Part shown: positions 1 through 64,000 of the stretch, one piece after another
How positions within the stretch are numbered: position 1 is the first letter of the stretch
Layout: every line of letters starts with the position of its first letter
DNA from: Colwellia sp. 12G3
GTDB taxonomy: Bacteria > Pseudomonadota > Gammaproteobacteria > Enterobacterales > Alteromonadaceae
Assembly: GCF_002836775.1 (NCBI RefSeq)
Contig: NZ_PJAQ01000006.1
Coordinates: 62,001 to 126,000, forward strand
Direction: 5' to 3'
Length of the DNA: 64,000 nt
Made by a program: the position numbers and the translations under genes
The notes under the pieces: model-generated
Database searches by the model: none
The model's input: the letters and a program-made list of their open reading frames with translations, nothing else
What the model was told of the DNA's origin: nothing

Positions 1-1068
1 TTTTTTAGCCGTAAAGGTAATTGACTCAGATGTACCGACATTATTAGACATGTGATCATAACTAGTAGTTGTAGCCCAACCTTGCTGGCTTACTAATAAA
101 TCAAATTCACCTGTACCGCCAGCTGTTGAGACTGTTATCTCAATATCGTCAGTATCAACATGAATAGAATAAGAACCAGAATTAACACATCCGACTTGGT
201 TAAATGTTAATCGGCCTTCTTCAGCAGTTTCAGCGCCACATAAACCAGGATTAGTGGGTAGTGTTGGCACATTTGGATTTGTATCTGGATCTGGATCTGG
301 AGCGGGATCAGTACCGCTATCAGCGCTAACTTTGAAGCTCACTTCATTATTAAGTCCAAAGACGCTGATATATAAACGACCTGTATTGGCTGTAATTTTC
401 AGTGTTTCGTCAGTACCATCACTAACTGCAGAAGCAATATTGTTACTTCGAGTCGCCCAATTACCCGTATTCACATAAATGTCAGCTTGACCTGAGCCGT
501 TTTCAGTTTCGATAACTAACGGGGTATTATCTGCTTCAACGTCGATATAGTAATATAGACCATTACCTGAAATACATTCTTGTGCATTTAACGTTAACGC
601 ATAGCCTGACAAGGTGTTTGTACCACACATACTTGGCAGAGGTGTAGTATCACCTCCAGTATCAGTTCCACCATCATTTGCGCCTATAACATCTAGCGTA
701 ACGCCTTGGTGAATGCCAAAAACACTCACGTATAAACGACCAGCATTCGCTGTAACAGCAAGTGTTTCTTCCGTACCCGCGTTATTTGTTCTTTGCGTAT
801 AACTAGCATCAGTTGCCCAAGAAGCGGTATTAACTAAAATATCTGCTTCACCTGTGCCACCAGAAGTTTGAATTTCAAGTGCAGTGTTATCATCTTCAAC
901 ATCAATATAATAATATAAACCATTACCTGAGATACACTCAGTTTGATTTACCGTTAATGCACCGCTTGATGCGGTAATGCTACCACAGTCACTCGCGTTA
1001 GCATTGTTTGCTGCAAAAGCACCAAAAATAGCTAAGCCAAGTAACGTTTTACTGACAGAATGTTTCAT
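1..1068 (-). CDS. Secreted PPC-like repeat protein (3' end outside window)
   Basis: Read on the minus strand this is an open frame of 356 codons that runs off the left edge without a stop. It begins with a Sec signal peptide (MKHSVSKTLLGLAIFGAFA, then an ANNANA-type cleavage region). Three copies of a roughly 110-residue beta-rich unit follow. Each starts near a C-G-x-T/A motif, continues with a cysteine then SGNGLYYYIDVE, and ends in ETLAVTANAGRLYVSVFG-type text. This resembles bacterial pre-peptidase C-terminal (PPC) domains. Asp/Pro-rich linkers (PDPDPD) separate the units. No catalytic domain is visible in the part seen; one may lie beyond the window. I chose the ATG at 1068 because a GGGA lies about 7 nt upstream, whereas the in-frame ATG at 1080 has no ribosome binding site. 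Confidence 0.75.
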   Translation of the reverse strand, partial: MKHSVSKTLLGLAIFGAFAANNANASDCGSITASSGALTVNQTECISGNGLYYYIDVEDDNTALEIQTSGGTGEADILVNTASWATDASYTQRTNNAGTEETLAVTANAGRLYVSVFGIHQGVTLDVIGANDGGTDTGGDTTPLPSMCGTNTLSGYALTLNAQECISGNGLYYYIDVEADNTPLVIETENGSGQADIYVNTGNWATRSNNIASAVSDGTDETLKITANTGRLYISVFGLNNEVSFKVSADSGTDPAPDPDPDTNPNVPTLPTNPGLCGAETAEEGRLTFNQVGCVNSGSYSIHVDTDDIEITVSTAGGTGEFDLLVSQQGWATTTSYDHMSNNVGTSESITFTAKK

Positions 1069-1831
1069 TCGATTTCCCATTTGACGTAGTAAACTATGCA
1101 ATGTTTACCCGTTTTTATTGTTTTTATTTACTTTTTTGAATTACCTCTTTAGTAGAAATAACGTTATCTCTACTTGCTAGAAAAGCGCTAGCATTGCATT
1201 TTTTCTTAAAAAATTATTAGCCCAGCTTTTGGTTTGGTCGGAGAAGTATCTGAAGAGAAATGCATAGTGACCTACCAAGCTAAAATCTATTAACATCCTT
1301 ATTTTGCTAGTTGTATTTAATACCGAAAACTTGTTTTAAATACCAAAAATGTAACCTGACACACTAGTATATTGTATGCAATATACTTCACTCGATTTGT
1401 ATTGTACACAAAAGAAACAAGATTTGATCTGCTGGATAGTCAGTTAAGTGGAGAAATCACCCTCTTTTATCTCATAAGTATCTGTTTTTATAAAAATAAA
1501 ACAGCCAAGAAAATTACAAATAAATTACATTATTTTTACATTTTATTGGGGTTATGATGAATAGGTACTGATTTGAATGATTTTGAATTTCTGGGAGGTA
1601 TTACAAAATACCGAATGATTATGATAGTAAGATAAATATCATAACAAGGACGAGAGAGTCACACGATGGGCTTTGAGATTTACTTACACCGCACCTTTAA
1701 ACAGTTAGATAATTTTCTGGCAATATTAACTTTCTTATTTTTTTCATCATGTAAAAAACTAACAAATACCAATAAGACATTTGTTAGTTTTGCTAGAACA
1801 AAGCCTCAATAACGAGGCTTTATTTAGTAAA
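1069..1831. other. Intergenic gap without a convincing gene
   Basis: This AT-rich stretch of about 760 bp separates two minus-strand genes. Short open frames at 1372-1557 and 1666-1812 (plus strand) have no recognisable product, and the second runs into a terminator hairpin, so I do not call them. A 12-base string GTAACCTGACAC at 1351-1362 matches the left arm of the palindrome upstream of the aminotransferase gene at 33129, but the right arm is missing here. Confidence 0.5.
1800..1821 (-). terminator. Hairpin terminator for the small exported protein gene
   Basis: An 8-bp perfect stem (AAAGCCTC / GAGGCTTT) with a 6-nt loop sits just downstream of the minus-strand gene that stops at 1832. 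The T-tract on the minus side is weak. Confidence 0.6.
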
Positions 1832-2236
1832 TTATTTCTTCACTGCTCCAACAGGTGGCGGTGGACTTTTTTCATCTGCTGTTGAATAAATTTTTTCGTG
1901 ACCATGATGGGACGCTGTATCACTTTGCTTTTTATTATATTGGCTGTCTGGTGCTGATAGCGGAGGTGGTGGTAACCTCCTAGGTTGATCCTCTGCATGT
2001 ATTTGTTGCCCGTTTTCATCGGCAATGCCGTGAGCAACAGGTAATGCACTGCGATCTATTGTCGCTACATTAACGGGAGACTTCTCATCTTGCAAAGTGC
2101 TTATTTCACTTTGGCTCGGATCTATTGTTAAAATCTTTTCTGCCTGATTGGCATCCTCATTTGAAAGATTAAGTATTGTCAGGCCAGCTGTTGTGATGAT
2201 AATTAATGAAACCGCTGACAGTTGTAATTTTGTCAT
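1832..2236 (-). CDS. Small exported proline-rich hypothetical protein
   Basis: A 134-residue protein starting with one hydrophobic segment (about residues 7-24), either a signal peptide or a membrane anchor. The rest is low-complexity and hydrophilic, rich in Pro, His, Lys and Asp, with polyproline runs PPPP near the middle and the end (PPPPVGAVKK). There is no cysteine and no recognisable domain. An AGG lies 8-10 nt upstream of the ATG and a terminator follows directly, so it looks like a real monocistronic gene. No function can be proposed. A different frame over the same bases encodes a 69-residue shadow. Confidence 0.55.
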   Translation of the reverse strand: MTKLQLSAVSLIIITTAGLTILNLSNEDANQAEKILTIDPSQSEISTLQDEKSPVNVATIDRSALPVAHGIADENGQQIHAEDQPRRLPPPPLSAPDSQYNKKQSDTASHHGHEKIYSTADEKSPPPPVGAVKK

Positions 2237-2533
2237 AAGAAGTTACCTAAAGTAGTACGAATTTACAGCGACGCTAACACTATTTTTAAGCTACCTCAAG
2301 TTCATACATGGTAATTACATTGTCAATAAGGCCATAATATATATAGAATTACTCTCTTAATTAACATCGAAAATCAAAAAAAGTATATTGTATTCAATAA
2401 CATTATTCATTATAAGAATATAATAATCACCCTTTGAAAAAATAAATTTATTAAATAATAAACTGTCTGTTATGTCTAAAATCCCCTACTCTATCGGGCA
2501 GGTTTTTATCTGAATTTTAAATAGAAGAATGCT

Positions 2534-4255
2534 ATGTTTACTTTTTTTGTCATACTCTCATTATCGTTTTTTATCTATAAAACCTACCAATCAAGCGAAA
2601 AAAAGCAACGTAAAGTTATCCATAGAGTCATTACCCGTGGCGTAAAAAAGCAGAATATAAATAAACAACAAACACAGCATAATAAAATAATTGCGCTCGA
2701 CCCTGACTTTGATAAAAATCACATGATAAGTCGTGTTGAAAAAGCTTTTTTTATTATCAAACAGGCTTGGTCTAAACATGACATGAGCTCAGCTAGAGGA
2801 TTTATAACCGACGGCATTTATCAACGATATATTATTCAGTTTACTATTCAAAAAAAACACCAACGTCATCGAAAAATAGCCGATTTATCGATAAATGATT
2901 GTGAACTAGTCGGTATTGAAGCTGACAAGTTTTTTGAAACCTTACACTTTAAAATTTCAAGTCAGGCTCGTCTAATCACAGAAAAAAGCAATCATGCTAA
3001 ACAGCATCATAAATTACCTCCTTATACTCACTCAGTTGAATACTGGACTTATATCCGTTTACCCGGCGTTAAAACGCGTTCACAACCTGGCTTGATAGAA
3101 GGTATCTGCCCTAATTGTGGATCGACTTTATTACTCAGTAAATTTGAACAATGCCAAGCCTGTAATTCATTAGTAACCTCTGGAGAATATGACTGGATAT
3201 TAGCTAAAATTACTCAGGAAGAAGAATGGCGTTTTCAAAATGCTAAAAGACAGATTAAAGGCGTTGCTGAATATCAAGTGGTTGATGCCGCCTTTAATTT
3301 ACCCGTTATCGAAGATAGGGTTAGCGTCATATTTTGGCGTTTACAAAAAGCATGGTTATCACAGAATTCAGCGCCGATACAATCAGTTGCTCATTCCAAC
3401 TATGTCGATTATTTTAATAGTAACGAATTGAAAAATTATTATTTTGATAACGTTGAATTAGGTCTGTGCGAAGTAAGTAGCGTTGAGTTTGGTGATGAAT
3501 TTGATAAAGTTTTTATTTTGGTTAAATGGAAAGCGAACAAAGTTTTTTTTGATAATAAGGCAAAACAAATTGCCGGTTATTATGCTCACCACTTAACCCT
3601 AATTAGAAAAAATGGTGTACTGAGTAACATCAAAAGAGGATTACATTCGCTGCATTGTTATAGTTGTGGGGCTCCTCAATCTGAAAGCTATCACGATAGT
3701 TGCCAATACTGTCATACAGCTTTTAACCATGGCGAACTTGATTGGGTTTTAAACGACTTTACTCCCCATATAAATCGGGTTGTTAAGTTAAAAGGGCAGT
3801 CATTCTCTATAGAGTCAGGGCCGGGTAAATCTCAAGGTAAAATATTCGATCCCATTTCGTTGCTTTCAGGCTTGGTACTTATTTTACTTGCTGATGGTAA
3901 GGCACATCCCAAAGAAATAGCCTTATTAAATGAATTTTCCAGAAAACGTAAAATACCTCAGCATGTTTTAGACGAAGTCATGCTTGCCGGTGAGAATGGC
4001 GAATTAAAAATGTTAGCCCCCGATGAGGCACTAGATGCTTCAGCATGGCTCATTAAAATGATTGAAATGTGTTTGATAGACGGAGAAATATCAAAGAAAG
4101 AACATGAATTGTTACTATTATTTGGTAAAAAGTTTAATATTTTAGCTATAGAGATAGATATAAGAATTAAAGAAACACGGACAAAGTTATACCTCGACGC
4201 TCAACGAGTCTTAGCACCAGATAACAATGCAATACCATCTAGCATAAATAAGTGA
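2534..4255 (+). CDS. TIM44-like / zinc-ribbon / TerB-like membrane protein
   Basis: 573 residues. One N-terminal membrane helix (residues 2-16) is followed by two repeats of a TIM44/NTF2-like domain (about 60-185 and 258-370). Each repeat is followed by a four-cysteine zinc ribbon: C192-C195-C207-C210 and C375-C378-C390-C393, both leading into a G-E-x-DW motif. Residues 440-550 form an all-helical TerB-like domain with two acidic LADGKAHPKE / LIDGEISKKE loops typical of that family. The next gene, 60 bp downstream, encodes an SPFH protein that also ends in zinc ribbons, so the two probably form one unit. By analogy with Bacillus YdjG/YdjI-type proteins and TerB proteins this would be a membrane-associated stress module. 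The architecture is seen; the function is inferred. Confidence 0.7.
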   Translation: MFTFFVILSLSFFIYKTYQSSEKKQRKVIHRVITRGVKKQNINKQQTQHNKIIALDPDFDKNHMISRVEKAFFIIKQAWSKHDMSSARGFITDGIYQRYIIQFTIQKKHQRHRKIADLSINDCELVGIEADKFFETLHFKISSQARLITEKSNHAKQHHKLPPYTHSVEYWTYIRLPGVKTRSQPGLIEGICPNCGSTLLLSKFEQCQACNSLVTSGEYDWILAKITQEEEWRFQNAKRQIKGVAEYQVVDAAFNLPVIEDRVSVIFWRLQKAWLSQNSAPIQSVAHSNYVDYFNSNELKNYYFDNVELGLCEVSSVEFGDEFDKVFILVKWKANKVFFDNKAKQIAGYYAHHLTLIRKNGVLSNIKRGLHSLHCYSCGAPQSESYHDSCQYCHTAFNHGELDWVLNDFTPHINRVVKLKGQSFSIESGPGKSQGKIFDPISLLSGLVLILLADGKAHPKEIALLNEFSRKRKIPQHVLDEVMLAGENGELKMLAPDEALDASAWLIKMIEMCLIDGEISKKEHELLLLFGKKFNILAIEIDIRIKETRTKLYLDAQRVLAPDNNAIPSSINK

Positions 4256-4315
4256 GCACTTTCTTAGAAGAATTGGTATAAGTTAACTCAACAGTGATAA
4301 ATACTCGGAGTACCT

Positions 4316-5377
4316 ATGGATATAATTGATCGCGTAAAATACGATGGTCCCAGTGATGTTTTTGCTTGGCGTTGGCCTCATGATGGCTTAGTTTGGGGCA
4401 CTCAAGTTATTGTTAATCAAGCTCAACAAGCGGTATTTTACAAAGATGGTAAAGCGCTAGACGTATTAGAGCCTGGTCGCCATACCTTAAAGTCTGCGAA
4501 TATTCCGCTGCTTGAACATATCGTCAATATTCCCTTTGGTAATCAAACCCCTTTTGCCGCCGAAATATACTTTGTTAATAAAGCAGTAAACTTAGATATG
4601 AAATGGGGTACGCAAGAGCCGATACCTGTTTTAGACCCTGTTTATAAAGTGCTAGTACCCGTGAGAGCTTTCGGCCAATTTGGTATGAAAATCATTGATG
4701 CTAAAAAGTTCGTTGCAGAGCTAGTTGGCACCGTTGATGAATTTGATGCTCAGCAAGTTTGCGATTATTTTCGTGGCCATTTAATGAGTCGTATTAAAGA
4801 CTTCATTTCCGCTAAAATTATTAACGACGGAGTTTCTATTTTAACGATAAGCAGCCAACTTAATGAAATGTCAGCAGCATTGAAACATGATATTAGTGCT
4901 GAATTTAACCGTTTTGGTATTGAAATTGTTAACTTTTATTTAAGCTCAATCAATGTGCCACAAGACGATGATAGTGTGGTCAGATTAAAAGAAATGTTAG
5001 CTAAAAAAGCCGAGTTTGATCTTTATGGTGAAGATTACAATACCGTGAAAACTTTCGATGTTGCCGAAAAAGCGGCATCCAATGAATCTGAAGGTAATGT
5101 TGCTGGCGCCGGCGTAGGTATGGGAGTTGGTATGGGTATTGGCAATCAAATGATGAATATGAATGCTGATATGATGGACAGTGGCAAAGCCACTAAACCG
5201 TTGCATACAAACGACACCAGTACGTGTTGTTCATGTCAGAAAACATTAGCTGCAGGTGTTAAATTTTGTCCTGATTGTGGTACCGAGCAGGTTAAAAAAC
5301 GTCAATATTGTACAGGTTGTGGGTGTAACACACCTGAATCTGCAAATTTTTGCCCTGATTGTGGCAAAAAACAATAA
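4316..5377 (+). CDS. SPFH-domain protein with C-terminal double zinc ribbon
   Basis: 353 residues. Residues about 15-235 form an SPFH/stomatin-type domain of the COG4260 class, with conserved text such as EVIVNQAQQAVFYKDGKAL near the start and a long amphipathic helix before residue 240. A Gly/Met-rich linker (about 258-285) connects to two C-terminal zinc ribbons (CCSCQ...CPDCG and CTGCG...CPDCG). There is no transmembrane helix, so it is probably peripheral at the inner membrane. It lies 60 bp after the TIM44/TerB gene, in the same direction, and a convergent hairpin follows. Related Bacillus YdjI proteins act with PspA-type proteins at the membrane. No pspA gene is next door here. Confidence 0.75.
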   Translation: MDIIDRVKYDGPSDVFAWRWPHDGLVWGTQVIVNQAQQAVFYKDGKALDVLEPGRHTLKSANIPLLEHIVNIPFGNQTPFAAEIYFVNKAVNLDMKWGTQEPIPVLDPVYKVLVPVRAFGQFGMKIIDAKKFVAELVGTVDEFDAQQVCDYFRGHLMSRIKDFISAKIINDGVSILTISSQLNEMSAALKHDISAEFNRFGIEIVNFYLSSINVPQDDDSVVRLKEMLAKKAEFDLYGEDYNTVKTFDVAEKAASNESEGNVAGAGVGMGVGMGIGNQMMNMNADMMDSGKATKPLHTNDTSTCCSCQKTLAAGVKFCPDCGTEQVKKRQYCTGCGCNTPESANFCPDCGKKQ

Positions 5378-5409
5378 ATTATCCTCATCAATAATCCATT
5401 AAAGACTTA

Positions 5410-5439
5410 TGCTGGTTGAAAGATTTTTTTCAACCAGCA
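5410..5439. terminator. Hairpin between convergent genes
   Basis: A 12-bp perfect stem (TGCTGGTTGAAA / TTTCAACCAGCA) with a 6-nt loop lies between the SPFH gene (plus) and the LysR gene (minus). It could terminate both. Confidence 0.6.
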
Positions 5440-5456
5440 CGGAAAACCCTCTCAGA

Positions 5457-6323
5457 TTAAAGTAACTGTTCAGCCAAATAGTCCACAAGTAGTCTTATTT
5501 TGGGCGATAAATGGCGATTTTGAGGATAAACTGCCCATATACCTTCATCAGGCGCACGATAATTATCTAATACCGTCACCAGGTCACCACTTTGTATATA
5601 TTGCTCTACATAATAATCAGGTAATTGCACTATACCTAAGCCTTTCAGAGCCGCATCGGTCAAACTGTAGCCATTGTTGTATCGCAACCTACCCGTTACG
5701 CGGAGACTTTTTTCTCGGCCTGACTCCCTAAAGTGCCAATAGTCTAACGTGCCCAACAAACAACTGTGCTTATTAAGCTCTGATATTGAATGGGGTATAC
5801 CATGCTTGTTTAGATAATCTGGCGATGCACAAACATAGTTTGCTCTTTTACCGAGCTTTTTTGCCATCATGGTAGAGTCACTTAACTTACCAAGACGAAT
5901 AGCTAAATCATAACCATCTTCCACTATGTCAACCTGTCGATTACTTAAGTAAGCGGATACTTCAACATCGCTATATTGCTTTATGAAATTATTTACTAAG
6001 GGTAATATTTGCTTCTCACCGTAAGCGACAGGGGCTGTTAACTTAATTTTGCCTTGAGGTTTAGATTGTAAATTCGTAATTGCACGCTCTGCCGCATCCA
6101 GACCATCGAGCACGCTGCGACAGTGTTGATAAAAAACACGCCCCTCTTCCGTTAAGGAGACTTTGCGTGTGGTACGATAAAATAATTTGATATTAAGCCG
6201 TTTTTCTAGCGCACTTACCTGACGACTGACTTGGGCTGTTGAAATCGCCATTTTTTTTGAGGCTAAGGTAAAGCTCTCATTTTCAGCAACGTAAACAAAT
6301 TCGCTAATACCATCCCACTGCAT
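5457..6323 (-). CDS. LysR-family transcriptional regulator
   Basis: 288 residues, the usual LysR length. The N-terminal winged helix-turn-helix spans about residues 4-62 (FTLASKKMAISTAQVSRQVSALEKRL). The type 2 periplasmic-binding-like effector domain covers about 90-285. It is transcribed away from the SMR transporter and the frmA-fghA genes, with a 171-bp shared upstream region that contains an inverted repeat. That layout suggests it controls the divergent genes, but the inducer is not known from sequence. Confidence 0.88.
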   Translation of the reverse strand: MQWDGISEFVYVAENESFTLASKKMAISTAQVSRQVSALEKRLNIKLFYRTTRKVSLTEEGRVFYQHCRSVLDGLDAAERAITNLQSKPQGKIKLTAPVAYGEKQILPLVNNFIKQYSDVEVSAYLSNRQVDIVEDGYDLAIRLGKLSDSTMMAKKLGKRANYVCASPDYLNKHGIPHSISELNKHSCLLGTLDYWHFRESGREKSLRVTGRLRYNNGYSLTDAALKGLGIVQLPDYYVEQYIQSGDLVTVLDNYRAPDEGIWAVYPQNRHLSPKIRLLVDYLAEQLL

Positions 6324-6418
6324 GATTATTACCTATATGTACAAGTGATTTTCCAAATCAGTATATTATCATTTATTTAGAAACAAATATAATAGCATCC
6401 ATCAAGAAAACGCGCTGC

Positions 6419-6447
6419 GAGTAAGTCAAGCCATGTATGACTCACTC
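6419..6447. promoter_or_regulatory. Inverted repeat, candidate LysR operator
   Basis: The arms GAGTAAGTCA and TGACTCACTC pair 9 of 10 bases around a 9-bp centre. The site sits between the divergent LysR and SMR genes, about 50 bp before the SMR start. Position and symmetry suit a LysR-type site; the assignment is inference. Confidence 0.4.
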
Positions 6448-6494
6448 AGCATTGGCAGGCAGCAATAGTTTGCATAACAGTATAGGAAGTAAAT

Positions 6495-6821
6495 ATGAGT
6501 TGGTTATTCCTTTTTTTAGGTGTCGCTGCAGAAGCAATGTCTCATGTAGCATTAAAAGAAACTGATGGTTTTACTAAACCCCTAGCAAGCGCTTTAGTAT
6601 TACTCGGGCATTTAGCCGCATTCATGTTTTTAGGACAAGCAATGAAAGGCATGCCTATTGGTATCGTCCATGCACTTTGGGCAGGACTAGCTATTATTAC
6701 TGTGACTTTATTGTCTGCCGTTATTTACCGCCAGCACCTTGATTTAACCACATGGCTTGGCATGGGATTGGTTGCAATAGGAATTGCCACCATTAACCTT
6801 TCTCAAGGGCATAACCATTAA
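6495..6821 (+). CDS. SMR-family small multidrug-type transporter
   Basis: 108 residues with four predicted membrane helices. The conserved membrane-embedded glutamate is E13 (AAEAMS), equivalent to E14 of EmrE. The protein ends in GHNH, a short His-containing tail. The family exports small cations such as quaternary amines or guanidinium by proton antiport as an antiparallel dimer. It lies between a LysR gene and the formaldehyde detoxification genes and may belong to the same regulon, though about 210 bp separate it from frmA. Confidence 0.85.
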   Translation: MSWLFLFLGVAAEAMSHVALKETDGFTKPLASALVLLGHLAAFMFLGQAMKGMPIGIVHALWAGLAIITVTLLSAVIYRQHLDLTTWLGMGLVAIGIATINLSQGHNH

Positions 6822-7005
6822 CGTGAATGACTTAACGTATAATCGTTTAAAAAATCATAACCAAATGAATTTACTGGTAATAATTCAATTACGATTATTA
6901 CCAAGCAGTAAAAGTGAATTACGTATTAGACGTATTATCATGTTTAAATAAATAACGTAGACTAGGCTAAAATGTAGCATGGTTGTCTGCGCTATAAACC
7001 CATAA

Positions 7006-8166
<1,161 letters not shown>

Positions 8167-8263
8167 CATCCATTTCAATCAATAACACTATTCCATCGTA
8201 ATAAGTAGTCCGTTACCCCTTTCATACCATAAATGAACAGGGGTAACATCTTGAGGTTTTACC

Positions 8264-9115
8264 ATGACAATTGCTCCTTTAATTGAAAATGTAAGCATGA
8301 ACAAAAGTTTTGGTGGCTGGCATAAGCAATATAGCCACCAATCCACAACGTTAAATTGCGCTATGCGCTTTGCTATTTACTTGCCTCCACACGTATCAAC
8401 TGGAGAAAAAGTTCCGGTATTGTATTGGCTTTCAGGCCTTACCTGCACCGATGAAAATTTTATGCAAAAAGCAGGCGCACTGCGTATGGCTGCCGAGTTA
8501 GGTATTGCCATTGTTGCACCTGATACTAGCCCTAGAGGTGAAGAGGTCGCTAATGATGACGGTTATGATTTAGGTCAAGGTGCAGGCTTTTATGTGAATG
8601 CTACGCAAGCCCCTTGGAATCGTCATTTCCACATGTACGATTACGTGGTTAATGAATTGCCGCAGATAATTGAAGCGACGTTCCCGGTATCAGATAAACG
8701 CGCCATTAGCGGACATTCGATGGGCGGACATGGCGCATTGACTATTGCCATGTTAAATCCTGAACGCTATAGCTCAATGTCGGCGTTTAGCCCAATTTGT
8801 AATCCTGTGAATGCGCCTTGGGGTAAAAAGGCTTTTAGCGCTTACCTAGGTAAAGACAAAGCAACTTGGCTTAATCATGATGCAAGTGAGTTAATGCGAC
8901 AAGCAACCGTGCTTGTTCCAGCGAAAGTTGACCAAGGTCTAGCTGATGACTTTCTAACTGAGCAGTTAAAACCTGAATCTTTAGAAGTGGCAGCAAAAGC
9001 CAGCAACTATCCATTAGATCTTCGCCTGCATGATGGTTATGACCACAGCTACTATTTTATCTCAGCATTTATTGAAGAGCATCTGCGCTTTCACGCCGAG
9101 CACTTAAGTAAGTAA
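8264..9115 (+). CDS. fghA: S-formylglutathione hydrolase
   Basis: 283 residues, esterase-D family alpha/beta hydrolase. It hydrolyses S-formylglutathione to formate and glutathione, the step after FrmA. The nucleophile elbow GHSMGGHG is clear. The oxyanion and acid regions (YWLSGLTCTDENF, and DHSYYF carrying the C-terminal His) match the family. It is transcribed with frmA and closed by a strong terminator. A TTGAGG precedes the ATG. Confidence 0.95.
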   Translation: MTIAPLIENVSMNKSFGGWHKQYSHQSTTLNCAMRFAIYLPPHVSTGEKVPVLYWLSGLTCTDENFMQKAGALRMAAELGIAIVAPDTSPRGEEVANDDGYDLGQGAGFYVNATQAPWNRHFHMYDYVVNELPQIIEATFPVSDKRAISGHSMGGHGALTIAMLNPERYSSMSAFSPICNPVNAPWGKKAFSAYLGKDKATWLNHDASELMRQATVLVPAKVDQGLADDFLTEQLKPESLEVAAKASNYPLDLRLHDGYDHSYYFISAFIEEHLRFHAEHLSK

Positions 9116-9119
9116 TGAC

Positions 9120-9153
9120 AACTGCCGTCTAACTATTAGACGGCAGTTTTTTG
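9120..9153 (+). terminator. Rho-independent terminator after fghA
   Basis: A 13-bp perfect stem (AACTGCCGTCTAA / TTAGACGGCAGTT) with a 3-nt loop and a run of T on the plus strand, 5 bp after the fghA stop. Confidence 0.9.
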
Positions 9154-9217
9154 TACAGACTTATTATAAATTCCAATCATCGTTGTCGATCTTAAGCGGA
9201 AAATAAAGTGGTAATCG

Positions 9218-10528
9218 TTATTCTATGTATGATTTTATACAATCACGCCCTGCATCTTTTGCCAAATACATAGCGTCATCAGCATTTTTAATCAAACTCG
9301 CTTGATTGAGTGTTTGGTTGGGTATTACACATGCAACACCTGCACTTACCGTTATGATATTACTCGCACTAGAAAATGCATGAGGAATACGCTTGGCTTT
9401 AATTCGAGCAAGTAACTCTTCTCCTATATGCAAAGCACCTTGCCTATCCGTGTCAGGTAATAATAAGATAAATTCTTCTCCGCCGTACCTTGCCACTAAA
9501 TCATTAGGTCGCGATAGGCTCTCGCTAATGACCTTTGCGATGGCTTGTAAGGTTTCATCTCCAAGCTGATGCCCGTAGTTATCGTTATAGGGTTTAAAAT
9601 AATCAATATCAATCATTATGATTGATATATGTTTTTGGTTTCGTATGGCGCTTAACCATTGAGTATCATAAAACTGTGTAAACTGTCTTCGATTAGCAAT
9701 ACCGGTTAAAGGATCAATAGTCGCAAGTTTTAATAATTCCTCTTGCATGTTTTTACGATGAGAAACTTCCAAACTCAAAATTTCATTAACCCTTGCAGAC
9801 TGTTTATGACTTCTGCGTAAACCTTGTAAAACAAAAGCAATACAGAGTAAGCTAATGAGTAAAGTGCATATCAAAAGATAGGCTGTCCGAGATACCATGT
9901 TATTAGCAAGAAGAGTAGAAGCTTCAATTGGTACAATAACTTCAAGAATGCCACGTAAATCACCTACCTTCCAATCATTTTTGGGCGTGCTAGGATGATG
10001 GTTATGGCAATGAACACAATCATTTTTCATTAAATCAGCTGAGGCAAAACGTAGAAATTTACTTTTTCCAATAACCTCTACCCTGAAGTAAGGTCGTTCC
10101 GCATTTTTTTGTAATGCTTGCCATGCATCTTGAGAGAATTCATCACTAAGGCCACCAGTAACTGATCGCCATGGAAAAGGAAATGGGCTATATAATTTGC
10201 TTTCTATACCTAATTTTTTAGTATGTAAACGGTCAGCAACTAGTATTGTTAACGTAGCAGGCAATGGTATAGCATTTAACTTTTCTTTATAGTCATGGCT
10301 AATAACCAAACCATTCTTTTGTGCCGTTAGGACAACTTCTGAAGTATATAATGAACGAAATTCACTTAACACTTTGGTAAAAGCACGGGCGCTTTGTATC
10401 GCGGTCTCTTTTACTTGTTCGTCTGCAAGTTCTTTTAAGTGAATAATAGTAATAGTTAAGCCTGCGGTAAATATTATGAATAATACCGCTATCGTATGCT
10501 TAAAAATAAATCTATATAGTGCTCTCAT
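9218..10528 (-). CDS. Diguanylate cyclase with heme-type Tll0287-like sensor domain
   Basis: 436 residues. There are membrane helices at about 11-30 and 214-236. The periplasmic part between them is a Tll0287-like (DUF3365) domain with PLP-ATLT and SPFPFPWR motifs and a CVHCH heme-c attachment site at 171-175. A cytoplasmic GGDEF domain follows (about 270-430) with an intact YGGEEF signature, so it should make cyclic di-GMP. The heme site suggests redox, oxygen or NO sensing. The same sensor domain is found at 52947, fused to a histidine kinase instead. Confidence 0.88.
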   Translation of the reverse strand: MRALYRFIFKHTIAVLFIIFTAGLTITIIHLKELADEQVKETAIQSARAFTKVLSEFRSLYTSEVVLTAQKNGLVISHDYKEKLNAIPLPATLTILVADRLHTKKLGIESKLYSPFPFPWRSVTGGLSDEFSQDAWQALQKNAERPYFRVEVIGKSKFLRFASADLMKNDCVHCHNHHPSTPKNDWKVGDLRGILEVIVPIEASTLLANNMVSRTAYLLICTLLISLLCIAFVLQGLRRSHKQSARVNEILSLEVSHRKNMQEELLKLATIDPLTGIANRRQFTQFYDTQWLSAIRNQKHISIIMIDIDYFKPYNDNYGHQLGDETLQAIAKVISESLSRPNDLVARYGGEEFILLLPDTDRQGALHIGEELLARIKAKRIPHAFSSASNIITVSAGVACVIPNQTLNQASLIKNADDAMYLAKDAGRDCIKSYIE

Positions 10529-11218
10529 ACAACCATTTCTTTATTTGAAATACCCACTCACTACTAAAACTAGCAGAATAATTAAAGTTTTCTAGTACAT
10601 CACTACAAACTCGATGGCTTTAATTCTTATCTTATTTATCAGTAAAAATAAAATCAGATGATAAAGGCGAATAGATTGATGGGGGTTAGTTTCATATTAT
10701 TACTCAAGTTGTAGGATACCTACATTAATTTCCCTACTCTACATAAATGTAGGTATCCACAGGGTGATTTGCTCATCCCGTGATTTATTTTTCGTTATTT
10801 GTGACAACCCACAATTGTATGTGGATATTCACAACTTATGAGAATTCTTGAATCGTATTTTCTGGGCCGTAGCTAGATTGGTAAATAGAATTAAAGTTCT
10901 TGCATCAAAAGTAGTGAGAAAATTATAAAAAACTTCACAAATCACAAGAAAATAATGGCAACTAAGTATCTTACCTGACGTTTCTATTACTGATTGTAGT
11001 TTTACTTAATAGTAAAAAGCATAGGAACTAGACAGTAAATCCCCTAAATAGGCAAAGTGAATCAGTTTCTGTCGATGTTGAGAATATGAGTTGGAAGTTG
11101 GATAGTCGTGTAACTAATTAGACGTAATTAGCCCTAAATACTCACAGAATATGCACAGGAGAAGTTTATGATGTGGAAATTTATTGTGTGTTTTTTTTCA
11201 GGGGGAAGATTTAAAAAG
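10529..11218. other. Gene-free region with a long hairpin
   Basis: About 690 bp of AT-rich sequence upstream of the cyclase gene, with no credible open frame. The one clear structure is a perfect 13-bp inverted repeat (GGATACCTACATT / AATGTAGGTATCC) at 10714-10758 around a 19-nt centre. It lacks a T-tract and borders no gene end, so it may be a regulatory site or a mobile-element remnant. Confidence 0.5.
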
Positions 11219-11282
11219 TGGTCGGTGATGCAAGATTCGAACTTGCGACCCCTTGGACCCAAACCAAGTGCGCTAATCACCG
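11219..11282 (-). pseudogene. Degenerate tRNA-Pro(TGG) with deleted D-arm
   Basis: On the minus strand the acceptor stem (CGGTGAT / ATCACCG), the anticodon arm (CTTGG-TTTGGGT-CCAAG, anticodon TGG), the T-arm (GCAAG-TTCGAAT-CTTGC) and an encoded CCA are all present. The total is only 64 nt. Between the acceptor and the anticodon stem just TAGCGCA remains where a normal tRNA-Pro has AGCGCA twice around the D-loop. A deletion between those two copies would give exactly this product. Base 38 is also T instead of A. It is unlikely to be functional. Confidence 0.85.
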
Positions 11283-11329
11283 ACATTTTATAACTTTTTA
11301 TTTTCTACTTCAGGGAGAAGGGAAAAATG

Positions 11330-11400
11330 AGGTGGCTAAAGGGATTTTAACCCTCGACAACCGGAATCACAATCACTTTGTCGGTATAGCCTTTAGCCAG
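11330..11400 (-). pseudogene. Degenerate tRNA-His(GTG)
   Basis: The minus strand keeps the 3' half of a gammaproteobacterial tRNA-His: anticodon loop TTGTGAT, the following TCCGGTTGTCG, a T-arm with GGGTT...AATCCC (loop changed to TTAAAAT) and the acceptor end TTTAGCCACC. The 5' half is damaged. The first bases read TCTGGCTA rather than GGTGGCTA, the D-arm is not recognisable and the 5' side of the anticodon stem no longer pairs. It lies 48 bp before the tRNA-Pro remnant, in the same orientation. Confidence 0.75.
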
Positions 11401-11427
11401 ATTTAAGCGCAATAACGTAGATAATTT

Positions 11428-11448
11428 ATTGAGCTAATTTTGCTCAAT
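11428..11448. promoter_or_regulatory. Inverted repeat upstream of the tRNA remnants
   Basis: The arms ATTGAGC / GCTCAAT surround a 7-bp centre. Read on the minus strand this region also offers TTGAGC, 17 bp, then TTATCT, followed by a GC-rich stretch, a promoter-like arrangement just before the decayed tRNA pair. It may be the surviving tRNA promoter. Weak evidence. Confidence 0.3.
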
Positions 11449-11500
11449 CTAGATTAATGTATAATGTCGTACCTGTGAAAACTCACAGAATAGTAACACA

Positions 11501-12669
11501 GTAATAATCAAAAAAATTATTAACAATTTTGTGATTATTTAGCATCTTCAAATTGTTCAAATGTTTGCGCAAAGCCATCATATCTGTTTTTAAAAATGTC
11601 CTATAGTTCACTTATTAAATCTGAATTGTAATTGAGCCTATTCGTCTCTTAATAGTGCAAATATCCAGCATAATTTAAATAAATTAATCAATATACGGAA
11701 TTAACACCGAACAATTTATTTTAATAGGTTGATTTATTAATGAGCAATTATTATTGTTAAAGTACAAGAATAAACAGAGCATAAATTTTGCTTGCAGATA
11801 ATCATAAGGTACCAAATATAATGTTTAGCTGGTTTAAGAGTAAAAAAAGAAATAATGAAGAAAATATTCAAGTAGAACTTAGCCGTTTTGAACAATATAC
11901 TGAAAAACAACAAACCCGACTCGATCAAGCTAACCAAGCGCTTATATCTAGCTTAAACCAAGCACAATTAAACCATTCATCGATACAAGACAATCAAATT
12001 GAGCAGCTGAAAAATGACGTAGAATACTATCGTCAACAAATAACTAAACAACAAACAACCATAGAGCAATTAAGCGGTCGTTATGATGCTGTAATGGTTC
12101 GTCTTCTTGAAGAAAAACGCAGAGATATCAAAGATATTTTTTCTGATGACAATTTTATAAGTATTCAGTCCGACGAATTAATCTCTGAACCTGTAATAAG
12201 TGAAGATAACGATAGCGTACAAACACCGATAATTAATACCGAAGATGCACCTGTTTCCGTTAAAACAAGTAAAAGTACTAACACAACTAACAGCAAAGCT
12301 TCTTTTAAAGAAGATGACCTCTTATTTGAACAAGCGATTTTGCAAAGGAAAAATGGTGATAGTGAACAGGCTTTTTTATTATTTGAACAAGCAGCAAAAC
12401 AAGGTCACATAAAAGCTATGGGCGCTATGGGTCGCTCTTTTTTCTTAGGTGAAGGAACAGTAGAAGATCATCCGTTAGGCTTAGCTTGGTTAATTAATGC
12501 TGCAAACCACAATCTTCCGCAAGCCCTAGACAGAGTGAAACATTTTCAAGAAAAAAGCCCTGAACTTTATCAAGAAGCACTCGAGATCTCAGAAGAATTG
12601 GCATAGTCAGTTGCTATATTAAGTAACACCTTAAATGTCACATATCGTATGCTTACTATTTATTATGAC
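11501..12669 (+). repeat. 1.17-kb inverted duplication, copy A
   Basis: From about 11501 to 12669 this sequence is nearly identical to the reverse complement of about 25141-26307. It covers the whole Sel1-type gene with its upstream and downstream flanks. Outside these limits the two loci diverge abruptly (GTAATAATC at the left edge, TTATTATGAC at the right edge). No transposase lies inside. Boundaries were read by eye and could be off by several bases. Confidence 0.9.
11821..12606 (+). CDS. Coiled-coil Sel1-repeat protein, copy A
   Basis: 261 residues from the ATG at 11821 (MFSWFKSKKRN), which has AAGGTA upstream. The frame stays open back to a TTG at 11788 but that start is not supported. 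The basic N-terminus is followed by a long Gln/Glu-rich coiled coil (about 15-105), a low-complexity Ser/Thr linker, and a C-terminal Sel1-like repeat (QGHIKAMGAMGRSFFLGEGT...DHPLGLAWLINAA). Sel1 repeats mediate protein-protein contacts. There is no signal peptide. An inverted copy at 25204-25989 differs by about seven residues. The specific function is unknown. Confidence 0.75.
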   Translation: MFSWFKSKKRNNEENIQVELSRFEQYTEKQQTRLDQANQALISSLNQAQLNHSSIQDNQIEQLKNDVEYYRQQITKQQTTIEQLSGRYDAVMVRLLEEKRRDIKDIFSDDNFISIQSDELISEPVISEDNDSVQTPIINTEDAPVSVKTSKSTNTTNSKASFKEDDLLFEQAILQRKNGDSEQAFLLFEQAAKQGHIKAMGAMGRSFFLGEGTVEDHPLGLAWLINAANHNLPQALDRVKHFQEKSPELYQEALEISEELA

Positions 12670-12754
12670 TATACCTCTGCGCTTGAATACGTTGGTATCA
12701 ATCAACTACTAGAATTTTAAATTTATTTTTTATCAAATGATCTTTAAGGTTTAT

Positions 12755-13606
12755 ATGAAATTAATACTCTTTGTTGTTTTTGTGTTTTTTTCTTTTTTAT
12801 GTACGGCTAAAGAGCAAATGACTTGGTACGCGTATAATCAACCGCCTGCCTATATATTTGAAGGAAAATTTAAAAACCAAGGCTTCATTAATTTAACACA
12901 AGAAATTTTAATTAAAACATTAACTCAATATCATCATAATACAGAACAAGTTACCGTTGGCCGATTTTTACACCAGTTAAGACTGAAAGAAAATGCTTGT
13001 GTTTTGGGCCTCTATAAAACGCCAGAACGTGAAAAGTATATATTGTACTCTGATAACGCTTTGATGCATCGAGGTTTACATGTACTTATATCTAAAAAAA
13101 AGGCTCAACATTTTAAGTTAACTAGTCCCTTGGATTTAGCTGAATTATTGCAGAAGCATAACTTATCTACCATTGTCATTCAGGGGCGATCCTATGGAAA
13201 TATGCTAGATAATATTCTTAACAAGAATTTAGAAAATGTACTTTCACGCTCTTCTCAATCAAATTCACAGCTATATAAAATGTTAGCACTCAATCGCTTT
13301 GATTTCTTGATTGATTACCCAAGCACAGCAGCCTACGCATTTAAATCTAAGTTACTTAAGTCGGATGACTATGTATTGCTTAAAATAAATGGCATACCTT
13401 CTTATATAGAAAGTAGTGTAGGTTGTAGCAAAACAGAATGGGGATACCGTGCTATTTCGGCTATTAATATTGCGTTAAAGAAAGAAAAAAACACAAAAGC
13501 CTACCTTGATGCGTTACTCTCGTGGTCAAGTAACCTATCTGATCGTGAGGATTTTATTAAATTTTATTATCAGGAATTTCTATTTCCACAATCCCCTAAA
13601 AATTGA
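12755..13606 (+). CDS. Periplasmic solute-binding-like protein
   Basis: 283 residues. A signal peptide (MKLILFVVFVFFSFLCTAK) is followed by a type 2 periplasmic-binding fold of the family 3 / TIGR02285-like class. It opens with MTWYAYNQPPAYI and has VLGLYKTPERE and a C-terminal helix set. The ATG at 12755 has AAGG five bases upstream; an in-frame ATG at 12737 has none. No ABC permease or ATPase is adjacent, so it may be a stand-alone sensor or binding protein. The ligand is unknown. Confidence 0.7.
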   Translation: MKLILFVVFVFFSFLCTAKEQMTWYAYNQPPAYIFEGKFKNQGFINLTQEILIKTLTQYHHNTEQVTVGRFLHQLRLKENACVLGLYKTPEREKYILYSDNALMHRGLHVLISKKKAQHFKLTSPLDLAELLQKHNLSTIVIQGRSYGNMLDNILNKNLENVLSRSSQSNSQLYKMLALNRFDFLIDYPSTAAYAFKSKLLKSDDYVLLKINGIPSYIESSVGCSKTEWGYRAISAINIALKKEKNTKAYLDALLSWSSNLSDREDFIKFYYQEFLFPQSPKN

Positions 13607-14431
13607 ATGTTATAGGTGGATTCAAAGTAAAGTTAAATGATTGCTTTCGATGGTTACTATGCCATAGAAAAATATGGCTAATTGTATTATAAAATACTAG
13701 TTTCTAAGTTGATTGTAGCCGCTCTTAATATCCGTTTAGCGTATAGAATGAGCATATGCCTTTCTAATTCACCTCCTTTTATAGCACTATTCAGTATGAC
13801 AATATGTCAACGACCGCTCTGGTGGCATTTTTGCCAGTCAGACTTTCGATTAATTGGTAATATTTATAGTCCAAACAATCCATGTTTACATCTGTGGAGA
13901 ACGTCCGCTATCGTATCTTTGTTAACATTGAGCGAGTGATCATTAGTGACTTCTTCAACTAGCCATAAGCTGACATTAGCTTTTAAGTAAAAAACGGCAG
14001 TTCAGGGATCCTAAAGTTATCGCTTTTATATAAAACCTCACATCCATTCACAACTAAAATTATGAATAAAACTTCTCCATGGCGTTAGATCTTAAATCCC
14101 CAAAGCGGACAAAATAACCATACAAATTAGAGTATTAAGTCTAAGGCGATTTCGCCCCATAACGAGTTAGAGTGAACCATCACTTTTGCCACAACTTGTA
14201 CCATTTCGTACTGGTTATATTGCTTTTGAAGAGCTGAGCATACTGACTGAACGCCTTAATGTTAAAGGGTCAATATTAAGGCGTTCACTACTGAATTTAC
14301 TGCTCATATAACTATTAATTGGGCAGATGAAAGCATGCTTTTTGTATTCTGTTCAACGAGAGAATTGATTTTGAAATATTCATGAGTTTATCCTAGACTA
14401 TATTATGGAAGCCACTAAGGAGGGAAGAAGC
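13607..14431. other. Gene-free region with a terminator-like hairpin
   Basis: About 825 bp. An open frame at 13682-13939 starts with TTG, lacks a ribosome binding site and resembles nothing I know, so I leave it out. A 12-bp perfect stem (GAACGCCTTAAT / ATTAAGGCGTTC) at 14249-14286 stands about 145 bp before the sigma-54 regulator gene. The rest shows no recognisable structure and may be decayed DNA. Confidence 0.5.
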
Positions 14432-15793
14432 ATGATCAAACCAAAAAAGTCTAACTTAGTGACTCAACGACCAGTTTTGATCCTTGATTTTAATAATGAG
14501 TTGAATGAATTAGATTCAAAGCTACGTGAAAAAAACTGGCTACCAATCACGACTTCTTCCACTTCCGCTGCAATACATCTTATTCAACAAAAAAATATAA
14601 ACGTCGCTATCGCACTTATTTCATCAAATAAACAAAAAAATAATTTTGACTTCATGAGTAAAATTCAAAATATTGCGCCAAATGTAAAGTGGTTGGCTAT
14701 CTCATTGCAATACCCCGTCACATCGGCAGCTTATTCAAAAAATTTATCAACTTACTTCATAGATTACTTCCATTGTCCTGTCGACTGGATACAGTTTTCA
14801 CATACTTTGGGCCATGCATGGGGTATGACAAAACTTTATAAAAACGTTAATAAGGTGCAATTACCTAGCGCACAAAATCATATTATGGTCGGCCGCTCTA
14901 AGATAATTAAAGACCTTAAGTATAAATTAAAAAAAATGGCTCGCTCAGACTGTTCAATATTGATTAGTGGAGAAACAGGCACTGGAAAAGGACTTTGTGC
15001 ACAACTAATCCACTTTTTATCGGAACGCAAAGGGGAGCCACTAGTGACAGTTAATTGCGGCGCTTTGCCTGCTTCATTAATTCACTCAGAGCTTTTTGGT
15101 TATGAAAAAGGTTCGTTCACCGGTGCGCAAAGCCAATATATAGGGCATATTGAGCGGGCCGATAAAGGAACCTTATTTCTCGATGAGATTGGCGACCTAC
15201 CGTTAGAGCTACAAGTAAACTTGTTGAAATTTCTCGATGACTACACGATTCAAAGAGTCGGCGGTAATCAGCCCATAAAAATAGACTGTCGAATTATACT
15301 GGCCTCAAATGTCAATCTTGAAAATGCTGTCGCCGAAGGCAAGTTTCGTGAAGATTTATATCATCGCCTCAATATATTGCGAATTCATGTGCCTAGCCTT
15401 AGGAAATATCGTGAAGATATTGAGTTAATAGCGCGTGATTACCTTGAGCAATACTGCCACTCGGATCACAAACTGCATTTATCAGAATCAGCATTGCAGT
15501 CGATGCTTTTATATGACTGGCCGGGTAATGTCAGAGAACTAAAAAACCGAATACTCAGAGCGGTTATTATGGCCGAAGCAGAGCAAATAACGACAGAAGA
15601 ACTGGGTCTCAATGCAAAGAGCAATTTCAAGCCCGTAGCTGATGTTGCCAATCAACAAGTAGAAATTAACACCGAAGTTCTGCTCGATGCAATAAAACAA
15701 AATAACTATAATATCTCTGCCGCGTCTCGGCAATTGAATATCTCCAGAACCACCTGTTATCGCTTGATTAAAAAATGTAAAATTAATCTGTAA
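14432..15793 (+). CDS. VpsR-like sigma-54-dependent activator
   Basis: 453 residues from the ATG at 14432, chosen because a strong AAGGAGG lies 8 nt upstream (the frame extends to 14405). Residues about 8-125 resemble a receiver fold that lacks the acidic phosphoacceptor pocket, as in VpsR. The AAA+ domain has Walker A GETGTGKG, Walker B GTLFLDEIGDL and the sigma-54 contact loop GSFTGA, a Ser variant of GAFTGA. A Fis-type helix-turn-helix closes the protein (NYNISAASRQLNISRTTCYRLI). VpsR proteins bind cyclic di-GMP and activate matrix genes. Neighbouring secreted proteins fit an extracellular-matrix role, but that is inference. Confidence 0.8.
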   Translation: MIKPKKSNLVTQRPVLILDFNNELNELDSKLREKNWLPITTSSTSAAIHLIQQKNINVAIALISSNKQKNNFDFMSKIQNIAPNVKWLAISLQYPVTSAAYSKNLSTYFIDYFHCPVDWIQFSHTLGHAWGMTKLYKNVNKVQLPSAQNHIMVGRSKIIKDLKYKLKKMARSDCSILISGETGTGKGLCAQLIHFLSERKGEPLVTVNCGALPASLIHSELFGYEKGSFTGAQSQYIGHIERADKGTLFLDEIGDLPLELQVNLLKFLDDYTIQRVGGNQPIKIDCRIILASNVNLENAVAEGKFREDLYHRLNILRIHVPSLRKYREDIELIARDYLEQYCHSDHKLHLSESALQSMLLYDWPGNVRELKNRILRAVIMAEAEQITTEELGLNAKSNFKPVADVANQQVEINTEVLLDAIKQNNYNISAASRQLNISRTTCYRLIKKCKINL

Positions 15794-16180
15794 ATGAGCT
15801 TATCACTTTACCTTCACCATATATGTCCTAAAACACTTGCATTTTCCCATCATTGATCGTCGATATTGAAGCCATTAATCTGTTAGCTAATAGCAAATTC
15901 AACCTTTTCAGTATCCTATACAATGTATCGAACACTTTTCTATTATTGCTACAACAGAGCTGTCATTGATCTGGCTTGACAAACGTTTTTGACGTTGTAT
16001 TAGCTCGAGTATTGACTATTATTAATAGCACAAACGCCCTAATAGAGCCATTTACAAAAAAAGTCAAATTAACTGCGTCACACTTTCATTGTAAATCCTT
16101 TATATTGAATATGCATGGGCCCTTGGGTGATTGTAAAGTTAGCGATAATCACCATAAATATTGTAGTAAGGGGATTTATT
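15794..16180. other. Upstream region of the metalloprotease gene
   Basis: About 390 bp between two plus-strand genes. No convincing -24/-12 (GG-N10-GC) element, hairpin terminator or open frame with a ribosome binding site was found by eye. Confidence 0.4.
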
Positions 16181-19100
16181 ATGTTTAAACTACGGGAAAT
16201 TTTCACAGCAAAGCTCACCACCAAGATAATGTCGCCAAAGTTTATGGTGTTGACTGGAGTGATCGTTTTATTACTCGCTTTTATTGGCTACAAAGCGTGG
16301 CAAGAATATCTAATCTATGAAATCAATAAAACGACCGAGTCATTTCCAACAGCGGCAGGTCCTGCGACTGAAGACCCAAGACAGCGTGCTCAAAATCAGA
16401 CTCTAGCGCTGGCCAAGTTGATGGCCAATTACCGCCGTGCCGATAAGTCAAATAAAGCCAAGTTCCTGACCCAAGTGCTGGCACTGGCAAAAGAGCGTCA
16501 GGCGCTATTGGCCGAATTGATACAAACCGATCCGGCGGCAGCTGTACGCACCATTCTGCCAGCATCAGTGCGTAAAGGCATGCCGGATGAAGTGCTGGCC
16601 ATGCTAACAGAGAAGCAAGCGCTTAAAGGTGAATTGGAAGTTTTTTATGAAGATTATGAAGATCCCAGCCTAAGCCGTTTGCACCATGTACTCAAAACCG
16701 AAAACGGTCGGGTCGAGCTGAATTTGCCTAAAAATGCCAAAGCCAATGCACTGCAAAGTGGTGCCAAAGTGCAAGTTCATGGTTGGTTATTTAAACATGG
16801 CGGTGAGACAATTGATTCGCTTGCTGTAAGCGATGAACAAGATGGCTTACTGGTATTAGCCCTAGACAGCAGCACCACTACGACAAGCACGACCAGTACA
16901 GCAAGTACAACTCAGGCTACATTGCCTAACACGCTTGGTGAACAACACACCTTAGTGCTGCTGGTTAATTTTCAGGATAATGCTAACGAGCAGCCGTGGA
17001 CAGTTGCACAAGTTCAAGACATGGTGTTTGGTACCGTCAATGGTTTTTATCAAGAAAACTCCTATGGTCAAACTTGGCTAAGTGGCGATGTGGAAGGCTA
17101 TTTAACGTTACCGATTAATGCAACATGTGATTTCGGAACTATTGATGACTATGCGCAACAAGCTGCAACTGATAATGGTATTGATGTAAGTAGCTATATG
17201 CGATTAGTTTACTTATTCCCTAAAAATAATGACTGTGGGTGGCGAGGTCAAGGCACCGTTGGTGGTACTCCTTCTAGAGCATGGATTAATGGTGAATTCA
17301 ATCTACTTACTATTGGCCATGAACTTGGGCATAATTTTGGTTTGCATCATGCAAAAGATCTTGATTGTGGCGCTGATATTATAGGTGACAACTGCGCATC
17401 GGCAGCCTATGGTGATAATTTGGATATTATGGGCAAGTCAACCGGCCATTCTAACGCTTTTAATAAGGAACAACTTGGTTGGCTAACCTCTGATTTGGGT
17501 AGCATAGTGATTGCCGATGTGGATGGTAGCTATATGCTGTCCGCCTATGAAACCACATTTGATGGGGTGGCGAAGGGACTCAAAGTACGTCGTGGTACCG
17601 ATACCACAACAGGACAGCCAGTATGGTATTACATAGAATATCGTCAGGCCTTAGGCTTTGATAGTTTTCTTGAAGGAAAAACAGGGATCACCGATGGCGT
17701 TGTGCTACACCTTGCAACTGAGAAAGATATTCAGAGCAATTTGTTATTGGATATGATCCCGAATAGCGGCCTGAGTGATCTAGATAAAGCTGCATTGCTG
17801 CTGGGAGTAAGCTACAACGATATTGAAGCAGGGGTAACGATCACTACAGAATGGGCAGATAGTAACGGTGTTAGTGTCAACGTCATTTATTCAGCGCAGA
17901 GCTGTGTTAAAGGTAATCCTAATTTATCACTGTCTCCTAATGAAAGTGCTTGGGTCGCACCAGGCACTACACTAGCCTATAGTGCAACAGTAACCAATCT
18001 GGACAGTGCTGCTTGTGCAAGTTCAGACTTCAGCGTCGCAGCTAGCCTACCTGCTGGTTGGGTTGCGAGCAGTAACTCCCTTAACCTTGCTCCGAGTGCC
18101 AGCGGCGCTGTGCCCATCGATGTCACCTCGGCCAGCACGGCTGTTGATGGGTTTTACGATATTACGATTAACGCGCAAAACAGCAGTGACAATAATTATA
18201 ATACCAGTGCTGTCGTCAGTTATGTGGTGGCTACGCCAGCTCCGGTCTGTGTCGTTGCTAACCCGCTGTTATCATTAATTAACAGCCAAGGCGGCGAAGT
18301 AACCGCCGGTAGCACTGTGACCTATACTGCCACGGTAACCAATCAAAATAATGAAAGTTGCGCGGTCGCAGATTTTAATATTGTCGCCAATGTTCCGACT
18401 GGCTGGGGTGCTAGCGCTAGTAATGTTGTTTTGACCTCAGGCAGTAGTGCCACCGTTAACCTTAATGTAACGTCGGCCACTAGCGCCAGTGATGGTGCAT
18501 ATGACTTTTCGATAAATGCCCAAGACAGTGCGAACACCAGCTATAGTAGCAGCGCAGTGGCCAGTTACCATGTAACAACGCCGCCCCCCGTTTGTGTTGC
18601 TGCCAATCCTATCATTTCATTGTCTGGACTAGGTGGAACTGTGATTGCGGGTAGCACAGTTAATTACAGCGCTACCGTGACTAACCTTGATAGCGCCGAG
18701 TGCACCGCAGCAAACGTTGCCGTATTTGCCGATGTGCCTGCTGGCTGGAGTGCCAGCACCCCAAGTGTTAATTTGACACCGGGCGCGAGTACTACAGTTA
18801 CTTTAAGCGTAACTTCAAACAGCAATGCTACTGATGGTAGTTATAACATTACCATTCATGCCGAAAATTCAGCGGACAGTCGTTATAGCAACACTGATAT
18901 AGTGAGCTATGAGATTTCGACACCCGTCAAAATTAATACGGCACCTGTCGCAGTGAACGATAGCGTAATAATGACATCGAAAGAAGTGATTATCATCCCT
19001 GTATTGGCCAATGACTGGGATGCAGAAAATGATAGTTTAACTATCAGCACCGTAACTCAAGGGGCTAAGGGTAGTGTACAAATTACTGCCGATGGGCAAT

Positions 19101-19240
19101 TATTATATACGCCGGCAAAGAGCTTTAAGAGTAGTGATAGCTTCAGCTATACCATCAGTGATGGGGAAAAAACCGCCAGTGCTACGGTTACTCTCAGTTT
19201 GAAAAGTACCGGTGGTGGCAAAGGCAAGGGCAAAGGCTAA
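16181..19240 (+). CDS. Secreted or anchored metzincin metalloprotease with repeat domains
   Basis: 1019 residues from the ATG at 16181, which has AAGGGG 8 nt upstream (the frame extends to 16115). One hydrophobic helix lies at about 22-38. The protease domain carries the full metzincin zinc signature HELGHNFGLHH (H380, H384, H390 in this numbering) and a downstream Met-turn region LDIMGKS, as in gametolysin-like M11 peptidases. Three repeats of about 105 residues follow, each starting with C-V-x-x-NP and ending in a DGxYDITINAQNS motif (NPCBM/NEW3-like). Then comes a cadherin-like VCBS-type domain (APVAVNDSV...VLANDWD) and a GGGKGKGKG tail. The coding sequence looks richer in GC than its neighbours, suggesting transfer. 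Confidence 0.85.
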   Translation: MFKLREIFTAKLTTKIMSPKFMVLTGVIVLLLAFIGYKAWQEYLIYEINKTTESFPTAAGPATEDPRQRAQNQTLALAKLMANYRRADKSNKAKFLTQVLALAKERQALLAELIQTDPAAAVRTILPASVRKGMPDEVLAMLTEKQALKGELEVFYEDYEDPSLSRLHHVLKTENGRVELNLPKNAKANALQSGAKVQVHGWLFKHGGETIDSLAVSDEQDGLLVLALDSSTTTTSTTSTASTTQATLPNTLGEQHTLVLLVNFQDNANEQPWTVAQVQDMVFGTVNGFYQENSYGQTWLSGDVEGYLTLPINATCDFGTIDDYAQQAATDNGIDVSSYMRLVYLFPKNNDCGWRGQGTVGGTPSRAWINGEFNLLTIGHELGHNFGLHHAKDLDCGADIIGDNCASAAYGDNLDIMGKSTGHSNAFNKEQLGWLTSDLGSIVIADVDGSYMLSAYETTFDGVAKGLKVRRGTDTTTGQPVWYYIEYRQALGFDSFLEGKTGITDGVVLHLATEKDIQSNLLLDMIPNSGLSDLDKAALLLGVSYNDIEAGVTITTEWADSNGVSVNVIYSAQSCVKGNPNLSLSPNESAWVAPGTTLAYSATVTNLDSAACASSDFSVAASLPAGWVASSNSLNLAPSASGAVPIDVTSASTAVDGFYDITINAQNSSDNNYNTSAVVSYVVATPAPVCVVANPLLSLINSQGGEVTAGSTVTYTATVTNQNNESCAVADFNIVANVPTGWGASASNVVLTSGSSATVNLNVTSATSASDGAYDFSINAQDSANTSYSSSAVASYHVTTPPPVCVAANPIISLSGLGGTVIAGSTVNYSATVTNLDSAECTAANVAVFADVPAGWSASTPSVNLTPGASTTVTLSVTSNSNATDGSYNITIHAENSADSRYSNTDIVSYEISTPVKINTAPVAVNDSVIMTSKEVIIIPVLANDWDAENDSLTISTVTQGAKGSVQITADGQLLYTPAKSFKSSDSFSYTISDGEKTASATVTLSLKSTGGGKGKGKG

Positions 19241-19289
19241 TCGTGTTATTAACATTTATATCTGCTTGAGCAAGTAACTTGCTAAAATA

Positions 19290-19327
19290 AAAGGGGCGAT
19301 GATATTAATCATCGCCCCTTTGCTTTT
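19290..19327. terminator. Bidirectional terminator
   Basis: A 14-bp perfect stem (AAAGGGGCGATGAT / ATCATCGCCCCTTT) with a 4-nt loop lies between the convergent protease and surface protein genes, with T-rich sequence on the plus side and A-rich sequence before it. Confidence 0.9.
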
Positions 19328-19364
19328 TAACATGAGTTCCTCTTAATTGTTATATCGCCTCAAC

Positions 19365-21740
19365 TTATGGTTCATCTGTTACAACTTGGATAGAAACAGA
19401 GTTCTTATCGGACTGACCATCACCATCACCATCGGTTAAGGTTGCAGTAATGCCATTTAATACCCCTTGAGAAAGGAAATTAATATCAGTAGCATTCTCA
19501 ATTCCTGGTTTGAGTTCGATAGTAAAGGCGCAACTGTAAGTATCTGTACCAGAACCATTGTAACCGAGCACTTCGGTAATATTACATGCTGGATAGAATA
19601 CATTGGCGTGGAAACCGCCGACCGCGTTGCGAATGACAAAAGAGCCGTAATCGGCATCATTAACAACCGAATTATTTAAAACGCTTAGTGCCGTTAACGT
19701 TAAGTCTTTTATGCCTGCGTTGTGCATTTCCAGTACCACCAGCATGCTGGTAGCAAACGCCATGTCGGACGCCGGAGCTGATGGTGTGAAGGTTACCGTG
19801 GCACTGTTCATTGCTTGAACTGCCTGGCCATCCTCATCTGTTCCGTCAATAGTGGCTTCATTAGTATGAGTGTCACCATTATCACCCCTGAGCTGTTTTT
19901 GGATAATACAGCTGGCGTTTTCACCAGGATCTAAGGTAAATCCTAACAGTGCAACCGGTCCATGAGCAGCACCATTTTTCATAGTGACCATACAACCAGC
20001 AGTTAAGCTACCAAAGATATCATCGGTTAAGCTGCTGAAGGTAACGGTATCGACCGCAGTATCACCACCGACAGTGGTTTTAACTGAGAACAAGAAAGTA
20101 TAGTTGACTGAGCGGCTTATTGAAGGATCATCACCTGTTTCTAATACCGAGGTTGGATTTGCCGTTTTACTTAGTTCTATCGCCGACGGAATATCGTTGA
20201 TCTGCACAGTAGCCGAGTTAGCGTTCGTGGCTTCGCCGGCCTCATTATCTATCGCTTTGGCTGTGGCTGTGTTGGTATGAGAGCCAGCACCCGCGGCGCT
20301 AATGAACTTAGTAAAGCTACATTGATAGAAGTCGTTGAAGGCGATGGAGCCGCCTGTGGCACAGTCGCCCTCACCGGCTAGATTACCAAACATATTATCC
20401 TCCAAACTGGTTAACTGCATTGGTGAATCATAAGCGGCAGAAGTATTGTTTACTCTGACGGTATAAGTGACATTTGCGCCTGACTCTGGAACCTGTGTTG
20501 GGTTGGCCGTCTTCACTACCGTAATAGTCGGTGGCAAGTTGGTCACTTGAACCTGTTTCAGGTTACTACAGAAGTTACCGGGTGTTCCGGCTAGCGCTGC
20601 TGGGCAGGTTTCACCGTTGGTGACAGGATCATTATTCTTGTCCACCAAACTTAATTGGATCACATCATCATAGAGTTCTGGACTCTGATCATCGGGTAAA
20701 TCCGAGTCGACAATATGCACAGTGAATATACAGCTGTATGTATCACTTGCTACTATTTCACCGAGTCCATTACCTAAATCTGGTGGCTGGGCACAGTTAG
20801 TCGCGATCAAATAGACTCCATTTGCAGTCGCGGCATTGACGACAGTAGTTGCTCCCCATAGATCGAGTGAAACATTGTAGCTGTCATCAGAGAAGATATC
20901 GATCTCATCACTTAGTGAAGTAAGGAAGATTGAAGTATTACTATTGGGGTTGGTAAAGCTAGCAGTAAAGTTATATGTACCTCCTGGCTCAGTACGTGTA
21001 TTAGTGCTGGTAAGAGTCTTGAGAACTGTCGGTGGATTAGGCTTGATAAAGACGTCAATATTAAAGGTATCACAGTTACATTTGGACTTGTTATTCGGGA
21101 TTTGGCCCGGATAAGGGTCTGCTTCTGCGCTACAGTTGTCACGCTCAATATTATCCCATGCGGCACAATAGTTGAAATCAGCGCGGTTGTCATTATCGGC
21201 GTCGAGACAAATCATGGTAATCGGTACATTATTTAGCACGTATTCATCAGGTCCATTTGCCTTAGTGATATCACCACAAGCATCGTCATCGAGATCAACA
21301 TCTGCAAGTTCACCGCTGTCATCAGGGATCGGCAAGATGATGCTACAATCTTGTTTATTTGGACCGTGGACAACCTGCGGACTCAGTTCTGTTAACGGCA
21401 AATAGAAGGTGGTGTCCCAGCGTTCGTTGGCATTGGTACGCACAGTGACATCGGCAGGAAAGGTAAATGTCTCACCTAAGGAACATTCCTCCTCGGCGTT
21501 TACTGGTGTTACTTGGGTGATCTCGACATCATTGGCGGTACAGTTAAGCGCATCTTGCGCCAGTTTATTGCCCGGTTTCAACAAATATGCATCGGCCATA
21601 CAAACTTCTGTATCTAAGCCTGTAAAAACACCAGCATTGACTGGCGTCAGACCTGTCACACCATAGATGCATGCGGTGCTTATCAGCGCAATACTGAGCG
21701 TTTTGATAAGCCGTTTGAGTTTAAATAGTAATTTTTTCAT
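19365..21740 (-). CDS. Large secreted DUF11-like repeat surface protein
   Basis: 791 residues. The start is the ATG at 21740, with AGGATGG 8 nt upstream; the frame extends four codons further. A long signal peptide (about 1-36) is followed by a unique Cys-rich, Asp-rich region (about 40-230) and then at least three DUF11-like beta-sandwich repeats, each opening with a K-T-L/A-N-P-T motif (KTLTSTNTRTEPGGTYNF, VVKTANPTQVPESGANV, LSKTANPTSVLETGDD). A C-terminal sandwich domain ends the protein. No sorting tag or lipobox is evident. It is probably secreted or on the cell surface. Like the convergent protease gene it looks GC-richer than the surrounding DNA, and the two may have arrived together. 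Confidence 0.75.
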   Translation of the reverse strand: MKKLLFKLKRLIKTLSIALISTACIYGVTGLTPVNAGVFTGLDTEVCMADAYLLKPGNKLAQDALNCTANDVEITQVTPVNAEEECSLGETFTFPADVTVRTNANERWDTTFYLPLTELSPQVVHGPNKQDCSIILPIPDDSGELADVDLDDDACGDITKANGPDEYVLNNVPITMICLDADNDNRADFNYCAAWDNIERDNCSAEADPYPGQIPNNKSKCNCDTFNIDVFIKPNPPTVLKTLTSTNTRTEPGGTYNFTASFTNPNSNTSIFLTSLSDEIDIFSDDSYNVSLDLWGATTVVNAATANGVYLIATNCAQPPDLGNGLGEIVASDTYSCIFTVHIVDSDLPDDQSPELYDDVIQLSLVDKNNDPVTNGETCPAALAGTPGNFCSNLKQVQVTNLPPTITVVKTANPTQVPESGANVTYTVRVNNTSAAYDSPMQLTSLEDNMFGNLAGEGDCATGGSIAFNDFYQCSFTKFISAAGAGSHTNTATAKAIDNEAGEATNANSATVQINDIPSAIELSKTANPTSVLETGDDPSISRSVNYTFLFSVKTTVGGDTAVDTVTFSSLTDDIFGSLTAGCMVTMKNGAAHGPVALLGFTLDPGENASCIIQKQLRGDNGDTHTNEATIDGTDEDGQAVQAMNSATVTFTPSAPASDMAFATSMLVVLEMHNAGIKDLTLTALSVLNNSVVNDADYGSFVIRNAVGGFHANVFYPACNITEVLGYNGSGTDTYSCAFTIELKPGIENATDINFLSQGVLNGITATLTDGDGDGQSDKNSVSIQVVTDEP

Positions 21741-22307
21741 TATATATACCATCCTATTGCAGAGTTAAATAATAATTATTTAATTCATTGTTGGCGGTAA
21801 GAGTTAACCGTCGACTTTGAGACTTGCCGAAATGCGTTTAGCTTATTTGGAAAACAGACTGAAACCGAACACCGGTAAGTACTTCGTTGAACCTTTGCTT
21901 TAGTGCAATGTTAACGCCAGTAAGTTAACCAACTGAAATATAATAAAAAGTTAATTACAAATTCACATTTGTTAAGGGTGAGTGTTACGTAGTTGAAACA
22001 GTGCTTTTGAACAACTAAACCTAAGTCACTGTAACTATAGTAATTATCCTTATTATCCTATGGTGTCCGTCAGGTAACAGTTTGTACTGTCCACAGTGTA
22101 AATAAGCATTTTACAGCAAAGGAACGGCTGAAGATAAGAGGAAAAATAGTGATTATTTTGTTTTAGAGAAGGAGTAAAGGGTTAAGCCAATGAAAAATAA
22201 CAGCTAAAATCTTGCTGTTTTTTATATATGCTTAACCCAATACTATTGATTGGTTACTACGCTTGAGCATTCGTTATTAGTTAGGGTTCCTTAAAATCAT
22301 TACTAGC
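21741..22307. other. Gene-free upstream region of the surface protein
   Basis: About 570 bp. It probably holds the surface protein promoter. No open frame with a ribosome binding site and no strong hairpin was seen. Confidence 0.4.
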
Positions 22308-23096
22308 TTAGTGCTTCGACTGTTTAGCAAGTAACTCATCTAACAGCAACGCAAAAGTCTCATAACTCTGTGCTCCTACTAAAAGTTTAGGCGTGATCAG
22401 CTTATTATTTTCAATGCGGCCAACCACAAAACTGGGTGTGCCGCCAACCCCTAAAGACTTCACATAAGCGATATCTTGTGCAATTTTATCGACAATTTTT
22501 TTATCTACAAGACACTCTGAAAATTTCCCCATATCTAATGATAACGCTTCAGCCGTTTTTTGATATAAAGCATGCCCGAGTTGTTTCATATTATTGAACA
22601 ATGCTGCACGCATAGGCCAGTAGGCATTCTGTTGTAAGCTGCAATTGGCAGCAATCGCTGCGCCTTGTGCTTGTTTGTGAAAACCTAATGGAAAGTCTCG
22701 GGTCAGGTATTTAACTTTCCCACTGTCGACGTAGTTGGTTTTTAATTTTGTGAAGGTCTGATCGATAAAGCGTTTACAATACGGACATTGGTAATCGGAA
22801 ATTTCAATTATAGCAAGCTGTGCTTGATTATCACCTATCACAGGAAGCTGACCATTTTCATCATAGTTAGCTTGGGTTGGCAGCGTTTTAAACTGAGGTT
22901 TTTTCGCGTTAGTTGCGATCACGTGAATGTCTTTAACTTGGCTGCCTATGGTGGTGAGTGCCACGGTCAACTGTTTTACATCCTGCTTTAGTTCGTTGAT
23001 GTCTTGCTGTAATTTGTCCTCATTATGTGGCTGACAAGCAATGATAAACTGCAGTGTTAGCAGAGAAAATACGATTTGTATCATATATTTAGACAT
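22308..23096 (-). CDS. DsbA-like thioredoxin-fold lipoprotein
   Basis: 262 residues. A lipoprotein signal peptide ends in a lipobox (FIIAC, Cys about 21). A short coiled coil (about 28-60) comes next, then a DsbA/DsbG-type thioredoxin fold with active site CPYC, an inserted helical domain and the cis-Pro loop GGTPSFVVG. It should act as a membrane-tethered thiol-disulfide oxidase or isomerase in the periplasm. AGGAG lies upstream of the ATG. Clients may include the Cys-rich secreted proteins nearby, but that is only inferred from position. Confidence 0.85.
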   Translation of the reverse strand: MSKYMIQIVFSLLTLQFIIACQPHNEDKLQQDINELKQDVKQLTVALTTIGSQVKDIHVIATNAKKPQFKTLPTQANYDENGQLPVIGDNQAQLAIIEISDYQCPYCKRFIDQTFTKLKTNYVDSGKVKYLTRDFPLGFHKQAQGAAIAANCSLQQNAYWPMRAALFNNMKQLGHALYQKTAEALSLDMGKFSECLVDKKIVDKIAQDIAYVKSLGVGGTPSFVVGRIENNKLITPKLLVGAQSYETFALLLDELLAKQSKH

Positions 23097-23518
23097 TATC
23101 TAACTCCTCATTGAGTAAATATTAACTACCTATAGCTTAACCCTTATTTGGTGTTTTTTTATCAATCGATAAAAATTCGTACTGAAAACAGCTAGCGTTT
23201 CGGCTGCCACTTAAATATTCTGCTTATTGCTATCTACAGCATAGATCAATACTTAGCTAATTCATAAGATGAAGAAAATCATCAAAATAATTAGCGTACA
23301 ATATTATTATGAAATAGGTACTTACCTATACAGATTAAGTATGCTCTTTATCCGGAGCTAAAGACTACAAGGTGAAAACTTGATATTAAACAATTATAGT
23401 GTGTCCACGAAATTAGGGTAAGCTCAGTCAGCTATCATTAAGAAAGTGTTTAAATTTCACTTTGCTAAAGTATTCAAACCTACACAGACTTGCCGTAAAA
23501 TCTATCTCACTATGTGCC
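23097..23518. other. Region upstream of the group II intron (5' exon side)
   Basis: About 420 bp with no gene. The last 120 bp form the 5' exon of the intron. If the intron is removed, the joined exons give a short minus-strand frame of 36 codons starting MSLWRFGAHSEIDFTASL. I cannot place it in a family. It may be the edge of an insertion element. Confidence 0.35.
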
Positions 23519-24335
23519 GTGCGACGTGAAGTCGTATGTAACGCTGTTCACCGCGATAAGAGTGAACCATCTGTATCACCAGATGACCCTAGGACTCTGA
23601 ATAAAGTAGCGAGTCTGACAATGTAACAAAGTCCGCTGGACGGGAAATGAATCGCGAGAGGAAGTTCCTCCTGACAACCACAAGTCGGGTAAGTGCTAGG
23701 GAGTCAGTATGATGAATGTAAGTGAACCCATGTAAGATGCGTAATGCGAGAAGCAGCGGAAGTGGTTAATACGCTGTGGCCAAAACGGCAACGAGGGAAG
23801 GAAAGAGGTTGGCATATACTCTTTCGTGATCGAGAATCCCTTCGCATTAGAGTAGGCATCTAAACTGACATTGCGTTCCATACGGAACACGGTAAGCCTG
23901 TATTACTCCCAATAGGAAAAGCTGTCTGCGAAGAAAGCCGATAGTGGTGCAGGTAAAGGAGGCTGGAGAAAGCTAATGCTGCATTGTAATGATGCAGATA
24001 CAGGCTGATGTCTGACACGAAAGTGAGCCCACTTCCAGCTGGTCTCCCGTTGCAAGAAAATTTGAAGAACTTTATTTAAGAAGAAACGCAAATGATAACT
24101 TCGAATGAAGTTAGTGCCACTTCTTACGGCACTCAGTGGCAATCCATCAACTGGAAAACCGTCGAGCAGCAAGTATTAAAGCTTCAGATACGCATTGCAA
24201 AAGCAACCTGAGAAACTTTATAAGGTAGCTGGGTAACATAGTACGCCTTAGTGGAGGCTTGAGCCATATGCAGTGAAAGTTGCACGTATGGTTCTTAGGA
24301 GGGCGACACCTGGTAACAGGTGTCGCCTATCCGAC
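23519..24335 (+). mobile_element. Group II intron with internally deleted reverse-transcriptase ORF
   Basis: The 5' boundary GTGCGAC at 23519 and the 3' end CCGAC at 24335 match bacterial group II intron ends. Domain V is intact at 24261-24294: 34 nt, GAGCC... with the GTGAAAGT tetraloop region and ...GTATGGTTC. Domain VI follows (GCGACACCTG / CAGGTGTCGC with GTAA loop). Sequence before the ORF matches domain I-III style structure. The whole element is only 817 bp where full-length relatives exceed 2 kb. Almost all of the intron-encoded protein is missing while both ribozyme ends remain. Splicing would need a protein supplied from elsewhere. Confidence 0.88.
24092..24211 (+). pseudogene. N-terminal remnant of a group II intron reverse transcriptase
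   Basis: A 39-codon frame from the ATG at 24092 encodes text typical of the start of intron-encoded proteins (WQSINWKTVEQQVLKLQIRI). It then hits a stop at 24209, and domain V begins 49 bp later. The polymerase, maturase and DNA-binding parts are absent, so this is a deletion remnant. Confidence 0.85.
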
Positions 24336-24739
24336 CCAAAGCGCCATAGACTCATAAAATTTAATACCTAAAATACTGTTAATCGAATGTCCGCTTTTGG
24401 TATTTTAACCAAATTAGAATTTTTGATTTGACAGATTCTTGATGGAATTTTAAACAATTTTAATATCTAACGCATGGCTGTTTTGCGTTAGATTATTCAT
24501 CGATAGATAAGCCTAGGCTAACGTCTGGTTTCGTATCTAAGTGATCATAAACTTACCTCATTTTGAGGACTAATTTAGGTCAGCTCTTGAACGAAAATTG
24601 CTAAAGCTTGTTGCACTTATAGTGAGGGACTAAGCTATTTCTACCGAGAGCAACAGCTCGAAAGTATGATGGTTTACTGTAAAGTATGATTCTTTTTTGT
24701 TGAGTATTACACTTCATTGTCACTGCACACTTCCTGGTA
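24336..24739. other. Gene-free region between intron and PEP-CTERM remnant
   Basis: About 400 bp. It contains a 10-bp hairpin (ATCTAACGCA / TGCGTTAGAT) at 24465-24493 and three scattered copies of AAGTATGAT (about 24662, 24681 and 24740). No intact gene is visible; it may include decayed parts of the PEP-CTERM gene. Confidence 0.4.
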
Positions 24740-24942
24740 AGTATGATTATTTTGCGCTTAATAATACTAGCTTTAAGTATGCTAGTGTCTTTATGGGCGT
24801 CGGTGGTAATTTTAATGAAGGTGGTATAAATGATCTTGTTAGAGTGCGAAGTGTTGAAGCTGTTCCTGAGCCATCAACACTTGCTATTTTTGCATTAGGC
24901 ATAATTGGTTTAGCATCACGTCGATTTAAGAAACGATCTTAA
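24740..24942 (+). pseudogene. 3' fragment of a PEP-CTERM protein gene
   Basis: The last 26 residues are a textbook PEP-CTERM sorting signal: VPEPSTLAIFALGII, a short hydrophobic helix, then a basic ASRRFKKRS end. Only about 66 plausible residues precede the stop, with no signal peptide, no normal start and no ribosome binding site; the frame upstream is TTG-initiated and unconvincing. The 5' part of the gene is therefore missing or decayed. Such proteins need an exosortase (EpsH), and none is in this window. Confidence 0.75.
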
Positions 24943-25029
24943 TTTAACTGATTCATAATCGAAATTAATTATCGACGACGGTATGCCTGAATAAACCCAT
25001 GTAACCCAATGTTGTCGATAATCATCAAG

Positions 25030-25060
25030 AAGCATCTTCCAGTTTGGTAGATGCTTTTTT
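25030..25060 (+). terminator. Terminator after the PEP-CTERM remnant
   Basis: An 8-bp stem (AAGCATCT / AGATGCTT) with an 11-nt loop, continued by a run of seven T. Confidence 0.8.
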
Positions 25061-25140
25061 TGCTCATAAAGCTGCGTTATTCGACGAATGTGATTTTCTA
25101 ATGTTCGATTTGAAACTGTTATTTTGATATCAGGAGTTAT

Positions 25141-26307
25141 GTCATAATAAATAGTAAGAATACGATATGTGACATTTAAGGTGTTACTTAATATAGCAAC
25201 TGTCTATGCCAATTCTTCTGAGATCTCGAGTGCTTCTTGATAAAGTTCAGGGCTTTTTTCTTGAAAATGTTTCACTCTGTCTAGGGCTTGCGGAAGATTG
25301 TGGTTTGCAGCATTAATTAACCAAGCTAAGCCTAACGGATGATCTTCTACTGTTCCTTCACCTAAGAAAAAAGAGCGACCCATAGCGCCCATGGCTTTTA
25401 TGTGGCCTTGTTTTGCTGCTTGTTCAAATAATAAAAAAGCCTGTTCACTATCACCATTTTTCCTTTGCAAAATAGCTTGTTCAAATAAGAGGTCGTCTTC
25501 TTTAAAAGAAGCTTTGCTGTTAGTTGTGTTAGTACTTTTACTTGTTTTAACGGAAACAGGTGCATCTTCGGTATTAATTATCAGTGTTTGTACGATATCG
25601 TTACCTTCACTTATTACAGGTTCAGAGATTAATTCGGCGGACTGAATACTTATAAAATTGTCATCAGAAAAAATATCTTTGATATCTCTGCGTTTTTCTT
25701 CAAGAAGACGAACCATTACAGCATCATAACGACCGCTTAATTGATCTATGGTTGTTTGTTGTTTAGTTATTTGTTGACGATAGTATTCTACGTCATTTTT
25801 TAGCTGCTCAATTTGATTGTCTTGTATCGATGAATGGTTTAATTGTGCTTGGTTTAAGCTAGATATAAGCGCTTGGTTAGCTTGATCGAGTCGGGTTTGT
25901 TGTTTTTCAGTATATTGTTCAAAACGGCTAAGTTCTACTTGAATATTTTCTTCATTATTTCTTTTTTTACTCTTAAACCAGCTAAACATTATATTTGCTA
26001 CCTTATGATTATCTGCAAGCAAAATTTATGCTCTGTTTATTCTTGTACTCTAACAATAATAATTGCTCATTAATAAATCAACCTATTAAAATAAATTGTT
26101 CGGTGTTAATTCCGTATATTGATTAATTTATTTAAAGTATGCTGGATATTTGTACTATTAAGAGACGAATAGGCTCAATTACAATTCAGATTTAATAAGT
26201 GAACTATAGGACATTTTTAAAAACAGATCTGATGGCTTTGCGCAAACATTTGCACAATTTGAAGATGCTAAATAATCACAAAATTGTTAATAATTTTTTT
26301 ATTATTA
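25141..26307 (-). repeat. 1.17-kb inverted duplication, copy B
   Basis: Reverse-complement copy of 11501-12669. Homology covers the gene plus about 320 bp before it and 60 bp after it, and stops sharply at both ends. Only scattered single-base differences are seen. Confidence 0.9.
25204..25989 (-). CDS. Coiled-coil Sel1-repeat protein, copy B
   Basis: 261 residues from the ATG at 25989, the same architecture as the gene at 11821: basic start MFSWFKSKKRN, Gln-rich coiled coil, Ser/Thr linker and Sel1-like C-terminus. Differences are conservative or in the linker (E to D in the TTIEQLSG segment; D to A, D to G, S to I and P to L in the SIQSDELISEP...TPII stretch). Both copies remain open, which suggests a recent duplication or continued gene conversion. 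Confidence 0.75.
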   Translation of the reverse strand: MFSWFKSKKRNNEENIQVELSRFEQYTEKQQTRLDQANQALISSLNQAQLNHSSIQDNQIEQLKNDVEYYRQQITKQQTTIDQLSGRYDAVMVRLLEEKRRDIKDIFSDDNFISIQSAELISEPVISEGNDIVQTLIINTEDAPVSVKTSKSTNTTNSKASFKEDDLLFEQAILQRKNGDSEQAFLLFEQAAKQGHIKAMGAMGRSFFLGEGTVEDHPLGLAWLINAANHNLPQALDRVKHFQEKSPELYQEALEISEELA

Positions 26308-26480
26308 CCCCCTACACCTATATGGCTAAAAGCAAACACTCGCCATTATCCACTTAGTATTACTCGTCATACTTTTGATTTATCGCAATTATTGATTCCA
26401 TTTACCAGAAAGCTATAGCTGTAGGCTAAGACTTGTTATACAGTTCTTTTCTCAACTAAAAATGAAGTTATGAGGTATCT

Positions 26481-27107
26481 GTGCAGGAAAAGAAAGAATC
26501 AGTCGGACAAATTCGCCAAAAGAATGTGGCGCTTATTTTAACTGCGGCTAAAACAGAATTTGTAACCCACGGTTTTAAAGGCGCATCCATTAAGCGTATT
26601 GCCGAACGAGCAAGTATCCCAAGAGCAAACATTCATTATTATTTCGATGATAAAACTGACCTTTACCAACAATTACTCACCGAGATTATTGTCAGCTGGA
26701 ATACCAGCTTTGATACTTTAAGTATTGATGATGACCCTAAAACGATTCTTACTGCTTATATCCATGAAAAAATCATGCATGCTAAGCATGATCCCGATGG
26801 TTCTAAAATTTTTGCCAGTGAAGTCATACATGGCGCTCCCATTCTTAAAGACTATTTGCATACCGAATTTAAGCAATGGTTAGATGAAAAAATTACTGTC
26901 ATCGAAACTTGGATTGAACAAGGCCAAATAGATGCAATCAACCCGCATCACTTGTTATTCCTTATTTGGAGTTCAACCCAGCATTATGCTGATTTTAATG
27001 TGCAGGTATTGGCTGGTTTTGGTAAAGAAGCGATGAATGATGATGATTTTGATGATGTGATAAAGTCACTGACCAAAATCATCTTAAAAGGCTGTGGTTT
27101 AGCTTAA
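26481..27107 (+). CDS. TetR-family regulator, RutR-like
   Basis: 208 residues starting at a GTG with GAGG upstream. An N-terminal helix-turn-helix (about 15-60, ASIPRANIHYYFDDKTDLYQ) is followed by a YcdC/RutR-type ligand domain with signature text LIWSSTQHYADFNVQV. RutR in E. coli senses uracil and controls pyrimidine degradation. No rut genes are adjacent, so the regulated genes are unknown. The divergent or downstream peroxidase-kinase pair starts 190 bp later. Confidence 0.85.
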   Translation: MQEKKESVGQIRQKNVALILTAAKTEFVTHGFKGASIKRIAERASIPRANIHYYFDDKTDLYQQLLTEIIVSWNTSFDTLSIDDDPKTILTAYIHEKIMHAKHDPDGSKIFASEVIHGAPILKDYLHTEFKQWLDEKITVIETWIEQGQIDAINPHHLLFLIWSSTQHYADFNVQVLAGFGKEAMNDDDFDDVIKSLTKIILKGCGLA

Positions 27108-27297
27108 GCTGAATTTAACGTAATAATCTAACCAAAAATGAGCGTAAAGCCGGGTAACCTCAATCATTATGCGCACTCACATCGATGTAGACGTTATAAT
27201 AATTAAAAAGCGTAGGTAAGATAAATAAAATGGTTAAGCTAACATAAAAATATTGAACTATGCTGTATACATATTCTAATAAAATCAAATACTATTA

Positions 27298-28320
27298 ATG
27301 TATACAAGATATTATATCTCACTAGCTTTAGGGGTTTTGCTTTGTTCTATTGTACCTATAACGCTTTATTATTTATCTGCAGAAAAATTGATTGGGCCAA
27401 CATCTCAAAAAACTAAATATTATTTTGAAATAGTTGATGGCCCTATTCAACCCATTCCTCGCAAGGTCGATTTAGATAATAATTGGTTAATCTTAGGTAA
27501 AGCACTTTTTCACAGCCCTTTATTATCAAAAAGTAATACTATTTCATGTTCTTCATGCCACATGGTCGATTTTGGTGGCGACGATGGTTTTCCTGTTTCA
27601 ACCGGTGTCGATAATGCCAAAGGTGTCCGAAATTCCCCCACAGTACTTAATGCGGTTTTTAATTTTAGACAATTCTGGGATGGTCGAGTAAGCACGTTAA
27701 GTGAACAAGCATCTGGCCCAATTCATAACCCTATTGAAATGGCATCTTCTTGGCCGGAAATCATCACTAAACTTAACAATGACAGTTATTTCAGCAAAAA
27801 TTTTCTGCAATTAACTCCTGATGGAATAACCGCTGAAAATATTGTTAAAGCCATCACTATCTATGAAGAGTCACTCATTACCCCAAATTCACCCATTGAC
27901 CAATATTTATTAGGCGATAATTCGGCGTTATCTGCGCAACAAAAACGCGGGTTAGATTTGTTTATAAATTATGGTTGTACGACTTGTCATCAGGGCAGAA
28001 ATATTGGCGGTAATATCTATCAAAAACTTGGCAGGATTAATGATATTCCACCCATACTGACCTTAGATGAGGGAAAGTATAATGTGACCAAGTTAGAAAA
28101 AGACAAATTTGTATTCAAGGTGCCGACATTACGTAACATTGCCGATACGGCGCCCTATTTCCATAATGGTGCTATCGATAATTTACCCGATGCTGTCCGT
28201 ATTATGGCAAGTACTCAGTTAGGCAGAGAATTAACCCATGATGAGGTAGACGATATTGTTGCTTTGTTACATGCATTCAGTTCGAAAGTAATTGAGGTGC
28301 AAAAAATTGAAGCTCTTTAA
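27298..28320 (+). CDS. Di-heme cytochrome c peroxidase (CcpA/MauG family)
   Basis: 340 residues. An N-terminal hydrophobic segment (about 7-27) acts as signal or anchor. Two heme-c sites are visible, CSSCH at 84-88 and CTTCH at 227-231, with the family motifs RNSPTVLNAVFN, FWDGR and VPTLRNIADTAPYFHNGA. It reduces hydrogen peroxide in the periplasm using c-type cytochromes. The ribosome binding site before the ATG is weak. Its 3' end overlaps the histidine kinase gene by 14 bp, so the two are probably co-expressed. Confidence 0.9.
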   Translation: MYTRYYISLALGVLLCSIVPITLYYLSAEKLIGPTSQKTKYYFEIVDGPIQPIPRKVDLDNNWLILGKALFHSPLLSKSNTISCSSCHMVDFGGDDGFPVSTGVDNAKGVRNSPTVLNAVFNFRQFWDGRVSTLSEQASGPIHNPIEMASSWPEIITKLNNDSYFSKNFLQLTPDGITAENIVKAITIYEESLITPNSPIDQYLLGDNSALSAQQKRGLDLFINYGCTTCHQGRNIGGNIYQKLGRINDIPPILTLDEGKYNVTKLEKDKFVFKVPTLRNIADTAPYFHNGAIDNLPDAVRIMASTQLGRELTHDEVDDIVALLHAFSSKVIEVQKIEAL

Positions 28321-30646
28321 ATACTCTCCTGAAATTATATGTTTATTGTTATTTACTTTTTTTTCCTCTTTATGGGTTTATTCAATTGAAGAGAATAGAA
28401 AAAAAACGATGCGACTTGCGCCATTATTAACACTTGAGTTATTATTACCTCAGCATAAAGTACAATTACTTAATGCTAATTTTAGTGATCAACTTCATTA
28501 CGATAGATTGTCCCAATTACAGTCTGAAATTGAAAGCCTGCTATTTCACATCACTATTTCACCCCAATCAGAACAACTACTTAAAGACTATCAACGAACC
28601 TCGTTAAACTATATTCAACTCATTAGTATGTTGAAAACATCGCAACGCTTAATTACCAGCACAGTCCAATTTGAAGATAAAAAAACAATTGATACTATTC
28701 GTTTACTGCTATTTTCATTCATAACCACCCCTAATAAAAAAGAAAAAGAACGTATTATTGAATTACTCAACAGCATTGACATAAGTAATAGAGAGCAAGT
28801 TAATTGGCCATATTTACAACTCATTAAGTTACACAGCTTGTTTATAGTAAATAATCATGAATTAACGGCGACCTATCGGCAAAAACTGATAAAATCGGCG
28901 GTAGTTGAGTCAATTTTCAAAGCAAGTGAGCAATTGCATATTGAGATAGAACAAACAACTACTCGGCAATTAACGGGCCTTTTTGGTGCTATTTTTGCGT
29001 TGTTACTTCTTTTTATGGTGATATTAAAGCGCCACCAATATGCGTTAAAAGAAACGTCATTAGCACATCAAAAAGCGGTGGAAGTAAAAACCCAATTCTT
29101 AGCAAACATGTCACATGAAATTCGTACACCAATGACCGGTATTATAGGTTTGGTTGAGTTGATATTAAAAACTAAACTAGATGAAGAACAACGCAGTTAT
29201 CTAGAAAAAGTTGAATTTTCAGCGGCTTCCTTATTAGTCATTATCAATGACATCCTCGATTTTTCAAAAATAGAATCAGGACAACTCCCCATTGAAAGTA
29301 TTATTTGGCGACATGATAAATTAATCGATAATATCACCATGATGCTAGGCAAAGTGGCTGAAGAGAAAAACATTGAATTGATTTTTGATTTTGATCCCAA
29401 CATACCCACTGAAATGGTGGGCGATCCGGTCAGAGTTAATCAAATTTTATTAAACTTACTCTCTAATGCAATTAAGTTTACCGAGCAAGGCCATGTCATT
29501 TTAAAAACATCAATAATTAAGGATGTACGCGATAATTTTTCTGAGCGAATTTTATATCAAATACAAGATACTGGCATTGGTTTATCTGCAGAGCAACAAA
29601 CAAAACTCTTTCAGCGATTTACTCAAGCAGATGAATCAACAACCAGAAAATATGGTGGCACCGGATTAGGCTTAGCCATTAGTAAGTTACTTGTTGACTT
29701 AATGGACGGAGAAATTAGCGTAAGTAGTGAATTAGGTAAAGGGTCTATTTTCACCCTCAATCTTCCGTTATTAACAGCTAAATCAGCAGTACCGCCTGCA
29801 CAAATAATTAAACAAAAAGGTATGCGTTTATTGTTACTTGAAGATAATAAAGTAACACAACATGTGATTGAAAAAATGGCGAAATATCTGGATGTGAAGA
29901 TAAAGGTAACCTCAACCGTTGCACAAGCCAAAGCACTTTGCCTGCAAGATCAGTTTGATATCGCATTAGTTGATTGGAATCTCGACGGTGAAACGGGTTT
30001 AGATTTTATAGAGGCTATTAAAAACGAATCATGTTGTCCCACCAGACTTGTTATTTGTAGTGCCTATAGTCAAAGTTTTATAGAAAAAAGCTCAACGATA
30101 AATAGTGACCTTCACTACTTAGCTAAACCCCTTACCATTACCTCATTAAGCGAAATATTAAACGTTGAAAATAATGAAAGCACCGACATTTCTTCAAATA
30201 TATCGTTAAAGCATCAAGCCATAGAAACAGAAAAAATAAAGCCACAAAACGAAAAAACGCAGTTAAGTCATGAGCACACAATTCTATTGGTGGAAGACAA
30301 TAAAATTAACCAACTAGTCGCCACTAAATTATTATCAAGTTTAGGGTTAAATGTTGATGTAGCGGAAAATGGCATAGTGGCGATTGAAATGATAAATAAA
30401 AATCACTATCCCGTTGTATTAATGGATATACAGATGCCTATCATGGATGGAAAAGAAGCGACAATAGAGCTACGTAAAACATACCCAACTGATCAGTTAA
30501 CTATTATTGCGCTTACCGCCAATATAACCGAAGACGAAATTAATTATTATCGTGGAATAGGTATGAATGGACATTTAGGTAAGCCTTACGAATTAGAAAA
30601 AATACGTGAGATATTATCCGGCTTTTATCCGTTAAGTGATGAATAG
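28307..30646 (+). CDS. Hybrid histidine kinase with two receiver domains
   Basis: About 779 residues from a TTG at 28307 (LKLFKYSPE), which has GAGGTG seven bases upstream; the frame stays open to 28292. Two membrane helices (about 8-25 and 223-240) bracket an all-helical periplasmic sensor. HisKA follows with NMSHEIRTP (His about 270), then a HATPase domain with DTGIGL and GGTGLGLAI boxes. There are two receivers, a divergent one (LEDNK...LVDWNLDG) and a canonical one (VEDNK...LMDIQMPIMDG). It lacks HAMP, Hpt and an output domain, so it must signal to a separate partner. Overlap with the peroxidase gene hints at oxidative or redox sensing. Confidence 0.88.
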   Translation: MKLFKYSPEIICLLLFTFFSSLWVYSIEENRKKTMRLAPLLTLELLLPQHKVQLLNANFSDQLHYDRLSQLQSEIESLLFHITISPQSEQLLKDYQRTSLNYIQLISMLKTSQRLITSTVQFEDKKTIDTIRLLLFSFITTPNKKEKERIIELLNSIDISNREQVNWPYLQLIKLHSLFIVNNHELTATYRQKLIKSAVVESIFKASEQLHIEIEQTTTRQLTGLFGAIFALLLLFMVILKRHQYALKETSLAHQKAVEVKTQFLANMSHEIRTPMTGIIGLVELILKTKLDEEQRSYLEKVEFSAASLLVIINDILDFSKIESGQLPIESIIWRHDKLIDNITMMLGKVAEEKNIELIFDFDPNIPTEMVGDPVRVNQILLNLLSNAIKFTEQGHVILKTSIIKDVRDNFSERILYQIQDTGIGLSAEQQTKLFQRFTQADESTTRKYGGTGLGLAISKLLVDLMDGEISVSSELGKGSIFTLNLPLLTAKSAVPPAQIIKQKGMRLLLLEDNKVTQHVIEKMAKYLDVKIKVTSTVAQAKALCLQDQFDIALVDWNLDGETGLDFIEAIKNESCCPTRLVICSAYSQSFIEKSSTINSDLHYLAKPLTITSLSEILNVENNESTDISSNISLKHQAIETEKIKPQNEKTQLSHEHTILLVEDNKINQLVATKLLSSLGLNVDVAENGIVAIEMINKNHYPVVLMDIQMPIMDGKEATIELRKTYPTDQLTIIALTANITEDEINYYRGIGMNGHLGKPYELEKIREILSGFYPLSDE

Positions 30647-30684
30647 CAGTAGTCTTAATGGCACAGCCATTTCCGGGATGATTT

Positions 30685-31617
30685 TTATTTCTGACGAGCA
30701 AACATAAACTCAAGGGGTATATGTAACCTCTTAGCCCACGATTTTTCACTATGATTTTCGCCTGGAAAAAACTGACTGCGCCATTGTGTTGTAGGGTATT
30801 GCTGTTGTTCAAACACCTTATCAATTTGTTTCTGTAATTGAGGATACATAGCGTCTAAGGTTTTATCGCCATGGTCAAAATATAACTTTTGCGTAGTAAG
30901 AGTGGGTAAACGATTTTTGATATAGGCTAGAAAAATTTGAAATGCTAACTTGTCAGTCTCAAATGTACCCGGCCAATGAGTCGACATGCAAATTGCTCCG
31001 GCAAACTCATTAGGGTACTGCATTAATCCGTACCAAGAAATTAACCCGCCCATACTAGAACCTGCTAAATATCGATGCTCAGATCCTGCATTAACAGCAT
31101 AGTGTGCTTCGATGTAAGGCACTACTTCCGTTACAATAAACTCTAAGTAACGATCAGAATAGACCTTACTTTTAAATAAAAGATCACCAGGACTTCTTTC
31201 CAGTTGATACATGGTCTTTTGTGTTTGTTGTGTGAATTGTTCAAATGGCTTTTGGGGGAAGAATTCACTATGACGGTTTGCCCCCGCATTGGGAATTGCC
31301 ACAACAATAAAAGGCCGTACTTTATTTTGTTCTATTAAGGAAGCAGAAACCTCATCAACCATCCATTCTTGCTGATTCCATGTTGTTTTCGCATCAAATA
31401 GCATACGTCCGTCATGCATGTACAGAACATCATATTTTTGTTCCTGTGAATACCCTGGTGGTAACCAGACATCAAGAAAACGTGACTCTATTAGTTCGGA
31501 GTTAAAAGGACTAACTCGCTCAATTTTTCCTTTAGATACCGAAGGTAAATTTTCTGTCGCCAGTGATGAAAGTGACAAAACAACTAACGATAGTGTAAAT
31601 AGAACCGCTTTTTTCAT
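30685..31617 (-). CDS. Secreted esterase (esterase-D / enterochelin-esterase-like)
   Basis: 310 residues with a signal peptide (about 1-21). The alpha/beta hydrolase core has LYMHDGRMLFD, the nucleophile elbow GSSMGGL and a C-terminal GENHSEKSW carrying the catalytic His. This is the PF00756 family, which includes siderophore esterases and acyltransferases. No iron-uptake genes are adjacent, so the substrate is open. Confidence 0.8.
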   Translation of the reverse strand: MKKAVLFTLSLVVLSLSSLATENLPSVSKGKIERVSPFNSELIESRFLDVWLPPGYSQEQKYDVLYMHDGRMLFDAKTTWNQQEWMVDEVSASLIEQNKVRPFIVVAIPNAGANRHSEFFPQKPFEQFTQQTQKTMYQLERSPGDLLFKSKVYSDRYLEFIVTEVVPYIEAHYAVNAGSEHRYLAGSSMGGLISWYGLMQYPNEFAGAICMSTHWPGTFETDKLAFQIFLAYIKNRLPTLTTQKLYFDHGDKTLDAMYPQLQKQIDKVFEQQQYPTTQWRSQFFPGENHSEKSWAKRLHIPLEFMFARQK

Positions 31618-31690
31618 GAGTGTTACATCTAATTATGGATAGATAGTAGTTTGTCAAAAATTGTCTATAAGCCCTACTTGAATACGTATG

Positions 31691-31763
31691 TAATACCCAT
31701 TCCAATAAGTTTCTTCCCACTCAGCGAGAGTGGGAACTAACTTAATGGACTTGGTATAATATT
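31691..31763. repeat. Short MITE-like palindromic element
   Basis: This 73-bp sequence starts TAATACC and ends GGTATAATATT and contains a CCCACTC / GAGTGGG hairpin. It has the same ends as the 320-bp element at 50626-50945 (TTCTTCCCACTCAGC and ACTTGGTATAAT), so it looks like a member of one miniature element family with almost no interior. Confidence 0.6.
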
Positions 31764-31877
31764 TCACCTCATAAAAATGCCTTAATTGGTCCTCAATAAA
31801 GTTATTTCTATTTCATATTGTGGAATATTAAGCGGTTGAATCGACGAAAAAAAACCGTTTAGATTTCACAATGCAAA

Positions 31878-31907
31878 AAAAAAGACCACTAAAAAGTGGT
31901 CTTTTTT
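31878..31907 (-). terminator. Terminator of the glyoxylate aminotransferase gene
   Basis: A 13-bp stem (AAAAAAGACCACT / AGTGGTCTTTTTT) with a 4-nt loop and T-runs on both strands, 25 bp after the minus-strand stop. Confidence 0.9.
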
Positions 31908-31932
31908 CATCATAAGGGATATTCCTTGCTGA

Positions 31933-33054
31933 TTATTGATGTAAAGCATCTTTCAATGCGGTCAAACATAGGGCAACATTTTCACTTTTAGCCGCATGTC
32001 CCATCAGTCCAATACGCCATGCTTTACCGGCAAAAGCACCTAAACCAGCACCAATTTCAAGGTTGTAATGTTCTAGTAAGTAATTTCTTACTTTCGCATC
32101 ATCAGCACCATCTGGGATGTAAATAGCATTCAACTGAGGTAAGCGCTCTTCTTCCGGTACGATAAACTCAATACCTAATTCTTTCAGACCCTTAGCTAAC
32201 ACTTCGTGCTGCTCTCTATGGCGCGCCCAGCTATTTTCTAGACCTTCATCATGTAAAATAACTAAGGCTTCATGAAGTGCATATAAGGAGTTTACCGGTG
32301 CAGTATGGTGGTAACTACGCTTGCCTTTACCTGACCAATAACCCATTACTAAGGTTTGATCTAAGAACCAGCTTTGTATCTGCGTTTTACGATTTTGCAC
32401 CACGGCTACAGCCTTAGGGCTAAATGAGATGGGTGATATACCGGGTACACAAGACATACACTTCTGCGTACCTGAATAGATGGCGTCAATGCCCCATTCA
32501 TCCACTTTAAGCTCAATACCACCTAATGATGTCACTGCATCAACAATCGTCAAACAATCATGCTCTTGGGCCATTTTACAAAGAGCTTTAGCATCTGAAA
32601 CGGCACCTGTTGAGGTTTCTGCATGAACAAAGGCTAAAAATTTAGCATCCGGATGGTCATGTAACGCGGCTTTTACCTTGTGTGTTTCAACAGCTCGCCC
32701 CCATGGAGAGTCAACAATAATGGCCTCTGCGCCTATTCTGGTAACGTTTTGAATCATACGGTCACCAAAAACACCATTGCGACAAACAATGACTTTATCA
32801 CCCGCTTCGACTAAGTTTACAAAACAAGCTTCCATACCTGCTGAACCCGGTGCTGATAAAGCAATGGTAAATTCATTTTTTGTTTGAAACGCATATTGCA
32901 GCAAGGTTTTTACTTCATCCATCATATTGATAAATAAAGGATCAAGATGACCTATAGTAGGTCTAGCCAATGCAGAGAGTACTCGTGCACTTACATCAGA
33001 AGGGCCAGGGCCCATTAAAATTCTTTGTGGTGGATTAAATGATTTAAATGTCAT
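31933..33054 (-). CDS. bhcA: Class V glyoxylate aminotransferase, probable aspartate-glyoxylate aminotransferase
   Basis: 373 residues, PLP fold type I. The PLP lysine is K198 in SGTQKCMSC. GPGPSDVSARVL, HAETSTG and VDAVTSLGG are hallmarks of the alanine/serine-glyoxylate aminotransferase family. On sequence alone it is an AGXT-like enzyme. I assign it to step one of the beta-hydroxyaspartate cycle (glyoxylate plus aspartate to glycine plus oxaloacetate) because candidates for the other three enzymes and the IclR regulator lie at 44.6-49.1 kb, and because its upstream palindrome resembles a site before that regulator. The alternative is a general alanine- or serine-glyoxylate aminotransferase. 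The family call is firm; the bhcA call is moderate. Confidence 0.6.
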   Translation of the reverse strand: MTFKSFNPPQRILMGPGPSDVSARVLSALARPTIGHLDPLFINMMDEVKTLLQYAFQTKNEFTIALSAPGSAGMEACFVNLVEAGDKVIVCRNGVFGDRMIQNVTRIGAEAIIVDSPWGRAVETHKVKAALHDHPDAKFLAFVHAETSTGAVSDAKALCKMAQEHDCLTIVDAVTSLGGIELKVDEWGIDAIYSGTQKCMSCVPGISPISFSPKAVAVVQNRKTQIQSWFLDQTLVMGYWSGKGKRSYHHTAPVNSLYALHEALVILHDEGLENSWARHREQHEVLAKGLKELGIEFIVPEEERLPQLNAIYIPDGADDAKVRNYLLEHYNLEIGAGLGAFAGKAWRIGLMGHAAKSENVALCLTALKDALHQ

Positions 33055-33128
33055 AATTGCTTTACCTTCTATTTTAGTTTTAATTTTTAGTTGTGTTTAT
33101 AAAACAACCTGATGTATCTTAGTAAACC

Positions 33129-33154
33129 GTAACCTGACACAGGTGTCAAGTTAC
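33129..33154. promoter_or_regulatory. 26-bp palindrome, candidate BhcR operator
   Basis: The arms GTAACCTGACAC and GTGTCAAGTTAC differ from perfect symmetry by one base and are separated by AG. Read towards the aminotransferase gene the site includes TTGACA, 17 bp before TTTACT, so it would cover a -35 box. Its core resembles the site at 48256-48271 upstream of the IclR gene. Confidence 0.6.
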
Positions 33155-33248
33155 GAAAAATAGTGAAAACATGAACATATTTAAAAAATTAAAACTAAAA
33201 TAATTAAAACTAAAATAATTAAAATTAAATAACATTAAGAGAGACACT

Positions 33249-34079
33249 ATGAAAATTTCAGCATCACTTATCGCACTTGCATTAACCGCTGCGTTAAATG
33301 CCCCGATGGCATCAGCAGAAATCTGGAGCAATACCGAAGTTCAACTACAAGCAGGTGGTGAATTTGAAAGTGCAGGCGCTCCAGGAAAATCTACCGGTAC
33401 AATTACCACCTTCCAGCATGCTGGTGGTTGGGAATACGGCGATAATTTTTTCTTCGTAGATCATTCCCAGTATTCGGGCAAGAATGGCTTAAATGATTCA
33501 GCTGAATTTTACGGCGAATGGTATTCAAACTTTAGTTTAGGGGCCATGACAGGTAATGATTTATCTTTTGGTCCGGTGAAAGACATTGGCTTAGTTGCTG
33601 GTTTTAACTACGCCCCCGAAGTAGATAGCTCTTGGGTATTACCCGGTGTGCGCTTAGCCTTAGATTTACCCGGTTTTGCTTTTGCACAATTTGATATTAC
33701 CGCATTTATCCATGCAAGCGGTGCTGACTCATCTTTAGCGGGTAACTTCGGTGCGCCCTTCTCAATTATTGATGAAGACACTAGTTTTATGGTCGATTTT
33801 GCCTGGGCTTTACCTTTTAAAGTAGGTTCAACCAGTTGGAGTTTTGAGGGCCACGCAGAGTATATCGACGGTCGTACTCAAGTTAATAACTTCGGCACTA
33901 CCGAGCTAGAATCTTGGATCCTAATTCAACCACAAGTTCGCCTAGATGTTGGTGAATTGATTGGCACGCCATCTAACCGTTTATTCGCGGGTATTGAGTA
34001 CCAATACTGGAAAAATAAACTAGGTGCTAAAGGTGTTGATGATAATACCGTGCAGTTCTTAGCAGTATGGCGTTTTTAA
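33249..34079 (+). CDS. Tsx-like outer-membrane channel
   Basis: 276 residues. The signal peptide is MKISASLIALALTAALNA followed by PMASA. The mature part shows alternating beta-strand text with aromatic girdles and ends in ...FLAVWRF, a C-terminal Phe typical of outer-membrane barrels. It resembles the nucleoside-channel Tsx family (GGWEYGDNFFFVDHSQ, YGEWYSNFS). It is divergent from the aminotransferase gene across a 194-bp region with the palindrome, so it may take up a substrate that feeds glyoxylate metabolism; that link is inferred. GAGAGA precedes the ATG. Confidence 0.75.
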   Translation: MKISASLIALALTAALNAPMASAEIWSNTEVQLQAGGEFESAGAPGKSTGTITTFQHAGGWEYGDNFFFVDHSQYSGKNGLNDSAEFYGEWYSNFSLGAMTGNDLSFGPVKDIGLVAGFNYAPEVDSSWVLPGVRLALDLPGFAFAQFDITAFIHASGADSSLAGNFGAPFSIIDEDTSFMVDFAWALPFKVGSTSWSFEGHAEYIDGRTQVNNFGTTELESWILIQPQVRLDVGELIGTPSNRLFAGIEYQYWKNKLGAKGVDDNTVQFLAVWRF

Positions 34080-34119
34080 TAGCCTAACAAACTGTTTATA
34101 CAAGTAAATTAAAAACAAC

Positions 34120-34146
34120 CTGCCAATATCATTGTGTTATTGGCAG
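34120..34146 (+). terminator. Hairpin after the Tsx-like gene
   Basis: A 9-bp stem (CTGCCAATA / TATTGGCAG) with a 9-nt loop, followed by AGTTTTC. It lies in the 330-bp gap before malic enzyme, which otherwise shows no gene. Confidence 0.6.
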
Positions 34147-34411
34147 AGTTTTCATCGTTCGTACTTTTTGACCGTTCATCTTCAAAAAACGTCTTTAAAC
34201 ACCGTAGTAGGTTTCGAAGTAATCGACGGTATTTTGCATTCATCAACCCTGCATTTAGCCGATTAATCATAAGCTTATTACCCTGAAGACAACGATTTAA
34301 TTTTATTAACAACAACTCTTGGTATTCAACATGCTACCCCAACCGGCACGTTGAGTACTGCCCCTTAATTTATATATTTTTAATCTTATAACACTAAAAA
34401 ATAGGTCACTC

Positions 34412-35659
34412 ATGTCTGATTTTAAACAAGCAGCACTGGATTATCACGCCTTGCCAACACCAGGCAAGATTGCCATTGCCATCACCACCGCCGCGGAAAC
34501 AAGTGCCGATTTATCGCTAGCCTATAGTCCCGGTGTCGCCGAGCCTTGTCGAGAAATAGCCAAAAATCCTGACGATGTTTACAAGTACACCGGCAAAGGT
34601 AATACCGTTGCCGTTATCTCAAATGGTACTGCGGTATTAGGATTAGGTAACTTAGGCCCAATGGCCTCCAAGCCAGTAATGGAAGGTAAAGCTTTATTGT
34701 TTAAACGTTTTGCCGACATTAACTCTTTCGATATTGAAGTAACCCATAAAACAACCGAAGAATTTATCAATACGGTTGCCTGTATTGCTGATAGCTTTGG
34801 TGGTATTAACTTAGAAGATATCAAAGCACCTGAATGTTTTGTTATTGAAAAAGCCCTCAATGAGCGTTGTAAAATACCCGTATTTCATGATGACCAACAC
34901 GGTACTGCCATTGTAACTGCTGCCGCTATGATCAACGCCTTAGAAATTCAAAATAAGAAAATTGAACAAGCTAATATCGTTTGTTTAGGTGCTGGTGCTG
35001 CCGCGATTGCTTGTATGGAACTACTGATTCAATGTGGCGCAATGCGTGAAAAAATCTACATGTTAGATACTAAAGGTGTCATTCATACCCGCCGTAGTGA
35101 TTTATCTGAATATAAAACACGTTTTGCCAATAACACCGACAAAAGAACTTTGGATGATGTTATTGAAGGCGCTGATGTTTTTCTGGGTGTTTCTGGTCCT
35201 AACTTACTTAGTACTGAGCAATTAAAGAAAATGGCAGATAACCCTGTGGTGTTTGCTTGTTCTAACCCAGATCCTGAGATAAAACCTGAGTTAGCACACA
35301 GCGTTAGAAGTGATTTAATTATGGCGACCGGTCGTTCAGATTATCCAAATCAAGTAAACAATGTGTTATGTTTCCCCTTTATTTTCCGCGGCGCTTTAGA
35401 TGTGCGAGCGCGTAAAATTAATAACGAAATGAAAATAGCTGCGGTACATGCAATTAGAGAGCTTGCCAAAAAAGACGTGCCTGAGAGCGTTTTACAGGCA
35501 AGCGGTGAAAAGCAATTATCTTTTGGTAAGGGCTATATTATTCCTCGCCCTATGGATCCCAGATTATGCAAAAATGTTGCCCTAGCAGTGGCTAAGGCCG
35601 CTGTCGACTCAGGTGTTGCTGCGTTACCTTTACCTGATAACTATATGAATGAACCCTAG
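34412..35659 (+). CDS. Malic enzyme (short form)
   Basis: 415 residues, the short bacterial form without the phosphotransacetylase domain of MaeB. It decarboxylates malate to pyruvate with NAD(P). Visible: SLAYSPGVAEPCREI at the start, the metal/substrate region LEDIKAPECF...PVFHDDQHGTA, and a Rossmann motif (CLGAGAAAIA). Next to the glyoxylate aminotransferase and Tsx-like genes it could convert the C4 product of the beta-hydroxyaspartate cycle into pyruvate for biosynthesis. The family call is firm; the link is inference. Confidence 0.9.
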   Translation: MSDFKQAALDYHALPTPGKIAIAITTAAETSADLSLAYSPGVAEPCREIAKNPDDVYKYTGKGNTVAVISNGTAVLGLGNLGPMASKPVMEGKALLFKRFADINSFDIEVTHKTTEEFINTVACIADSFGGINLEDIKAPECFVIEKALNERCKIPVFHDDQHGTAIVTAAAMINALEIQNKKIEQANIVCLGAGAAAIACMELLIQCGAMREKIYMLDTKGVIHTRRSDLSEYKTRFANNTDKRTLDDVIEGADVFLGVSGPNLLSTEQLKKMADNPVVFACSNPDPEIKPELAHSVRSDLIMATGRSDYPNQVNNVLCFPFIFRGALDVRARKINNEMKIAAVHAIRELAKKDVPESVLQASGEKQLSFGKGYIIPRPMDPRLCKNVALAVAKAAVDSGVAALPLPDNYMNEP

Positions 35660-35696
35660 CTAATACCCCGCGCTTTAATCAATTTTACCTCCACAA

Positions 35697-35723
35697 AAAG
35701 TCGCTATCAATAGCGGCTTTTTT
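35697..35723 (+). terminator. Terminator after malic enzyme
   Basis: A 10-bp stem (AAAGTCGCTA / TAGCGGCTTT, one G-U) with a TCAA loop and a T-run. Confidence 0.85.
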
Positions 35724-35768
35724 ATTGCTACTTCTTATGACCGATCATAAATAGATAAAACTACATAC

Positions 35769-35788
35769 AATAACGAATCATTCGTATT
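35769..35788. promoter_or_regulatory. Possible Fur-box-like palindrome
   Basis: AATAACGAATCATTCGTATT contains the palindrome ACGAAT-C-ATTCGT and partly matches the Fur consensus. It lies about 170 bp before the PepSY membrane protein, a family often linked to iron uptake. Weak evidence. Confidence 0.3.
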
Positions 35789-35955
35789 TAAGTTGATGTA
35801 AATGTATTACAATCGCCTAAACGTCACTTAAGTATCCGCAAAGTTACCTCTGCTAAATTTAAGAAAACGTATTTTAGGTCTGCACGACGCTCGCCTTTTT
35901 CGAATTTAAGGAAGTTTAATACCCACACTTATCTGTGTTGGCTCAAGGTAAATAG

Positions 35956-37143
35956 ATGAATATAAGAAAAACTTTTTTTTGGCTGCATTTGATCCTCGGC
36001 TGTAGCGCCGCTATTTTTATTTTTTTAATGTCTATCACAGGTGTTGCATTAACCTATGAACGTCAGATGATTAAAGCAGCCGAGCGAACTGATTACCCTA
36101 TTGCGACAACCAGTTCGACCCAAGTTTTACCACTGTCAGAACTCTTGATTATTGCCAAAGGTTATCCTACGAAAAAGATCGCTGAAATTGTGATAGAAAA
36201 TCAGCCTAATGCGCCGATTATAGTCAAAGATGGTCGAAAGAAAGTCGCTTATCTTAATCCTTACACTGGTGCTGAATTAGCCGTGCCGGGTCAAGACACT
36301 AAAACTTTTTTCAGTAAATTACGTGCTTTTCATCGTTGGTTAACATTTGATGGAAAATTCAGTGAAACGGGTCGATGGGTCAATGGCAGTGCAAATATTA
36401 TCTTTCTAGTGTTAATCCTTTCTGGGCTGTATTTATGGCTACCTAAACGATTTAACTCAAGAGCATTTAAACAAAGATTGACCTTATCGGGTAATTACCC
36501 CAATAAAAGTGCTAGAAATTACCAATGGCATAATGTGTTTGGTGTTTATATGGCACCCGTACTTTTTGTTTTGGTGGTTACCGCGCTATTCTTTTCGTTT
36601 AAATGGCCTGGCAATACCCTTAAAAACCTAGTATCAACGGAGTCATTCTCTCTCGAAAAACCTGTACAGGTTTCAGCTCAACAGGCCTTATTACAACTGC
36701 CTGTAGAACAGCAATTATTAAAGGTCAAAGCGCGTTATCCGCAGTGGCAAACCATTCAATTTTCTTTAGGCACTTCACTCGACTCATCATTAGACTCTTC
36801 ACTAGACAATTTATTAGAGAATATCCCGACCAATAACAAAGTATATCAAGTCGATCAGGGCAATGGTGGCGAGCCACAAAAACGGCTTAAAGTACTGCTA
36901 AACAAAACAACGGGTGATGTGGTACAGGAACAGAAATTTGAGCACTTATCTACTTACAGTAAATTGCGCAGCTATATTCGGTTTTTGCATACGGGAGAGA
37001 TTTTTGGACCTTTTGGACAAACCCTTGCTGGCTTAGCGTCACTACTAGCTTGTTTGTTGGTTTACACCGGAGCGATGCTTTCGTGGCGGCGTTGGCGCGA
37101 CAGCCGAAAAGTAAAGGTCAATACTCCGGTATACGCGACTTAA
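35956..37143 (+). CDS. PepSY-associated transmembrane protein
   Basis: 395 residues with four predicted membrane helices (about 9-31, 147-165, 194-216 and 358-378) and conserved histidines at the helix ends (WLHLILG, FHRWLTF, WHNVFG, FLHTGEIFG). This is the PepSY_TM layout of putative inner-membrane reductases found beside siderophore receptors; the histidines may hold heme. A Ser/Leu/Asp tandem (SLDSSLDSSLDN) sits at about 275-286. No receptor gene is adjacent. The gene is closed by a hairpin. Confidence 0.8.
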   Translation: MNIRKTFFWLHLILGCSAAIFIFLMSITGVALTYERQMIKAAERTDYPIATTSSTQVLPLSELLIIAKGYPTKKIAEIVIENQPNAPIIVKDGRKKVAYLNPYTGAELAVPGQDTKTFFSKLRAFHRWLTFDGKFSETGRWVNGSANIIFLVLILSGLYLWLPKRFNSRAFKQRLTLSGNYPNKSARNYQWHNVFGVYMAPVLFVLVVTALFFSFKWPGNTLKNLVSTESFSLEKPVQVSAQQALLQLPVEQQLLKVKARYPQWQTIQFSLGTSLDSSLDSSLDNLLENIPTNNKVYQVDQGNGGEPQKRLKVLLNKTTGDVVQEQKFEHLSTYSKLRSYIRFLHTGEIFGPFGQTLAGLASLLACLLVYTGAMLSWRRWRDSRKVKVNTPVYAT

Positions 37144-37155
37144 CATACAAACAAT

Positions 37156-37197
37156 AAAGTTGATGAGTGTAATGCTCTATCACGCATCAACTTTTTA
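37156..37197 (+). terminator. Terminator after the PepSY gene
   Basis: A 10-bp stem (AAAGTTGATG / CATCAACTTT) with a 19-nt loop and trailing T. Confidence 0.75.
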
Positions 37198-37212
37198 TTT
37201 TAAACGAATGCC

Positions 37213-37240
37213 TTATACCTATTACCTATTACCTATTACC
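37213..37240. repeat. Heptanucleotide tandem repeat (TATTACC)
   Basis: Three perfect TATTACC units at 37220-37240, preceded by one imperfect unit TTATACC, in the gap between convergent genes. Confidence 0.8.
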
Positions 37241-37292
37241 AATCAAAGTGCAGGATTTCAGCATTTGAAAGAGCAAAACAATCACGTTTACC

Positions 37293-37850
37293 TTAGTCTC
37301 GTTTATATAAGGACTCTATCGTGCTTGTTTCGATAGTGTTGGCATTAATCATATAGCCTGCTAACGCACCTGATGCACCTTCAGGCAATTCAAGCTTCTC
37401 AACTGATAGTGCATGCACGGTAAAGCGATAATGATGAATACCATGGCCTGCTGGAGGACAAGCGCCACCAAAACCTCGGTTCCCGTAATCATTGGTTATT
37501 TGCATGCTTCCTGTCGGTGCTAAGTCTTTTTTAGTGCTACCTGCGCCTGCGGTTAACTCAGTAACGTTCAGCGGAATATTAACAATTTGCCAATGCCACC
37601 AACCACTGCCTGTCGGCGCGTCAGGATCATAAGCAGTAATGGCAAAACTCTTCGTGCCTTCAGGTACACCGGACCATGTTAGCTGAGGTGATAAATCACC
37701 TCCACTACAACCAAAACCAGTGAATTCTTGTGCTTTAGACATGAACTCTCCGTCAGCAATATCCTGACTAGACAATTTAAGCGACTCAGCGAAAACGGTT
37801 GATGAAAGACTTAAGGTGAGTAAAGCAACGACTGTGAACGACCTAAACAT
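37293..37850 (-). CDS. YbhB/YbcL-type PEBP-family protein, periplasmic
   Basis: 185 residues from the ATG at 37850; the in-frame ATG at 37856 sits too close to the AAGGAAC ribosome binding site. A signal peptide (about 1-20) is followed by a phosphatidylethanolamine-binding-protein fold with AYDPDAPTGSGWWHW and GHGIHHYRFTVHAL motifs that form the anion pocket. The bacterial function is unclear. Confidence 0.88.
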   Translation of the reverse strand: MFRSFTVVALLTLSLSSTVFAESLKLSSQDIADGEFMSKAQEFTGFGCSGGDLSPQLTWSGVPEGTKSFAITAYDPDAPTGSGWWHWQIVNIPLNVTELTAGAGSTKKDLAPTGSMQITNDYGNRGFGGACPPAGHGIHHYRFTVHALSVEKLELPEGASGALAGYMINANTIETSTIESLYKRD

Positions 37851-37973
37851 AATCATGTTCCTTATTTAATGTGTTTTTTATGGGGGGTGTAATAACTATA
37901 GGTATGTATTTTAGCGATACGCCATATTATTTATAGTCTCGATACCGTCAAGTTTTCGCCCTAATCCGTCACT

Positions 37974-38819
37974 TTAGTTTTTCTCTTTAGTTTTACGTAA
38001 AGCTGAAGGTGTCAGACCAAATCGCTCTTTAAAGCGGCTGGTAAATCGAGATTGAGATTGATAACCACATTGCTCCGCGATATAGACGATGGAATGACTG
38101 CTCGTTTGCAATAAGTGCAAACCAAGTCCTAACTTGACCTGATCTTTTATTTCTTGAATCGTGGTGCCTTCTGCCGTTAACCTGCGTCTAAGGGTCGACT
38201 CGCTCATAGCAACTTTTTGGCAAATAGTGGCTAGTGCCAAATCTACTGAGGGTTGCTCACTTAAAATGGCATGTATTTTTTGCCCTAATTTATGGGGTGC
38301 GGCCATCGATAAAATGTCTTTATATCCCAAGTGATAGAGTAATTGTAGAATTTCTTTTCTGCGTAAGGACCACATGGCTTGCGGCGAAAATAACGACCAC
38401 TCCACAAATTGCTGTAAGCACTTTGCTAAAGGCGTGGATATTTCACCAATACTAAAAGATTGTTCACTAACAGTATGGGGGCCTATACCGATAAAATCTT
38501 CATATTCAAATTCAATCAGTAGCGCAAAGTATTCTTTTTCTTTCGGAATATTACGCATATTTATCGCGGGGCTATCAGATAAAAAAATGAAGTCACCGGC
38601 ATGACAAACTATTTCCCCGTGCTTGCCCAATTTTTTATCACCATCAAGGACTGCGATAAATAACGGTTTCACTATCGGGACATTTAATAGGTGCTGTTCT
38701 TTTATCGAGGAGTAAACCGCAAAAGGTAGCGTGTGGTCTTCAGTGTTGATCGCCTTAATGGTATTAATAAGATTATTCATGGTCACTGATGTATGTGTAA
38801 TCATTTTTGTGAAAGCCAT
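37974..38819 (-). CDS. AraC-family transcriptional regulator
   Basis: 281 residues. An N-terminal AraC ligand-type domain (about 25-160) precedes the double helix-turn-helix at the C-terminus (ATICQKVAMSESTLRRRLTAEG and YIAEQCGYQSQSRFTSRFKERFG). The start is uncertain: ATGs at 38804 and 38780 are also possible. It resembles the AraC_N / PF06719 group. No obvious target apart from neighbours. Confidence 0.85.
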   Translation of the reverse strand: MAFTKMITHTSVTMNNLINTIKAINTEDHTLPFAVYSSIKEQHLLNVPIVKPLFIAVLDGDKKLGKHGEIVCHAGDFIFLSDSPAINMRNIPKEKEYFALLIEFEYEDFIGIGPHTVSEQSFSIGEISTPLAKCLQQFVEWSLFSPQAMWSLRRKEILQLLYHLGYKDILSMAAPHKLGQKIHAILSEQPSVDLALATICQKVAMSESTLRRRLTAEGTTIQEIKDQVKLGLGLHLLQTSSHSIVYIAEQCGYQSQSRFTSRFKERFGLTPSALRKTKEKN

Positions 38820-38886
38820 TAAGTACTACTTACTGCCTTATGTGTCACTTCAACCATAGGGATGTTTTCAACGTTGGTGGTACGAA

Positions 38887-39342
38887 TTATACAAATCTGC
38901 ACATACCATGACCCATAGTCTGGTTAGGTCTTTGAATATAGCCATAGCGAGCATAAAAGCTTTCTCTTCCTGCTGCCGCTAATAAACCTATGGTAGAACC
39001 TTTACGCGCGGTATAACGTAAATAACCCTCTATTGTATCCATTAACACAGTGCCGAGGCCTTGTTTTTGATAACTTGGATCAACAATCACATCTTGAATG
39101 TAAAAGTACATGGCGCCATCACCAACGACACGTCCCATGCCAATAAGTTGTCCGTCATGATAAATAGTTACCTGAAATAATCCGTTGTTTAAGCTCATTT
39201 CAGCGAGGTTAGCATCAAGCTCACCCCAACCTATTTTACTACGTAAGAGTAAAAAATCTTGCACCGTTGGGTTTTCTAATTTTAAGCAATACTTCTCTGC
39301 TAACACTTGCCTCTCCATTTGTGCTAACGATGGTGAATACAC
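38887..39342 (-). CDS. GNAT-family acetyltransferase
   Basis: 151 residues with the acetyl-CoA loop QKQGLGTVL in the middle and a C-terminal FYARYGY segment. The N-terminal 20 residues vary in the family. Substrate unknown. Confidence 0.85.
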   Translation of the reverse strand: MYSPSLAQMERQVLAEKYCLKLENPTVQDFLLLRSKIGWGELDANLAEMSLNNGLFQVTIYHDGQLIGMGRVVGDGAMYFYIQDVIVDPSYQKQGLGTVLMDTIEGYLRYTARKGSTIGLLAAAGRESFYARYGYIQRPNQTMGHGMCRFV

Positions 39343-39421
39343 ACCATAATTAAGATGTTCAGAGACTAATTGAGACTAATTTTTAGTTTTAACCGCTAAC
39401 CACGATTATTATCTATTTTTA

Positions 39422-41827
39422 TTAGCCATCGAATAAGTCTGTATAGTTTAGTAATAGGGTATAGATTTCATCTACATCAATAGGTTTACCTAAACAGTGA
39501 TCAAATCCTGCCTGCTTATATTTATCAACATCGCGTGTCATCACATTGGCTGTTAATGCAATAATTGGAATAGTTGGATGGGAAATTTTAATAATTTCAC
39601 AAGCCTGAACACCGTCCATATTTGGCATTTGAATATCCATAAAAATCAAATCAGGTAATAACTTACCCACCTCATCGATTGCCTCTATACCGTCATTAGC
39701 AATACGAATGGTTGCTTTGGTAGGGCGAAGCACTGCACTAAAAATCTTCTGATTTATTCTATTATCTTCTGCTAGTAGAATATTCAGCTGCTCTGCTTGT
39801 GGTGCTGGTACTTGCGTCAATTCCAACGCGTCATCACTGTTCAACTCAGTTTTATGTAATGGCAAGACAACACTAAAAATAGAGCCTATATTTTCTTCAC
39901 TGGTTACGGTAATTTCGCCCCCCATTAGGTTTGCCAATTGTTTAGCAATAGGTAAACCTAGGCCTGTGCCGCCAAAATTTCTAGTGGTTGTAGCATCAGC
40001 TTGTTCAAAGCGATGAAATAACTTACTAATTTGAGTTTCAGAGATACCAATACCTGTGTCTTTTACCTCAAAAACTACTTTTTCATTTTGCTCTCTAAGA
40101 CTAATATTAACTTCCCCTTTAGGGGTAAATTTAATTGCATTAGAAATTAAATTTAAAATAATTTGTCGCAATCTTACCGGATCAGCCAACCAATAGGCAT
40201 GCATGCCTTCTTTGATAGTAAAGGTTAAGCCAATTTTTTTTTGCTCCGCTAAAAAGGAAAGTTCGGCAATTATAGACTTGAACAGTTCAATTATGTTGGT
40301 AGGTAATGACTCTAAGCTAATGTTATTCGATTCAATTTTAGACAAATCTAAAATATCATTAATGATTGCAAGTAGATTTTTTGAAGAGGTAATACCCATT
40401 TCAACCATTTCTTTGGAAGACTCAGACAAGTTATCTCGTTTCAATATTTGCAGTGAACCTAATACACCATTCATTGGTGTACGGATTTCATGGCTCATAT
40501 TGGCTAAAAAGTCACTTTTTGCAATGTTTGCCCCTTCCGCGTCCTCAAGCGCCTTTTCAAGTGCTAAACTTTGCTCTTTTAATTCTGAAATATCAGACAA
40601 AGAGCCTGACAGGCGTATCGCTCTGCCATTAGCTCCTTTTTGTGCAGTGCCTTTAAGTCTAAAATAACGATAATTACCATCAGCGACTCGCATCCTGAAA
40701 TCTACATCTAAAGGAATATCTTTCTTAAAGAGTTCTTGCAAGGCATGCTTTGCTTTTCCTTCGTCGTCAGGATGGATATTTTCCAGAAACAAACTTTCCT
40801 CAACCACTAACTTCTTCTCGAACCCCTCTCCATAGCCCAGCATGCTGCATAATTTCGGAGACCAATACAGAGTCTTTTCTGCAATATTCCAATCCCAAAT
40901 CCCATCATTACTACCCTCTATAGCGAATTGATATCGTTCTTCACTTTGTTTAATTTTTCGTTCAGAAATTGCCAATTTTTTTAAGGGCTTGATCAATAAT
41001 GAACGAATTAAAAAGGCTAAAAGTACAAAAGATAACAAGGTAGTCATAGCCAACGTGCTACCTATTTGCCAAACATACTGCTCTTTTTCCTCTTGTAGTT
41101 TACTTGTTGAGGTATAAAAATTTAATTCCATTATGGTATTAGCTAGAGGATATTTAGATACCAATGAATAATTATTTAAGGGGGCCGTTTGGAAAATTAC
41201 GTCGCTTTTATTAACAAAGCTGACCGCATAATGATTATCTTTTGTTAACTCGGCGAAAAGTTTTTCAATGGACTGACTGACGATATCAAAGCTAATGATA
41301 CCTTCTACATCATTATTATATTTCACTGGCATGGCGACACTAAAATAATGCTGCTGTCCGTCTTTAATGATGGTTAAAACAAGCGGTGCTTCATGGTCAA
41401 TTATCTTTTCAATTGTTTTTTCAATGAATGGCGGGCGTGAAAAGTTTACCGTTGGTTTAGGATAAATTAATTCACCGGTAAAATCGGTAATATAAATATT
41501 TTCTTTAGCACCCAAAATCTTTCGATCATTAAGCAAATCAGTTAAGTTTGCCGAGGCAAGTTCAACCCCCATAACACTTGAAGTTACCATGGGCGATTCA
41601 CCGAGTTCAGCGAGCAGTTTGACGCGATTCTCAAGAAACTGCTGAATATTATCAAACGTAGACTGTGCTTGAAGTTTGGTATGATTTTCTTGCAGTTGTG
41701 TTAAGGAAGAAACGGCACGCTCTGACACAAAGTTAATATTTATTAACAGTGAAAATAAGAATCCGAGCAATAACAGTAAATAGGTAAGACCCGCTTTGCT
41801 TTTCAGTTTTTTTAAAAGAGCCATCAT
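39422..41827 (-). CDS. PAS-containing hybrid histidine kinase
   Basis: 801 residues. TM1 (about 14-32) and TM2 (about 255-275) bracket a Cache-like periplasmic domain. A PAS/PAC domain spans about 298-415, then HisKA with NMSHEIRTP (His 446), HATPase (DTGIGI, GGTGLGLPI) and one receiver (FMDIQMPNMDG). It starts 2 bp after the stop of a periplasmic binding protein gene. The pair therefore looks like one sensory unit in which the binding protein presents a ligand to the kinase, as LuxP does for LuxQ. Confidence 0.88.
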   Translation of the reverse strand: MMALLKKLKSKAGLTYLLLLLGFLFSLLININFVSERAVSSLTQLQENHTKLQAQSTFDNIQQFLENRVKLLAELGESPMVTSSVMGVELASANLTDLLNDRKILGAKENIYITDFTGELIYPKPTVNFSRPPFIEKTIEKIIDHEAPLVLTIIKDGQQHYFSVAMPVKYNNDVEGIISFDIVSQSIEKLFAELTKDNHYAVSFVNKSDVIFQTAPLNNYSLVSKYPLANTIMELNFYTSTSKLQEEKEQYVWQIGSTLAMTTLLSFVLLAFLIRSLLIKPLKKLAISERKIKQSEERYQFAIEGSNDGIWDWNIAEKTLYWSPKLCSMLGYGEGFEKKLVVEESLFLENIHPDDEGKAKHALQELFKKDIPLDVDFRMRVADGNYRYFRLKGTAQKGANGRAIRLSGSLSDISELKEQSLALEKALEDAEGANIAKSDFLANMSHEIRTPMNGVLGSLQILKRDNLSESSKEMVEMGITSSKNLLAIINDILDLSKIESNNISLESLPTNIIELFKSIIAELSFLAEQKKIGLTFTIKEGMHAYWLADPVRLRQIILNLISNAIKFTPKGEVNISLREQNEKVVFEVKDTGIGISETQISKLFHRFEQADATTTRNFGGTGLGLPIAKQLANLMGGEITVTSEENIGSIFSVVLPLHKTELNSDDALELTQVPAPQAEQLNILLAEDNRINQKIFSAVLRPTKATIRIANDGIEAIDEVGKLLPDLIFMDIQMPNMDGVQACEIIKISHPTIPIIALTANVMTRDVDKYKQAGFDHCLGKPIDVDEIYTLLLNYTDLFDG

Positions 41828-41829
41828 GC

Positions 41830-43041
41830 TTAATTAGCCGTTACGTTAATTTCATTATGCTCACCAAAAGTTGCCATACAGAAGTTTTCAAGCCTTAACG
41901 CTTCGTGCGCATCTTGTTGTTGTTCATTCCACTTAGAAAACGGCTTGTTATATTCTTTAATAAGTCCTTGAACGGGTTGTTGCAATGACTCCAAGGCCTG
42001 TTTGAATAAAGAACGGTCCTGTTTCATATTTCCAGTTAATTCTATTTGTTGTAATGCCGAAATAGCCAGTCGACCAAGATCGTAGGCATGTATAAAGCCT
42101 GCTGGCGCTTTAACTGTTTCTGGAGAGCTAAACTCTTCTGGAAATAGCTTTTTTGCCCTTGCCATGACTGAACGTTGAAATGAAGATTGCTTTGACGAAG
42201 CAAGAGAATAACAACTCTGAATAAAGTGAAAAGATACGGCTTCTTTAACTTGTTTATTAAATATCATATCGACATCACCTCCCGTGGCTCCCCAGTGACT
42301 GATGATAGGAATTCTTTGCTCTTTTTCCATCGCCGCCATCGCATTGACAAATTGATGAGTTTCATTAAAGTTACCCACTAGAAAGACACAGTCATAATCG
42401 TTTGAAACTATATTTCTGATCATTATACGCGCTGAATTTTCTTTAATGTTCCAACCGAATAAGCTTACACCAAAAGGTACTTTCTCTTTTAAATAAGACG
42501 ACATAGTGCTTTGATTAGATTTGCCCCAAGGGGTATCTTCTAATAACAAATGAGGGTTTTTACAGGAGAGTTTATCAAGTGCAAATTCACTGATGCGAAT
42601 ACCTGCTTTGGTATCATCAACAGATAAGCGAAATACCCAGTTATCTGGGCTTGGATAACGTGTTATCGGCCCGCCTGCAGCCCAAGGCACTAAGAGTGGA
42701 ATTTTATTTTCATTGATAAAGGTACGATTTTTTATGTACGGAGGAGAGTGCAAGCCACCCAAGATAAATAATGCTTTTTCATCGTTAAGGAAATCTTTCA
42801 TGCTTAGCAAACTACGTTTAATATTACCTCGATGATTTTTCTCTTTCACTTCTAAACTAAAGCCTTGTATTTCATTGTCTATTTCATCAAATGCGGTAAG
42901 CAATCCCATTTTCATCGCGTTAGCCGATAACTGATTTAATGAGTAATCGGCATCATGATAGATAACCAACTTTTTAGTTGGTTCAGCTAAAGCTGCATAT
43001 GACGCTAGCAAGAAGTAAAATATAATAAATCGAGTTAGCAT
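41830..43041 (-). CDS. Periplasmic binding protein, branched-chain amino-acid type
   Basis: 403 residues with a signal peptide (about 1-19). The fold is the type 1 (LivK-like, Peripla_BP_6) class, with IPLLVPWAAGG and DTPWGKS motifs lining the cleft. No ABC permease is nearby. The gene is immediately upstream of the kinase at 39422, so it is better read as a sensor component than as a transporter part. Ligand unknown. Confidence 0.82.
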   Translation of the reverse strand: MLTRFIIFYFLLASYAALAEPTKKLVIYHDADYSLNQLSANAMKMGLLTAFDEIDNEIQGFSLEVKEKNHRGNIKRSLLSMKDFLNDEKALFILGGLHSPPYIKNRTFINENKIPLLVPWAAGGPITRYPSPDNWVFRLSVDDTKAGIRISEFALDKLSCKNPHLLLEDTPWGKSNQSTMSSYLKEKVPFGVSLFGWNIKENSARIMIRNIVSNDYDCVFLVGNFNETHQFVNAMAAMEKEQRIPIISHWGATGGDVDMIFNKQVKEAVSFHFIQSCYSLASSKQSSFQRSVMARAKKLFPEEFSSPETVKAPAGFIHAYDLGRLAISALQQIELTGNMKQDRSLFKQALESLQQPVQGLIKEYNKPFSKWNEQQQDAHEALRLENFCMATFGEHNEINVTAN

Positions 43042-43142
43042 ATCAAAGGTTCTTAAGTGGTTAATACATTGATACTAAACTTAGCCTAACTTGGTCTATT
43101 TTGCTATGACCAACCCCTTTAAATGGGTAGCTATTGTGATTT

Positions 43143-43319
43143 TTACTTAAATAAGCCACTAACCCAATCAAAAGTTAATACCGTAGTGAATATTTTTAGT
43201 GCAATGACCCCAATAAATAAAAGGATAACTCCCGCTTTTATTTTTCTACTTTTAAGGTTATTCCAATACAATAACTTAGCTTTCAGCTCATTTTTCACTT
43301 CATCTATCGATTCTTTCAT
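43143..43319 (-). CDS. 58-residue single-helix membrane protein
   Basis: MKESIDEVKNELKAKLLYWN starts a 58-residue protein with a charged amphipathic N-terminus (about 1-27) and one membrane helix (about 30-47). Its ATG overlaps the stop of the upstream acetyltransferase gene as ATGA, a classic sign of translational coupling. It is too short for many gene finders. No family is recognised. An opposite-strand frame over the same bases is less credible. Confidence 0.65.
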   Translation of the reverse strand: MKESIDEVKNELKAKLLYWNNLKSRKIKAGVILLFIGVIALKIFTTVLTFDWVSGLFK

Positions 43320-43873
43320 GACACCTTCTCCACACTATTCTTAGCTAAACCCTTCATTAAGTTTTCTGGTGAACCCCAGCTATAAAGAAACTCTTTTACC
43401 TTGTTATCACAAGGAGTATGCCAATAAGCAGTCTTAATATTTTTACCCCCTTTAGCCTCATAAAATCCTATCGCATTGCTATTGCACGCTAAAACCTCGA
43501 GGTATAATTCATGGTCACTATAGTTTTCAATAGACCATGATGCTGCGGCCGCTAATAAACAAGACCCCGTACCCTGGCCTTTACTACCAAGCTTTACATG
43601 AAGATTATCAATGATAGTGCCAAACTTAGGGTGATTAGCACCCAATACACAAATAAATCCGCAAAAGGTGCTATCGATTTCAGCAACTAACACCAATTGA
43701 TTACTCGGTGGTGTTGTTAATCGCATTGTCCACACGGCTGCTCTTTCAGCAAAAACCTTATCATGCAGATAATCAGCAGAAAGTACTGAATGGTAATTAT
43801 CACGCCAGCTTTGTGCATGTAATTCGGCAATATTTGCAAGGTCATCTAAGCTCGCTTCTCTAAGTACTAGCAT
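43316..43873 (-). CDS. GNAT-family acetyltransferase
   Basis: 185 residues. GNAT fold with DNLHVKLGSKGQGTGSCLL (acetyl-CoA loop) and the C-terminal SNAIGFYEAKGG motif. Overlaps the small membrane-protein gene by 4 bp. Substrate unknown. Confidence 0.88.
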   Translation of the reverse strand: MLVLREASLDDLANIAELHAQSWRDNYHSVLSADYLHDKVFAERAAVWTMRLTTPPSNQLVLVAEIDSTFCGFICVLGANHPKFGTIIDNLHVKLGSKGQGTGSCLLAAAASWSIENYSDHELYLEVLACNSNAIGFYEAKGGKNIKTAYWHTPCDNKVKEFLYSWGSPENLMKGLAKNSVEKVS

Positions 43874-44037
43874 TTGATTATTCTCCCACTGTCTAACAAA
43901 TACATATTAAAAGACTATAACCCCGTAAAATACGCTGCAAGGTGAACAAGGTAACTATTTAATAAAATTATCATTACTAGTTTACTACCCTATTCCCTAT
44001 GGTCTTGGTCATGTCTAAACAGTTCCTTTGCTATCAG

Positions 44038-44424
44038 CTATTGCGACTCAATTTGGTTTTTTTCTTCTGCTGTTAATGTTTGATACCAACGAGGATAGGA
44101 CCAACCATAACCCCACCGAAATGTTGTAGGGAATAAGGGGGTTCCGCCAACACGAACACCTGCAAGCATTAGCGCGGCTATTTCCGGCTGCCCGACTTTA
44201 GCCACACATTGTTGAAGCGCTTTATCAGCGATAAGTCGTTCATCATAGGTGCCTCCTTGCCAATAAGCATAGTCATGGGCAGTACAGCAATTTAACCATA
44301 ATTCTTGCTGCGTAAAGGTCCCGTCGGGGAAGGAACTACAGCCATCAGAGGTAAAAGGCTTGATTTCTTCCGCATTAATCGTGAGTGATAATAGCAACAA
44401 TGAAAAGGTAAGTATAAAACGCAT
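44038..44424 (-). CDS. Small secreted phospholipase A2-like protein
   Basis: 128 residues with a signal peptide (about 1-18). The mature chain has paired cysteines and a His-Asp centre, CCTAHDYAYW (C46, C47, H50, D51), then D67 in ADKAL and C73. This layout resembles the catalytic helix pair of secreted phospholipase A2 (CCxxHDxCY...D). The calcium loop is not evident, so the enzyme call is tentative. Confidence 0.5.
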   Translation of the reverse strand: MRFILTFSLLLLSLTINAEEIKPFTSDGCSSFPDGTFTQQELWLNCCTAHDYAYWQGGTYDERLIADKALQQCVAKVGQPEIAALMLAGVRVGGTPLFPTTFRWGYGWSYPRWYQTLTAEEKNQIESQ

Positions 44425-44531
44425 AATATTTGAAAGTTTATCGTTATTGATTGATTGACCAATTTAACGTGAACAACACTGAGTTAACAGCATAAATACC
44501 ATTTACCTGCGTTATTTTTTACAAACAAAAA

Positions 44532-44561
44532 AATGGCTGTTTAAATGAATAAACAGCCATT
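44532..44561 (-). terminator. Terminator of the bhcB-bhcC-bhcD transcription unit
   Basis: An 11-bp stem (AATGGCTGTTT / AAACAGCCATT) with an 8-nt loop. On the minus strand a run of seven T follows. It lies 54 bp after the bhcD stop. Confidence 0.85.
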
Positions 44562-44614
44562 AGGAGTTATTAATTTTTAATTAGCGCCTATGATAAATGC
44601 CCTAACGCTCAGCC

Positions 44615-45634
44615 TTATAAACTGAAGTAAGTAGCTAGACCTTTAGCTTCAGCCAATTGTGCCGCAACCGAAGCAACCGCTAAATCTTGTAAACCCACAC
44701 CAGTACCATCAAACAAGGTAATTTCTTCATCAGAAGTTCGTCCCGGTTTAGTACCGTTAATTACATCACCAATTGGCGTGATATCAGACGCTTTGATCAA
44801 ACCAGCAGCAACAGCGTGTTGCGCTTCACCTATGGTAATAGACTGAGCAATCTCATCGGTAAATACTGTAGCAGTCGCTAATAAATCGGCATCAACTTCT
44901 TGTTTACCTTTGGTATCAGTCCCCATACAAGCGATGTGAGTGCCAGGCTTGATCCAATCTTTTTCTATTAACGATTCAAAAGCAGAGGTAATGGTAATAA
45001 TTACATCCGCTTGAGCACCTAACTCTTCGCGAGTGACTGACTCAAATGGCAAACCTAATTCTTTAGCTACCGCTGCCAGGTTAGGAAGCATGTCAGGGTG
45101 GAAGTTCCACGCGACCACTTTTTCAAAATCACGTTGCTCAACTGCAGCACGTAATTGGAAAGTAGACTGGTGACCTGCACCGACCATACCTAATACTTTT
45201 GCATCTTTACGCGCTAAATGCGCGATAGAAACAGCAGAGGAAGCAGCAGTACGTACCGCGGTTAAATAGTTGCCACCAACCAGTGATTTTAGCTTACCGG
45301 TATCGGGATCAAATAAAATAACAGTAGACTGATGGTTAGTTAATCCTTGTGCCATGTTATCTGGCCAGTAACCGCCAGATTTTAAACCTAACACCATGCC
45401 GTCACGGTCAAAACCTGATTTAAAACCATAAAGTGCACCCGCATGACCAATATCTTCACGAATTACCGGGAAGTTGTATGCGGTATTTTTAGCCATGGCG
45501 GAAAATACGCTTTCTACCGCGGTAAAGGCATCTGCACGACCAATGACTTCTTGGCAAATTTCTTCAGAAACAACGGATACGCCCTTTTTTTCTGGTAACG
45601 AGATTGTTGCTGAACTGCTTTGTGAATTACTCAT
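44615..45634 (-). CDS. bhcD: Ornithine cyclodeaminase-fold enzyme, probable iminosuccinate reductase
   Basis: 339 residues, ornithine cyclodeaminase/mu-crystallin family. The NAD-binding loop is GMVGAGHQSTFQLRA and the substrate side has GALYGFKSGFDRDGM. In the beta-hydroxyaspartate cycle BhcD reduces iminosuccinate to L-aspartate with NADH, regenerating the amino donor. The call relies on context: the bhcC-like and bhcB-like genes lie directly upstream and an IclR regulator is divergent. Alone the family also includes alanine dehydrogenases and ketimine reductases. Confidence 0.72.
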   Translation of the reverse strand: MSNSQSSSATISLPEKKGVSVVSEEICQEVIGRADAFTAVESVFSAMAKNTAYNFPVIREDIGHAGALYGFKSGFDRDGMVLGLKSGGYWPDNMAQGLTNHQSTVILFDPDTGKLKSLVGGNYLTAVRTAASSAVSIAHLARKDAKVLGMVGAGHQSTFQLRAAVEQRDFEKVVAWNFHPDMLPNLAAVAKELGLPFESVTREELGAQADVIITITSAFESLIEKDWIKPGTHIACMGTDTKGKQEVDADLLATATVFTDEIAQSITIGEAQHAVAAGLIKASDITPIGDVINGTKPGRTSDEEITLFDGTGVGLQDLAVASVAAQLAEAKGLATYFSL

Positions 45635-45722
45635 AATTATTATCCTAGGAAAGTGGTACAGCCAATAAATTTGCTAAACCCTCGACGACTGCCGAAGGTG
45701 AAGGGTTACAATAAAGCTGCTA

Positions 45723-46871
45723 TTAAAAAGCTTTACCACGTGCAGACACTGGCCATAAGGTTTCAACCTTGCCATTACGTACACCAACATAGTAATCATG
45801 TACGTTACATGTTGGATCACAATGACCGGGCACTAGTTTAAGTTTTTCATTAATTTTTAATGCGCCGTTAGCGTCTGAAATAACACCATGTTCATCAGAA
45901 CACTTGATGTATTCAACATCGTCACGACCAAAGATGTACGGCAAACCACTATCTACTGATTGCGCCTTAAGACCCGCATCACAGATAGCTTTGTCAGCTT
46001 TGGTATGGCTCATAACAGACGTTAAGATGAATAATGAGTTTTCGAATTCTGATATTCTCTTGCCATTTTCATCATGAATACGTTGGTAATCCGCATCCAT
46101 AAAGGCGTAAGAACCACACTGTAATTCATTGAAAACACCTGAGTTACCTTCAAAGTAGTATGAACCCGTACCACCACCGCCAACGATGTCACACTCAAGT
46201 CCTTCCGCTTTCAGCATGTCAACCGTGCGAGCAACCATGCCAATTGCAATGTCGATTTTTTCTTTACGCTCTTGGAAACTTTCTAAATGCTGCATAGCGC
46301 CTTGATATGCTTGAATGCCTGAGAAAGTTAGTCCCGGTGTAGCTGCAATCGCTTTAGCGATATCAACAACAGGTTGACCTTCGCTTACACCACAACGACC
46401 TGCGCCACAGTCAATTTCAACTAAACATTCAATTTGCGTATCATGCTTATTAACCGCTGCCGCTAATTCAGCAACGTTTTCCAAATCATCAACACACACA
46501 ATAGTACGAGCACCCAACTTAGGTAGGCGTGCTAAACGATCAAGTTTTGCTGGATCACGTACTTGGTTTGACACTAAAACGTCTTTAATACCACCGCGAG
46601 CAAAGACTTCTGCTTCAGATACTTTTTGACAACATACGCCACAGCTATCACCCAACTTTTCTTGTAAAAGCGCGATATCTACCGATTTATGCATTTTTCC
46701 ATGCACACGATGGCGAACGCCCATCTCTTTCGCGTAGCCACCCATTTTAATAATGTTACGCTCTAACGCGTCTAAATCGACTATCAAACAAGGTGTTTGA
46801 ATATCAGCTTCGTCCATACCCACAAGTGCTGGAACGTCATAACCTACTTCTAAATCGTTTACTTTTGTCAT
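45723..46871 (-). CDS. bhcC: D-threonine-aldolase-fold enzyme, probable beta-hydroxyaspartate aldolase
   Basis: 382 residues from the ATG at 46871 with GGAG upstream (the frame extends four codons to a TTG). PLP fold type III with the lysine in RVHGKMHKS (K59) and the VGGGGTGSYYF phosphate loop. The C-terminal metal site reads PGHCDPTCNVHD, so the usual His-x-Cys of D-threonine aldolases is His-x-Asp here. BhcC joins glycine and glyoxylate into beta-hydroxyaspartate. The gene sits between bhcB- and bhcD-like genes. A D-threonine aldolase or D-serine dehydratase role is the alternative. Confidence 0.75.
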   Translation of the reverse strand: MTKVNDLEVGYDVPALVGMDEADIQTPCLIVDLDALERNIIKMGGYAKEMGVRHRVHGKMHKSVDIALLQEKLGDSCGVCCQKVSEAEVFARGGIKDVLVSNQVRDPAKLDRLARLPKLGARTIVCVDDLENVAELAAAVNKHDTQIECLVEIDCGAGRCGVSEGQPVVDIAKAIAATPGLTFSGIQAYQGAMQHLESFQERKEKIDIAIGMVARTVDMLKAEGLECDIVGGGGTGSYYFEGNSGVFNELQCGSYAFMDADYQRIHDENGKRISEFENSLFILTSVMSHTKADKAICDAGLKAQSVDSGLPYIFGRDDVEYIKCSDEHGVISDANGALKINEKLKLVPGHCDPTCNVHDYYVGVRNGKVETLWPVSARGKAF

Positions 46872-46941
46872 TTTATTCTCCAAAATTTTAGTTATATTTT
46901 TTGCTGTAGACTTAATTTTATTTGTTACTCTGCTTGTCGGC

Positions 46942-47919
46942 TTATTTAGTCATCCACGGCAGTTTGTCTAAATCGACATTTCCGCCCGTCAAAATGACGC
47001 CGATACGTTTGCCTTTAAACACCTCAGGATTTTTCAAAATAATGGCCAGTGTTACCGCACTGCTTGGCTCCACAACGATTTTCATGCGGATCCAAATAAG
47101 CTTCATTGCCGCAACAATTTCGTCTTCCGTTGCCGTTAAAATATCGGTGACATGGTTTTTAACAAAATGCCAAGTTAAGTCTTTTAAAGGAACTTTCAGG
47201 CCATCCGCAACCGTATCCGGTGCATCATCAGCAATGATATAACCGGCTTTGAAAGAACGTGCTGCATCGTCAGCATTAAGTGGCTCAGCGGCATAAACTT
47301 TTATCTCTGGGGCAATGGTTGATAAGGTCAGGCAAGTACCTGAAATCATGCCGCCACCACCAATTGGCGCAACCACGATATCTAAACCTTGCACCTGACT
47401 AACCAACTCTTTTGAACATGTTGCTTGCCCTGCAATTACACGTGGGTCGTTGTATGGATGAACGAAGTCAGCACCTGATGCGGCAACAACATCAGCAAAT
47501 ACCGCTTCACGAGAACTGGTAGAAGGTTCACATTCGACAATAATGCCGCCATAACCAATTACCGCATCTTTCTTCGCTTGTGGCGCTGTACGTGGCATGA
47601 CTACGGTAACGGGAATTCCACGTCGTCCTGCAGCGTAAGAGAGTGATAAGGCATGATTGCCTGATGAATGTGTGGCAACACCAATTTTTGCTTCTGCATC
47701 GGTTAAACCAAAAACAGCATTACAGGCACCGCGTACTTTAAAAGCCGCTGCCTTTTGCAAGTTTTCACATTTAAAAAACAACTCGGCCCCGGTTAATTCA
47801 TTCAGGAAACGTGAGGTTAATACCGGTGTTTCATGAATAAAGGGTTTAATACGTTCATGGGCAACGAGTACATCTTCGTAACTTGGAATGATCATGGTCG
47901 GTTTGGTTGAACTGCTCAT
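46942..47919 (-). CDS. bhcB: Serine/threonine dehydratase-fold enzyme, probable beta-hydroxyaspartate dehydratase
   Basis: 325 residues, PLP fold type II. The PLP lysine is K61 (AAAFKVRGACN), the cofactor loop SSGNHALSLS and the phosphate loop GGGGM are present, and there is no ACT domain. BhcB converts beta-hydroxyaspartate to iminosuccinate. AGAGGAA precedes the ATG. The gene is divergent from the IclR regulator and leads the bhcB-bhcC-bhcD series. Threonine dehydratase or serine racemase is the alternative if context is ignored. Confidence 0.75.
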   Translation of the reverse strand: MSSSTKPTMIIPSYEDVLVAHERIKPFIHETPVLTSRFLNELTGAELFFKCENLQKAAAFKVRGACNAVFGLTDAEAKIGVATHSSGNHALSLSYAAGRRGIPVTVVMPRTAPQAKKDAVIGYGGIIVECEPSTSSREAVFADVVAASGADFVHPYNDPRVIAGQATCSKELVSQVQGLDIVVAPIGGGGMISGTCLTLSTIAPEIKVYAAEPLNADDAARSFKAGYIIADDAPDTVADGLKVPLKDLTWHFVKNHVTDILTATEDEIVAAMKLIWIRMKIVVEPSSAVTLAIILKNPEVFKGKRIGVILTGGNVDLDKLPWMTK

Positions 47920-48077
47920 ATGTTCCTCTTCTTCTTAAATTAATCTTTGCTAACCTTTTGCTAGCTAAGGTGCATCATTAGATTGGCACTAAATTGCACT
48001 GGTTTTGTGCGTTATCACGCCACGTAAACGTTAAAATCACTCTAGGGAGAACAACATCACAGAGCAATCTAGTTGGA

Positions 48078-48192
48078 TTTCACTATGTGAGATAAAGGTT
48101 CTTTTTCACCAAGTGAAAAACATAACAAGCTGAATTTATTCGCAATTATTTCCACAAAGACAATAGGAACCGGTAAGTTTCACAATATGAAA
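48078..48192. promoter_or_regulatory. Three TTTCAC-N3-GTGAAA-type inverted repeats
   Basis: Three sites lie in the 391-bp space between bhcB and the IclR gene: TTTCAC-TAT-GTGAGA (48078-48092), TTTTTCAC-CAA-GTGAAAAA (48102-48120, perfect) and TTTCAC-AAT-ATGAAA (48178-48192). The first and third start exactly 100 bp apart. They look like repeated binding sites for one regulator. Confidence 0.6.
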
Positions 48193-48255
48193 TCATTGAA
48201 TGTCAATTTAGTGATGGTGTTCTGTGGTGTTTAGTTCTATATTGAAAGAACAAAG

Positions 48256-48271
48256 TTGACACAAGAGTCAA
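48256..48271. promoter_or_regulatory. Candidate operator/promoter of the IclR gene
   Basis: TTGACACAAGAGTCAA is an imperfect inverted repeat 40 bp before the gene start. It shares a 13-of-15 core with the palindrome at 33129-33154. TTGACA with TATTCC 16 bp later also reads as a promoter, so the site would overlap the -35 box. Confidence 0.5.
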
Positions 48272-48310
48272 GAAACGTATTCCGCGACTAAGCCATTGAG
48301 TAGAGATTTT

Positions 48311-49099
48311 ATGAAAAGAGAAAAACCAGAATCTAAAATTCAAGTGATCGATAGAGCAGCGATGTTACTCGATGCGATATCACGCTATACCATGCCGGTA
48401 ACATTAAAAGCGCTTAGTGCAGATACTACTTTGGCGCCCTCTACGGCTTTTCGTATATTACATTCGCTTATCGATAATCATTTTGTTGACCGCGACAATT
48501 CAGGTAAGTACCAGTTAAGTGGCCGACTGATTAGGCTAAGTAATTACCAATATCAAAACGTTGATTTTCGTAAAGTGGCCATTCCCTACATGGAAAAGCT
48601 GCGTGATAAATTTGGTGAAACCATTAACCTTACTGCGCGTGAAGGCGATGTGGTTATTTACGTAGAAAAAGCCATTCCCAATAGAATGATGCATGTTCAG
48701 CAAATTATTGGCAGCCGTGCGCCGCTGCATGTCACTGGCGTGGGTAAGATGATGCTGGGCATGGAAGGCCATGAAGGTATTGTGGGTTATGCGCATCGCA
48801 CAAACTTGCCAACCTATACCCGTAAAACATTTTCAGAGATCGAAAGCTTAGAGCGTGAATGTATGCGCTGTGTCGAACAAGGCTTTGCCTATGATAACGA
48901 AGAAGCCGAGATCGGCGTAGGTTGTATTGGCGTATTGTTATATGACAGATACGGTGAAGTTGTCGCCGGATTATCGGTATCCGCCCCGATTGCGCGACGT
49001 AAAGATGAATGGATTAAAGACTTAGTCAAAGCAGGTAAATCAATCTCCATTGAACTTGGATATGTTAAAAACCAACAACCGCTCAAAGAAGCCAGTTAA
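48311..49099 (+). CDS. bhcR: IclR-family regulator, probable BhcR
   Basis: 262 residues from the ATG at 48311 (MKREKPESKIQV); the open frame reaches back to a TTG at 48296. An N-terminal winged helix (about 10-75, IDRAAMLLDAISRYTMP...LAPSTAFRILHSL) is followed by the IclR effector domain with its cysteine-containing ECMRCVEQGFAYDNEEAEIGVGCIG segment. BhcR proteins of other bacteria are IclR-type activators that respond to glyoxylate. This gene is divergent from bhcB, the same layout as in known clusters. The regulator class is firm; the BhcR name is by context. Confidence 0.75.
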   Translation: MKREKPESKIQVIDRAAMLLDAISRYTMPVTLKALSADTTLAPSTAFRILHSLIDNHFVDRDNSGKYQLSGRLIRLSNYQYQNVDFRKVAIPYMEKLRDKFGETINLTAREGDVVIYVEKAIPNRMMHVQQIIGSRAPLHVTGVGKMMLGMEGHEGIVGYAHRTNLPTYTRKTFSEIESLERECMRCVEQGFAYDNEEAEIGVGCIGVLLYDRYGEVVAGLSVSAPIARRKDEWIKDLVKAGKSISIELGYVKNQQPLKEAS

Positions 49100-49185
49100 A
49101 TAATCAGCCATGCAAAATTTAACAGCCGAGAGCTTAGTCAACCCTCATGGTGCTGTACCCGTTTTAAAATTAAAGAGTAGAAACT

Positions 49186-49617
49186 ATGTTGACCATAAAT
49201 AGACTAAACCAAACGGAAGCAAAAACGATAATTGACGGGGCGGTGAACAAAGCCAATACCCTTGGCGTGCCCATGTGTATTGCCGTTGTCGATGAATCAG
49301 GTAATTTAATTGCCTTTGAACGTATGGACGGAGGCAAAGTTCACAGTATTACCATTTCGCAAGATAAAGCCTTTACTGCCGCATCGGCGCGTAAAGGGAC
49401 TCATGAATTTAATAAAGCCTGTATTCCAGGCCATAAAAATAACTTATTCGGTATTCATACCGCTTTAGGTGGGCGTATGTGTATTGTTGGCGGTGGTTTG
49501 CCTATAACTTTCAATGGCGATGTTGTGGGTGGTATTGGCGTTAGTTCAGGCTCACCAGAGCAAGATTTAGGCTGCGCGCAAGCAGGCGTTGATAGCTTTA
49601 CTCATGTCTATGGCTAA
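49186..49617 (+). CDS. GlcG/HbpS-like protein (DUF336)
   Basis: 143 residues, full length for the family. The conserved core GVPMCIAVVDESGNLIAFERMDG, the DKAFTAASARKGT segment and the GGGLPITFNGDVVGGIGVSSG end are all present. GlcG is a gene of unknown biochemical role in glycolate operons; HbpS relatives bind heme. Position behind the IclR gene, 87 bp away in the same direction, fits glycolate/glyoxylate use. AAAGAGTAG is a plausible ribosome binding site. Confidence 0.85.
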   Translation: MLTINRLNQTEAKTIIDGAVNKANTLGVPMCIAVVDESGNLIAFERMDGGKVHSITISQDKAFTAASARKGTHEFNKACIPGHKNNLFGIHTALGGRMCIVGGGLPITFNGDVVGGIGVSSGSPEQDLGCAQAGVDSFTHVYG

Positions 49618-49831
49618 CTGTTCAGGCGAAAATGAATCTTACGCTTTGAGGCTTATGTCCTAGTAAAATTCACTTTCGCCAATCACATACCTGCAATAAT
49701 GAATGATGTAGTAATGATGATAGCCATCGAATTGTCCGATCCCCTGATAGATATAACTTTGTTTTACCGCTGATAACCCCTACAATTTATCCTCAACACC
49801 GTAAATCAACAAACACTTCGGAAATATATTA

Positions 49832-50518
49832 GTGCAACACCTTTCAAATAAAATCAAAATCATTGTAGCGATTGTTTTACTTATTATTATTGCTTCAGTT
49901 ATCTACACAGTCACTCAAAAGGAAGTTGAACTTCCTAAAATGACAGTACAAGAGAAAAAAGCCCGATTTAAAGCGTTAATTGTTCCTGCCGTTAACACGG
50001 TTTACGCTCAGTTAATGACCCGATATGAAACCGTTAAAGCTACCCTTGATGCAGGTGAAAGTAATGCTGATATTGACAAGTTAAAAGATGAATATAAAGC
50101 GACTTCTGATGCCGAGCTACTTATGGCGCTTAAACCTCATCCTAAAAGTATTGCCATCGCACAAGCGGCCATGGAAAGTTCTTGGGCTACTTCCCGCTTT
50201 TTCAGCGTGGCTAATAATATATTTGGTGTTTGGTCTTTTGACGAAGATGAACCTAGAGTTGCTGCACTGAAGAAACGTGGTGATAAAACCATTTGGGTAA
50301 AAAAATACGACTCTATTGAGGCTGCTATATACGATTATTATCGCACATTAGGACGTAGCAGCGCGTTCGCTGAGTTTAGGAAAACGAGAATGGAAACAAA
50401 CGACCCTTTTATTCTGGTAACTAAATTAGATCGTTACTCTGAAAAAGGCAGCCTTTATGGTGAGGAGCTTACTTCAATTATCAAATTCAATAAGTTTGAT
50501 AATTATGACGCGAATTAA
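49832..50518 (+). CDS. Bax-like glucosaminidase-domain protein
   Basis: 228 residues starting at a GTG. It has an N-terminal membrane anchor (about 8-27). The GH73-like glucosaminidase domain shows AQAAMESSWATSRFFSVANNIFG, with the expected catalytic Glu, and a Tyr-rich C-terminal part (YDSIEAAIYDYYRTLG). It probably cuts or binds peptidoglycan in the periplasm. A strong terminator follows. Confidence 0.85.
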   Translation: MQHLSNKIKIIVAIVLLIIIASVIYTVTQKEVELPKMTVQEKKARFKALIVPAVNTVYAQLMTRYETVKATLDAGESNADIDKLKDEYKATSDAELLMALKPHPKSIAIAQAAMESSWATSRFFSVANNIFGVWSFDEDEPRVAALKKRGDKTIWVKKYDSIEAAIYDYYRTLGRSSAFAEFRKTRMETNDPFILVTKLDRYSEKGSLYGEELTSIIKFNKFDNYDAN

Positions 50519-50538
50519 GTCAGTGTAATTTATCAATG

Positions 50539-50576
50539 AAAAGCCAGCTTACACTTAGTAAGTTGGCTTTTTTTTT
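50539..50576 (+). terminator. Terminator after the Bax-like gene
   Basis: A 13-bp stem (AAAAGCCAGCTTA / TAAGTTGGCTTTT, one G-U pair) with a 7-nt loop and a long T-run. Confidence 0.9.
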
Positions 50577-50625
50577 GTGACATTTTTGATGCAATTTAAA
50601 CGCTATCACGGTCAGGTTCACAACG

Positions 50626-50945
50626 TAATACCAATTTGATTGAATTTCTTCCCAACTCAGAGCTATACTCGATGCTCAATAACAAGGAAAATTCATTTCG
50701 GTTTAGTCACTCTAAATCAAATTAATTTAACGAAGTTAATGGGCATCGAGTAAGCTCCCAAGGGCCAGTTTAAAAGGCTTATACACATCGTTATTGATTT
50801 TGAGAAGGACGCTACATGGATGTAGCTTCTTAGAGAATGCAGGAGCATATTCTCCTGAATAACCATTCTCATCAATCAATGCCTTGTCTCTAAGCCTTTT
50901 AATTCTCGCTGAGTGGGAAAGAACTTAATCAACTTGGTATAATAA
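50626..50945. mobile_element. MITE-like element, about 320 bp
   Basis: Imperfect terminal inverted repeats of about 35 bp, left TAATACCAATTTGATTGAAT, right (reversed) TATACCAAGTTGATTAAGTT, each followed by a TTC-CCA-CTCAG block. The interior has no open frame and several internal small inverted repeats. The ends match the 73-bp element at 31691-31763. No transposase; mobilised in trans if at all. Confidence 0.6.
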
Positions 50946-50963
50946 CGCAGAGTAGCATTAAAG

Positions 50964-52151
50964 CTACTGCATATTTTGTTTTGCGTCTTTAAAATTAACT
51001 TTGGCATACGTTAGCATCAACACGCCACACGCAACGATAATAGCGGTTAGATATAAGGCCTGATTATAAGTATTAAATTGTTTGATCAATGCCACACAAT
51101 ATAAGGGGGCGATAATTTGCCCTATACCGTAGGCCGATGTGATTGCCCCCATGATAAATACTGGATTTTTCTTTGAAAGCTGACCGCCAAAATTCATAAA
51201 CAAAGCCACTAAACCTATAAATGTCGCGCCGAAAAGCAGTCCACTGATAAGATTCATAACAATATTACTAGAAAAAGTAGGGATTAAAATACCGACAATC
51301 TGCAAGAGCATAGCGACTATCATAATATTAATACTGCCAAAGCGATGTGCTAAACGCATCCAGATTATACAAGACGGAATTCCGGCAATACCTACCGCTA
51401 GCCACACGTAACCGCCATAGCCATCTAATCCATCTAACGAATTTACTATATCAGGCAGGAATGTTGCTTGTACCACCATGCCAACGCCTTCGGTAAAGTA
51501 GGCCAAAATTAGCATGATAACCATTGGGGAAAAGAGTGATTTATCAAAATTGTGTTTAACCACTTCATCGGTTGGTTGTTTATCAAATCGTAAAATGTAA
51601 GCTGGATAACAGGATAAAAAAGCCCCTATTATCGCTAAGATAAGCCATGCATCTTTCCAGTCTCCGCCATAATAAAATACAGCGCGCATTACAAGATCAG
51701 TAATGACTATTGAAAAACCTAAGCCGCTAAAATGTATACCCATTGCTTTAGTTTTATTGGTCGACTGAAGTTTTAGCATCACCACCGCGGATCCTACAAC
51801 AAGTGCCATTGCAGCACCAAAGCCTGCAAATAGTCTTGCAAATATCCACAGAATGCTATTTTCAGTAATACCTAAAACAAAAGACGAAATCACACAAAGC
51901 AATAACCCGATCCTGAAATATTTCACTTTGGTATGTATATCTTTAATAAAAATAGAAAAAATAGATCCGGATAAATAGCCGAGATAGTTTATTGATGCAA
52001 GTACTCCAGCAAAAGCTATGCTGATTGAGTCTTCCAACATTGCAGGCAAAAGTGAAGTAAAAACAAAACGAGCAACCCCAACGCCGACCACTAGCGCTAA
52101 TATACCTGCTAATAAAATGGCATTATTACTCTCTCGATTAAATCTCGGCAT
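50964..52151 (-). CDS. MFS transporter, YbfB/YjiJ family
   Basis: 395 residues with about twelve predicted membrane helices. The N-terminal motif GVGVARFVFTSLLPAML and the loop RLFAGFGAAMALVVGSAVVM are typical of the YbfB/YjiJ group. The substrate is unknown. It lies downstream of the MITE-like element, which separates it from the Bax-like gene. Confidence 0.88.
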   Translation of the reverse strand: MPRFNRESNNAILLAGILALVVGVGVARFVFTSLLPAMLEDSISIAFAGVLASINYLGYLSGSIFSIFIKDIHTKVKYFRIGLLLCVISSFVLGITENSILWIFARLFAGFGAAMALVVGSAVVMLKLQSTNKTKAMGIHFSGLGFSIVITDLVMRAVFYYGGDWKDAWLILAIIGAFLSCYPAYILRFDKQPTDEVVKHNFDKSLFSPMVIMLILAYFTEGVGMVVQATFLPDIVNSLDGLDGYGGYVWLAVGIAGIPSCIIWMRLAHRFGSINIMIVAMLLQIVGILIPTFSSNIVMNLISGLLFGATFIGLVALFMNFGGQLSKKNPVFIMGAITSAYGIGQIIAPLYCVALIKQFNTYNQALYLTAIIVACGVLMLTYAKVNFKDAKQNMQ

Positions 52152-52946
52152 GCTTTTCCATAAAGTTCTTCTTGGTAATATCCCGTAGTGTATAACTAAC
52201 AGGCATAGATAAGTAAATCACCAATAATGATGAGTGATATGTAAAGTAGAGATAGGAATAAAAACAGACTGACTTTTTTATTTAACCTGAGGTTTGGATA
52301 AGAGTTTTGTAACTTATTGAAGTTAGGTGAACAAATTAACTTAAAGTTCCAGTGACGAAATTTAAGTGTCTATTAAGATATTTTTACAAACCAATAACTG
52401 GTTATTGGGAGTAAAAATAACGCTGATAGGCGCTTAAATAGCGTTATTGGGCAAATTCGCTTATCCAAAGTTCAGGTTATTTATGCCCCTTTGAATCATG
52501 AACTCAGGAGGCTCTATTCAAGACAACAAGCGCTAAAGCCACTGTCTTTTGCTGTTCGTACAAAATTCTCTTTGTTTTGTTTTGTTTTGTTTTGTTTCTA
52601 ATATCATGAAATTATGGGATATTAACTACCTTTAATAACCAAATATCGATTATGTGCGCAAAGATAGCAGATCGCATATTTGTTTAGACTACTAGTAGCA
52701 GGCTCAGATGCCGTTAGAGTAGAACGCTTTAATAAGTTGATAATAAAAATCCAATGTAAACTCAGTCAGTTGATTTTTTTAGCGATGACTCTCGTTAATA
52801 CCTTAATAATATTCGCGTTAAGTGTATTGTTAACTATAGTTATTATCGAACAATAAGATGTCAGCAACTTTTTAAAATGGAGTGATTAATCCTAATTATT
52901 CCCACGTGATAGCGTTTATTAATTCCTCAGGAATCTTTATCTTACC
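52152..52946. other. Gene-free region with a TTTTG microsatellite
   Basis: About 795 bp between divergent genes. A (TTTTG)n tract of about five units occupies 52571-52597, which could vary in length by slippage. No other structure or open frame was convincing. Confidence 0.55.
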
Positions 52947-54884
52947 ATGAACAAATATCGCTTAAAAACAAACAAAATTCAGCTAGTTAGCATTATCACT
53001 GCCTTCGCTATTTTAAGTGTTTTGATCAACTTATCCTTAAAAGGTTTTGAACAATCGATCAACAATACTGTTTTACAGTCAGCGTCACAAAACGCAAAAA
53101 TTATCGCTTCAATCATTCGTGAGTTTCGAAAAGCCTATACAGTAGATGTTGTTCAAAAAGTTCAAGCATATGGTATAAAAGTTAGCCATGAATACCACGG
53201 AAAGCCCAATACCATTCCTTTACCTGCCAGTGCTAGCTTAGAGTTAGGCCAAAACATTAATGTTAAAGACTTAGGGGTAAAAGTTGATTTAGTCAGTCCA
53301 TACCCATTTCCTTGGCGGAATAGGTCATTAACGGCTTTTGAGAACAGAGCGTGGGAGGCATTAAAAAACAGTTCGCGCGAAGATTTTTCGGAAGTCAGTG
53401 ATGACGGATTATTTAAATATGCTGTAGCTGAACGTATGGTTGCTGCTTGTGTAAATTGCCATAACACCTACCCAGATTCACCTAAAACTGATTGGCAGAT
53501 AAATGATTTACGTGGCGTTTTAGTGGTTAACATCATGCTTGACCCAATAAAAAAAGCCGCAGAAAATAATATTCAAACGATTAAAAACACCCAATTATTA
53601 ACACTATGCTTAGTCGTTATTTCCATCTTAATACTGATTATTTTTCTCCTAAAAAGTCGAGTTAAATTAATTTTAGCCGTTGAAGAACGTACTGAAAAAT
53701 TAAGCCTTGAAACTAAAAAAGCGATTGAAGCAAGTGAGATAAAAAGTAACTTTTTAGCCACCATGAGTCATGAAATTCGTACTCCAATGAATGGTATTAT
53801 TGGCATGTTAACCTTAATAGAACCTGAAAACTTGACCGCTGAACAGAAGTCTCAAATAGCAACGGCTTCCTTAAGCGCACAAAATTTATTGCATATTATT
53901 AATGGCATTCTCGACTTTTCAAAATTAGAAGCAAAGAACATGACACTAGAATTAGCCGCATTCGATGTCGTTAATTTAGTGACTAGCGTTGCCCATTTAA
54001 TGAGTGTGGAGGCTAAAAATAAAAACCTTACTTTAATGATAAATTGCACTGATGTCGCTTTTAATATCATAAAAACCGATGAAACTAAATTAAGGCAAAT
54101 CTTATATAACTTAGTGAGTAACGCACTTAAATTTACTTTACATGGAGGGGTCTCAATTGCAGTTAACGTGAGCATCGACGAGACTCAAACCGCCATGCTT
54201 GCAATAAGTGTTAAAGACACTGGTATCGGGTTAGAAACGGAAAAATTGTCCTATCTTTGTGATCAATTTACCCAAGCAGACTCATCTTCCACACGTAATT
54301 TTGGCGGTACTGGTTTAGGATTAAGTATTACAAAACAGCTGGTCGAGTTAATGGGCGGCACATTAACCGTTGAGAGTGAATTAGCCAAAGGTTCGTGCTT
54401 TAAAGTATCTATACCTATCGAAACAGTCGTTAACGAACTGACCACGAGTGGAGAAATCTCCCCTGAAACAGATATCGAAAAACTATCATTTCCTGATGAT
54501 TTCAAAGTGCTCGTTGTTGAGGATAATCGCATTAACCAACGAGTGATGAACAGCATTTTGAATAAATTCTCTATTGAACATGATATTGTTGGCAATGGTC
54601 AGCTGGCGATTGATAAATTAAAAGAAACGTCTGCAGACAATTTATATGCTGTCATTCTAATGGATTGCCAAATGCCTGTAATGGACGGTTTAACAGCCAC
54701 TAAGCTCATCAGACAGGGCGAAGCAGGCGAACAGCATCAATCAACCCATATAATTGCCATTACTGCTGGTGTTATGGAAGGTGATGAACAAAAATGCTTA
54801 GCTACAGGCATGAATGATTATCTTTCAAAACCGATAGACCATATGATTTTAATTGAAAAGTTAGCCGAATTATTAAAGCAGTAA
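52947..54884 (+). CDS. Hybrid histidine kinase with heme-type Tll0287-like sensor
   Basis: 645 residues. TM1 (about 12-31) and TM2 (about 215-235) bracket a Tll0287-like (DUF3365) domain with SPYPFPWRN and a CVNCH heme-c site at 168-172. HisKA follows with MSHEIRTPMNG (His 275), then HATPase (DTGIGL, GGTGLGLSI) and a C-terminal receiver (VVEDNRINQR...LMDCQMPVMDG). The sensor closely resembles that of the diguanylate cyclase at 9218-10528. Output must pass to a separate Hpt or regulator. The 795-bp upstream gap isolates it as a single gene. Confidence 0.9.
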   Translation: MNKYRLKTNKIQLVSIITAFAILSVLINLSLKGFEQSINNTVLQSASQNAKIIASIIREFRKAYTVDVVQKVQAYGIKVSHEYHGKPNTIPLPASASLELGQNINVKDLGVKVDLVSPYPFPWRNRSLTAFENRAWEALKNSSREDFSEVSDDGLFKYAVAERMVAACVNCHNTYPDSPKTDWQINDLRGVLVVNIMLDPIKKAAENNIQTIKNTQLLTLCLVVISILILIIFLLKSRVKLILAVEERTEKLSLETKKAIEASEIKSNFLATMSHEIRTPMNGIIGMLTLIEPENLTAEQKSQIATASLSAQNLLHIINGILDFSKLEAKNMTLELAAFDVVNLVTSVAHLMSVEAKNKNLTLMINCTDVAFNIIKTDETKLRQILYNLVSNALKFTLHGGVSIAVNVSIDETQTAMLAISVKDTGIGLETEKLSYLCDQFTQADSSSTRNFGGTGLGLSITKQLVELMGGTLTVESELAKGSCFKVSIPIETVVNELTTSGEISPETDIEKLSFPDDFKVLVVEDNRINQRVMNSILNKFSIEHDIVGNGQLAIDKLKETSADNLYAVILMDCQMPVMDGLTATKLIRQGEAGEQHQSTHIIAITAGVMEGDEQKCLATGMNDYLSKPIDHMILIEKLAELLKQ

Positions 54885-54897
54885 CCTTGCCTTTTTC

Positions 54898-54959
54898 AAA
54901 GTGCTTGAACTATTTTCAATCAAAGTCGCTGCAATGAAGTGAGGTTGCTCAAGCACTTT
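54898..54959 (+). terminator. Long-loop hairpin after the kinase gene
   Basis: An 11-bp perfect stem (AAAGTGCTTGA / TCAAGCACTTT) with a 40-nt loop, followed by TTCTC. Shared by the convergent kinase and beta-lactamase genes. Confidence 0.55.
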
Positions 54960-54979
54960 TCTCGGGGTTGAACTAGTCG

Positions 54980-55801
54980 TTAATTTTTACTTGGCAAAGC
55001 CTTTATCGACTGCAATATCTCTCGCACTATGGCCTGTCTTTTATATACATCTTTCATTCGTTCTGGGGTATCTATATTCAAGGCAAAAAATACGGGTCCT
55101 GTTGGCCATTCAACCCAACCTACCCACCAGCCATGACGACCTTGCCAGCCCGTTTTAGCCCGTAAAATCCATTCTTTTTGTGCTTCAACCACCATGATGT
55201 CTTTCACTAATAATTGATGTTCTACTTTAAAAGGCAATTCATTTTTATAAAGCCGTTCAAGGAATTCAATTTGTTCGTGTGCTGAAATGGCAAGTTTACC
55301 GTCAATCCAATAGCTGCCTTCCGGGGTGCTTGGATCAGCATTGCCATAAGCAATTTTCGTCAAGTAGTCACCTGATTTTTGCTCACCTAGCTGCTTAGCA
55401 AAAATATCATAGACCCAAACCGCCGAGTTCCGCATGGCCGAACGTAAGTTTTGATCTTGATTATGCGGTGAGTAACCTCTTTTCACGCCATCCCAAGGGA
55501 ACACTTGAAACTCATCGTTAACTAAACCAGCATCTAGCGCAAAAAGGGTATGTGGAATTTTGTAAGTTGACGCTGGAGAATAACGCTGTGCTGCTCTACT
55601 TTGATTATACACCCAGGTAGTTTCTTTTTTGTCACGTTTATCCAGTACTACAATGGTACCCTTGGCATTATATTTATTAAAATACTTAGCCCACTCCGCC
55701 CCTTGCGTTTGTTTGGTTTCCGCCTGACTGATAGGGCTGATGACTAAGCTAGCGACAAGAATTGTAGCTGCTATGCCTTGAAATATTGATGAGTTTTTCA
55801 T
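54980..55801 (-). CDS. Class D beta-lactamase, OXA-2-like
   Basis: 273 residues with a signal peptide (about 1-27). All class D motifs are present: S78-TYK81 (SxxK; the position is F in OXA-2), S126-AV (SxV), Y152-GN and K216-TG. Several blocks match my memory of OXA-2 closely (KIPHTLFALDAG, HNQDQNLRSAMRNS, YGNADPST, GWWVGWVEWPTG). It should hydrolyse penicillin-type beta-lactams in the periplasm. There is no integron integrase or obvious cassette recombination site around it, so it looks like a resident chromosomal gene. The upstream minus-strand LysR gene is about 260 bp away and is not a typical AmpR arrangement. Confidence 0.93.
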   Translation of the reverse strand: MKNSSIFQGIAATILVASLVISPISQAETKQTQGAEWAKYFNKYNAKGTIVVLDKRDKKETTWVYNQSRAAQRYSPASTYKIPHTLFALDAGLVNDEFQVFPWDGVKRGYSPHNQDQNLRSAMRNSAVWVYDIFAKQLGEQKSGDYLTKIAYGNADPSTPEGSYWIDGKLAISAHEQIEFLERLYKNELPFKVEHQLLVKDIMVVEAQKEWILRAKTGWQGRHGWWVGWVEWPTGPVFFALNIDTPERMKDVYKRQAIVREILQSIKALPSKN

Positions 55802-56061
55802 AAATCACTTATTATTGAGGGTGAGTGTTACTAACTGTCGATCATAGAGATTAATCTAAAAGAACAACAACCTATAATATGTAACAACGTTATTATCGAT
55901 TATTTTTCCTGTGCCTAGCTTACTGTAACTTGTTACTTTTCCAACCATACTTTAACAGGGCTACGGTAAAGCTTGCTAACAATAGCTATGCAATCTAACA
56001 ACGGGGACTCGATATCACTCTACTCCCGCATAACATTCGCTAATTATTTACTCTTTTTTGG

Positions 56062-56931
56062 CTAGTCTGATAGTGCCCACAAGATACGAATTTCTTGTAA
56101 TAGTGCTTTAATCACTGGCTCTTTTACGCGACTTTTAGCGATAACAAAGTGCAGAGGCGTAGTAAAATCAAGTGTAGGAATAATCTGCACCGTTTTATTT
56201 TCTTCAGCTACATGCGCTTCTTCTAGCGTAACAAAGCTCAAACCAAAGTTATTTTTCACCAGCTCTAAGCGAGTACCATCATCACTGGACTTTAATACCG
56301 ATTGAATATCACTGCCCAGCTTTTCTCTGAGCATGTCATCAAAAGGACAATACTCACCCATCATTATCCATGGTTGCTGACTAAGCTCGGCTGATGTTAA
56401 TGCATTACGGCAATCAAAAGTTAACGGAGCTATGGTGGTTATTTGCTGAGCCAGCACCGTTATACCAACAAAGTCATCGGGGATCTCACCAAAAATATAA
56501 CCACCGTCCAGTTGATGAGCTCTAATGTCTTGCAGAGTTTTACCGCTGGATTGTTGATGAATGGCCAAGCTAATGCCTGGACAATTTTCTTGTATATTTA
56601 TCGCCAATTCCGCCAGCTTAACCTGCTCAACACTAAGGTTGTTACCTAATCGAAAACTGCCGATAATTTCATGCTGATTATCCGCAGCAAGATTCACTAA
56701 ATCTACCGCACTATCTAAGGTGGCTTGCGCTTTTGTTAACAACAGTTGACCTTTCTCCGTTAAGGCCATGCCCTTACTGGAACGGGTAAATAAGGCTGTT
56801 GCCAGCTCTTCTTCAAGACTTTTTATGTGCGCACTTATTGCAGGTGGTGTGCTATATAAACGTTTTGCTGCTTGGGTCAAATTCCCGGTTTGGGCAACCG
56901 CAACAAAGGATCGAAGGTGATAAAATTCCAC
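56062..56931 (-). CDS. LysR-family transcriptional regulator
   Basis: 289 residues with an N-terminal winged helix-turn-helix (about 1-60, NLTQAAKRLYSTPPAISAHIKSLEEEL) and a C-terminal effector domain. It is divergent from the rhodanese gene (164 bp between starts), which is its likeliest target. The beta-lactamase gene downstream in the same direction is a less likely one. Confidence 0.88.
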   Translation of the reverse strand: MEFYHLRSFVAVAQTGNLTQAAKRLYSTPPAISAHIKSLEEELATALFTRSSKGMALTEKGQLLLTKAQATLDSAVDLVNLAADNQHEIIGSFRLGNNLSVEQVKLAELAINIQENCPGISLAIHQQSSGKTLQDIRAHQLDGGYIFGEIPDDFVGITVLAQQITTIAPLTFDCRNALTSAELSQQPWIMMGEYCPFDDMLREKLGSDIQSVLKSSDDGTRLELVKNNFGLSFVTLEEAHVAEENKTVQIIPTLDFTTPLHFVIAKSRVKEPVIKALLQEIRILWALSD

Positions 56932-57095
56932 GGATAATTTCCTTTCACTTTACGCTAAACAGATGATGCTAATTATACTCACTAGCAGATTTTATACCCT
57001 TCAGATATACCGAACATTGTCTTCAAAACTGATGAATATAGCAGGAAATAAAATCACGCTACAGTGAGCTTATTACCAGCAACCTAGGAGCATTT

Positions 57096-57518
57096 ATGCC
57101 TAACCATAATAATACACTTTTTCAACAAATAACCCCTGCACAACAAGTGAATGACTTTTTTGCAGTTAAGCTTGCCAGTGAAACCGATTGTTCAGATGTA
57201 TATGCTGACATTACTCAAGGCAGCAAAAACTATATATTATTAGATGTGCGCGCTAAAGAAGCCTTTGAAAAAAGTCACGCCATCACTGCTGTAAATATGC
57301 CCCACAGTGAAATTAATACTGAATCTTTTGCAAAGTATACTCAAGACACTTTGTTTGTCGTTTATTGCTGGGGCCCTGGTTGCAATGGCGCTGCGAAGGC
57401 CGCTTTTAAAATTTCAGCCTTAGGTTATGGTGTAAAAGAAATGCTTGGTGGTATTCATTACTGGGAAGACTTTGAACGATATCCGGTGAATCGTCGAGTG
57501 CATAAAGCACAGGCATAA
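57096..57518 (+). CDS. Single-domain rhodanese-like protein
   Basis: 140 residues. The rhodanese fold has the LLDVRAKEAFEKSHA motif and an active-site loop CWGPGCNGA with the persulfide cysteine at C91. It ends in GGIHYWEDFERYPV. No signal peptide. Probably cytoplasmic sulfur transfer, cyanide or oxidative-stress related. AGGAG precedes the ATG. Divergent from a LysR gene. Confidence 0.88.
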   Translation: MPNHNNTLFQQITPAQQVNDFFAVKLASETDCSDVYADITQGSKNYILLDVRAKEAFEKSHAITAVNMPHSEINTESFAKYTQDTLFVVYCWGPGCNGAAKAAFKISALGYGVKEMLGGIHYWEDFERYPVNRRVHKAQA

Positions 57519-57575
57519 CGTTGAGAAACATCTATTCGTTTAATCTAAATTTGAGTCTGGACAAAAGTGGTCGTA

Positions 57576-58283
57576 TTAAGCAGGTCCTAACAATCTAAAA
57601 TCCCAAGATTCTACTTCGTTAGTGGCTAAGCGTTGCAGCACTCTATCCATCCAACTATCAGATAACGTACTTTGTTGGCTTAACCTTAACAGCTTTTCTT
57701 TATTGAGTGGGTCACCGAAATATGTCTCACATACTGCATTAATGGTCATGGCATTATCCACTCTGGCCATTAATTCTAGTGGTTCATTTACACTCACTAT
57801 GCCTGGCTGAATGACACGATATAGCCAACCACAGCGACTTACCTCCTGCATATCTACCGATAAACTTTTAATGCCCCAACGTTTATTGAGCTTAAAACAA
57901 GGAGAGCGAGGCTGACTCACTTCAATAATAGCTTCTCCCCATTGATAGCGATCGCCTAAGCAAACATTATGTTCTGTCATGCCTGTTGAACTTAAATTTT
58001 CGCCCATACCAGCAATTTTTTCATGAGTCTTCTCAGCACGTTGTTCACTATAAATAGCACCGTACTTTTCTTGCCAATAGGTATAATGCTCTGATGGATA
58101 TTGGTGTAATGCGCGTTCAAACCCACCATGATAAAGTTTATCGGCGCACTCATCTCCAGCCAATCCTTCAAACGATAAATACAGGTTAGTCTTGACCGGA
58201 TGTTTATCTATCGCGGTTTCCATGCCATAGCGCTCTGCCACTTTTCCGCAGTAAATAGTCATTAGGTAATGTTTACTTTGCAT
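57576..58283 (-). CDS. MOSC-domain protein (YiiM-like)
   Basis: 235 residues with the MOSC beta barrel: LSFEGLAGDECADKLYHGGFERALHQYPSEHY holds the conserved region, and QPRSPCFKLNKRW carries the conserved cysteine. MOSC proteins transfer sulfur or reduce N-hydroxylated compounds using the molybdenum cofactor. It is a single gene downstream of and convergent with the rhodanese gene. Confidence 0.88.
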   Translation of the reverse strand: MQSKHYLMTIYCGKVAERYGMETAIDKHPVKTNLYLSFEGLAGDECADKLYHGGFERALHQYPSEHYTYWQEKYGAIYSEQRAEKTHEKIAGMGENLSSTGMTEHNVCLGDRYQWGEAIIEVSQPRSPCFKLNKRWGIKSLSVDMQEVSRCGWLYRVIQPGIVSVNEPLELMARVDNAMTINAVCETYFGDPLNKEKLLRLSQQSTLSDSWMDRVLQRLATNEVESWDFRLLGPA

Positions 58284-58376
58284 GTGCCAATCCTTGCTAA
58301 ATTGGTGTAGTGATAAATACTGAATGTATTAATAGCACATACCCAAGTCAGTGCAAGATATGGATAATAGGGAGTG

Positions 58377-59354
58377 TTAAATTGTCGCCATTTGAAAGTA
58401 GTCAATAATAGCCCTATTCTTCTGCGCTAAGGGACCTGCTTGAATGGGTGGGATTCGCCTCTGGTCAATTTCATAATTAGTTTTACTGAATTCATGAGCA
58501 AAATGTGCAGCAAGTTCATGTTTACGGCTTTGTTGCGACAGGTCAGCTATATCTGCAATATCAATATTAGGATCAAAGCGATGAAAACCACGATAACTGA
58601 AATGTTCATCAACATGTAAATCACTCACTCGTAGAAATTCCTGCATCAAAGCACGACTTAAAGTATTCATTGAGAGGTCAGGCACTTGTAAATATAACGT
58701 GGTAGCCCCCGTTTCTGGTAAGCAACTGCCTGCTGTTCTTTCTAATACGATATCAACTAACCATAAACCATTACTGCGTTGTTCAACATGTTTGAGGCAT
58801 AACTTGCTTTGATCGTAACTGATACGGCTTAAGGTATTTTCAATTTGTTGCTCGGCACTTTGCGCAACGATTGGCGCTTTATGACATTGAGGTTCTTCAT
58901 AAAACTCAGCCATTAACGGTAAATCAATATGGGTATTAAAAGGAGTGGTTGTACTGTTATTGAGGCTGAGTTTAAACAGTTCGCGTATTTCATGCTCTCG
59001 AGACTTTTTAATAGCTAAAAATACGCTTTGAATTATTTCTGATGTAGGTAGCTCAGACTCTACACGCCACTTACGGCCAAATAATAACTTTAATTCACTC
59101 TGACTTGGCTTGTTATGGTAATTATCGTGACCTACTACGCCAACTTGGATATAAATTCCACCCGCATCTTGCGTCGCAAACACAACATATCTAGGGTCAT
59201 AGTCAATATCACAAATAAGTGCTTCTACACTCTGCAAGGTATGGTGATAGGTTAAATAGTGTTGAGGAACACAATATTCACCGTTACTTAATTGCACCAA
59301 AGGTGCTTTGGGCATCCTCTTTTCGCCTAAACGTAGTGGCACTTCTTTCCACAT
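58377..59354 (-). CDS. Unrecognised 325-residue cytoplasmic protein
   Basis: I do not recognise a family. There is no signal peptide or membrane helix. The sequence is mixed alpha/beta with no repeats. The first half opens with PLVQLSNGEYCVPQHYLTYH and includes IYIQVGVVGHDNYHN; the second half has VDEHFSYRGFHRFDPN. It is a complete frame with a reasonable amino acid balance and a gap of about 93 bp to the MOSC gene, so it is a real gene. Confidence 0.6.
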   Translation of the reverse strand: MWKEVPLRLGEKRMPKAPLVQLSNGEYCVPQHYLTYHHTLQSVEALICDIDYDPRYVVFATQDAGGIYIQVGVVGHDNYHNKPSQSELKLLFGRKWRVESELPTSEIIQSVFLAIKKSREHEIRELFKLSLNNSTTTPFNTHIDLPLMAEFYEEPQCHKAPIVAQSAEQQIENTLSRISYDQSKLCLKHVEQRSNGLWLVDIVLERTAGSCLPETGATTLYLQVPDLSMNTLSRALMQEFLRVSDLHVDEHFSYRGFHRFDPNIDIADIADLSQQSRKHELAAHFAHEFSKTNYEIDQRRIPPIQAGPLAQKNRAIIDYFQMATI

Positions 59355-59504
59355 ATGAGAATCCTTATTTTTACTATTAAATCACTAATACGCTAGCCAA
59401 TAAAAAACGGTTCACTGGTATAAAAGAAATATAGGCATGAAGATATATTTCTCATGACCAACGCTATAAATATCACCCTTTGAACCAGTTAAGAAAAGCT
59501 TGCT

Positions 59505-60347
59505 CTACCTTGTTGATTTAATTGCATGATAACGACTAGTTAACGCTGAATAATAAAAAAACAAACAAACCAAAAACCACAAATCTTTAATAAGAAAATG
59601 CCCTGTCGTTGATAAGATTGTCTCGCTTGATAATGAACCAGTGAAAGTGACTAAAAAGCTTTGAGTTACCACAAAAACCATCGCTGACATGAGTATTGCC
59701 GGCAGCATTAATTTGGCAGAATACATCGCCAAAATTAAAAAAACTACGGCGATTAAATCATAAATCCCGATGATATTTGACGTTGCTTGCAGACTAAAAA
59801 AATTATACAACCAACCCATAAATGGTGAGCTTTTTACTAAGGCTTCAATACCTTGTGCTTCGAGTAAAGTGAACTTCATACCACCAATCCACAGTAAAAC
59901 GACTAGTACTGGCATTATGCTGATCCATGCAGACACCAGCGGAGAAAAGCTGCGTTTTATCAGTAGTATTCCTATCGATAATAAAGCGAAATACTTAATT
60001 ACACCTTGGCCAGAGCCAATAACAGGAAAGCCGCCCATGGATGCTATCCACATAGAATCACTTAGCAACGAACCTAAAGGTATTATGCTTATCGAGATAA
60101 GTAAGTATCCTAATATTGGCCGTAAGTTACTTTGCTTTATCGATAAAAAGGCAACAATTGCACTAACAATAAAACTAAAAGCGGCAATGAAATTAAATAT
60201 TTTGGCCGGTAATAAATCGGAAAGAAGATAAAAATCAGTTGTTAGGGTTATATGTTTATGAGGTCCCAACAGCAAAATACTTAACCCCAGCAATGCCGCA
60301 GAAATACCCAGTAAGAGTAAAGAAATTTTTGCATGTAGAGGCTTCAT
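59505..60347 (-). CDS. DUF417 (YkgB/RclC-like) inner-membrane protein
   Basis: 280 residues with about eight hydrophobic helices. IGGMKFTLLEAQGIEALV, SPFMGWLYNFF and GHFLIKDLWFL match the DUF417 family, which includes RclC of the E. coli reactive-chlorine operon. It is larger than YkgB (about 200 residues), with an extra N-terminal block. No rclA or rclB neighbour is seen. The role is unclear. Confidence 0.65.
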   Translation of the reverse strand: MKPLHAKISLLLLGISAALLGLSILLLGPHKHITLTTDFYLLSDLLPAKIFNFIAAFSFIVSAIVAFLSIKQSNLRPILGYLLISISIIPLGSLLSDSMWIASMGGFPVIGSGQGVIKYFALLSIGILLIKRSFSPLVSAWISIMPVLVVLLWIGGMKFTLLEAQGIEALVKSSPFMGWLYNFFSLQATSNIIGIYDLIAVVFLILAMYSAKLMLPAILMSAMVFVVTQSFLVTFTGSLSSETILSTTGHFLIKDLWFLVCLFFYYSALTSRYHAIKSTR

Positions 60348-60590
60348 AGGTGTCCTGAAATTGTTACAAAGGTAAGTGACAATAAGACCTGATTAGGCCA
60401 ATTTCATTTCACTTTCAATTAAATAAATCGAGTCATTAACAGTAATTCAATTCGAAATTAGCGCTAAGACAATTATAAATAAATATTTTAATTCAGCGAG
60501 TTAACATAAACAAACAGGTTATTTTTTAACCGTTAAGTTTACATTAAGATTAATTAAATATAGTGACATCATAAGACTTGGAGGAGATTT

Positions 60591-61292
60591 ATGATGATGT
60601 ACCCCACAATTGATGTAAAAAAAGAAATCAGCGAAGCCGTTGGCGTAAGAGTAAAAAAATCGCCTGACTTATTTTCAATGCAAGTCTTTCACAAAAATAG
60701 TGTTGGCCGGATTGATGCTGAAAATTTTATTAAACAAGGTTTTAGTAAGGCCTATGGCGCAAATATTTCTATTTCAATGCCGCAAATACTCACCGTCAAA
60801 AATGGCAATTTTAAAGCGGCATTAGGTATTCGCAGTGCCAAAGAACCTTTATTCATTGAACAATACCTAAACACGCCCATTGAGCAAACTCATGCGCTTA
60901 TAAAGGAAAATATTACTCGCAGTAACATTGTTGAGATAGGTAGCTTATATAGTAATGCTATCCGTTTTACCTTACCGCTTTTTCTAGTCACTGCCGTGTC
61001 TTTGTTTTATAAAAATTATCAATATCTTACTTTTGCTGGCACCAGCCATGTATTAAATATTCTCAGTAAAGCAGGTGTTGAATATTCAACACTTTGTGAT
61101 GCAAAAAAGCATGCCCTTACGCCATCAAGTGATGATTGGGGCAGCTATTATGAAACAAACCCTAAAGTTGTAGTGGTGTCTTTAGCCAGTGTTTTACAAG
61201 TTATCGACAAACAAGTTAAGTATCAAAATTTATTTAAATCGTTAGAGAAAAAAATAGCGGATGTCTGTCAACAATTGGCAGAACACTCATGA
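60591..61292 (+). CDS. Thermostable-hemolysin-family protein (GNAT-like)
   Basis: 233 residues. It resembles the T_hemolysin family (PF12261), a relative of the GNAT/autoinducer-synthase fold: ENFIKQGFSKAYGANI near the start, AALGIRSAKEPLFIEQYL and VEIGSLYSNAIRFTLPLF. Proteins named thermostable hemolysin have not, to my knowledge, been given a clear enzymatic role. GGAGGAG lies 5 bp upstream of the ATG; ATGs at 60594 and 60597 follow in frame. Its stop overlaps the next start (ATGA), so the operon is translationally coupled. Confidence 0.78.
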   Translation: MMMYPTIDVKKEISEAVGVRVKKSPDLFSMQVFHKNSVGRIDAENFIKQGFSKAYGANISISMPQILTVKNGNFKAALGIRSAKEPLFIEQYLNTPIEQTHALIKENITRSNIVEIGSLYSNAIRFTLPLFLVTAVSLFYKNYQYLTFAGTSHVLNILSKAGVEYSTLCDAKKHALTPSSDDWGSYYETNPKVVVVSLASVLQVIDKQVKYQNLFKSLEKKIADVCQQLAEHS

Positions 61293-62821
61293 TGCTTGAG
61301 CGGATCAGTACTTTTCCTACTCACAATGTTGCCATTGAAGTGTTTAGTGATACTAACAAAGAAAGTATTACCTATGGCGTATTAATTAAGCAGGTAAAGC
61401 AACTGCAAAGCTGGTTAGTCGTTAATGAGATTAAGTCTGTGGCATTAATGTGCGATAACAGTCCTCAGTGGATAATTATCGATTTAGCCTGTCAAAGTGC
61501 CAATATTATTTTGACGCCTATTCCTGCTTTTTTTTCAGTTAAACAAATTCATCATCTACTCAGTTCAGTGAAAGCTACGCTGCTATTTTCAGAAAATGAT
61601 GTATCACTCCCTTTAGATTGCGAATTTTCCACAATAGACTCGCCACTACCTAGGTTAAATGCGATTAAATTCAATGATAATTGCGTTGCTAATGTACCCA
61701 ATAATACCAGTAAAATCACCTTTACCTCTGGCTCTACTGGCGAGCCGAAAGGTGTTTGTTTAAGTACTGAAAACCAATTAAATGTCGCGTTAGCTTTAGT
61801 CGATAAAATAGCAGTAACAACGCCAAGACACCTGTGTCTGTTATCGTTTTCTACTCTACTAGAAAATGTTGCCGGACTTTATGCCCCCTTATTAGCAGGC
61901 GGTACTCTATGTATTGCCACCGATAAAAATCGAGGTTTTAACGGCGCGCAATTAACTGATTTGAAGTCGTTACTGTCTTTTGTCAGCGCCAGTAAACCGC
62001 AAACCATGATATTAGTGCCTGAGTTATTACAAGTACTATTACTTGCTATAAGCCAAGGATGGCGACCTCCTACTGAGCTTGAATTCATTGCTGTTGGTGG
62101 TAGTCGCGTATCGACAAAATTATGGTACAAAGCAAAAGCGCTTGGTTTACCTGTTTATCAAGGATATGGGCTGTCTGAATGTTCTTCAGTGGTCAGTATT
62201 AACAGCAAATCAAATTCAAGCTCGCTAAAGCCAACCAATATTGGTGCGGGTGAAATACTGCCACATCTAGTCGCGGAAGTAATTAATGGCGAACTGGTAC
62301 TCAGGGGTAATGCCTTTTTAGGCTACTTGAACAGGCCTGAATCTTGGTACCCCACACAAATATTTACCGGAGATTTAGTCAGTCTAGAAGATAATAACCT
62401 TGTTATTAGCGGTAGAAAAAAGAATATTTTAATTAATTCTTATGGTCGAAATATATCGCCCGAATGGCCTGAAGCAGAACTGATGGCAAGTGGCATTTTT
62501 CAACAAGTCGTTGTGCTTGGAGACAGCAAACCCTTTTGCATTGCTTTATTAGTGCCCTTTTCAATAGAAACAGCTGCATCAACACCCGCTGCCACGATCC
62601 AAGCAGTGCTCGATCAAGTTAATACTGGTCTACCTGAATACGCACAAATTAAAGACTTCATTCAACTTAACAAGATGATGTCATTCGCAGATGGACTGAC
62701 AACGTCCAATGGTCGTCCCAAAAGGGATGTTATTGCTCAATACTACCATCAGGAAATTAAACACGTTTATGCCTCTCATATACAAGAGGACCATTTAGCA
62801 GTCACTGTTTACAAAACATGA
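61289..62821 (+). CDS. AMP-forming acyl-CoA synthetase / ligase
   Basis: 510 residues, ANL superfamily. The phosphate loop is ITFTSGSTGEPKG, the A5 region YQGYGLSECSSVVS, A7 TGDLVSL and A8 SGRKKNILINSYGRNISPEW. It should adenylate a carboxylic acid and pass it to CoA, a carrier or an amine. It is somewhat shorter than most acyl-CoA synthetases and its N-terminal part is divergent. ATGA overlap with the T_hemolysin gene; the next gene begins 25 bp later. Confidence 0.85.
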   Translation: MMLERISTFPTHNVAIEVFSDTNKESITYGVLIKQVKQLQSWLVVNEIKSVALMCDNSPQWIIIDLACQSANIILTPIPAFFSVKQIHHLLSSVKATLLFSENDVSLPLDCEFSTIDSPLPRLNAIKFNDNCVANVPNNTSKITFTSGSTGEPKGVCLSTENQLNVALALVDKIAVTTPRHLCLLSFSTLLENVAGLYAPLLAGGTLCIATDKNRGFNGAQLTDLKSLLSFVSASKPQTMILVPELLQVLLLAISQGWRPPTELEFIAVGGSRVSTKLWYKAKALGLPVYQGYGLSECSSVVSINSKSNSSSLKPTNIGAGEILPHLVAEVINGELVLRGNAFLGYLNRPESWYPTQIFTGDLVSLEDNNLVISGRKKNILINSYGRNISPEWPEAELMASGIFQQVVVLGDSKPFCIALLVPFSIETAASTPAATIQAVLDQVNTGLPEYAQIKDFIQLNKMMSFADGLTTSNGRPKRDVIAQYYHQEIKHVYASHIQEDHLAVTVYKT

Positions 62822-62846
62822 GTGAATCACACTTAAGGTACTTACT

Positions 62847-63530
62847 ATGAATTTATATCAACGCTTATTAACTGAAACGACACAAGAAAGAGATTACTTG
62901 CTGTCATCTCCTATAATTCAACGCTGCTTTACCGGTGATATTGAGCTCAGTGATTATGTGGCTTTTTTAACGCAGGCATACCATCACGTTAAACATACGG
63001 TGCCTTTACTGATGTCAGTTGGTGCGAGATTACCTGAAAGTAAAGAGTGGTTACGCGAAGCGGTTGCTGAGTATATTGAAGAAGAATTAGGTCATCAAGA
63101 ATGGATCCTTAATGACATTGCCGCTTGTGGTGCAGACAAAGAAGCGGTCAGAGCCAGTCAACCGGCTTACGCAACAGAGCTAATGGTTTCATACGCCTAT
63201 GACATGGTAAACCGTGTTAACCCGCTTGGCTTTTTTGGCATGGTACATGTACTAGAAGGTACCAGTATCGCGATGGCAGATAATGCCGCAAGTTCAATAA
63301 AAAAGGTGTTGTCGCTCCCTAATCAAGCCTTTAGTTACCTGACTTCACACGGCTCTCTTGACATCGAACATGTGAAGTTTTTTAAATCTCTGATGGAAAA
63401 AATAACGGATAAAACAGAGCAAGACGCCATAGTGAAAAGTTGTAAAATTTTCTTTTTACTCTATGCCAATATCTTCCGTGGTTTAGCAAGTGATAATCAA
63501 CTCGCTTCACTTCAAATTCAGGAGGGATAA
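62847..63530 (+). CDS. Heme-oxygenase-like (TenA/PqqC-fold) putative diiron enzyme
   Basis: 227 residues, all-helical. Putative metal ligands are in the right order for the heme-oxygenase-like diiron oxidase group: HHVKH (47-50), EEELGH (E80, H83), VLEG (E137) and DIEH (D172, H175). Members such as UndA use this fold to oxidise fatty acids or amino acids. TenA thiaminases share the fold but lack these ligands. In an operon with an acid-activating ligase, an oxidative role in small-molecule synthesis is plausible. The reading of ligands is by eye. Confidence 0.72.
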   Translation: MNLYQRLLTETTQERDYLLSSPIIQRCFTGDIELSDYVAFLTQAYHHVKHTVPLLMSVGARLPESKEWLREAVAEYIEEELGHQEWILNDIAACGADKEAVRASQPAYATELMVSYAYDMVNRVNPLGFFGMVHVLEGTSIAMADNAASSIKKVLSLPNQAFSYLTSHGSLDIEHVKFFKSLMEKITDKTEQDAIVKSCKIFFLLYANIFRGLASDNQLASLQIQEG

Positions 63531-63533
63531 ACA

Positions 63534-64000
63534 ATGAAAGTCTTAGCTAAGTGTTTATTAACAGGCGCTACTGGAGGCATTGGTGAGGCTATTGCGTTTG
63601 AATTAGCTAAGCAAGGCTACACACTGGTGCTTCATGGTCGAAATGAAGAAAAACTTATTACACTGCGTGATCGACTTCCTTTTCTTGGTGACGCTAGCTC
63701 TCATGAGATCGTCACCGGTGATATTACCCAGACAGATGATAGAAACTATATTCTTGAACAAGCGTTTTTAAACGCTCCTGTTACCTTATTGATCAATAAC
63801 GCTGGGGTTTCTTCCTTTAATAATTTTATAAATATCAGTAACCAAGAAATCAACGAAATAATCACTGTAAACCTTATTGCGACTATGCAATTAACACAGG
63901 GTTTTTTAAATGTTAAAGAACTAAGTAAAGCAACAATAGTCAATATGGGCTCCGCTCTAGGGGCCATAGGTTTCCCTGGTTACAGTGCTTATTGTGCGAG
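63534..64000 (+). CDS. Short-chain dehydrogenase/reductase (3' end outside window)
   Basis: About 155 residues are visible. The Rossmann motif is TGATGGIGE, followed by LLINNAGVSS and the serine in NMGSALGAIGFPGYSAYCA, where the catalytic Tyr lies at the window edge (YSAY). GGAGG overlaps the upstream stop and the gap is only 3 bp, so it is the fourth gene of the thermostable-hemolysin operon. Confidence 0.9.
   Translation, partial: MKVLAKCLLTGATGGIGEAIAFELAKQGYTLVLHGRNEEKLITLRDRLPFLGDASSHEIVTGDITQTDDRNYILEQAFLNAPVTLLINNAGVSSFNNFINISNQEINEIITVNLIATMQLTQGFLNVKELSKATIVNMGSALGAIGFPGYSAYCA

Follow-up and report, generated by a model that had tools for sequence, protein, structure and literature searches.

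Gene content of the region

The window analyzed here is a 64-kb stretch of the Colwellia sp. 12G3 genome (G000). An ORF check of the window found every gene of the region 31933..49617 where a first-pass annotation had put it, and the Pfam and NCBIfam matches were consistent with the fold names given there. Three minus-strand genes were bhcB (46942..47919), encoding a beta-hydroxyaspartate dehydratase (dehydratase fold), bhcC (45723..46871), encoding a 3-hydroxy-D-aspartate aldolase (D-threonine-aldolase fold), and bhcD (44615..45634), encoding an iminosuccinate reductase (ornithine-cyclodeaminase fold). Judged by the curated NCBIfam cut-offs, all three proposed identities were genuine: the proteins scored 589.3 bits with the BhcB equivalog NF045641 (cut-off 550), 725.8 bits with the BhcC equivalog NF045642 (690) and 579.7 bits with the BhcD equivalog NF045643 (500). 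The bhcC ORF spans 45723-46883 on the minus strand, and the ATG at 46871 was taken as the start.

Divergent from these genes lies an IclR-family regulator (48296..49099, plus strand), whose start is likely the internal ATG at 48311, which fits relatives better than 48296. It scored 154.8 bits with the BhcR equivalog NF045644 (cut-off 350), and the regulators of L026 and L034, two loci with a true bhcA, fell equally under this cut-off (149.9 and 158.3 bits). The ligand residues G160, D212, S239 and S241 were conserved. Its position and the operator-like sites described below support reading it as the gammaproteobacterial counterpart of BhcR, as first proposed, and it probably senses glyoxylate. 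A GlcG/HbpS-like gene (49186..49617, plus strand; PF03928) follows, and was found near iclR in 15 of the 17 BhcA-less named loci from the best 80 of 591 relatives. The closest named locus among these 80 was that of Colwellia sp. 75C3, with 99% identical BhcC and a DNA identity of 88.6% over 17.4 kb aligned.

Elsewhere in the window are a class V aminotransferase (31933..33054, minus strand), a Tsx-like outer-membrane channel (33249..34079, plus strand) and a short-form malic enzyme (34412..35659, plus strand; PF00390/PF03949). The malic enzyme gene was no more than two genes from the aminotransferase gene in all 13 BhcC genomes of a 246-genome family sample, which supports its suggested membership in the system. 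The sequence match of the Tsx-like porin was weak (PF03502, 22.1 bits, below the cut-off of 27.2); the predicted fold bore out the name, since the AlphaFold2 model (pLDDT 71.8, against 33.6-60.8 for the other four) came closest in the PDB to 1tlw, a structure of Tsx with thymidine (Foldseek E 1.9e-9), so that the protein is, by its modeled fold, probably a nucleoside channel. The Tsx gene did not adjoin the aminotransferase gene in genomes G435, G469 and G485. A RutR-like TetR regulator (26481..27107, plus strand; PF08362; TIGR03613 172 bits, cut-off 368) is also present, and its gene adjoins the purine operon in many relatives.

The aminotransferase and the absence of BhcA

The first-pass annotation had taken the aminotransferase for a displaced bhcA, and had named a grouping with AGXT as evidence against this. 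The enzyme scored 209.1 bits with the BhcA equivalog NF045640, against a cut-off of 650 and the 720-733 bits of four of four gammaproteobacterial BhcA controls. In the aminotransferase tree, the BhcA clade (14 rows) had support of 100/100 and the enzyme was placed outside it, in an AGXT clade, hereafter clade I (100/98), with branches several changes per column long between it and BhcA. No BhcA over cut-off was found anywhere in the Colwellia sp. 12G3 genome by profile search, nor in any of the 14 genomes searched. The bhcA identity was rejected on these grounds.

The best PDB relatives of the enzyme were AGT/AGXT proteins (1vjo from Nostoc, E 3.2e-102; also human AGXT), which differ from it in genomic setting. 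PucG and UGXT were matched as well (E 2.6e-72 and 6.4e-64). Together with the purine setting and with the ureidoglycine aminohydrolase (L205) of the clade-I genome G416, these matches would suit an (S)-ureidoglycine-glyoxylate aminotransferase of the PucG/UGXT type; this identity was disfavored as improbable, because AGT/AGXT is closer and because the allantoicase and ureidoglycolate lyase of G000 form a route that makes no ureidoglycine. Within the alignment, K198 was invariant and R347 nearly so, which we take to be the PLP lysine and the carboxylate arginine of AGXT. Comparison of clade I with 32 other AGXTs returned just four near-fixed differing sites and no aspartate-specific residues in clade I. 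None of the four sites is presumably a catalytic AGXT position, so nothing points to aspartate as the donor. A passage of PMC9436414 describes BhcA as also accepting serine.

The distribution of clade I ties the enzyme to bhc. In the family sample, all 13 genomes whose BhcC passes the cut-off carried clade I, as did 4 of the 233 others (Fisher 1.7e-18, with counts inflated by common descent). Clade I was likewise found in four of four further BhcA-less Colwellia/Shewanella genomes and in none of ten chosen genomes with BhcA beside bhcB; the 15 genomes used in the BhcA-bearing and BhcA-less comparisons, for clade I here and GlcD below, were hand-chosen from the best 80 of 591 loci. This co-occurrence and a common control site support the other half of the original claim, that the aminotransferase belongs with the bhc system. 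BhcA thus appears, from sequence, to have been replaced by an AGXT-clade enzyme in a non-orthologous replacement.

We give an even chance to a plainer reading, in which the enzyme is an ordinary alanine/serine-glyoxylate aminotransferase of purine breakdown and bhcBCD is a linear route that turns two glyoxylates into aspartate and is closed only by general transaminases, not strictly a cycle. The AGXT clade placement and the unchanged catalytic positions suit it, as do four genomes with clade I and PuuD (urate hydroxylase) but without BhcC, and genome G440, where the AGXT gene adjoins MSG-PuuD without bhc. Against it stands the finding that, with bhcA gone, every one of the 13 BhcC genomes carries clade I. 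The reading is compatible with the replacement of BhcA by a clade-I enzyme, the donor being the only difference.

We classed 72 of the best 80 of 591 loci, 55 with bhcA and 17 without; the other eight had a missing or unclear upstream part (five) or no bhcB seen (three). The bhcBCD tree comprised 43 loci after removal, by hand, of 32 near-duplicates, and of loci without one of the three genes. Its rows L052, L058, L072 and L082 were labelled BhcA, with a BhcA piece seen in three of them and none in L058; the piece in L082 has only 38 residues. The bhcBCD of BhcA-less Colwellia and Shewanella were nested within Oceanospirillaceae clusters that keep bhcA, and bhcA was therefore probably lost after bhc was acquired. 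The closest bhcBCD in this tree were those of Marinomonas sp. MED121 (L026) and Bermanella (L025). The iclR of these two and of Amphritea balenae (L030) is 72-78% similar to that of the region, L025 and L026 also have GlcG beside iclR, and these Oceanospirillaceae clusters share its IclR box. Unlike the region, these Oceanospirillaceae have BhcA over cut-off where tested (L026 and L030), no AGXT clade I and no RutR-like box of at least 15 bits in the stretches read.

Purine genes, glycolate genes and shared palindromes

A complete purine-degradation set was found on contig C41 of G000, namely xdh, puuD, HIU hydrolase (read via alignment to L195), OHCU decarboxylase, allantoinase, allantoicase and AllA, and purine genes physically adjoin bhc or the aminotransferase gene in relatives. 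Cluster c7, considered as xanthine dehydrogenase, proved to be malate synthase G. PuuD was present in 13 of 13 BhcC genomes and in 17 of 17 clade-I genomes; it was also present in 83 of the 233 genomes without BhcC, so purine breakdown does not need the beta-hydroxyaspartate cycle (BHAC). Purines are named as a source of glyoxylate in the portion of PMC11323563 consulted.

The GlcG-like gene had been read as marking a link to glycolate. We searched for glycolate dehydrogenase of the GlcD type by E-value, because the TIGR00387 cut-off was set too high for these groups, none of 15 genomes reaching it. GlcD at E<=1e-100 was absent from G000 and from 12 of 13 BhcC genomes, this one included. Over all 17 BhcA-less genomes (the 13 and G525-G528) it was missing in 15, against presence in eight of ten BhcA-bearing ones. 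The two BhcA-less exceptions, G295 and G528 (GlcD-like genes of 536 and 524 bits), also carry PuuD. A glycolate-fed BHAC with a displaced, aspartate-using bhcA accords with the genuine BhcBCD, with these two genomes and with the usual GlcD of BhcA-bearing relatives; against the missing GlcD, the long branches between the AGXT-clade aminotransferase and BhcA, and common boxes that lead to purine genes, we regard it as quite unlikely, and the glycolate link through GlcG found no support, while the region is tied to purine degradation. Gcl was over cut-off in 0 of 17 genomes (13 BhcC and 4 clade-I-only; best 343 bits against 711).

Two palindromes connect these genes. Box 1, a predicted operator, was derived from the 16 distinct iclR-bhcB regions, all of which contain it, and of 15 further loci, 11 also had a match to its matrix in the regulator-bhc region. 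In the window it lies between iclR and bhcB at 48178..48192 (21.9 bits) and 48104..48118 (19.2 bits), with a weaker copy at 48078..48092 (15.4 bits), and again at 31811..31825 (21.2 bits), 3' of the aminotransferase gene and not in front of it. Such a 3' site was seen in 17 of 20 loci read and was lacking in three clade-I loci; weaker front copies occur in three relatives. In 8 of the 20 loci read, a hypoxanthine phosphoribosyltransferase gene comes next after the 3' box 1 area. Across G000 the pattern had 15 matches (10 for a reversed-pattern control). Seven were intergenic, that is, in no ORF of 80 residues or more, and all seven, on four contigs, were at these genes, including iclR-bhcB, the xdh operon, a nucleobase permease and YtoQ-urea transporter. 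The remaining eight fell within genes; the scores of two were 20.0 and 20.4 bits. Box 1 at the xdh operon was seen in the window's genus only.

Box 2, RutR-like, lies between the aminotransferase and Tsx genes (33134..33149, 24.5 bits; a site in the training set) and between iclR and bhcB (48256..48271, 18.6 bits). It also occurs at xdh, in 13 of 14 readable stretches upstream of xdhA. The two boxes connect the genes also where these are not linked. Neither box was found upstream of other AGXT genes (32 of 32 checked). At a threshold of at least 12 bits, box 2 was missing from 9 of the 16 distinct iclR-bhcB regions, and it was found in purine-degrading genomes without BhcC (G298, 16.3 bits; G346, 23.5 bits), which marks it as a site for base metabolism and not for bhc. 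The architecture of box 2 is that of the E. coli RutR consensus; the core differs, and the RutR-like gene is therefore a putative regulator acting at this box. The E. coli consensus itself matched the window 3 times (3.09 expected), and never in the promoters considered here.

BhcB and BhcC homologs in other families use hydroxyamino acid substrates, and bhcBCD could in principle detoxify beta-hydroxyaspartate or another hydroxyamino acid and be merely sited in a purine region. This seems very unlikely to us, given three equivalogs together with iclR and operator-like sites, and boxes common to purine genes on other contigs.

A proposed purine-fed cycle

Taken together, the gene identities, the lack of any BhcA over cut-off, the co-occurrence, synteny, tree nesting and shared palindromes computed here make it fairly probable that the region encodes a purine-fed BHAC in which an AGXT-clade glyoxylate aminotransferase replaces BhcA. 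The reactions, the amino donor and the regulators' sites and ligands given below are predictions. Nucleosides and bases would enter through the Tsx-like channel and an NCS2 permease. Their breakdown to urea and glyoxylate would run through guanine deaminase, xanthine dehydrogenase, urate hydroxylase, HIU hydrolase, OHCU decarboxylase, allantoinase, allantoicase and ureidoglycolate lyase. The aminotransferase would convert part of the glyoxylate to glycine, BhcC would join glycine and glyoxylate to beta-hydroxyaspartate, BhcB would convert this to iminosuccinate and BhcD would reduce it to aspartate. Aspartate could become oxaloacetate by giving its amino group to the aminotransferase directly or through a relay of housekeeping aspartate and alanine aminotransferases; oxaloacetate, once reduced, could be taken to pyruvate by malic enzyme, with malate synthase G as a parallel drain. 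The IclR and RutR-like TetR regulators may coordinate both halves. A stronger version is tentative: that an AGXT-family enzyme convergently took over the aspartate-glyoxylate step, so that cold-water Gammaproteobacteria rebuilt the cycle without BhcA under stacked glyoxylate-sensing IclR and base-sensing RutR-like operators, and rewired what had been an algal-glycolate pathway to serve as the arm of purine breakdown that recovers carbon.

The region resembles the BHAC of Paracoccus denitrificans, as far as the consulted part of PMC11323563 describes it, in its bhcB, bhcC and bhcD equivalogs, its gene order B-C-D and its divergent IclR regulator, and by analogy glyoxylate would be converted to a C4 product without loss of CO2. 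Unlike P. denitrificans bhcABCD, it has no bhcA, an AGXT-clade aminotransferase encoded elsewhere and a regulator below the BhcR cut-off, and its link is with purine breakdown instead of glycolate oxidase. E. coli RutR is a TetR-type regulator of nucleobase degradation, like the type found here. E. coli drains glyoxylate via Gcl and the glycerate pathway; here Gcl is below cut-off, and its role would fall to BHAC. E. coli AllR, as outlined in that part of PMC11323563, likewise belongs to the IclR family and regulates glyoxylate genes. BHAC is presented there as the dominant way in which Alpha- and Gammaproteobacteria assimilate glycolate. Among the titles and abstract openings listed from the open-licence literature, none linked BHAC to purine breakdown in Colwellia or Shewanella, nor was a purine-fed BHAC mentioned in the portions of PMC8307300 and PMC10499878 consulted; the founding 2019 Nature paper may already report a missing bhcA in some Gammaproteobacteria.

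These findings suggest how BHAC can be deprived of the aminotransferase that defines it and perhaps still run on one from a different clade; they also predict that purines should induce and require bhcBCD. In relatives from Colwellia, Thalassotalea and Shewanella, bhcBCD occurs in a purine context and GlcD is mostly missing, so metagenome bhc counts could partly reflect nucleic-acid turnover.

bhcBCD with an aminotransferase of the AGXT clade

All eight genes described in the first-pass annotation were confirmed at their positions, and the fold names given to them agreed with the Pfam/NCBIfam matches. Judged by the NCBIfam equivalog models, bhcB, bhcC and bhcD of the window are genuine family members (589.3, 725.8 and 579.7 bits against cut-offs of 550, 690 and 500, respectively). 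The class V aminotransferase gene (31933-33054, minus strand), which had been read as a displaced bhcA completing the beta-hydroxyaspartate cycle (BHAC), was found instead to group with AGXT and scored 209.1 bits against the BhcA cut-off of 650. The model does recognise gammaproteobacterial BhcA: all four such proteins used as controls (L026, L029, L030 and L034) scored 720-733 bits. Across the whole genome of Colwellia sp. 12G3 no BhcA exceeded the cut-off; at E<=1e-5 the model matched just two proteins, the window aminotransferase at 208 bits and another AGXT, on contig C30, at 202 bits. The closest solved relatives of the aminotransferase were AGT/AGXT (1vjo, E 3.2e-102), with a weaker match to PucG (E 2.6e-72). 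In a tree of 73 proteins it was placed within AGXT in a subclade of 24 rows, here called clade I (support 100/98), and 14 BhcA formed a separate group (support 100/100); the long branches flagged in this tree (L222, L223 and others) all lay outside clade I.

The window IclR scored 154.8 bits against the BhcR cut-off of 350. Regulators adjoining true bhcA in L026 and L034 also fell below it (149.9 and 158.3 bits), so this failure says little. When aligned to E. coli IclR, the residues of which match Table 1 of PMC11323563, the window IclR retains G160, D212, S239 and S241, the residues holding keto-acid oxygens, and has V161 and a hydrophobic patch of M/V/A/V. It is plausible from these residues that it senses glyoxylate or pyruvate.

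Clade I and the probable loss of bhcA

The clade-I aminotransferase was present in all 13 genomes carrying BhcC over the cut-off in a family sample of 246 (81-100% identity; G307, with only a distant relative at 335 bits, was left out of the count), and in 4 of the other 233 (G322, G328, G366 and G416). This association (Fisher 1.7e-18) ignores kinship, and the 13 genomes span 5 genera. BhcA over the cut-off was found in none of 14 genomes asked. Among 15 further genomes hand-chosen from the named loci, clade I was absent from all 10 with BhcA beside bhcB and present in all four BhcA-less (bhcBCD without bhcA) Colwellia/Shewanella (82-85% identity), and the best AGXT of the Solemya velum gill symbiont, which has bhcBCD and no bhcA, was just 69% identical. 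On this co-occurrence, the clade-I aminotransferase belongs with bhcBCD. Of 295 genomes sampled across the order, only that of Colwellia sp. 12G3 had BhcC at E<=1e-100.

Among the best 80 of 591 BhcC relatives, 72 loci could be classed; BhcA lay directly before bhcB in 55, and in 17 the regulator took this place with no BhcA. Sixteen of the 17 are titled Colwellia, Thalassotalea or Shewanella, and one is the Solemya symbiont. In a bhcBCD tree built by a quick method with no bootstrap, the 16 formed a single clade (SH-aLRT 97) nested in the bhcA-keeping Oceanospirillaceae, with Bermanella and Marinomonas nearest and the Solemya symbiont separate. The simplest reading of this tree would be a transfer from an Oceanospirillaceae-like donor followed by loss of bhcA, with a second loss in the Solemya symbiont. 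The symbiont (L054) has bhcBCD and iclR without bhcA, as well as a GlcD-like gene (561 bits) and no PuuD (urate hydroxylase) at E<=1e-20, and is apparently an independent loss outside the purine setting. Two further loci were noted. For the BhcC relative (79%) of the Oceanospirillaceae MAG DT_73 (L056), none of bhcA, bhcB and bhcD was recognised within 21 kb. In L176 (G440), a non-clade-I AGXT (77% identity) adjoins malate synthase G, PuuD, guanine deaminase, AllA and HIUH in a stretch with no bhc genes, perhaps a stage preceding the arrival of bhc.

The purine-breakdown setting and two shared palindromes

The neighbourhoods of relatives jointly contained XdhABC, PuuD, guanine deaminase, HIU hydrolase, OHCU decarboxylase, allantoinase, allantoicase, ureidoglycolate lyase, malate synthase G, an NCS2 permease, a SulP transporter, hypoxanthine phosphoribosyltransferase, YtoQ, a urea transporter and a RutR-like TetR, a pooled set that is incomplete in some genomes. 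In Colwellia sp. 12G3 the catabolic operon is on contig C41 (about 205.8-220.2 kb), where guanine deaminase, allantoinase, XdhA, XdhB, allantoicase, OHCU decarboxylase and malate synthase G exceeded NCBIfam cut-offs and PuuD, AllA and XdhC exceeded Pfam cut-offs. In Colwellia sp. 75C3 (G408; L195) the operon comes within a few genes after the aminotransferase and TetR genes. PuuD was found in 13/13 BhcC genomes and 17/17 clade-I genomes, as compared with 96/246 in the family overall, and within the genus in 4/4 BhcC genomes vs 1/7 others. By gene context, the setting of bhcBCD with the clade-I aminotransferase is purine breakdown.

A 1,160-nt inverted repeat (98%) occupies window positions 11510-12669 and 25141-26300, and collinearity with Colwellia sp. 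75C3 stops at 26302. On C41, near 204 kb (L193:12037-12490), there is a second copy (98%) of a 454-nt piece from the RutR-like gene region. Either the purine/BHAC island was split by rearrangement here, or the assembly is wrong. The rearranged stretch also includes group II intron domains (RF02012 and RF00029; 23567-24335) with no ORF of at least 100 residues between them.

Two palindromes link these loci. Box 1, tentatively assigned to IclR, has the consensus TTTCACATTGTGAAA and occurs in two to four copies in each of the 16 distinct iclR-bhcB regions on which its matrix was trained. The window has three exact pattern matches (0.12 expected; 0/100 shuffles reached three), and the whole genome 15, compared with 10 for a reversed-pattern control. 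Seven of the 15 are intergenic (outside ORFs of at least 80 residues), all at genes of the set discussed here: the iclR-bhcB region and the interval between the SulP and NCS2 permease genes on C19 have two each, and single copies lie 3' of the aminotransferase, upstream of xdhA on C41 and upstream of YtoQ-urea transporter on C1. Eight more fall within ORFs, two of them scoring 20.0 and 20.4 bits. Among untrained regulator-bhc regions, the matrix found box 1 in 6/6 Oceanospirillaceae-type loci, in L042 and L054, and in 3/7 alphaproteobacterial loci. Box 1 lay 3' of the aminotransferase in 17/20 loci read, with weaker copies only, in three loci, in front of it; its position before xdhA was confined to the window's genus (Colwellia sp. 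12G3, G408, G478 and G506). In L156, L159 and L162, sequence remnants 3' of the aminotransferase, still preceded by the IclR box, resemble a disrupted hypoxanthine phosphoribosyltransferase gene.

Fifteen distinct aminotransferase-Tsx promoters yielded box 2, a RutR-like palindrome (TTGACACNNGTGTCAA). At >=12 bits, where about 0.4 matches are expected, the window holds box 2 only between the aminotransferase and Tsx (33134, 24.5 bits) and between iclR and bhcB (48256, 18.6 bits). It was present in 7/16 iclR-bhcB regions, and before xdhA (24.5-25.9 bits) in 13/14 readable upstream stretches, the sole exception being G194, which has neither BhcC nor clade I. Neither box was upstream of any of 32 other AGXT genes. 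Box 2 was also found in two purine-degrading genomes without BhcC, G298 (NCS2-SulP) and G346, where it precedes a candidate adenosine deaminase gene, recognised by eye; its presence in such genomes indicates that box 2 marks base metabolism. Judged by these sites, the aminotransferase and Tsx joined the base-metabolism set, as did bhc in some genomes. From architecture and linkage, we infer that the RutR-like TetR binds box 2.

Two arrangements were seen besides these. The one-contig genome G322 (L201/L165) carries iclR, the clade-I aminotransferase, Tsx, the boxes and the purine operon with no BhcC match, and G295 (L153) has a further clade-I aminotransferase, next to a Tsx-like gene on a different contig, with no box 1 nearby.

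Feed, outlet and amino donor

The glycolate feed that the first-pass annotation had tied to a GlcG-like gene was not borne out: a search limited to the GlcD type found none at E<=1e-100 in Colwellia sp. 12G3, and GlcD is rare among BhcA-less genomes. At this threshold GlcD occurred in 3/246 family genomes, of which G295 alone has BhcC. Among BhcA-less genomes (the 13 BhcC genomes of the family sample and G525-G528) it occurred in 2/17 (G295 and G528), vs 8/10 BhcA-bearing ones (Fisher 0.0007). PuuD is common to both groups (17/17 and 9/10), so purines may also feed the BHAC of the BhcA-bearing group. Gcl did not exceed its cut-off in any of the 13 BhcC and four clade-I-only genomes (best 343 bits vs 711); the glycerate route is thus apparently absent from these 17.

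The malic enzyme gene lies at most 2 genes from the aminotransferase in 13/13 BhcC genomes of the family sample and in 1/4 clade-I genomes without BhcC, which supports the earlier proposal of malic enzyme as the C4 outlet. The Tsx-like porin adjoins the aminotransferase in 10/13 BhcC genomes (not in G435, G469 and G485). Its predicted model (pLDDT 71.8; 33.6-60.8 for the other four models) had as its top matches both chains of the solved thymidine-bound Tsx (E 1.9e-9 and 6.5e-9), the next molecule being at E 1.7e-5.

We consider a purine-fed BHAC, in which an AGXT-clade enzyme replaces BhcA, the probable explanation. Purines would yield urea and glyoxylate, the aminotransferase would convert glyoxylate to glycine, BhcC, BhcB and BhcD would lead to aspartate, and transamination of aspartate would free oxaloacetate. 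Four near-fixed differences (I12, D98, E110 and I311) distinguish clade I from 32 other AGXTs. None lies at K198, R347, D172 or S148, which we take to be PLP and substrate residues, so this comparison gives no sign of aspartate specificity in clade I. There is an even chance that the enzyme is an ordinary alanine/serine AGXT and the cycle is closed through general transaminases; the two estimates overlap deliberately, as this relay differs from the purine-fed BHAC only in the donor. Enzymes of this kind show some latitude in their donor, since Paracoccus BhcA also uses serine (PMC9436414). The system is predicted to work like BHAC and, for want of a BhcA over the cut-off, fails as a member of it on that count; we read it as a variant of a known pathway whose feed, purines, was not expected.

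Elsewhere in the window, Rfam calls a tRNA at 11222-11282 (47.5 bits), where ARAGORN calls none. The gene at 54980-55801 encodes a penicillin-binding transpeptidase fold (PF00905), and its protein resembles class D beta-lactamases.
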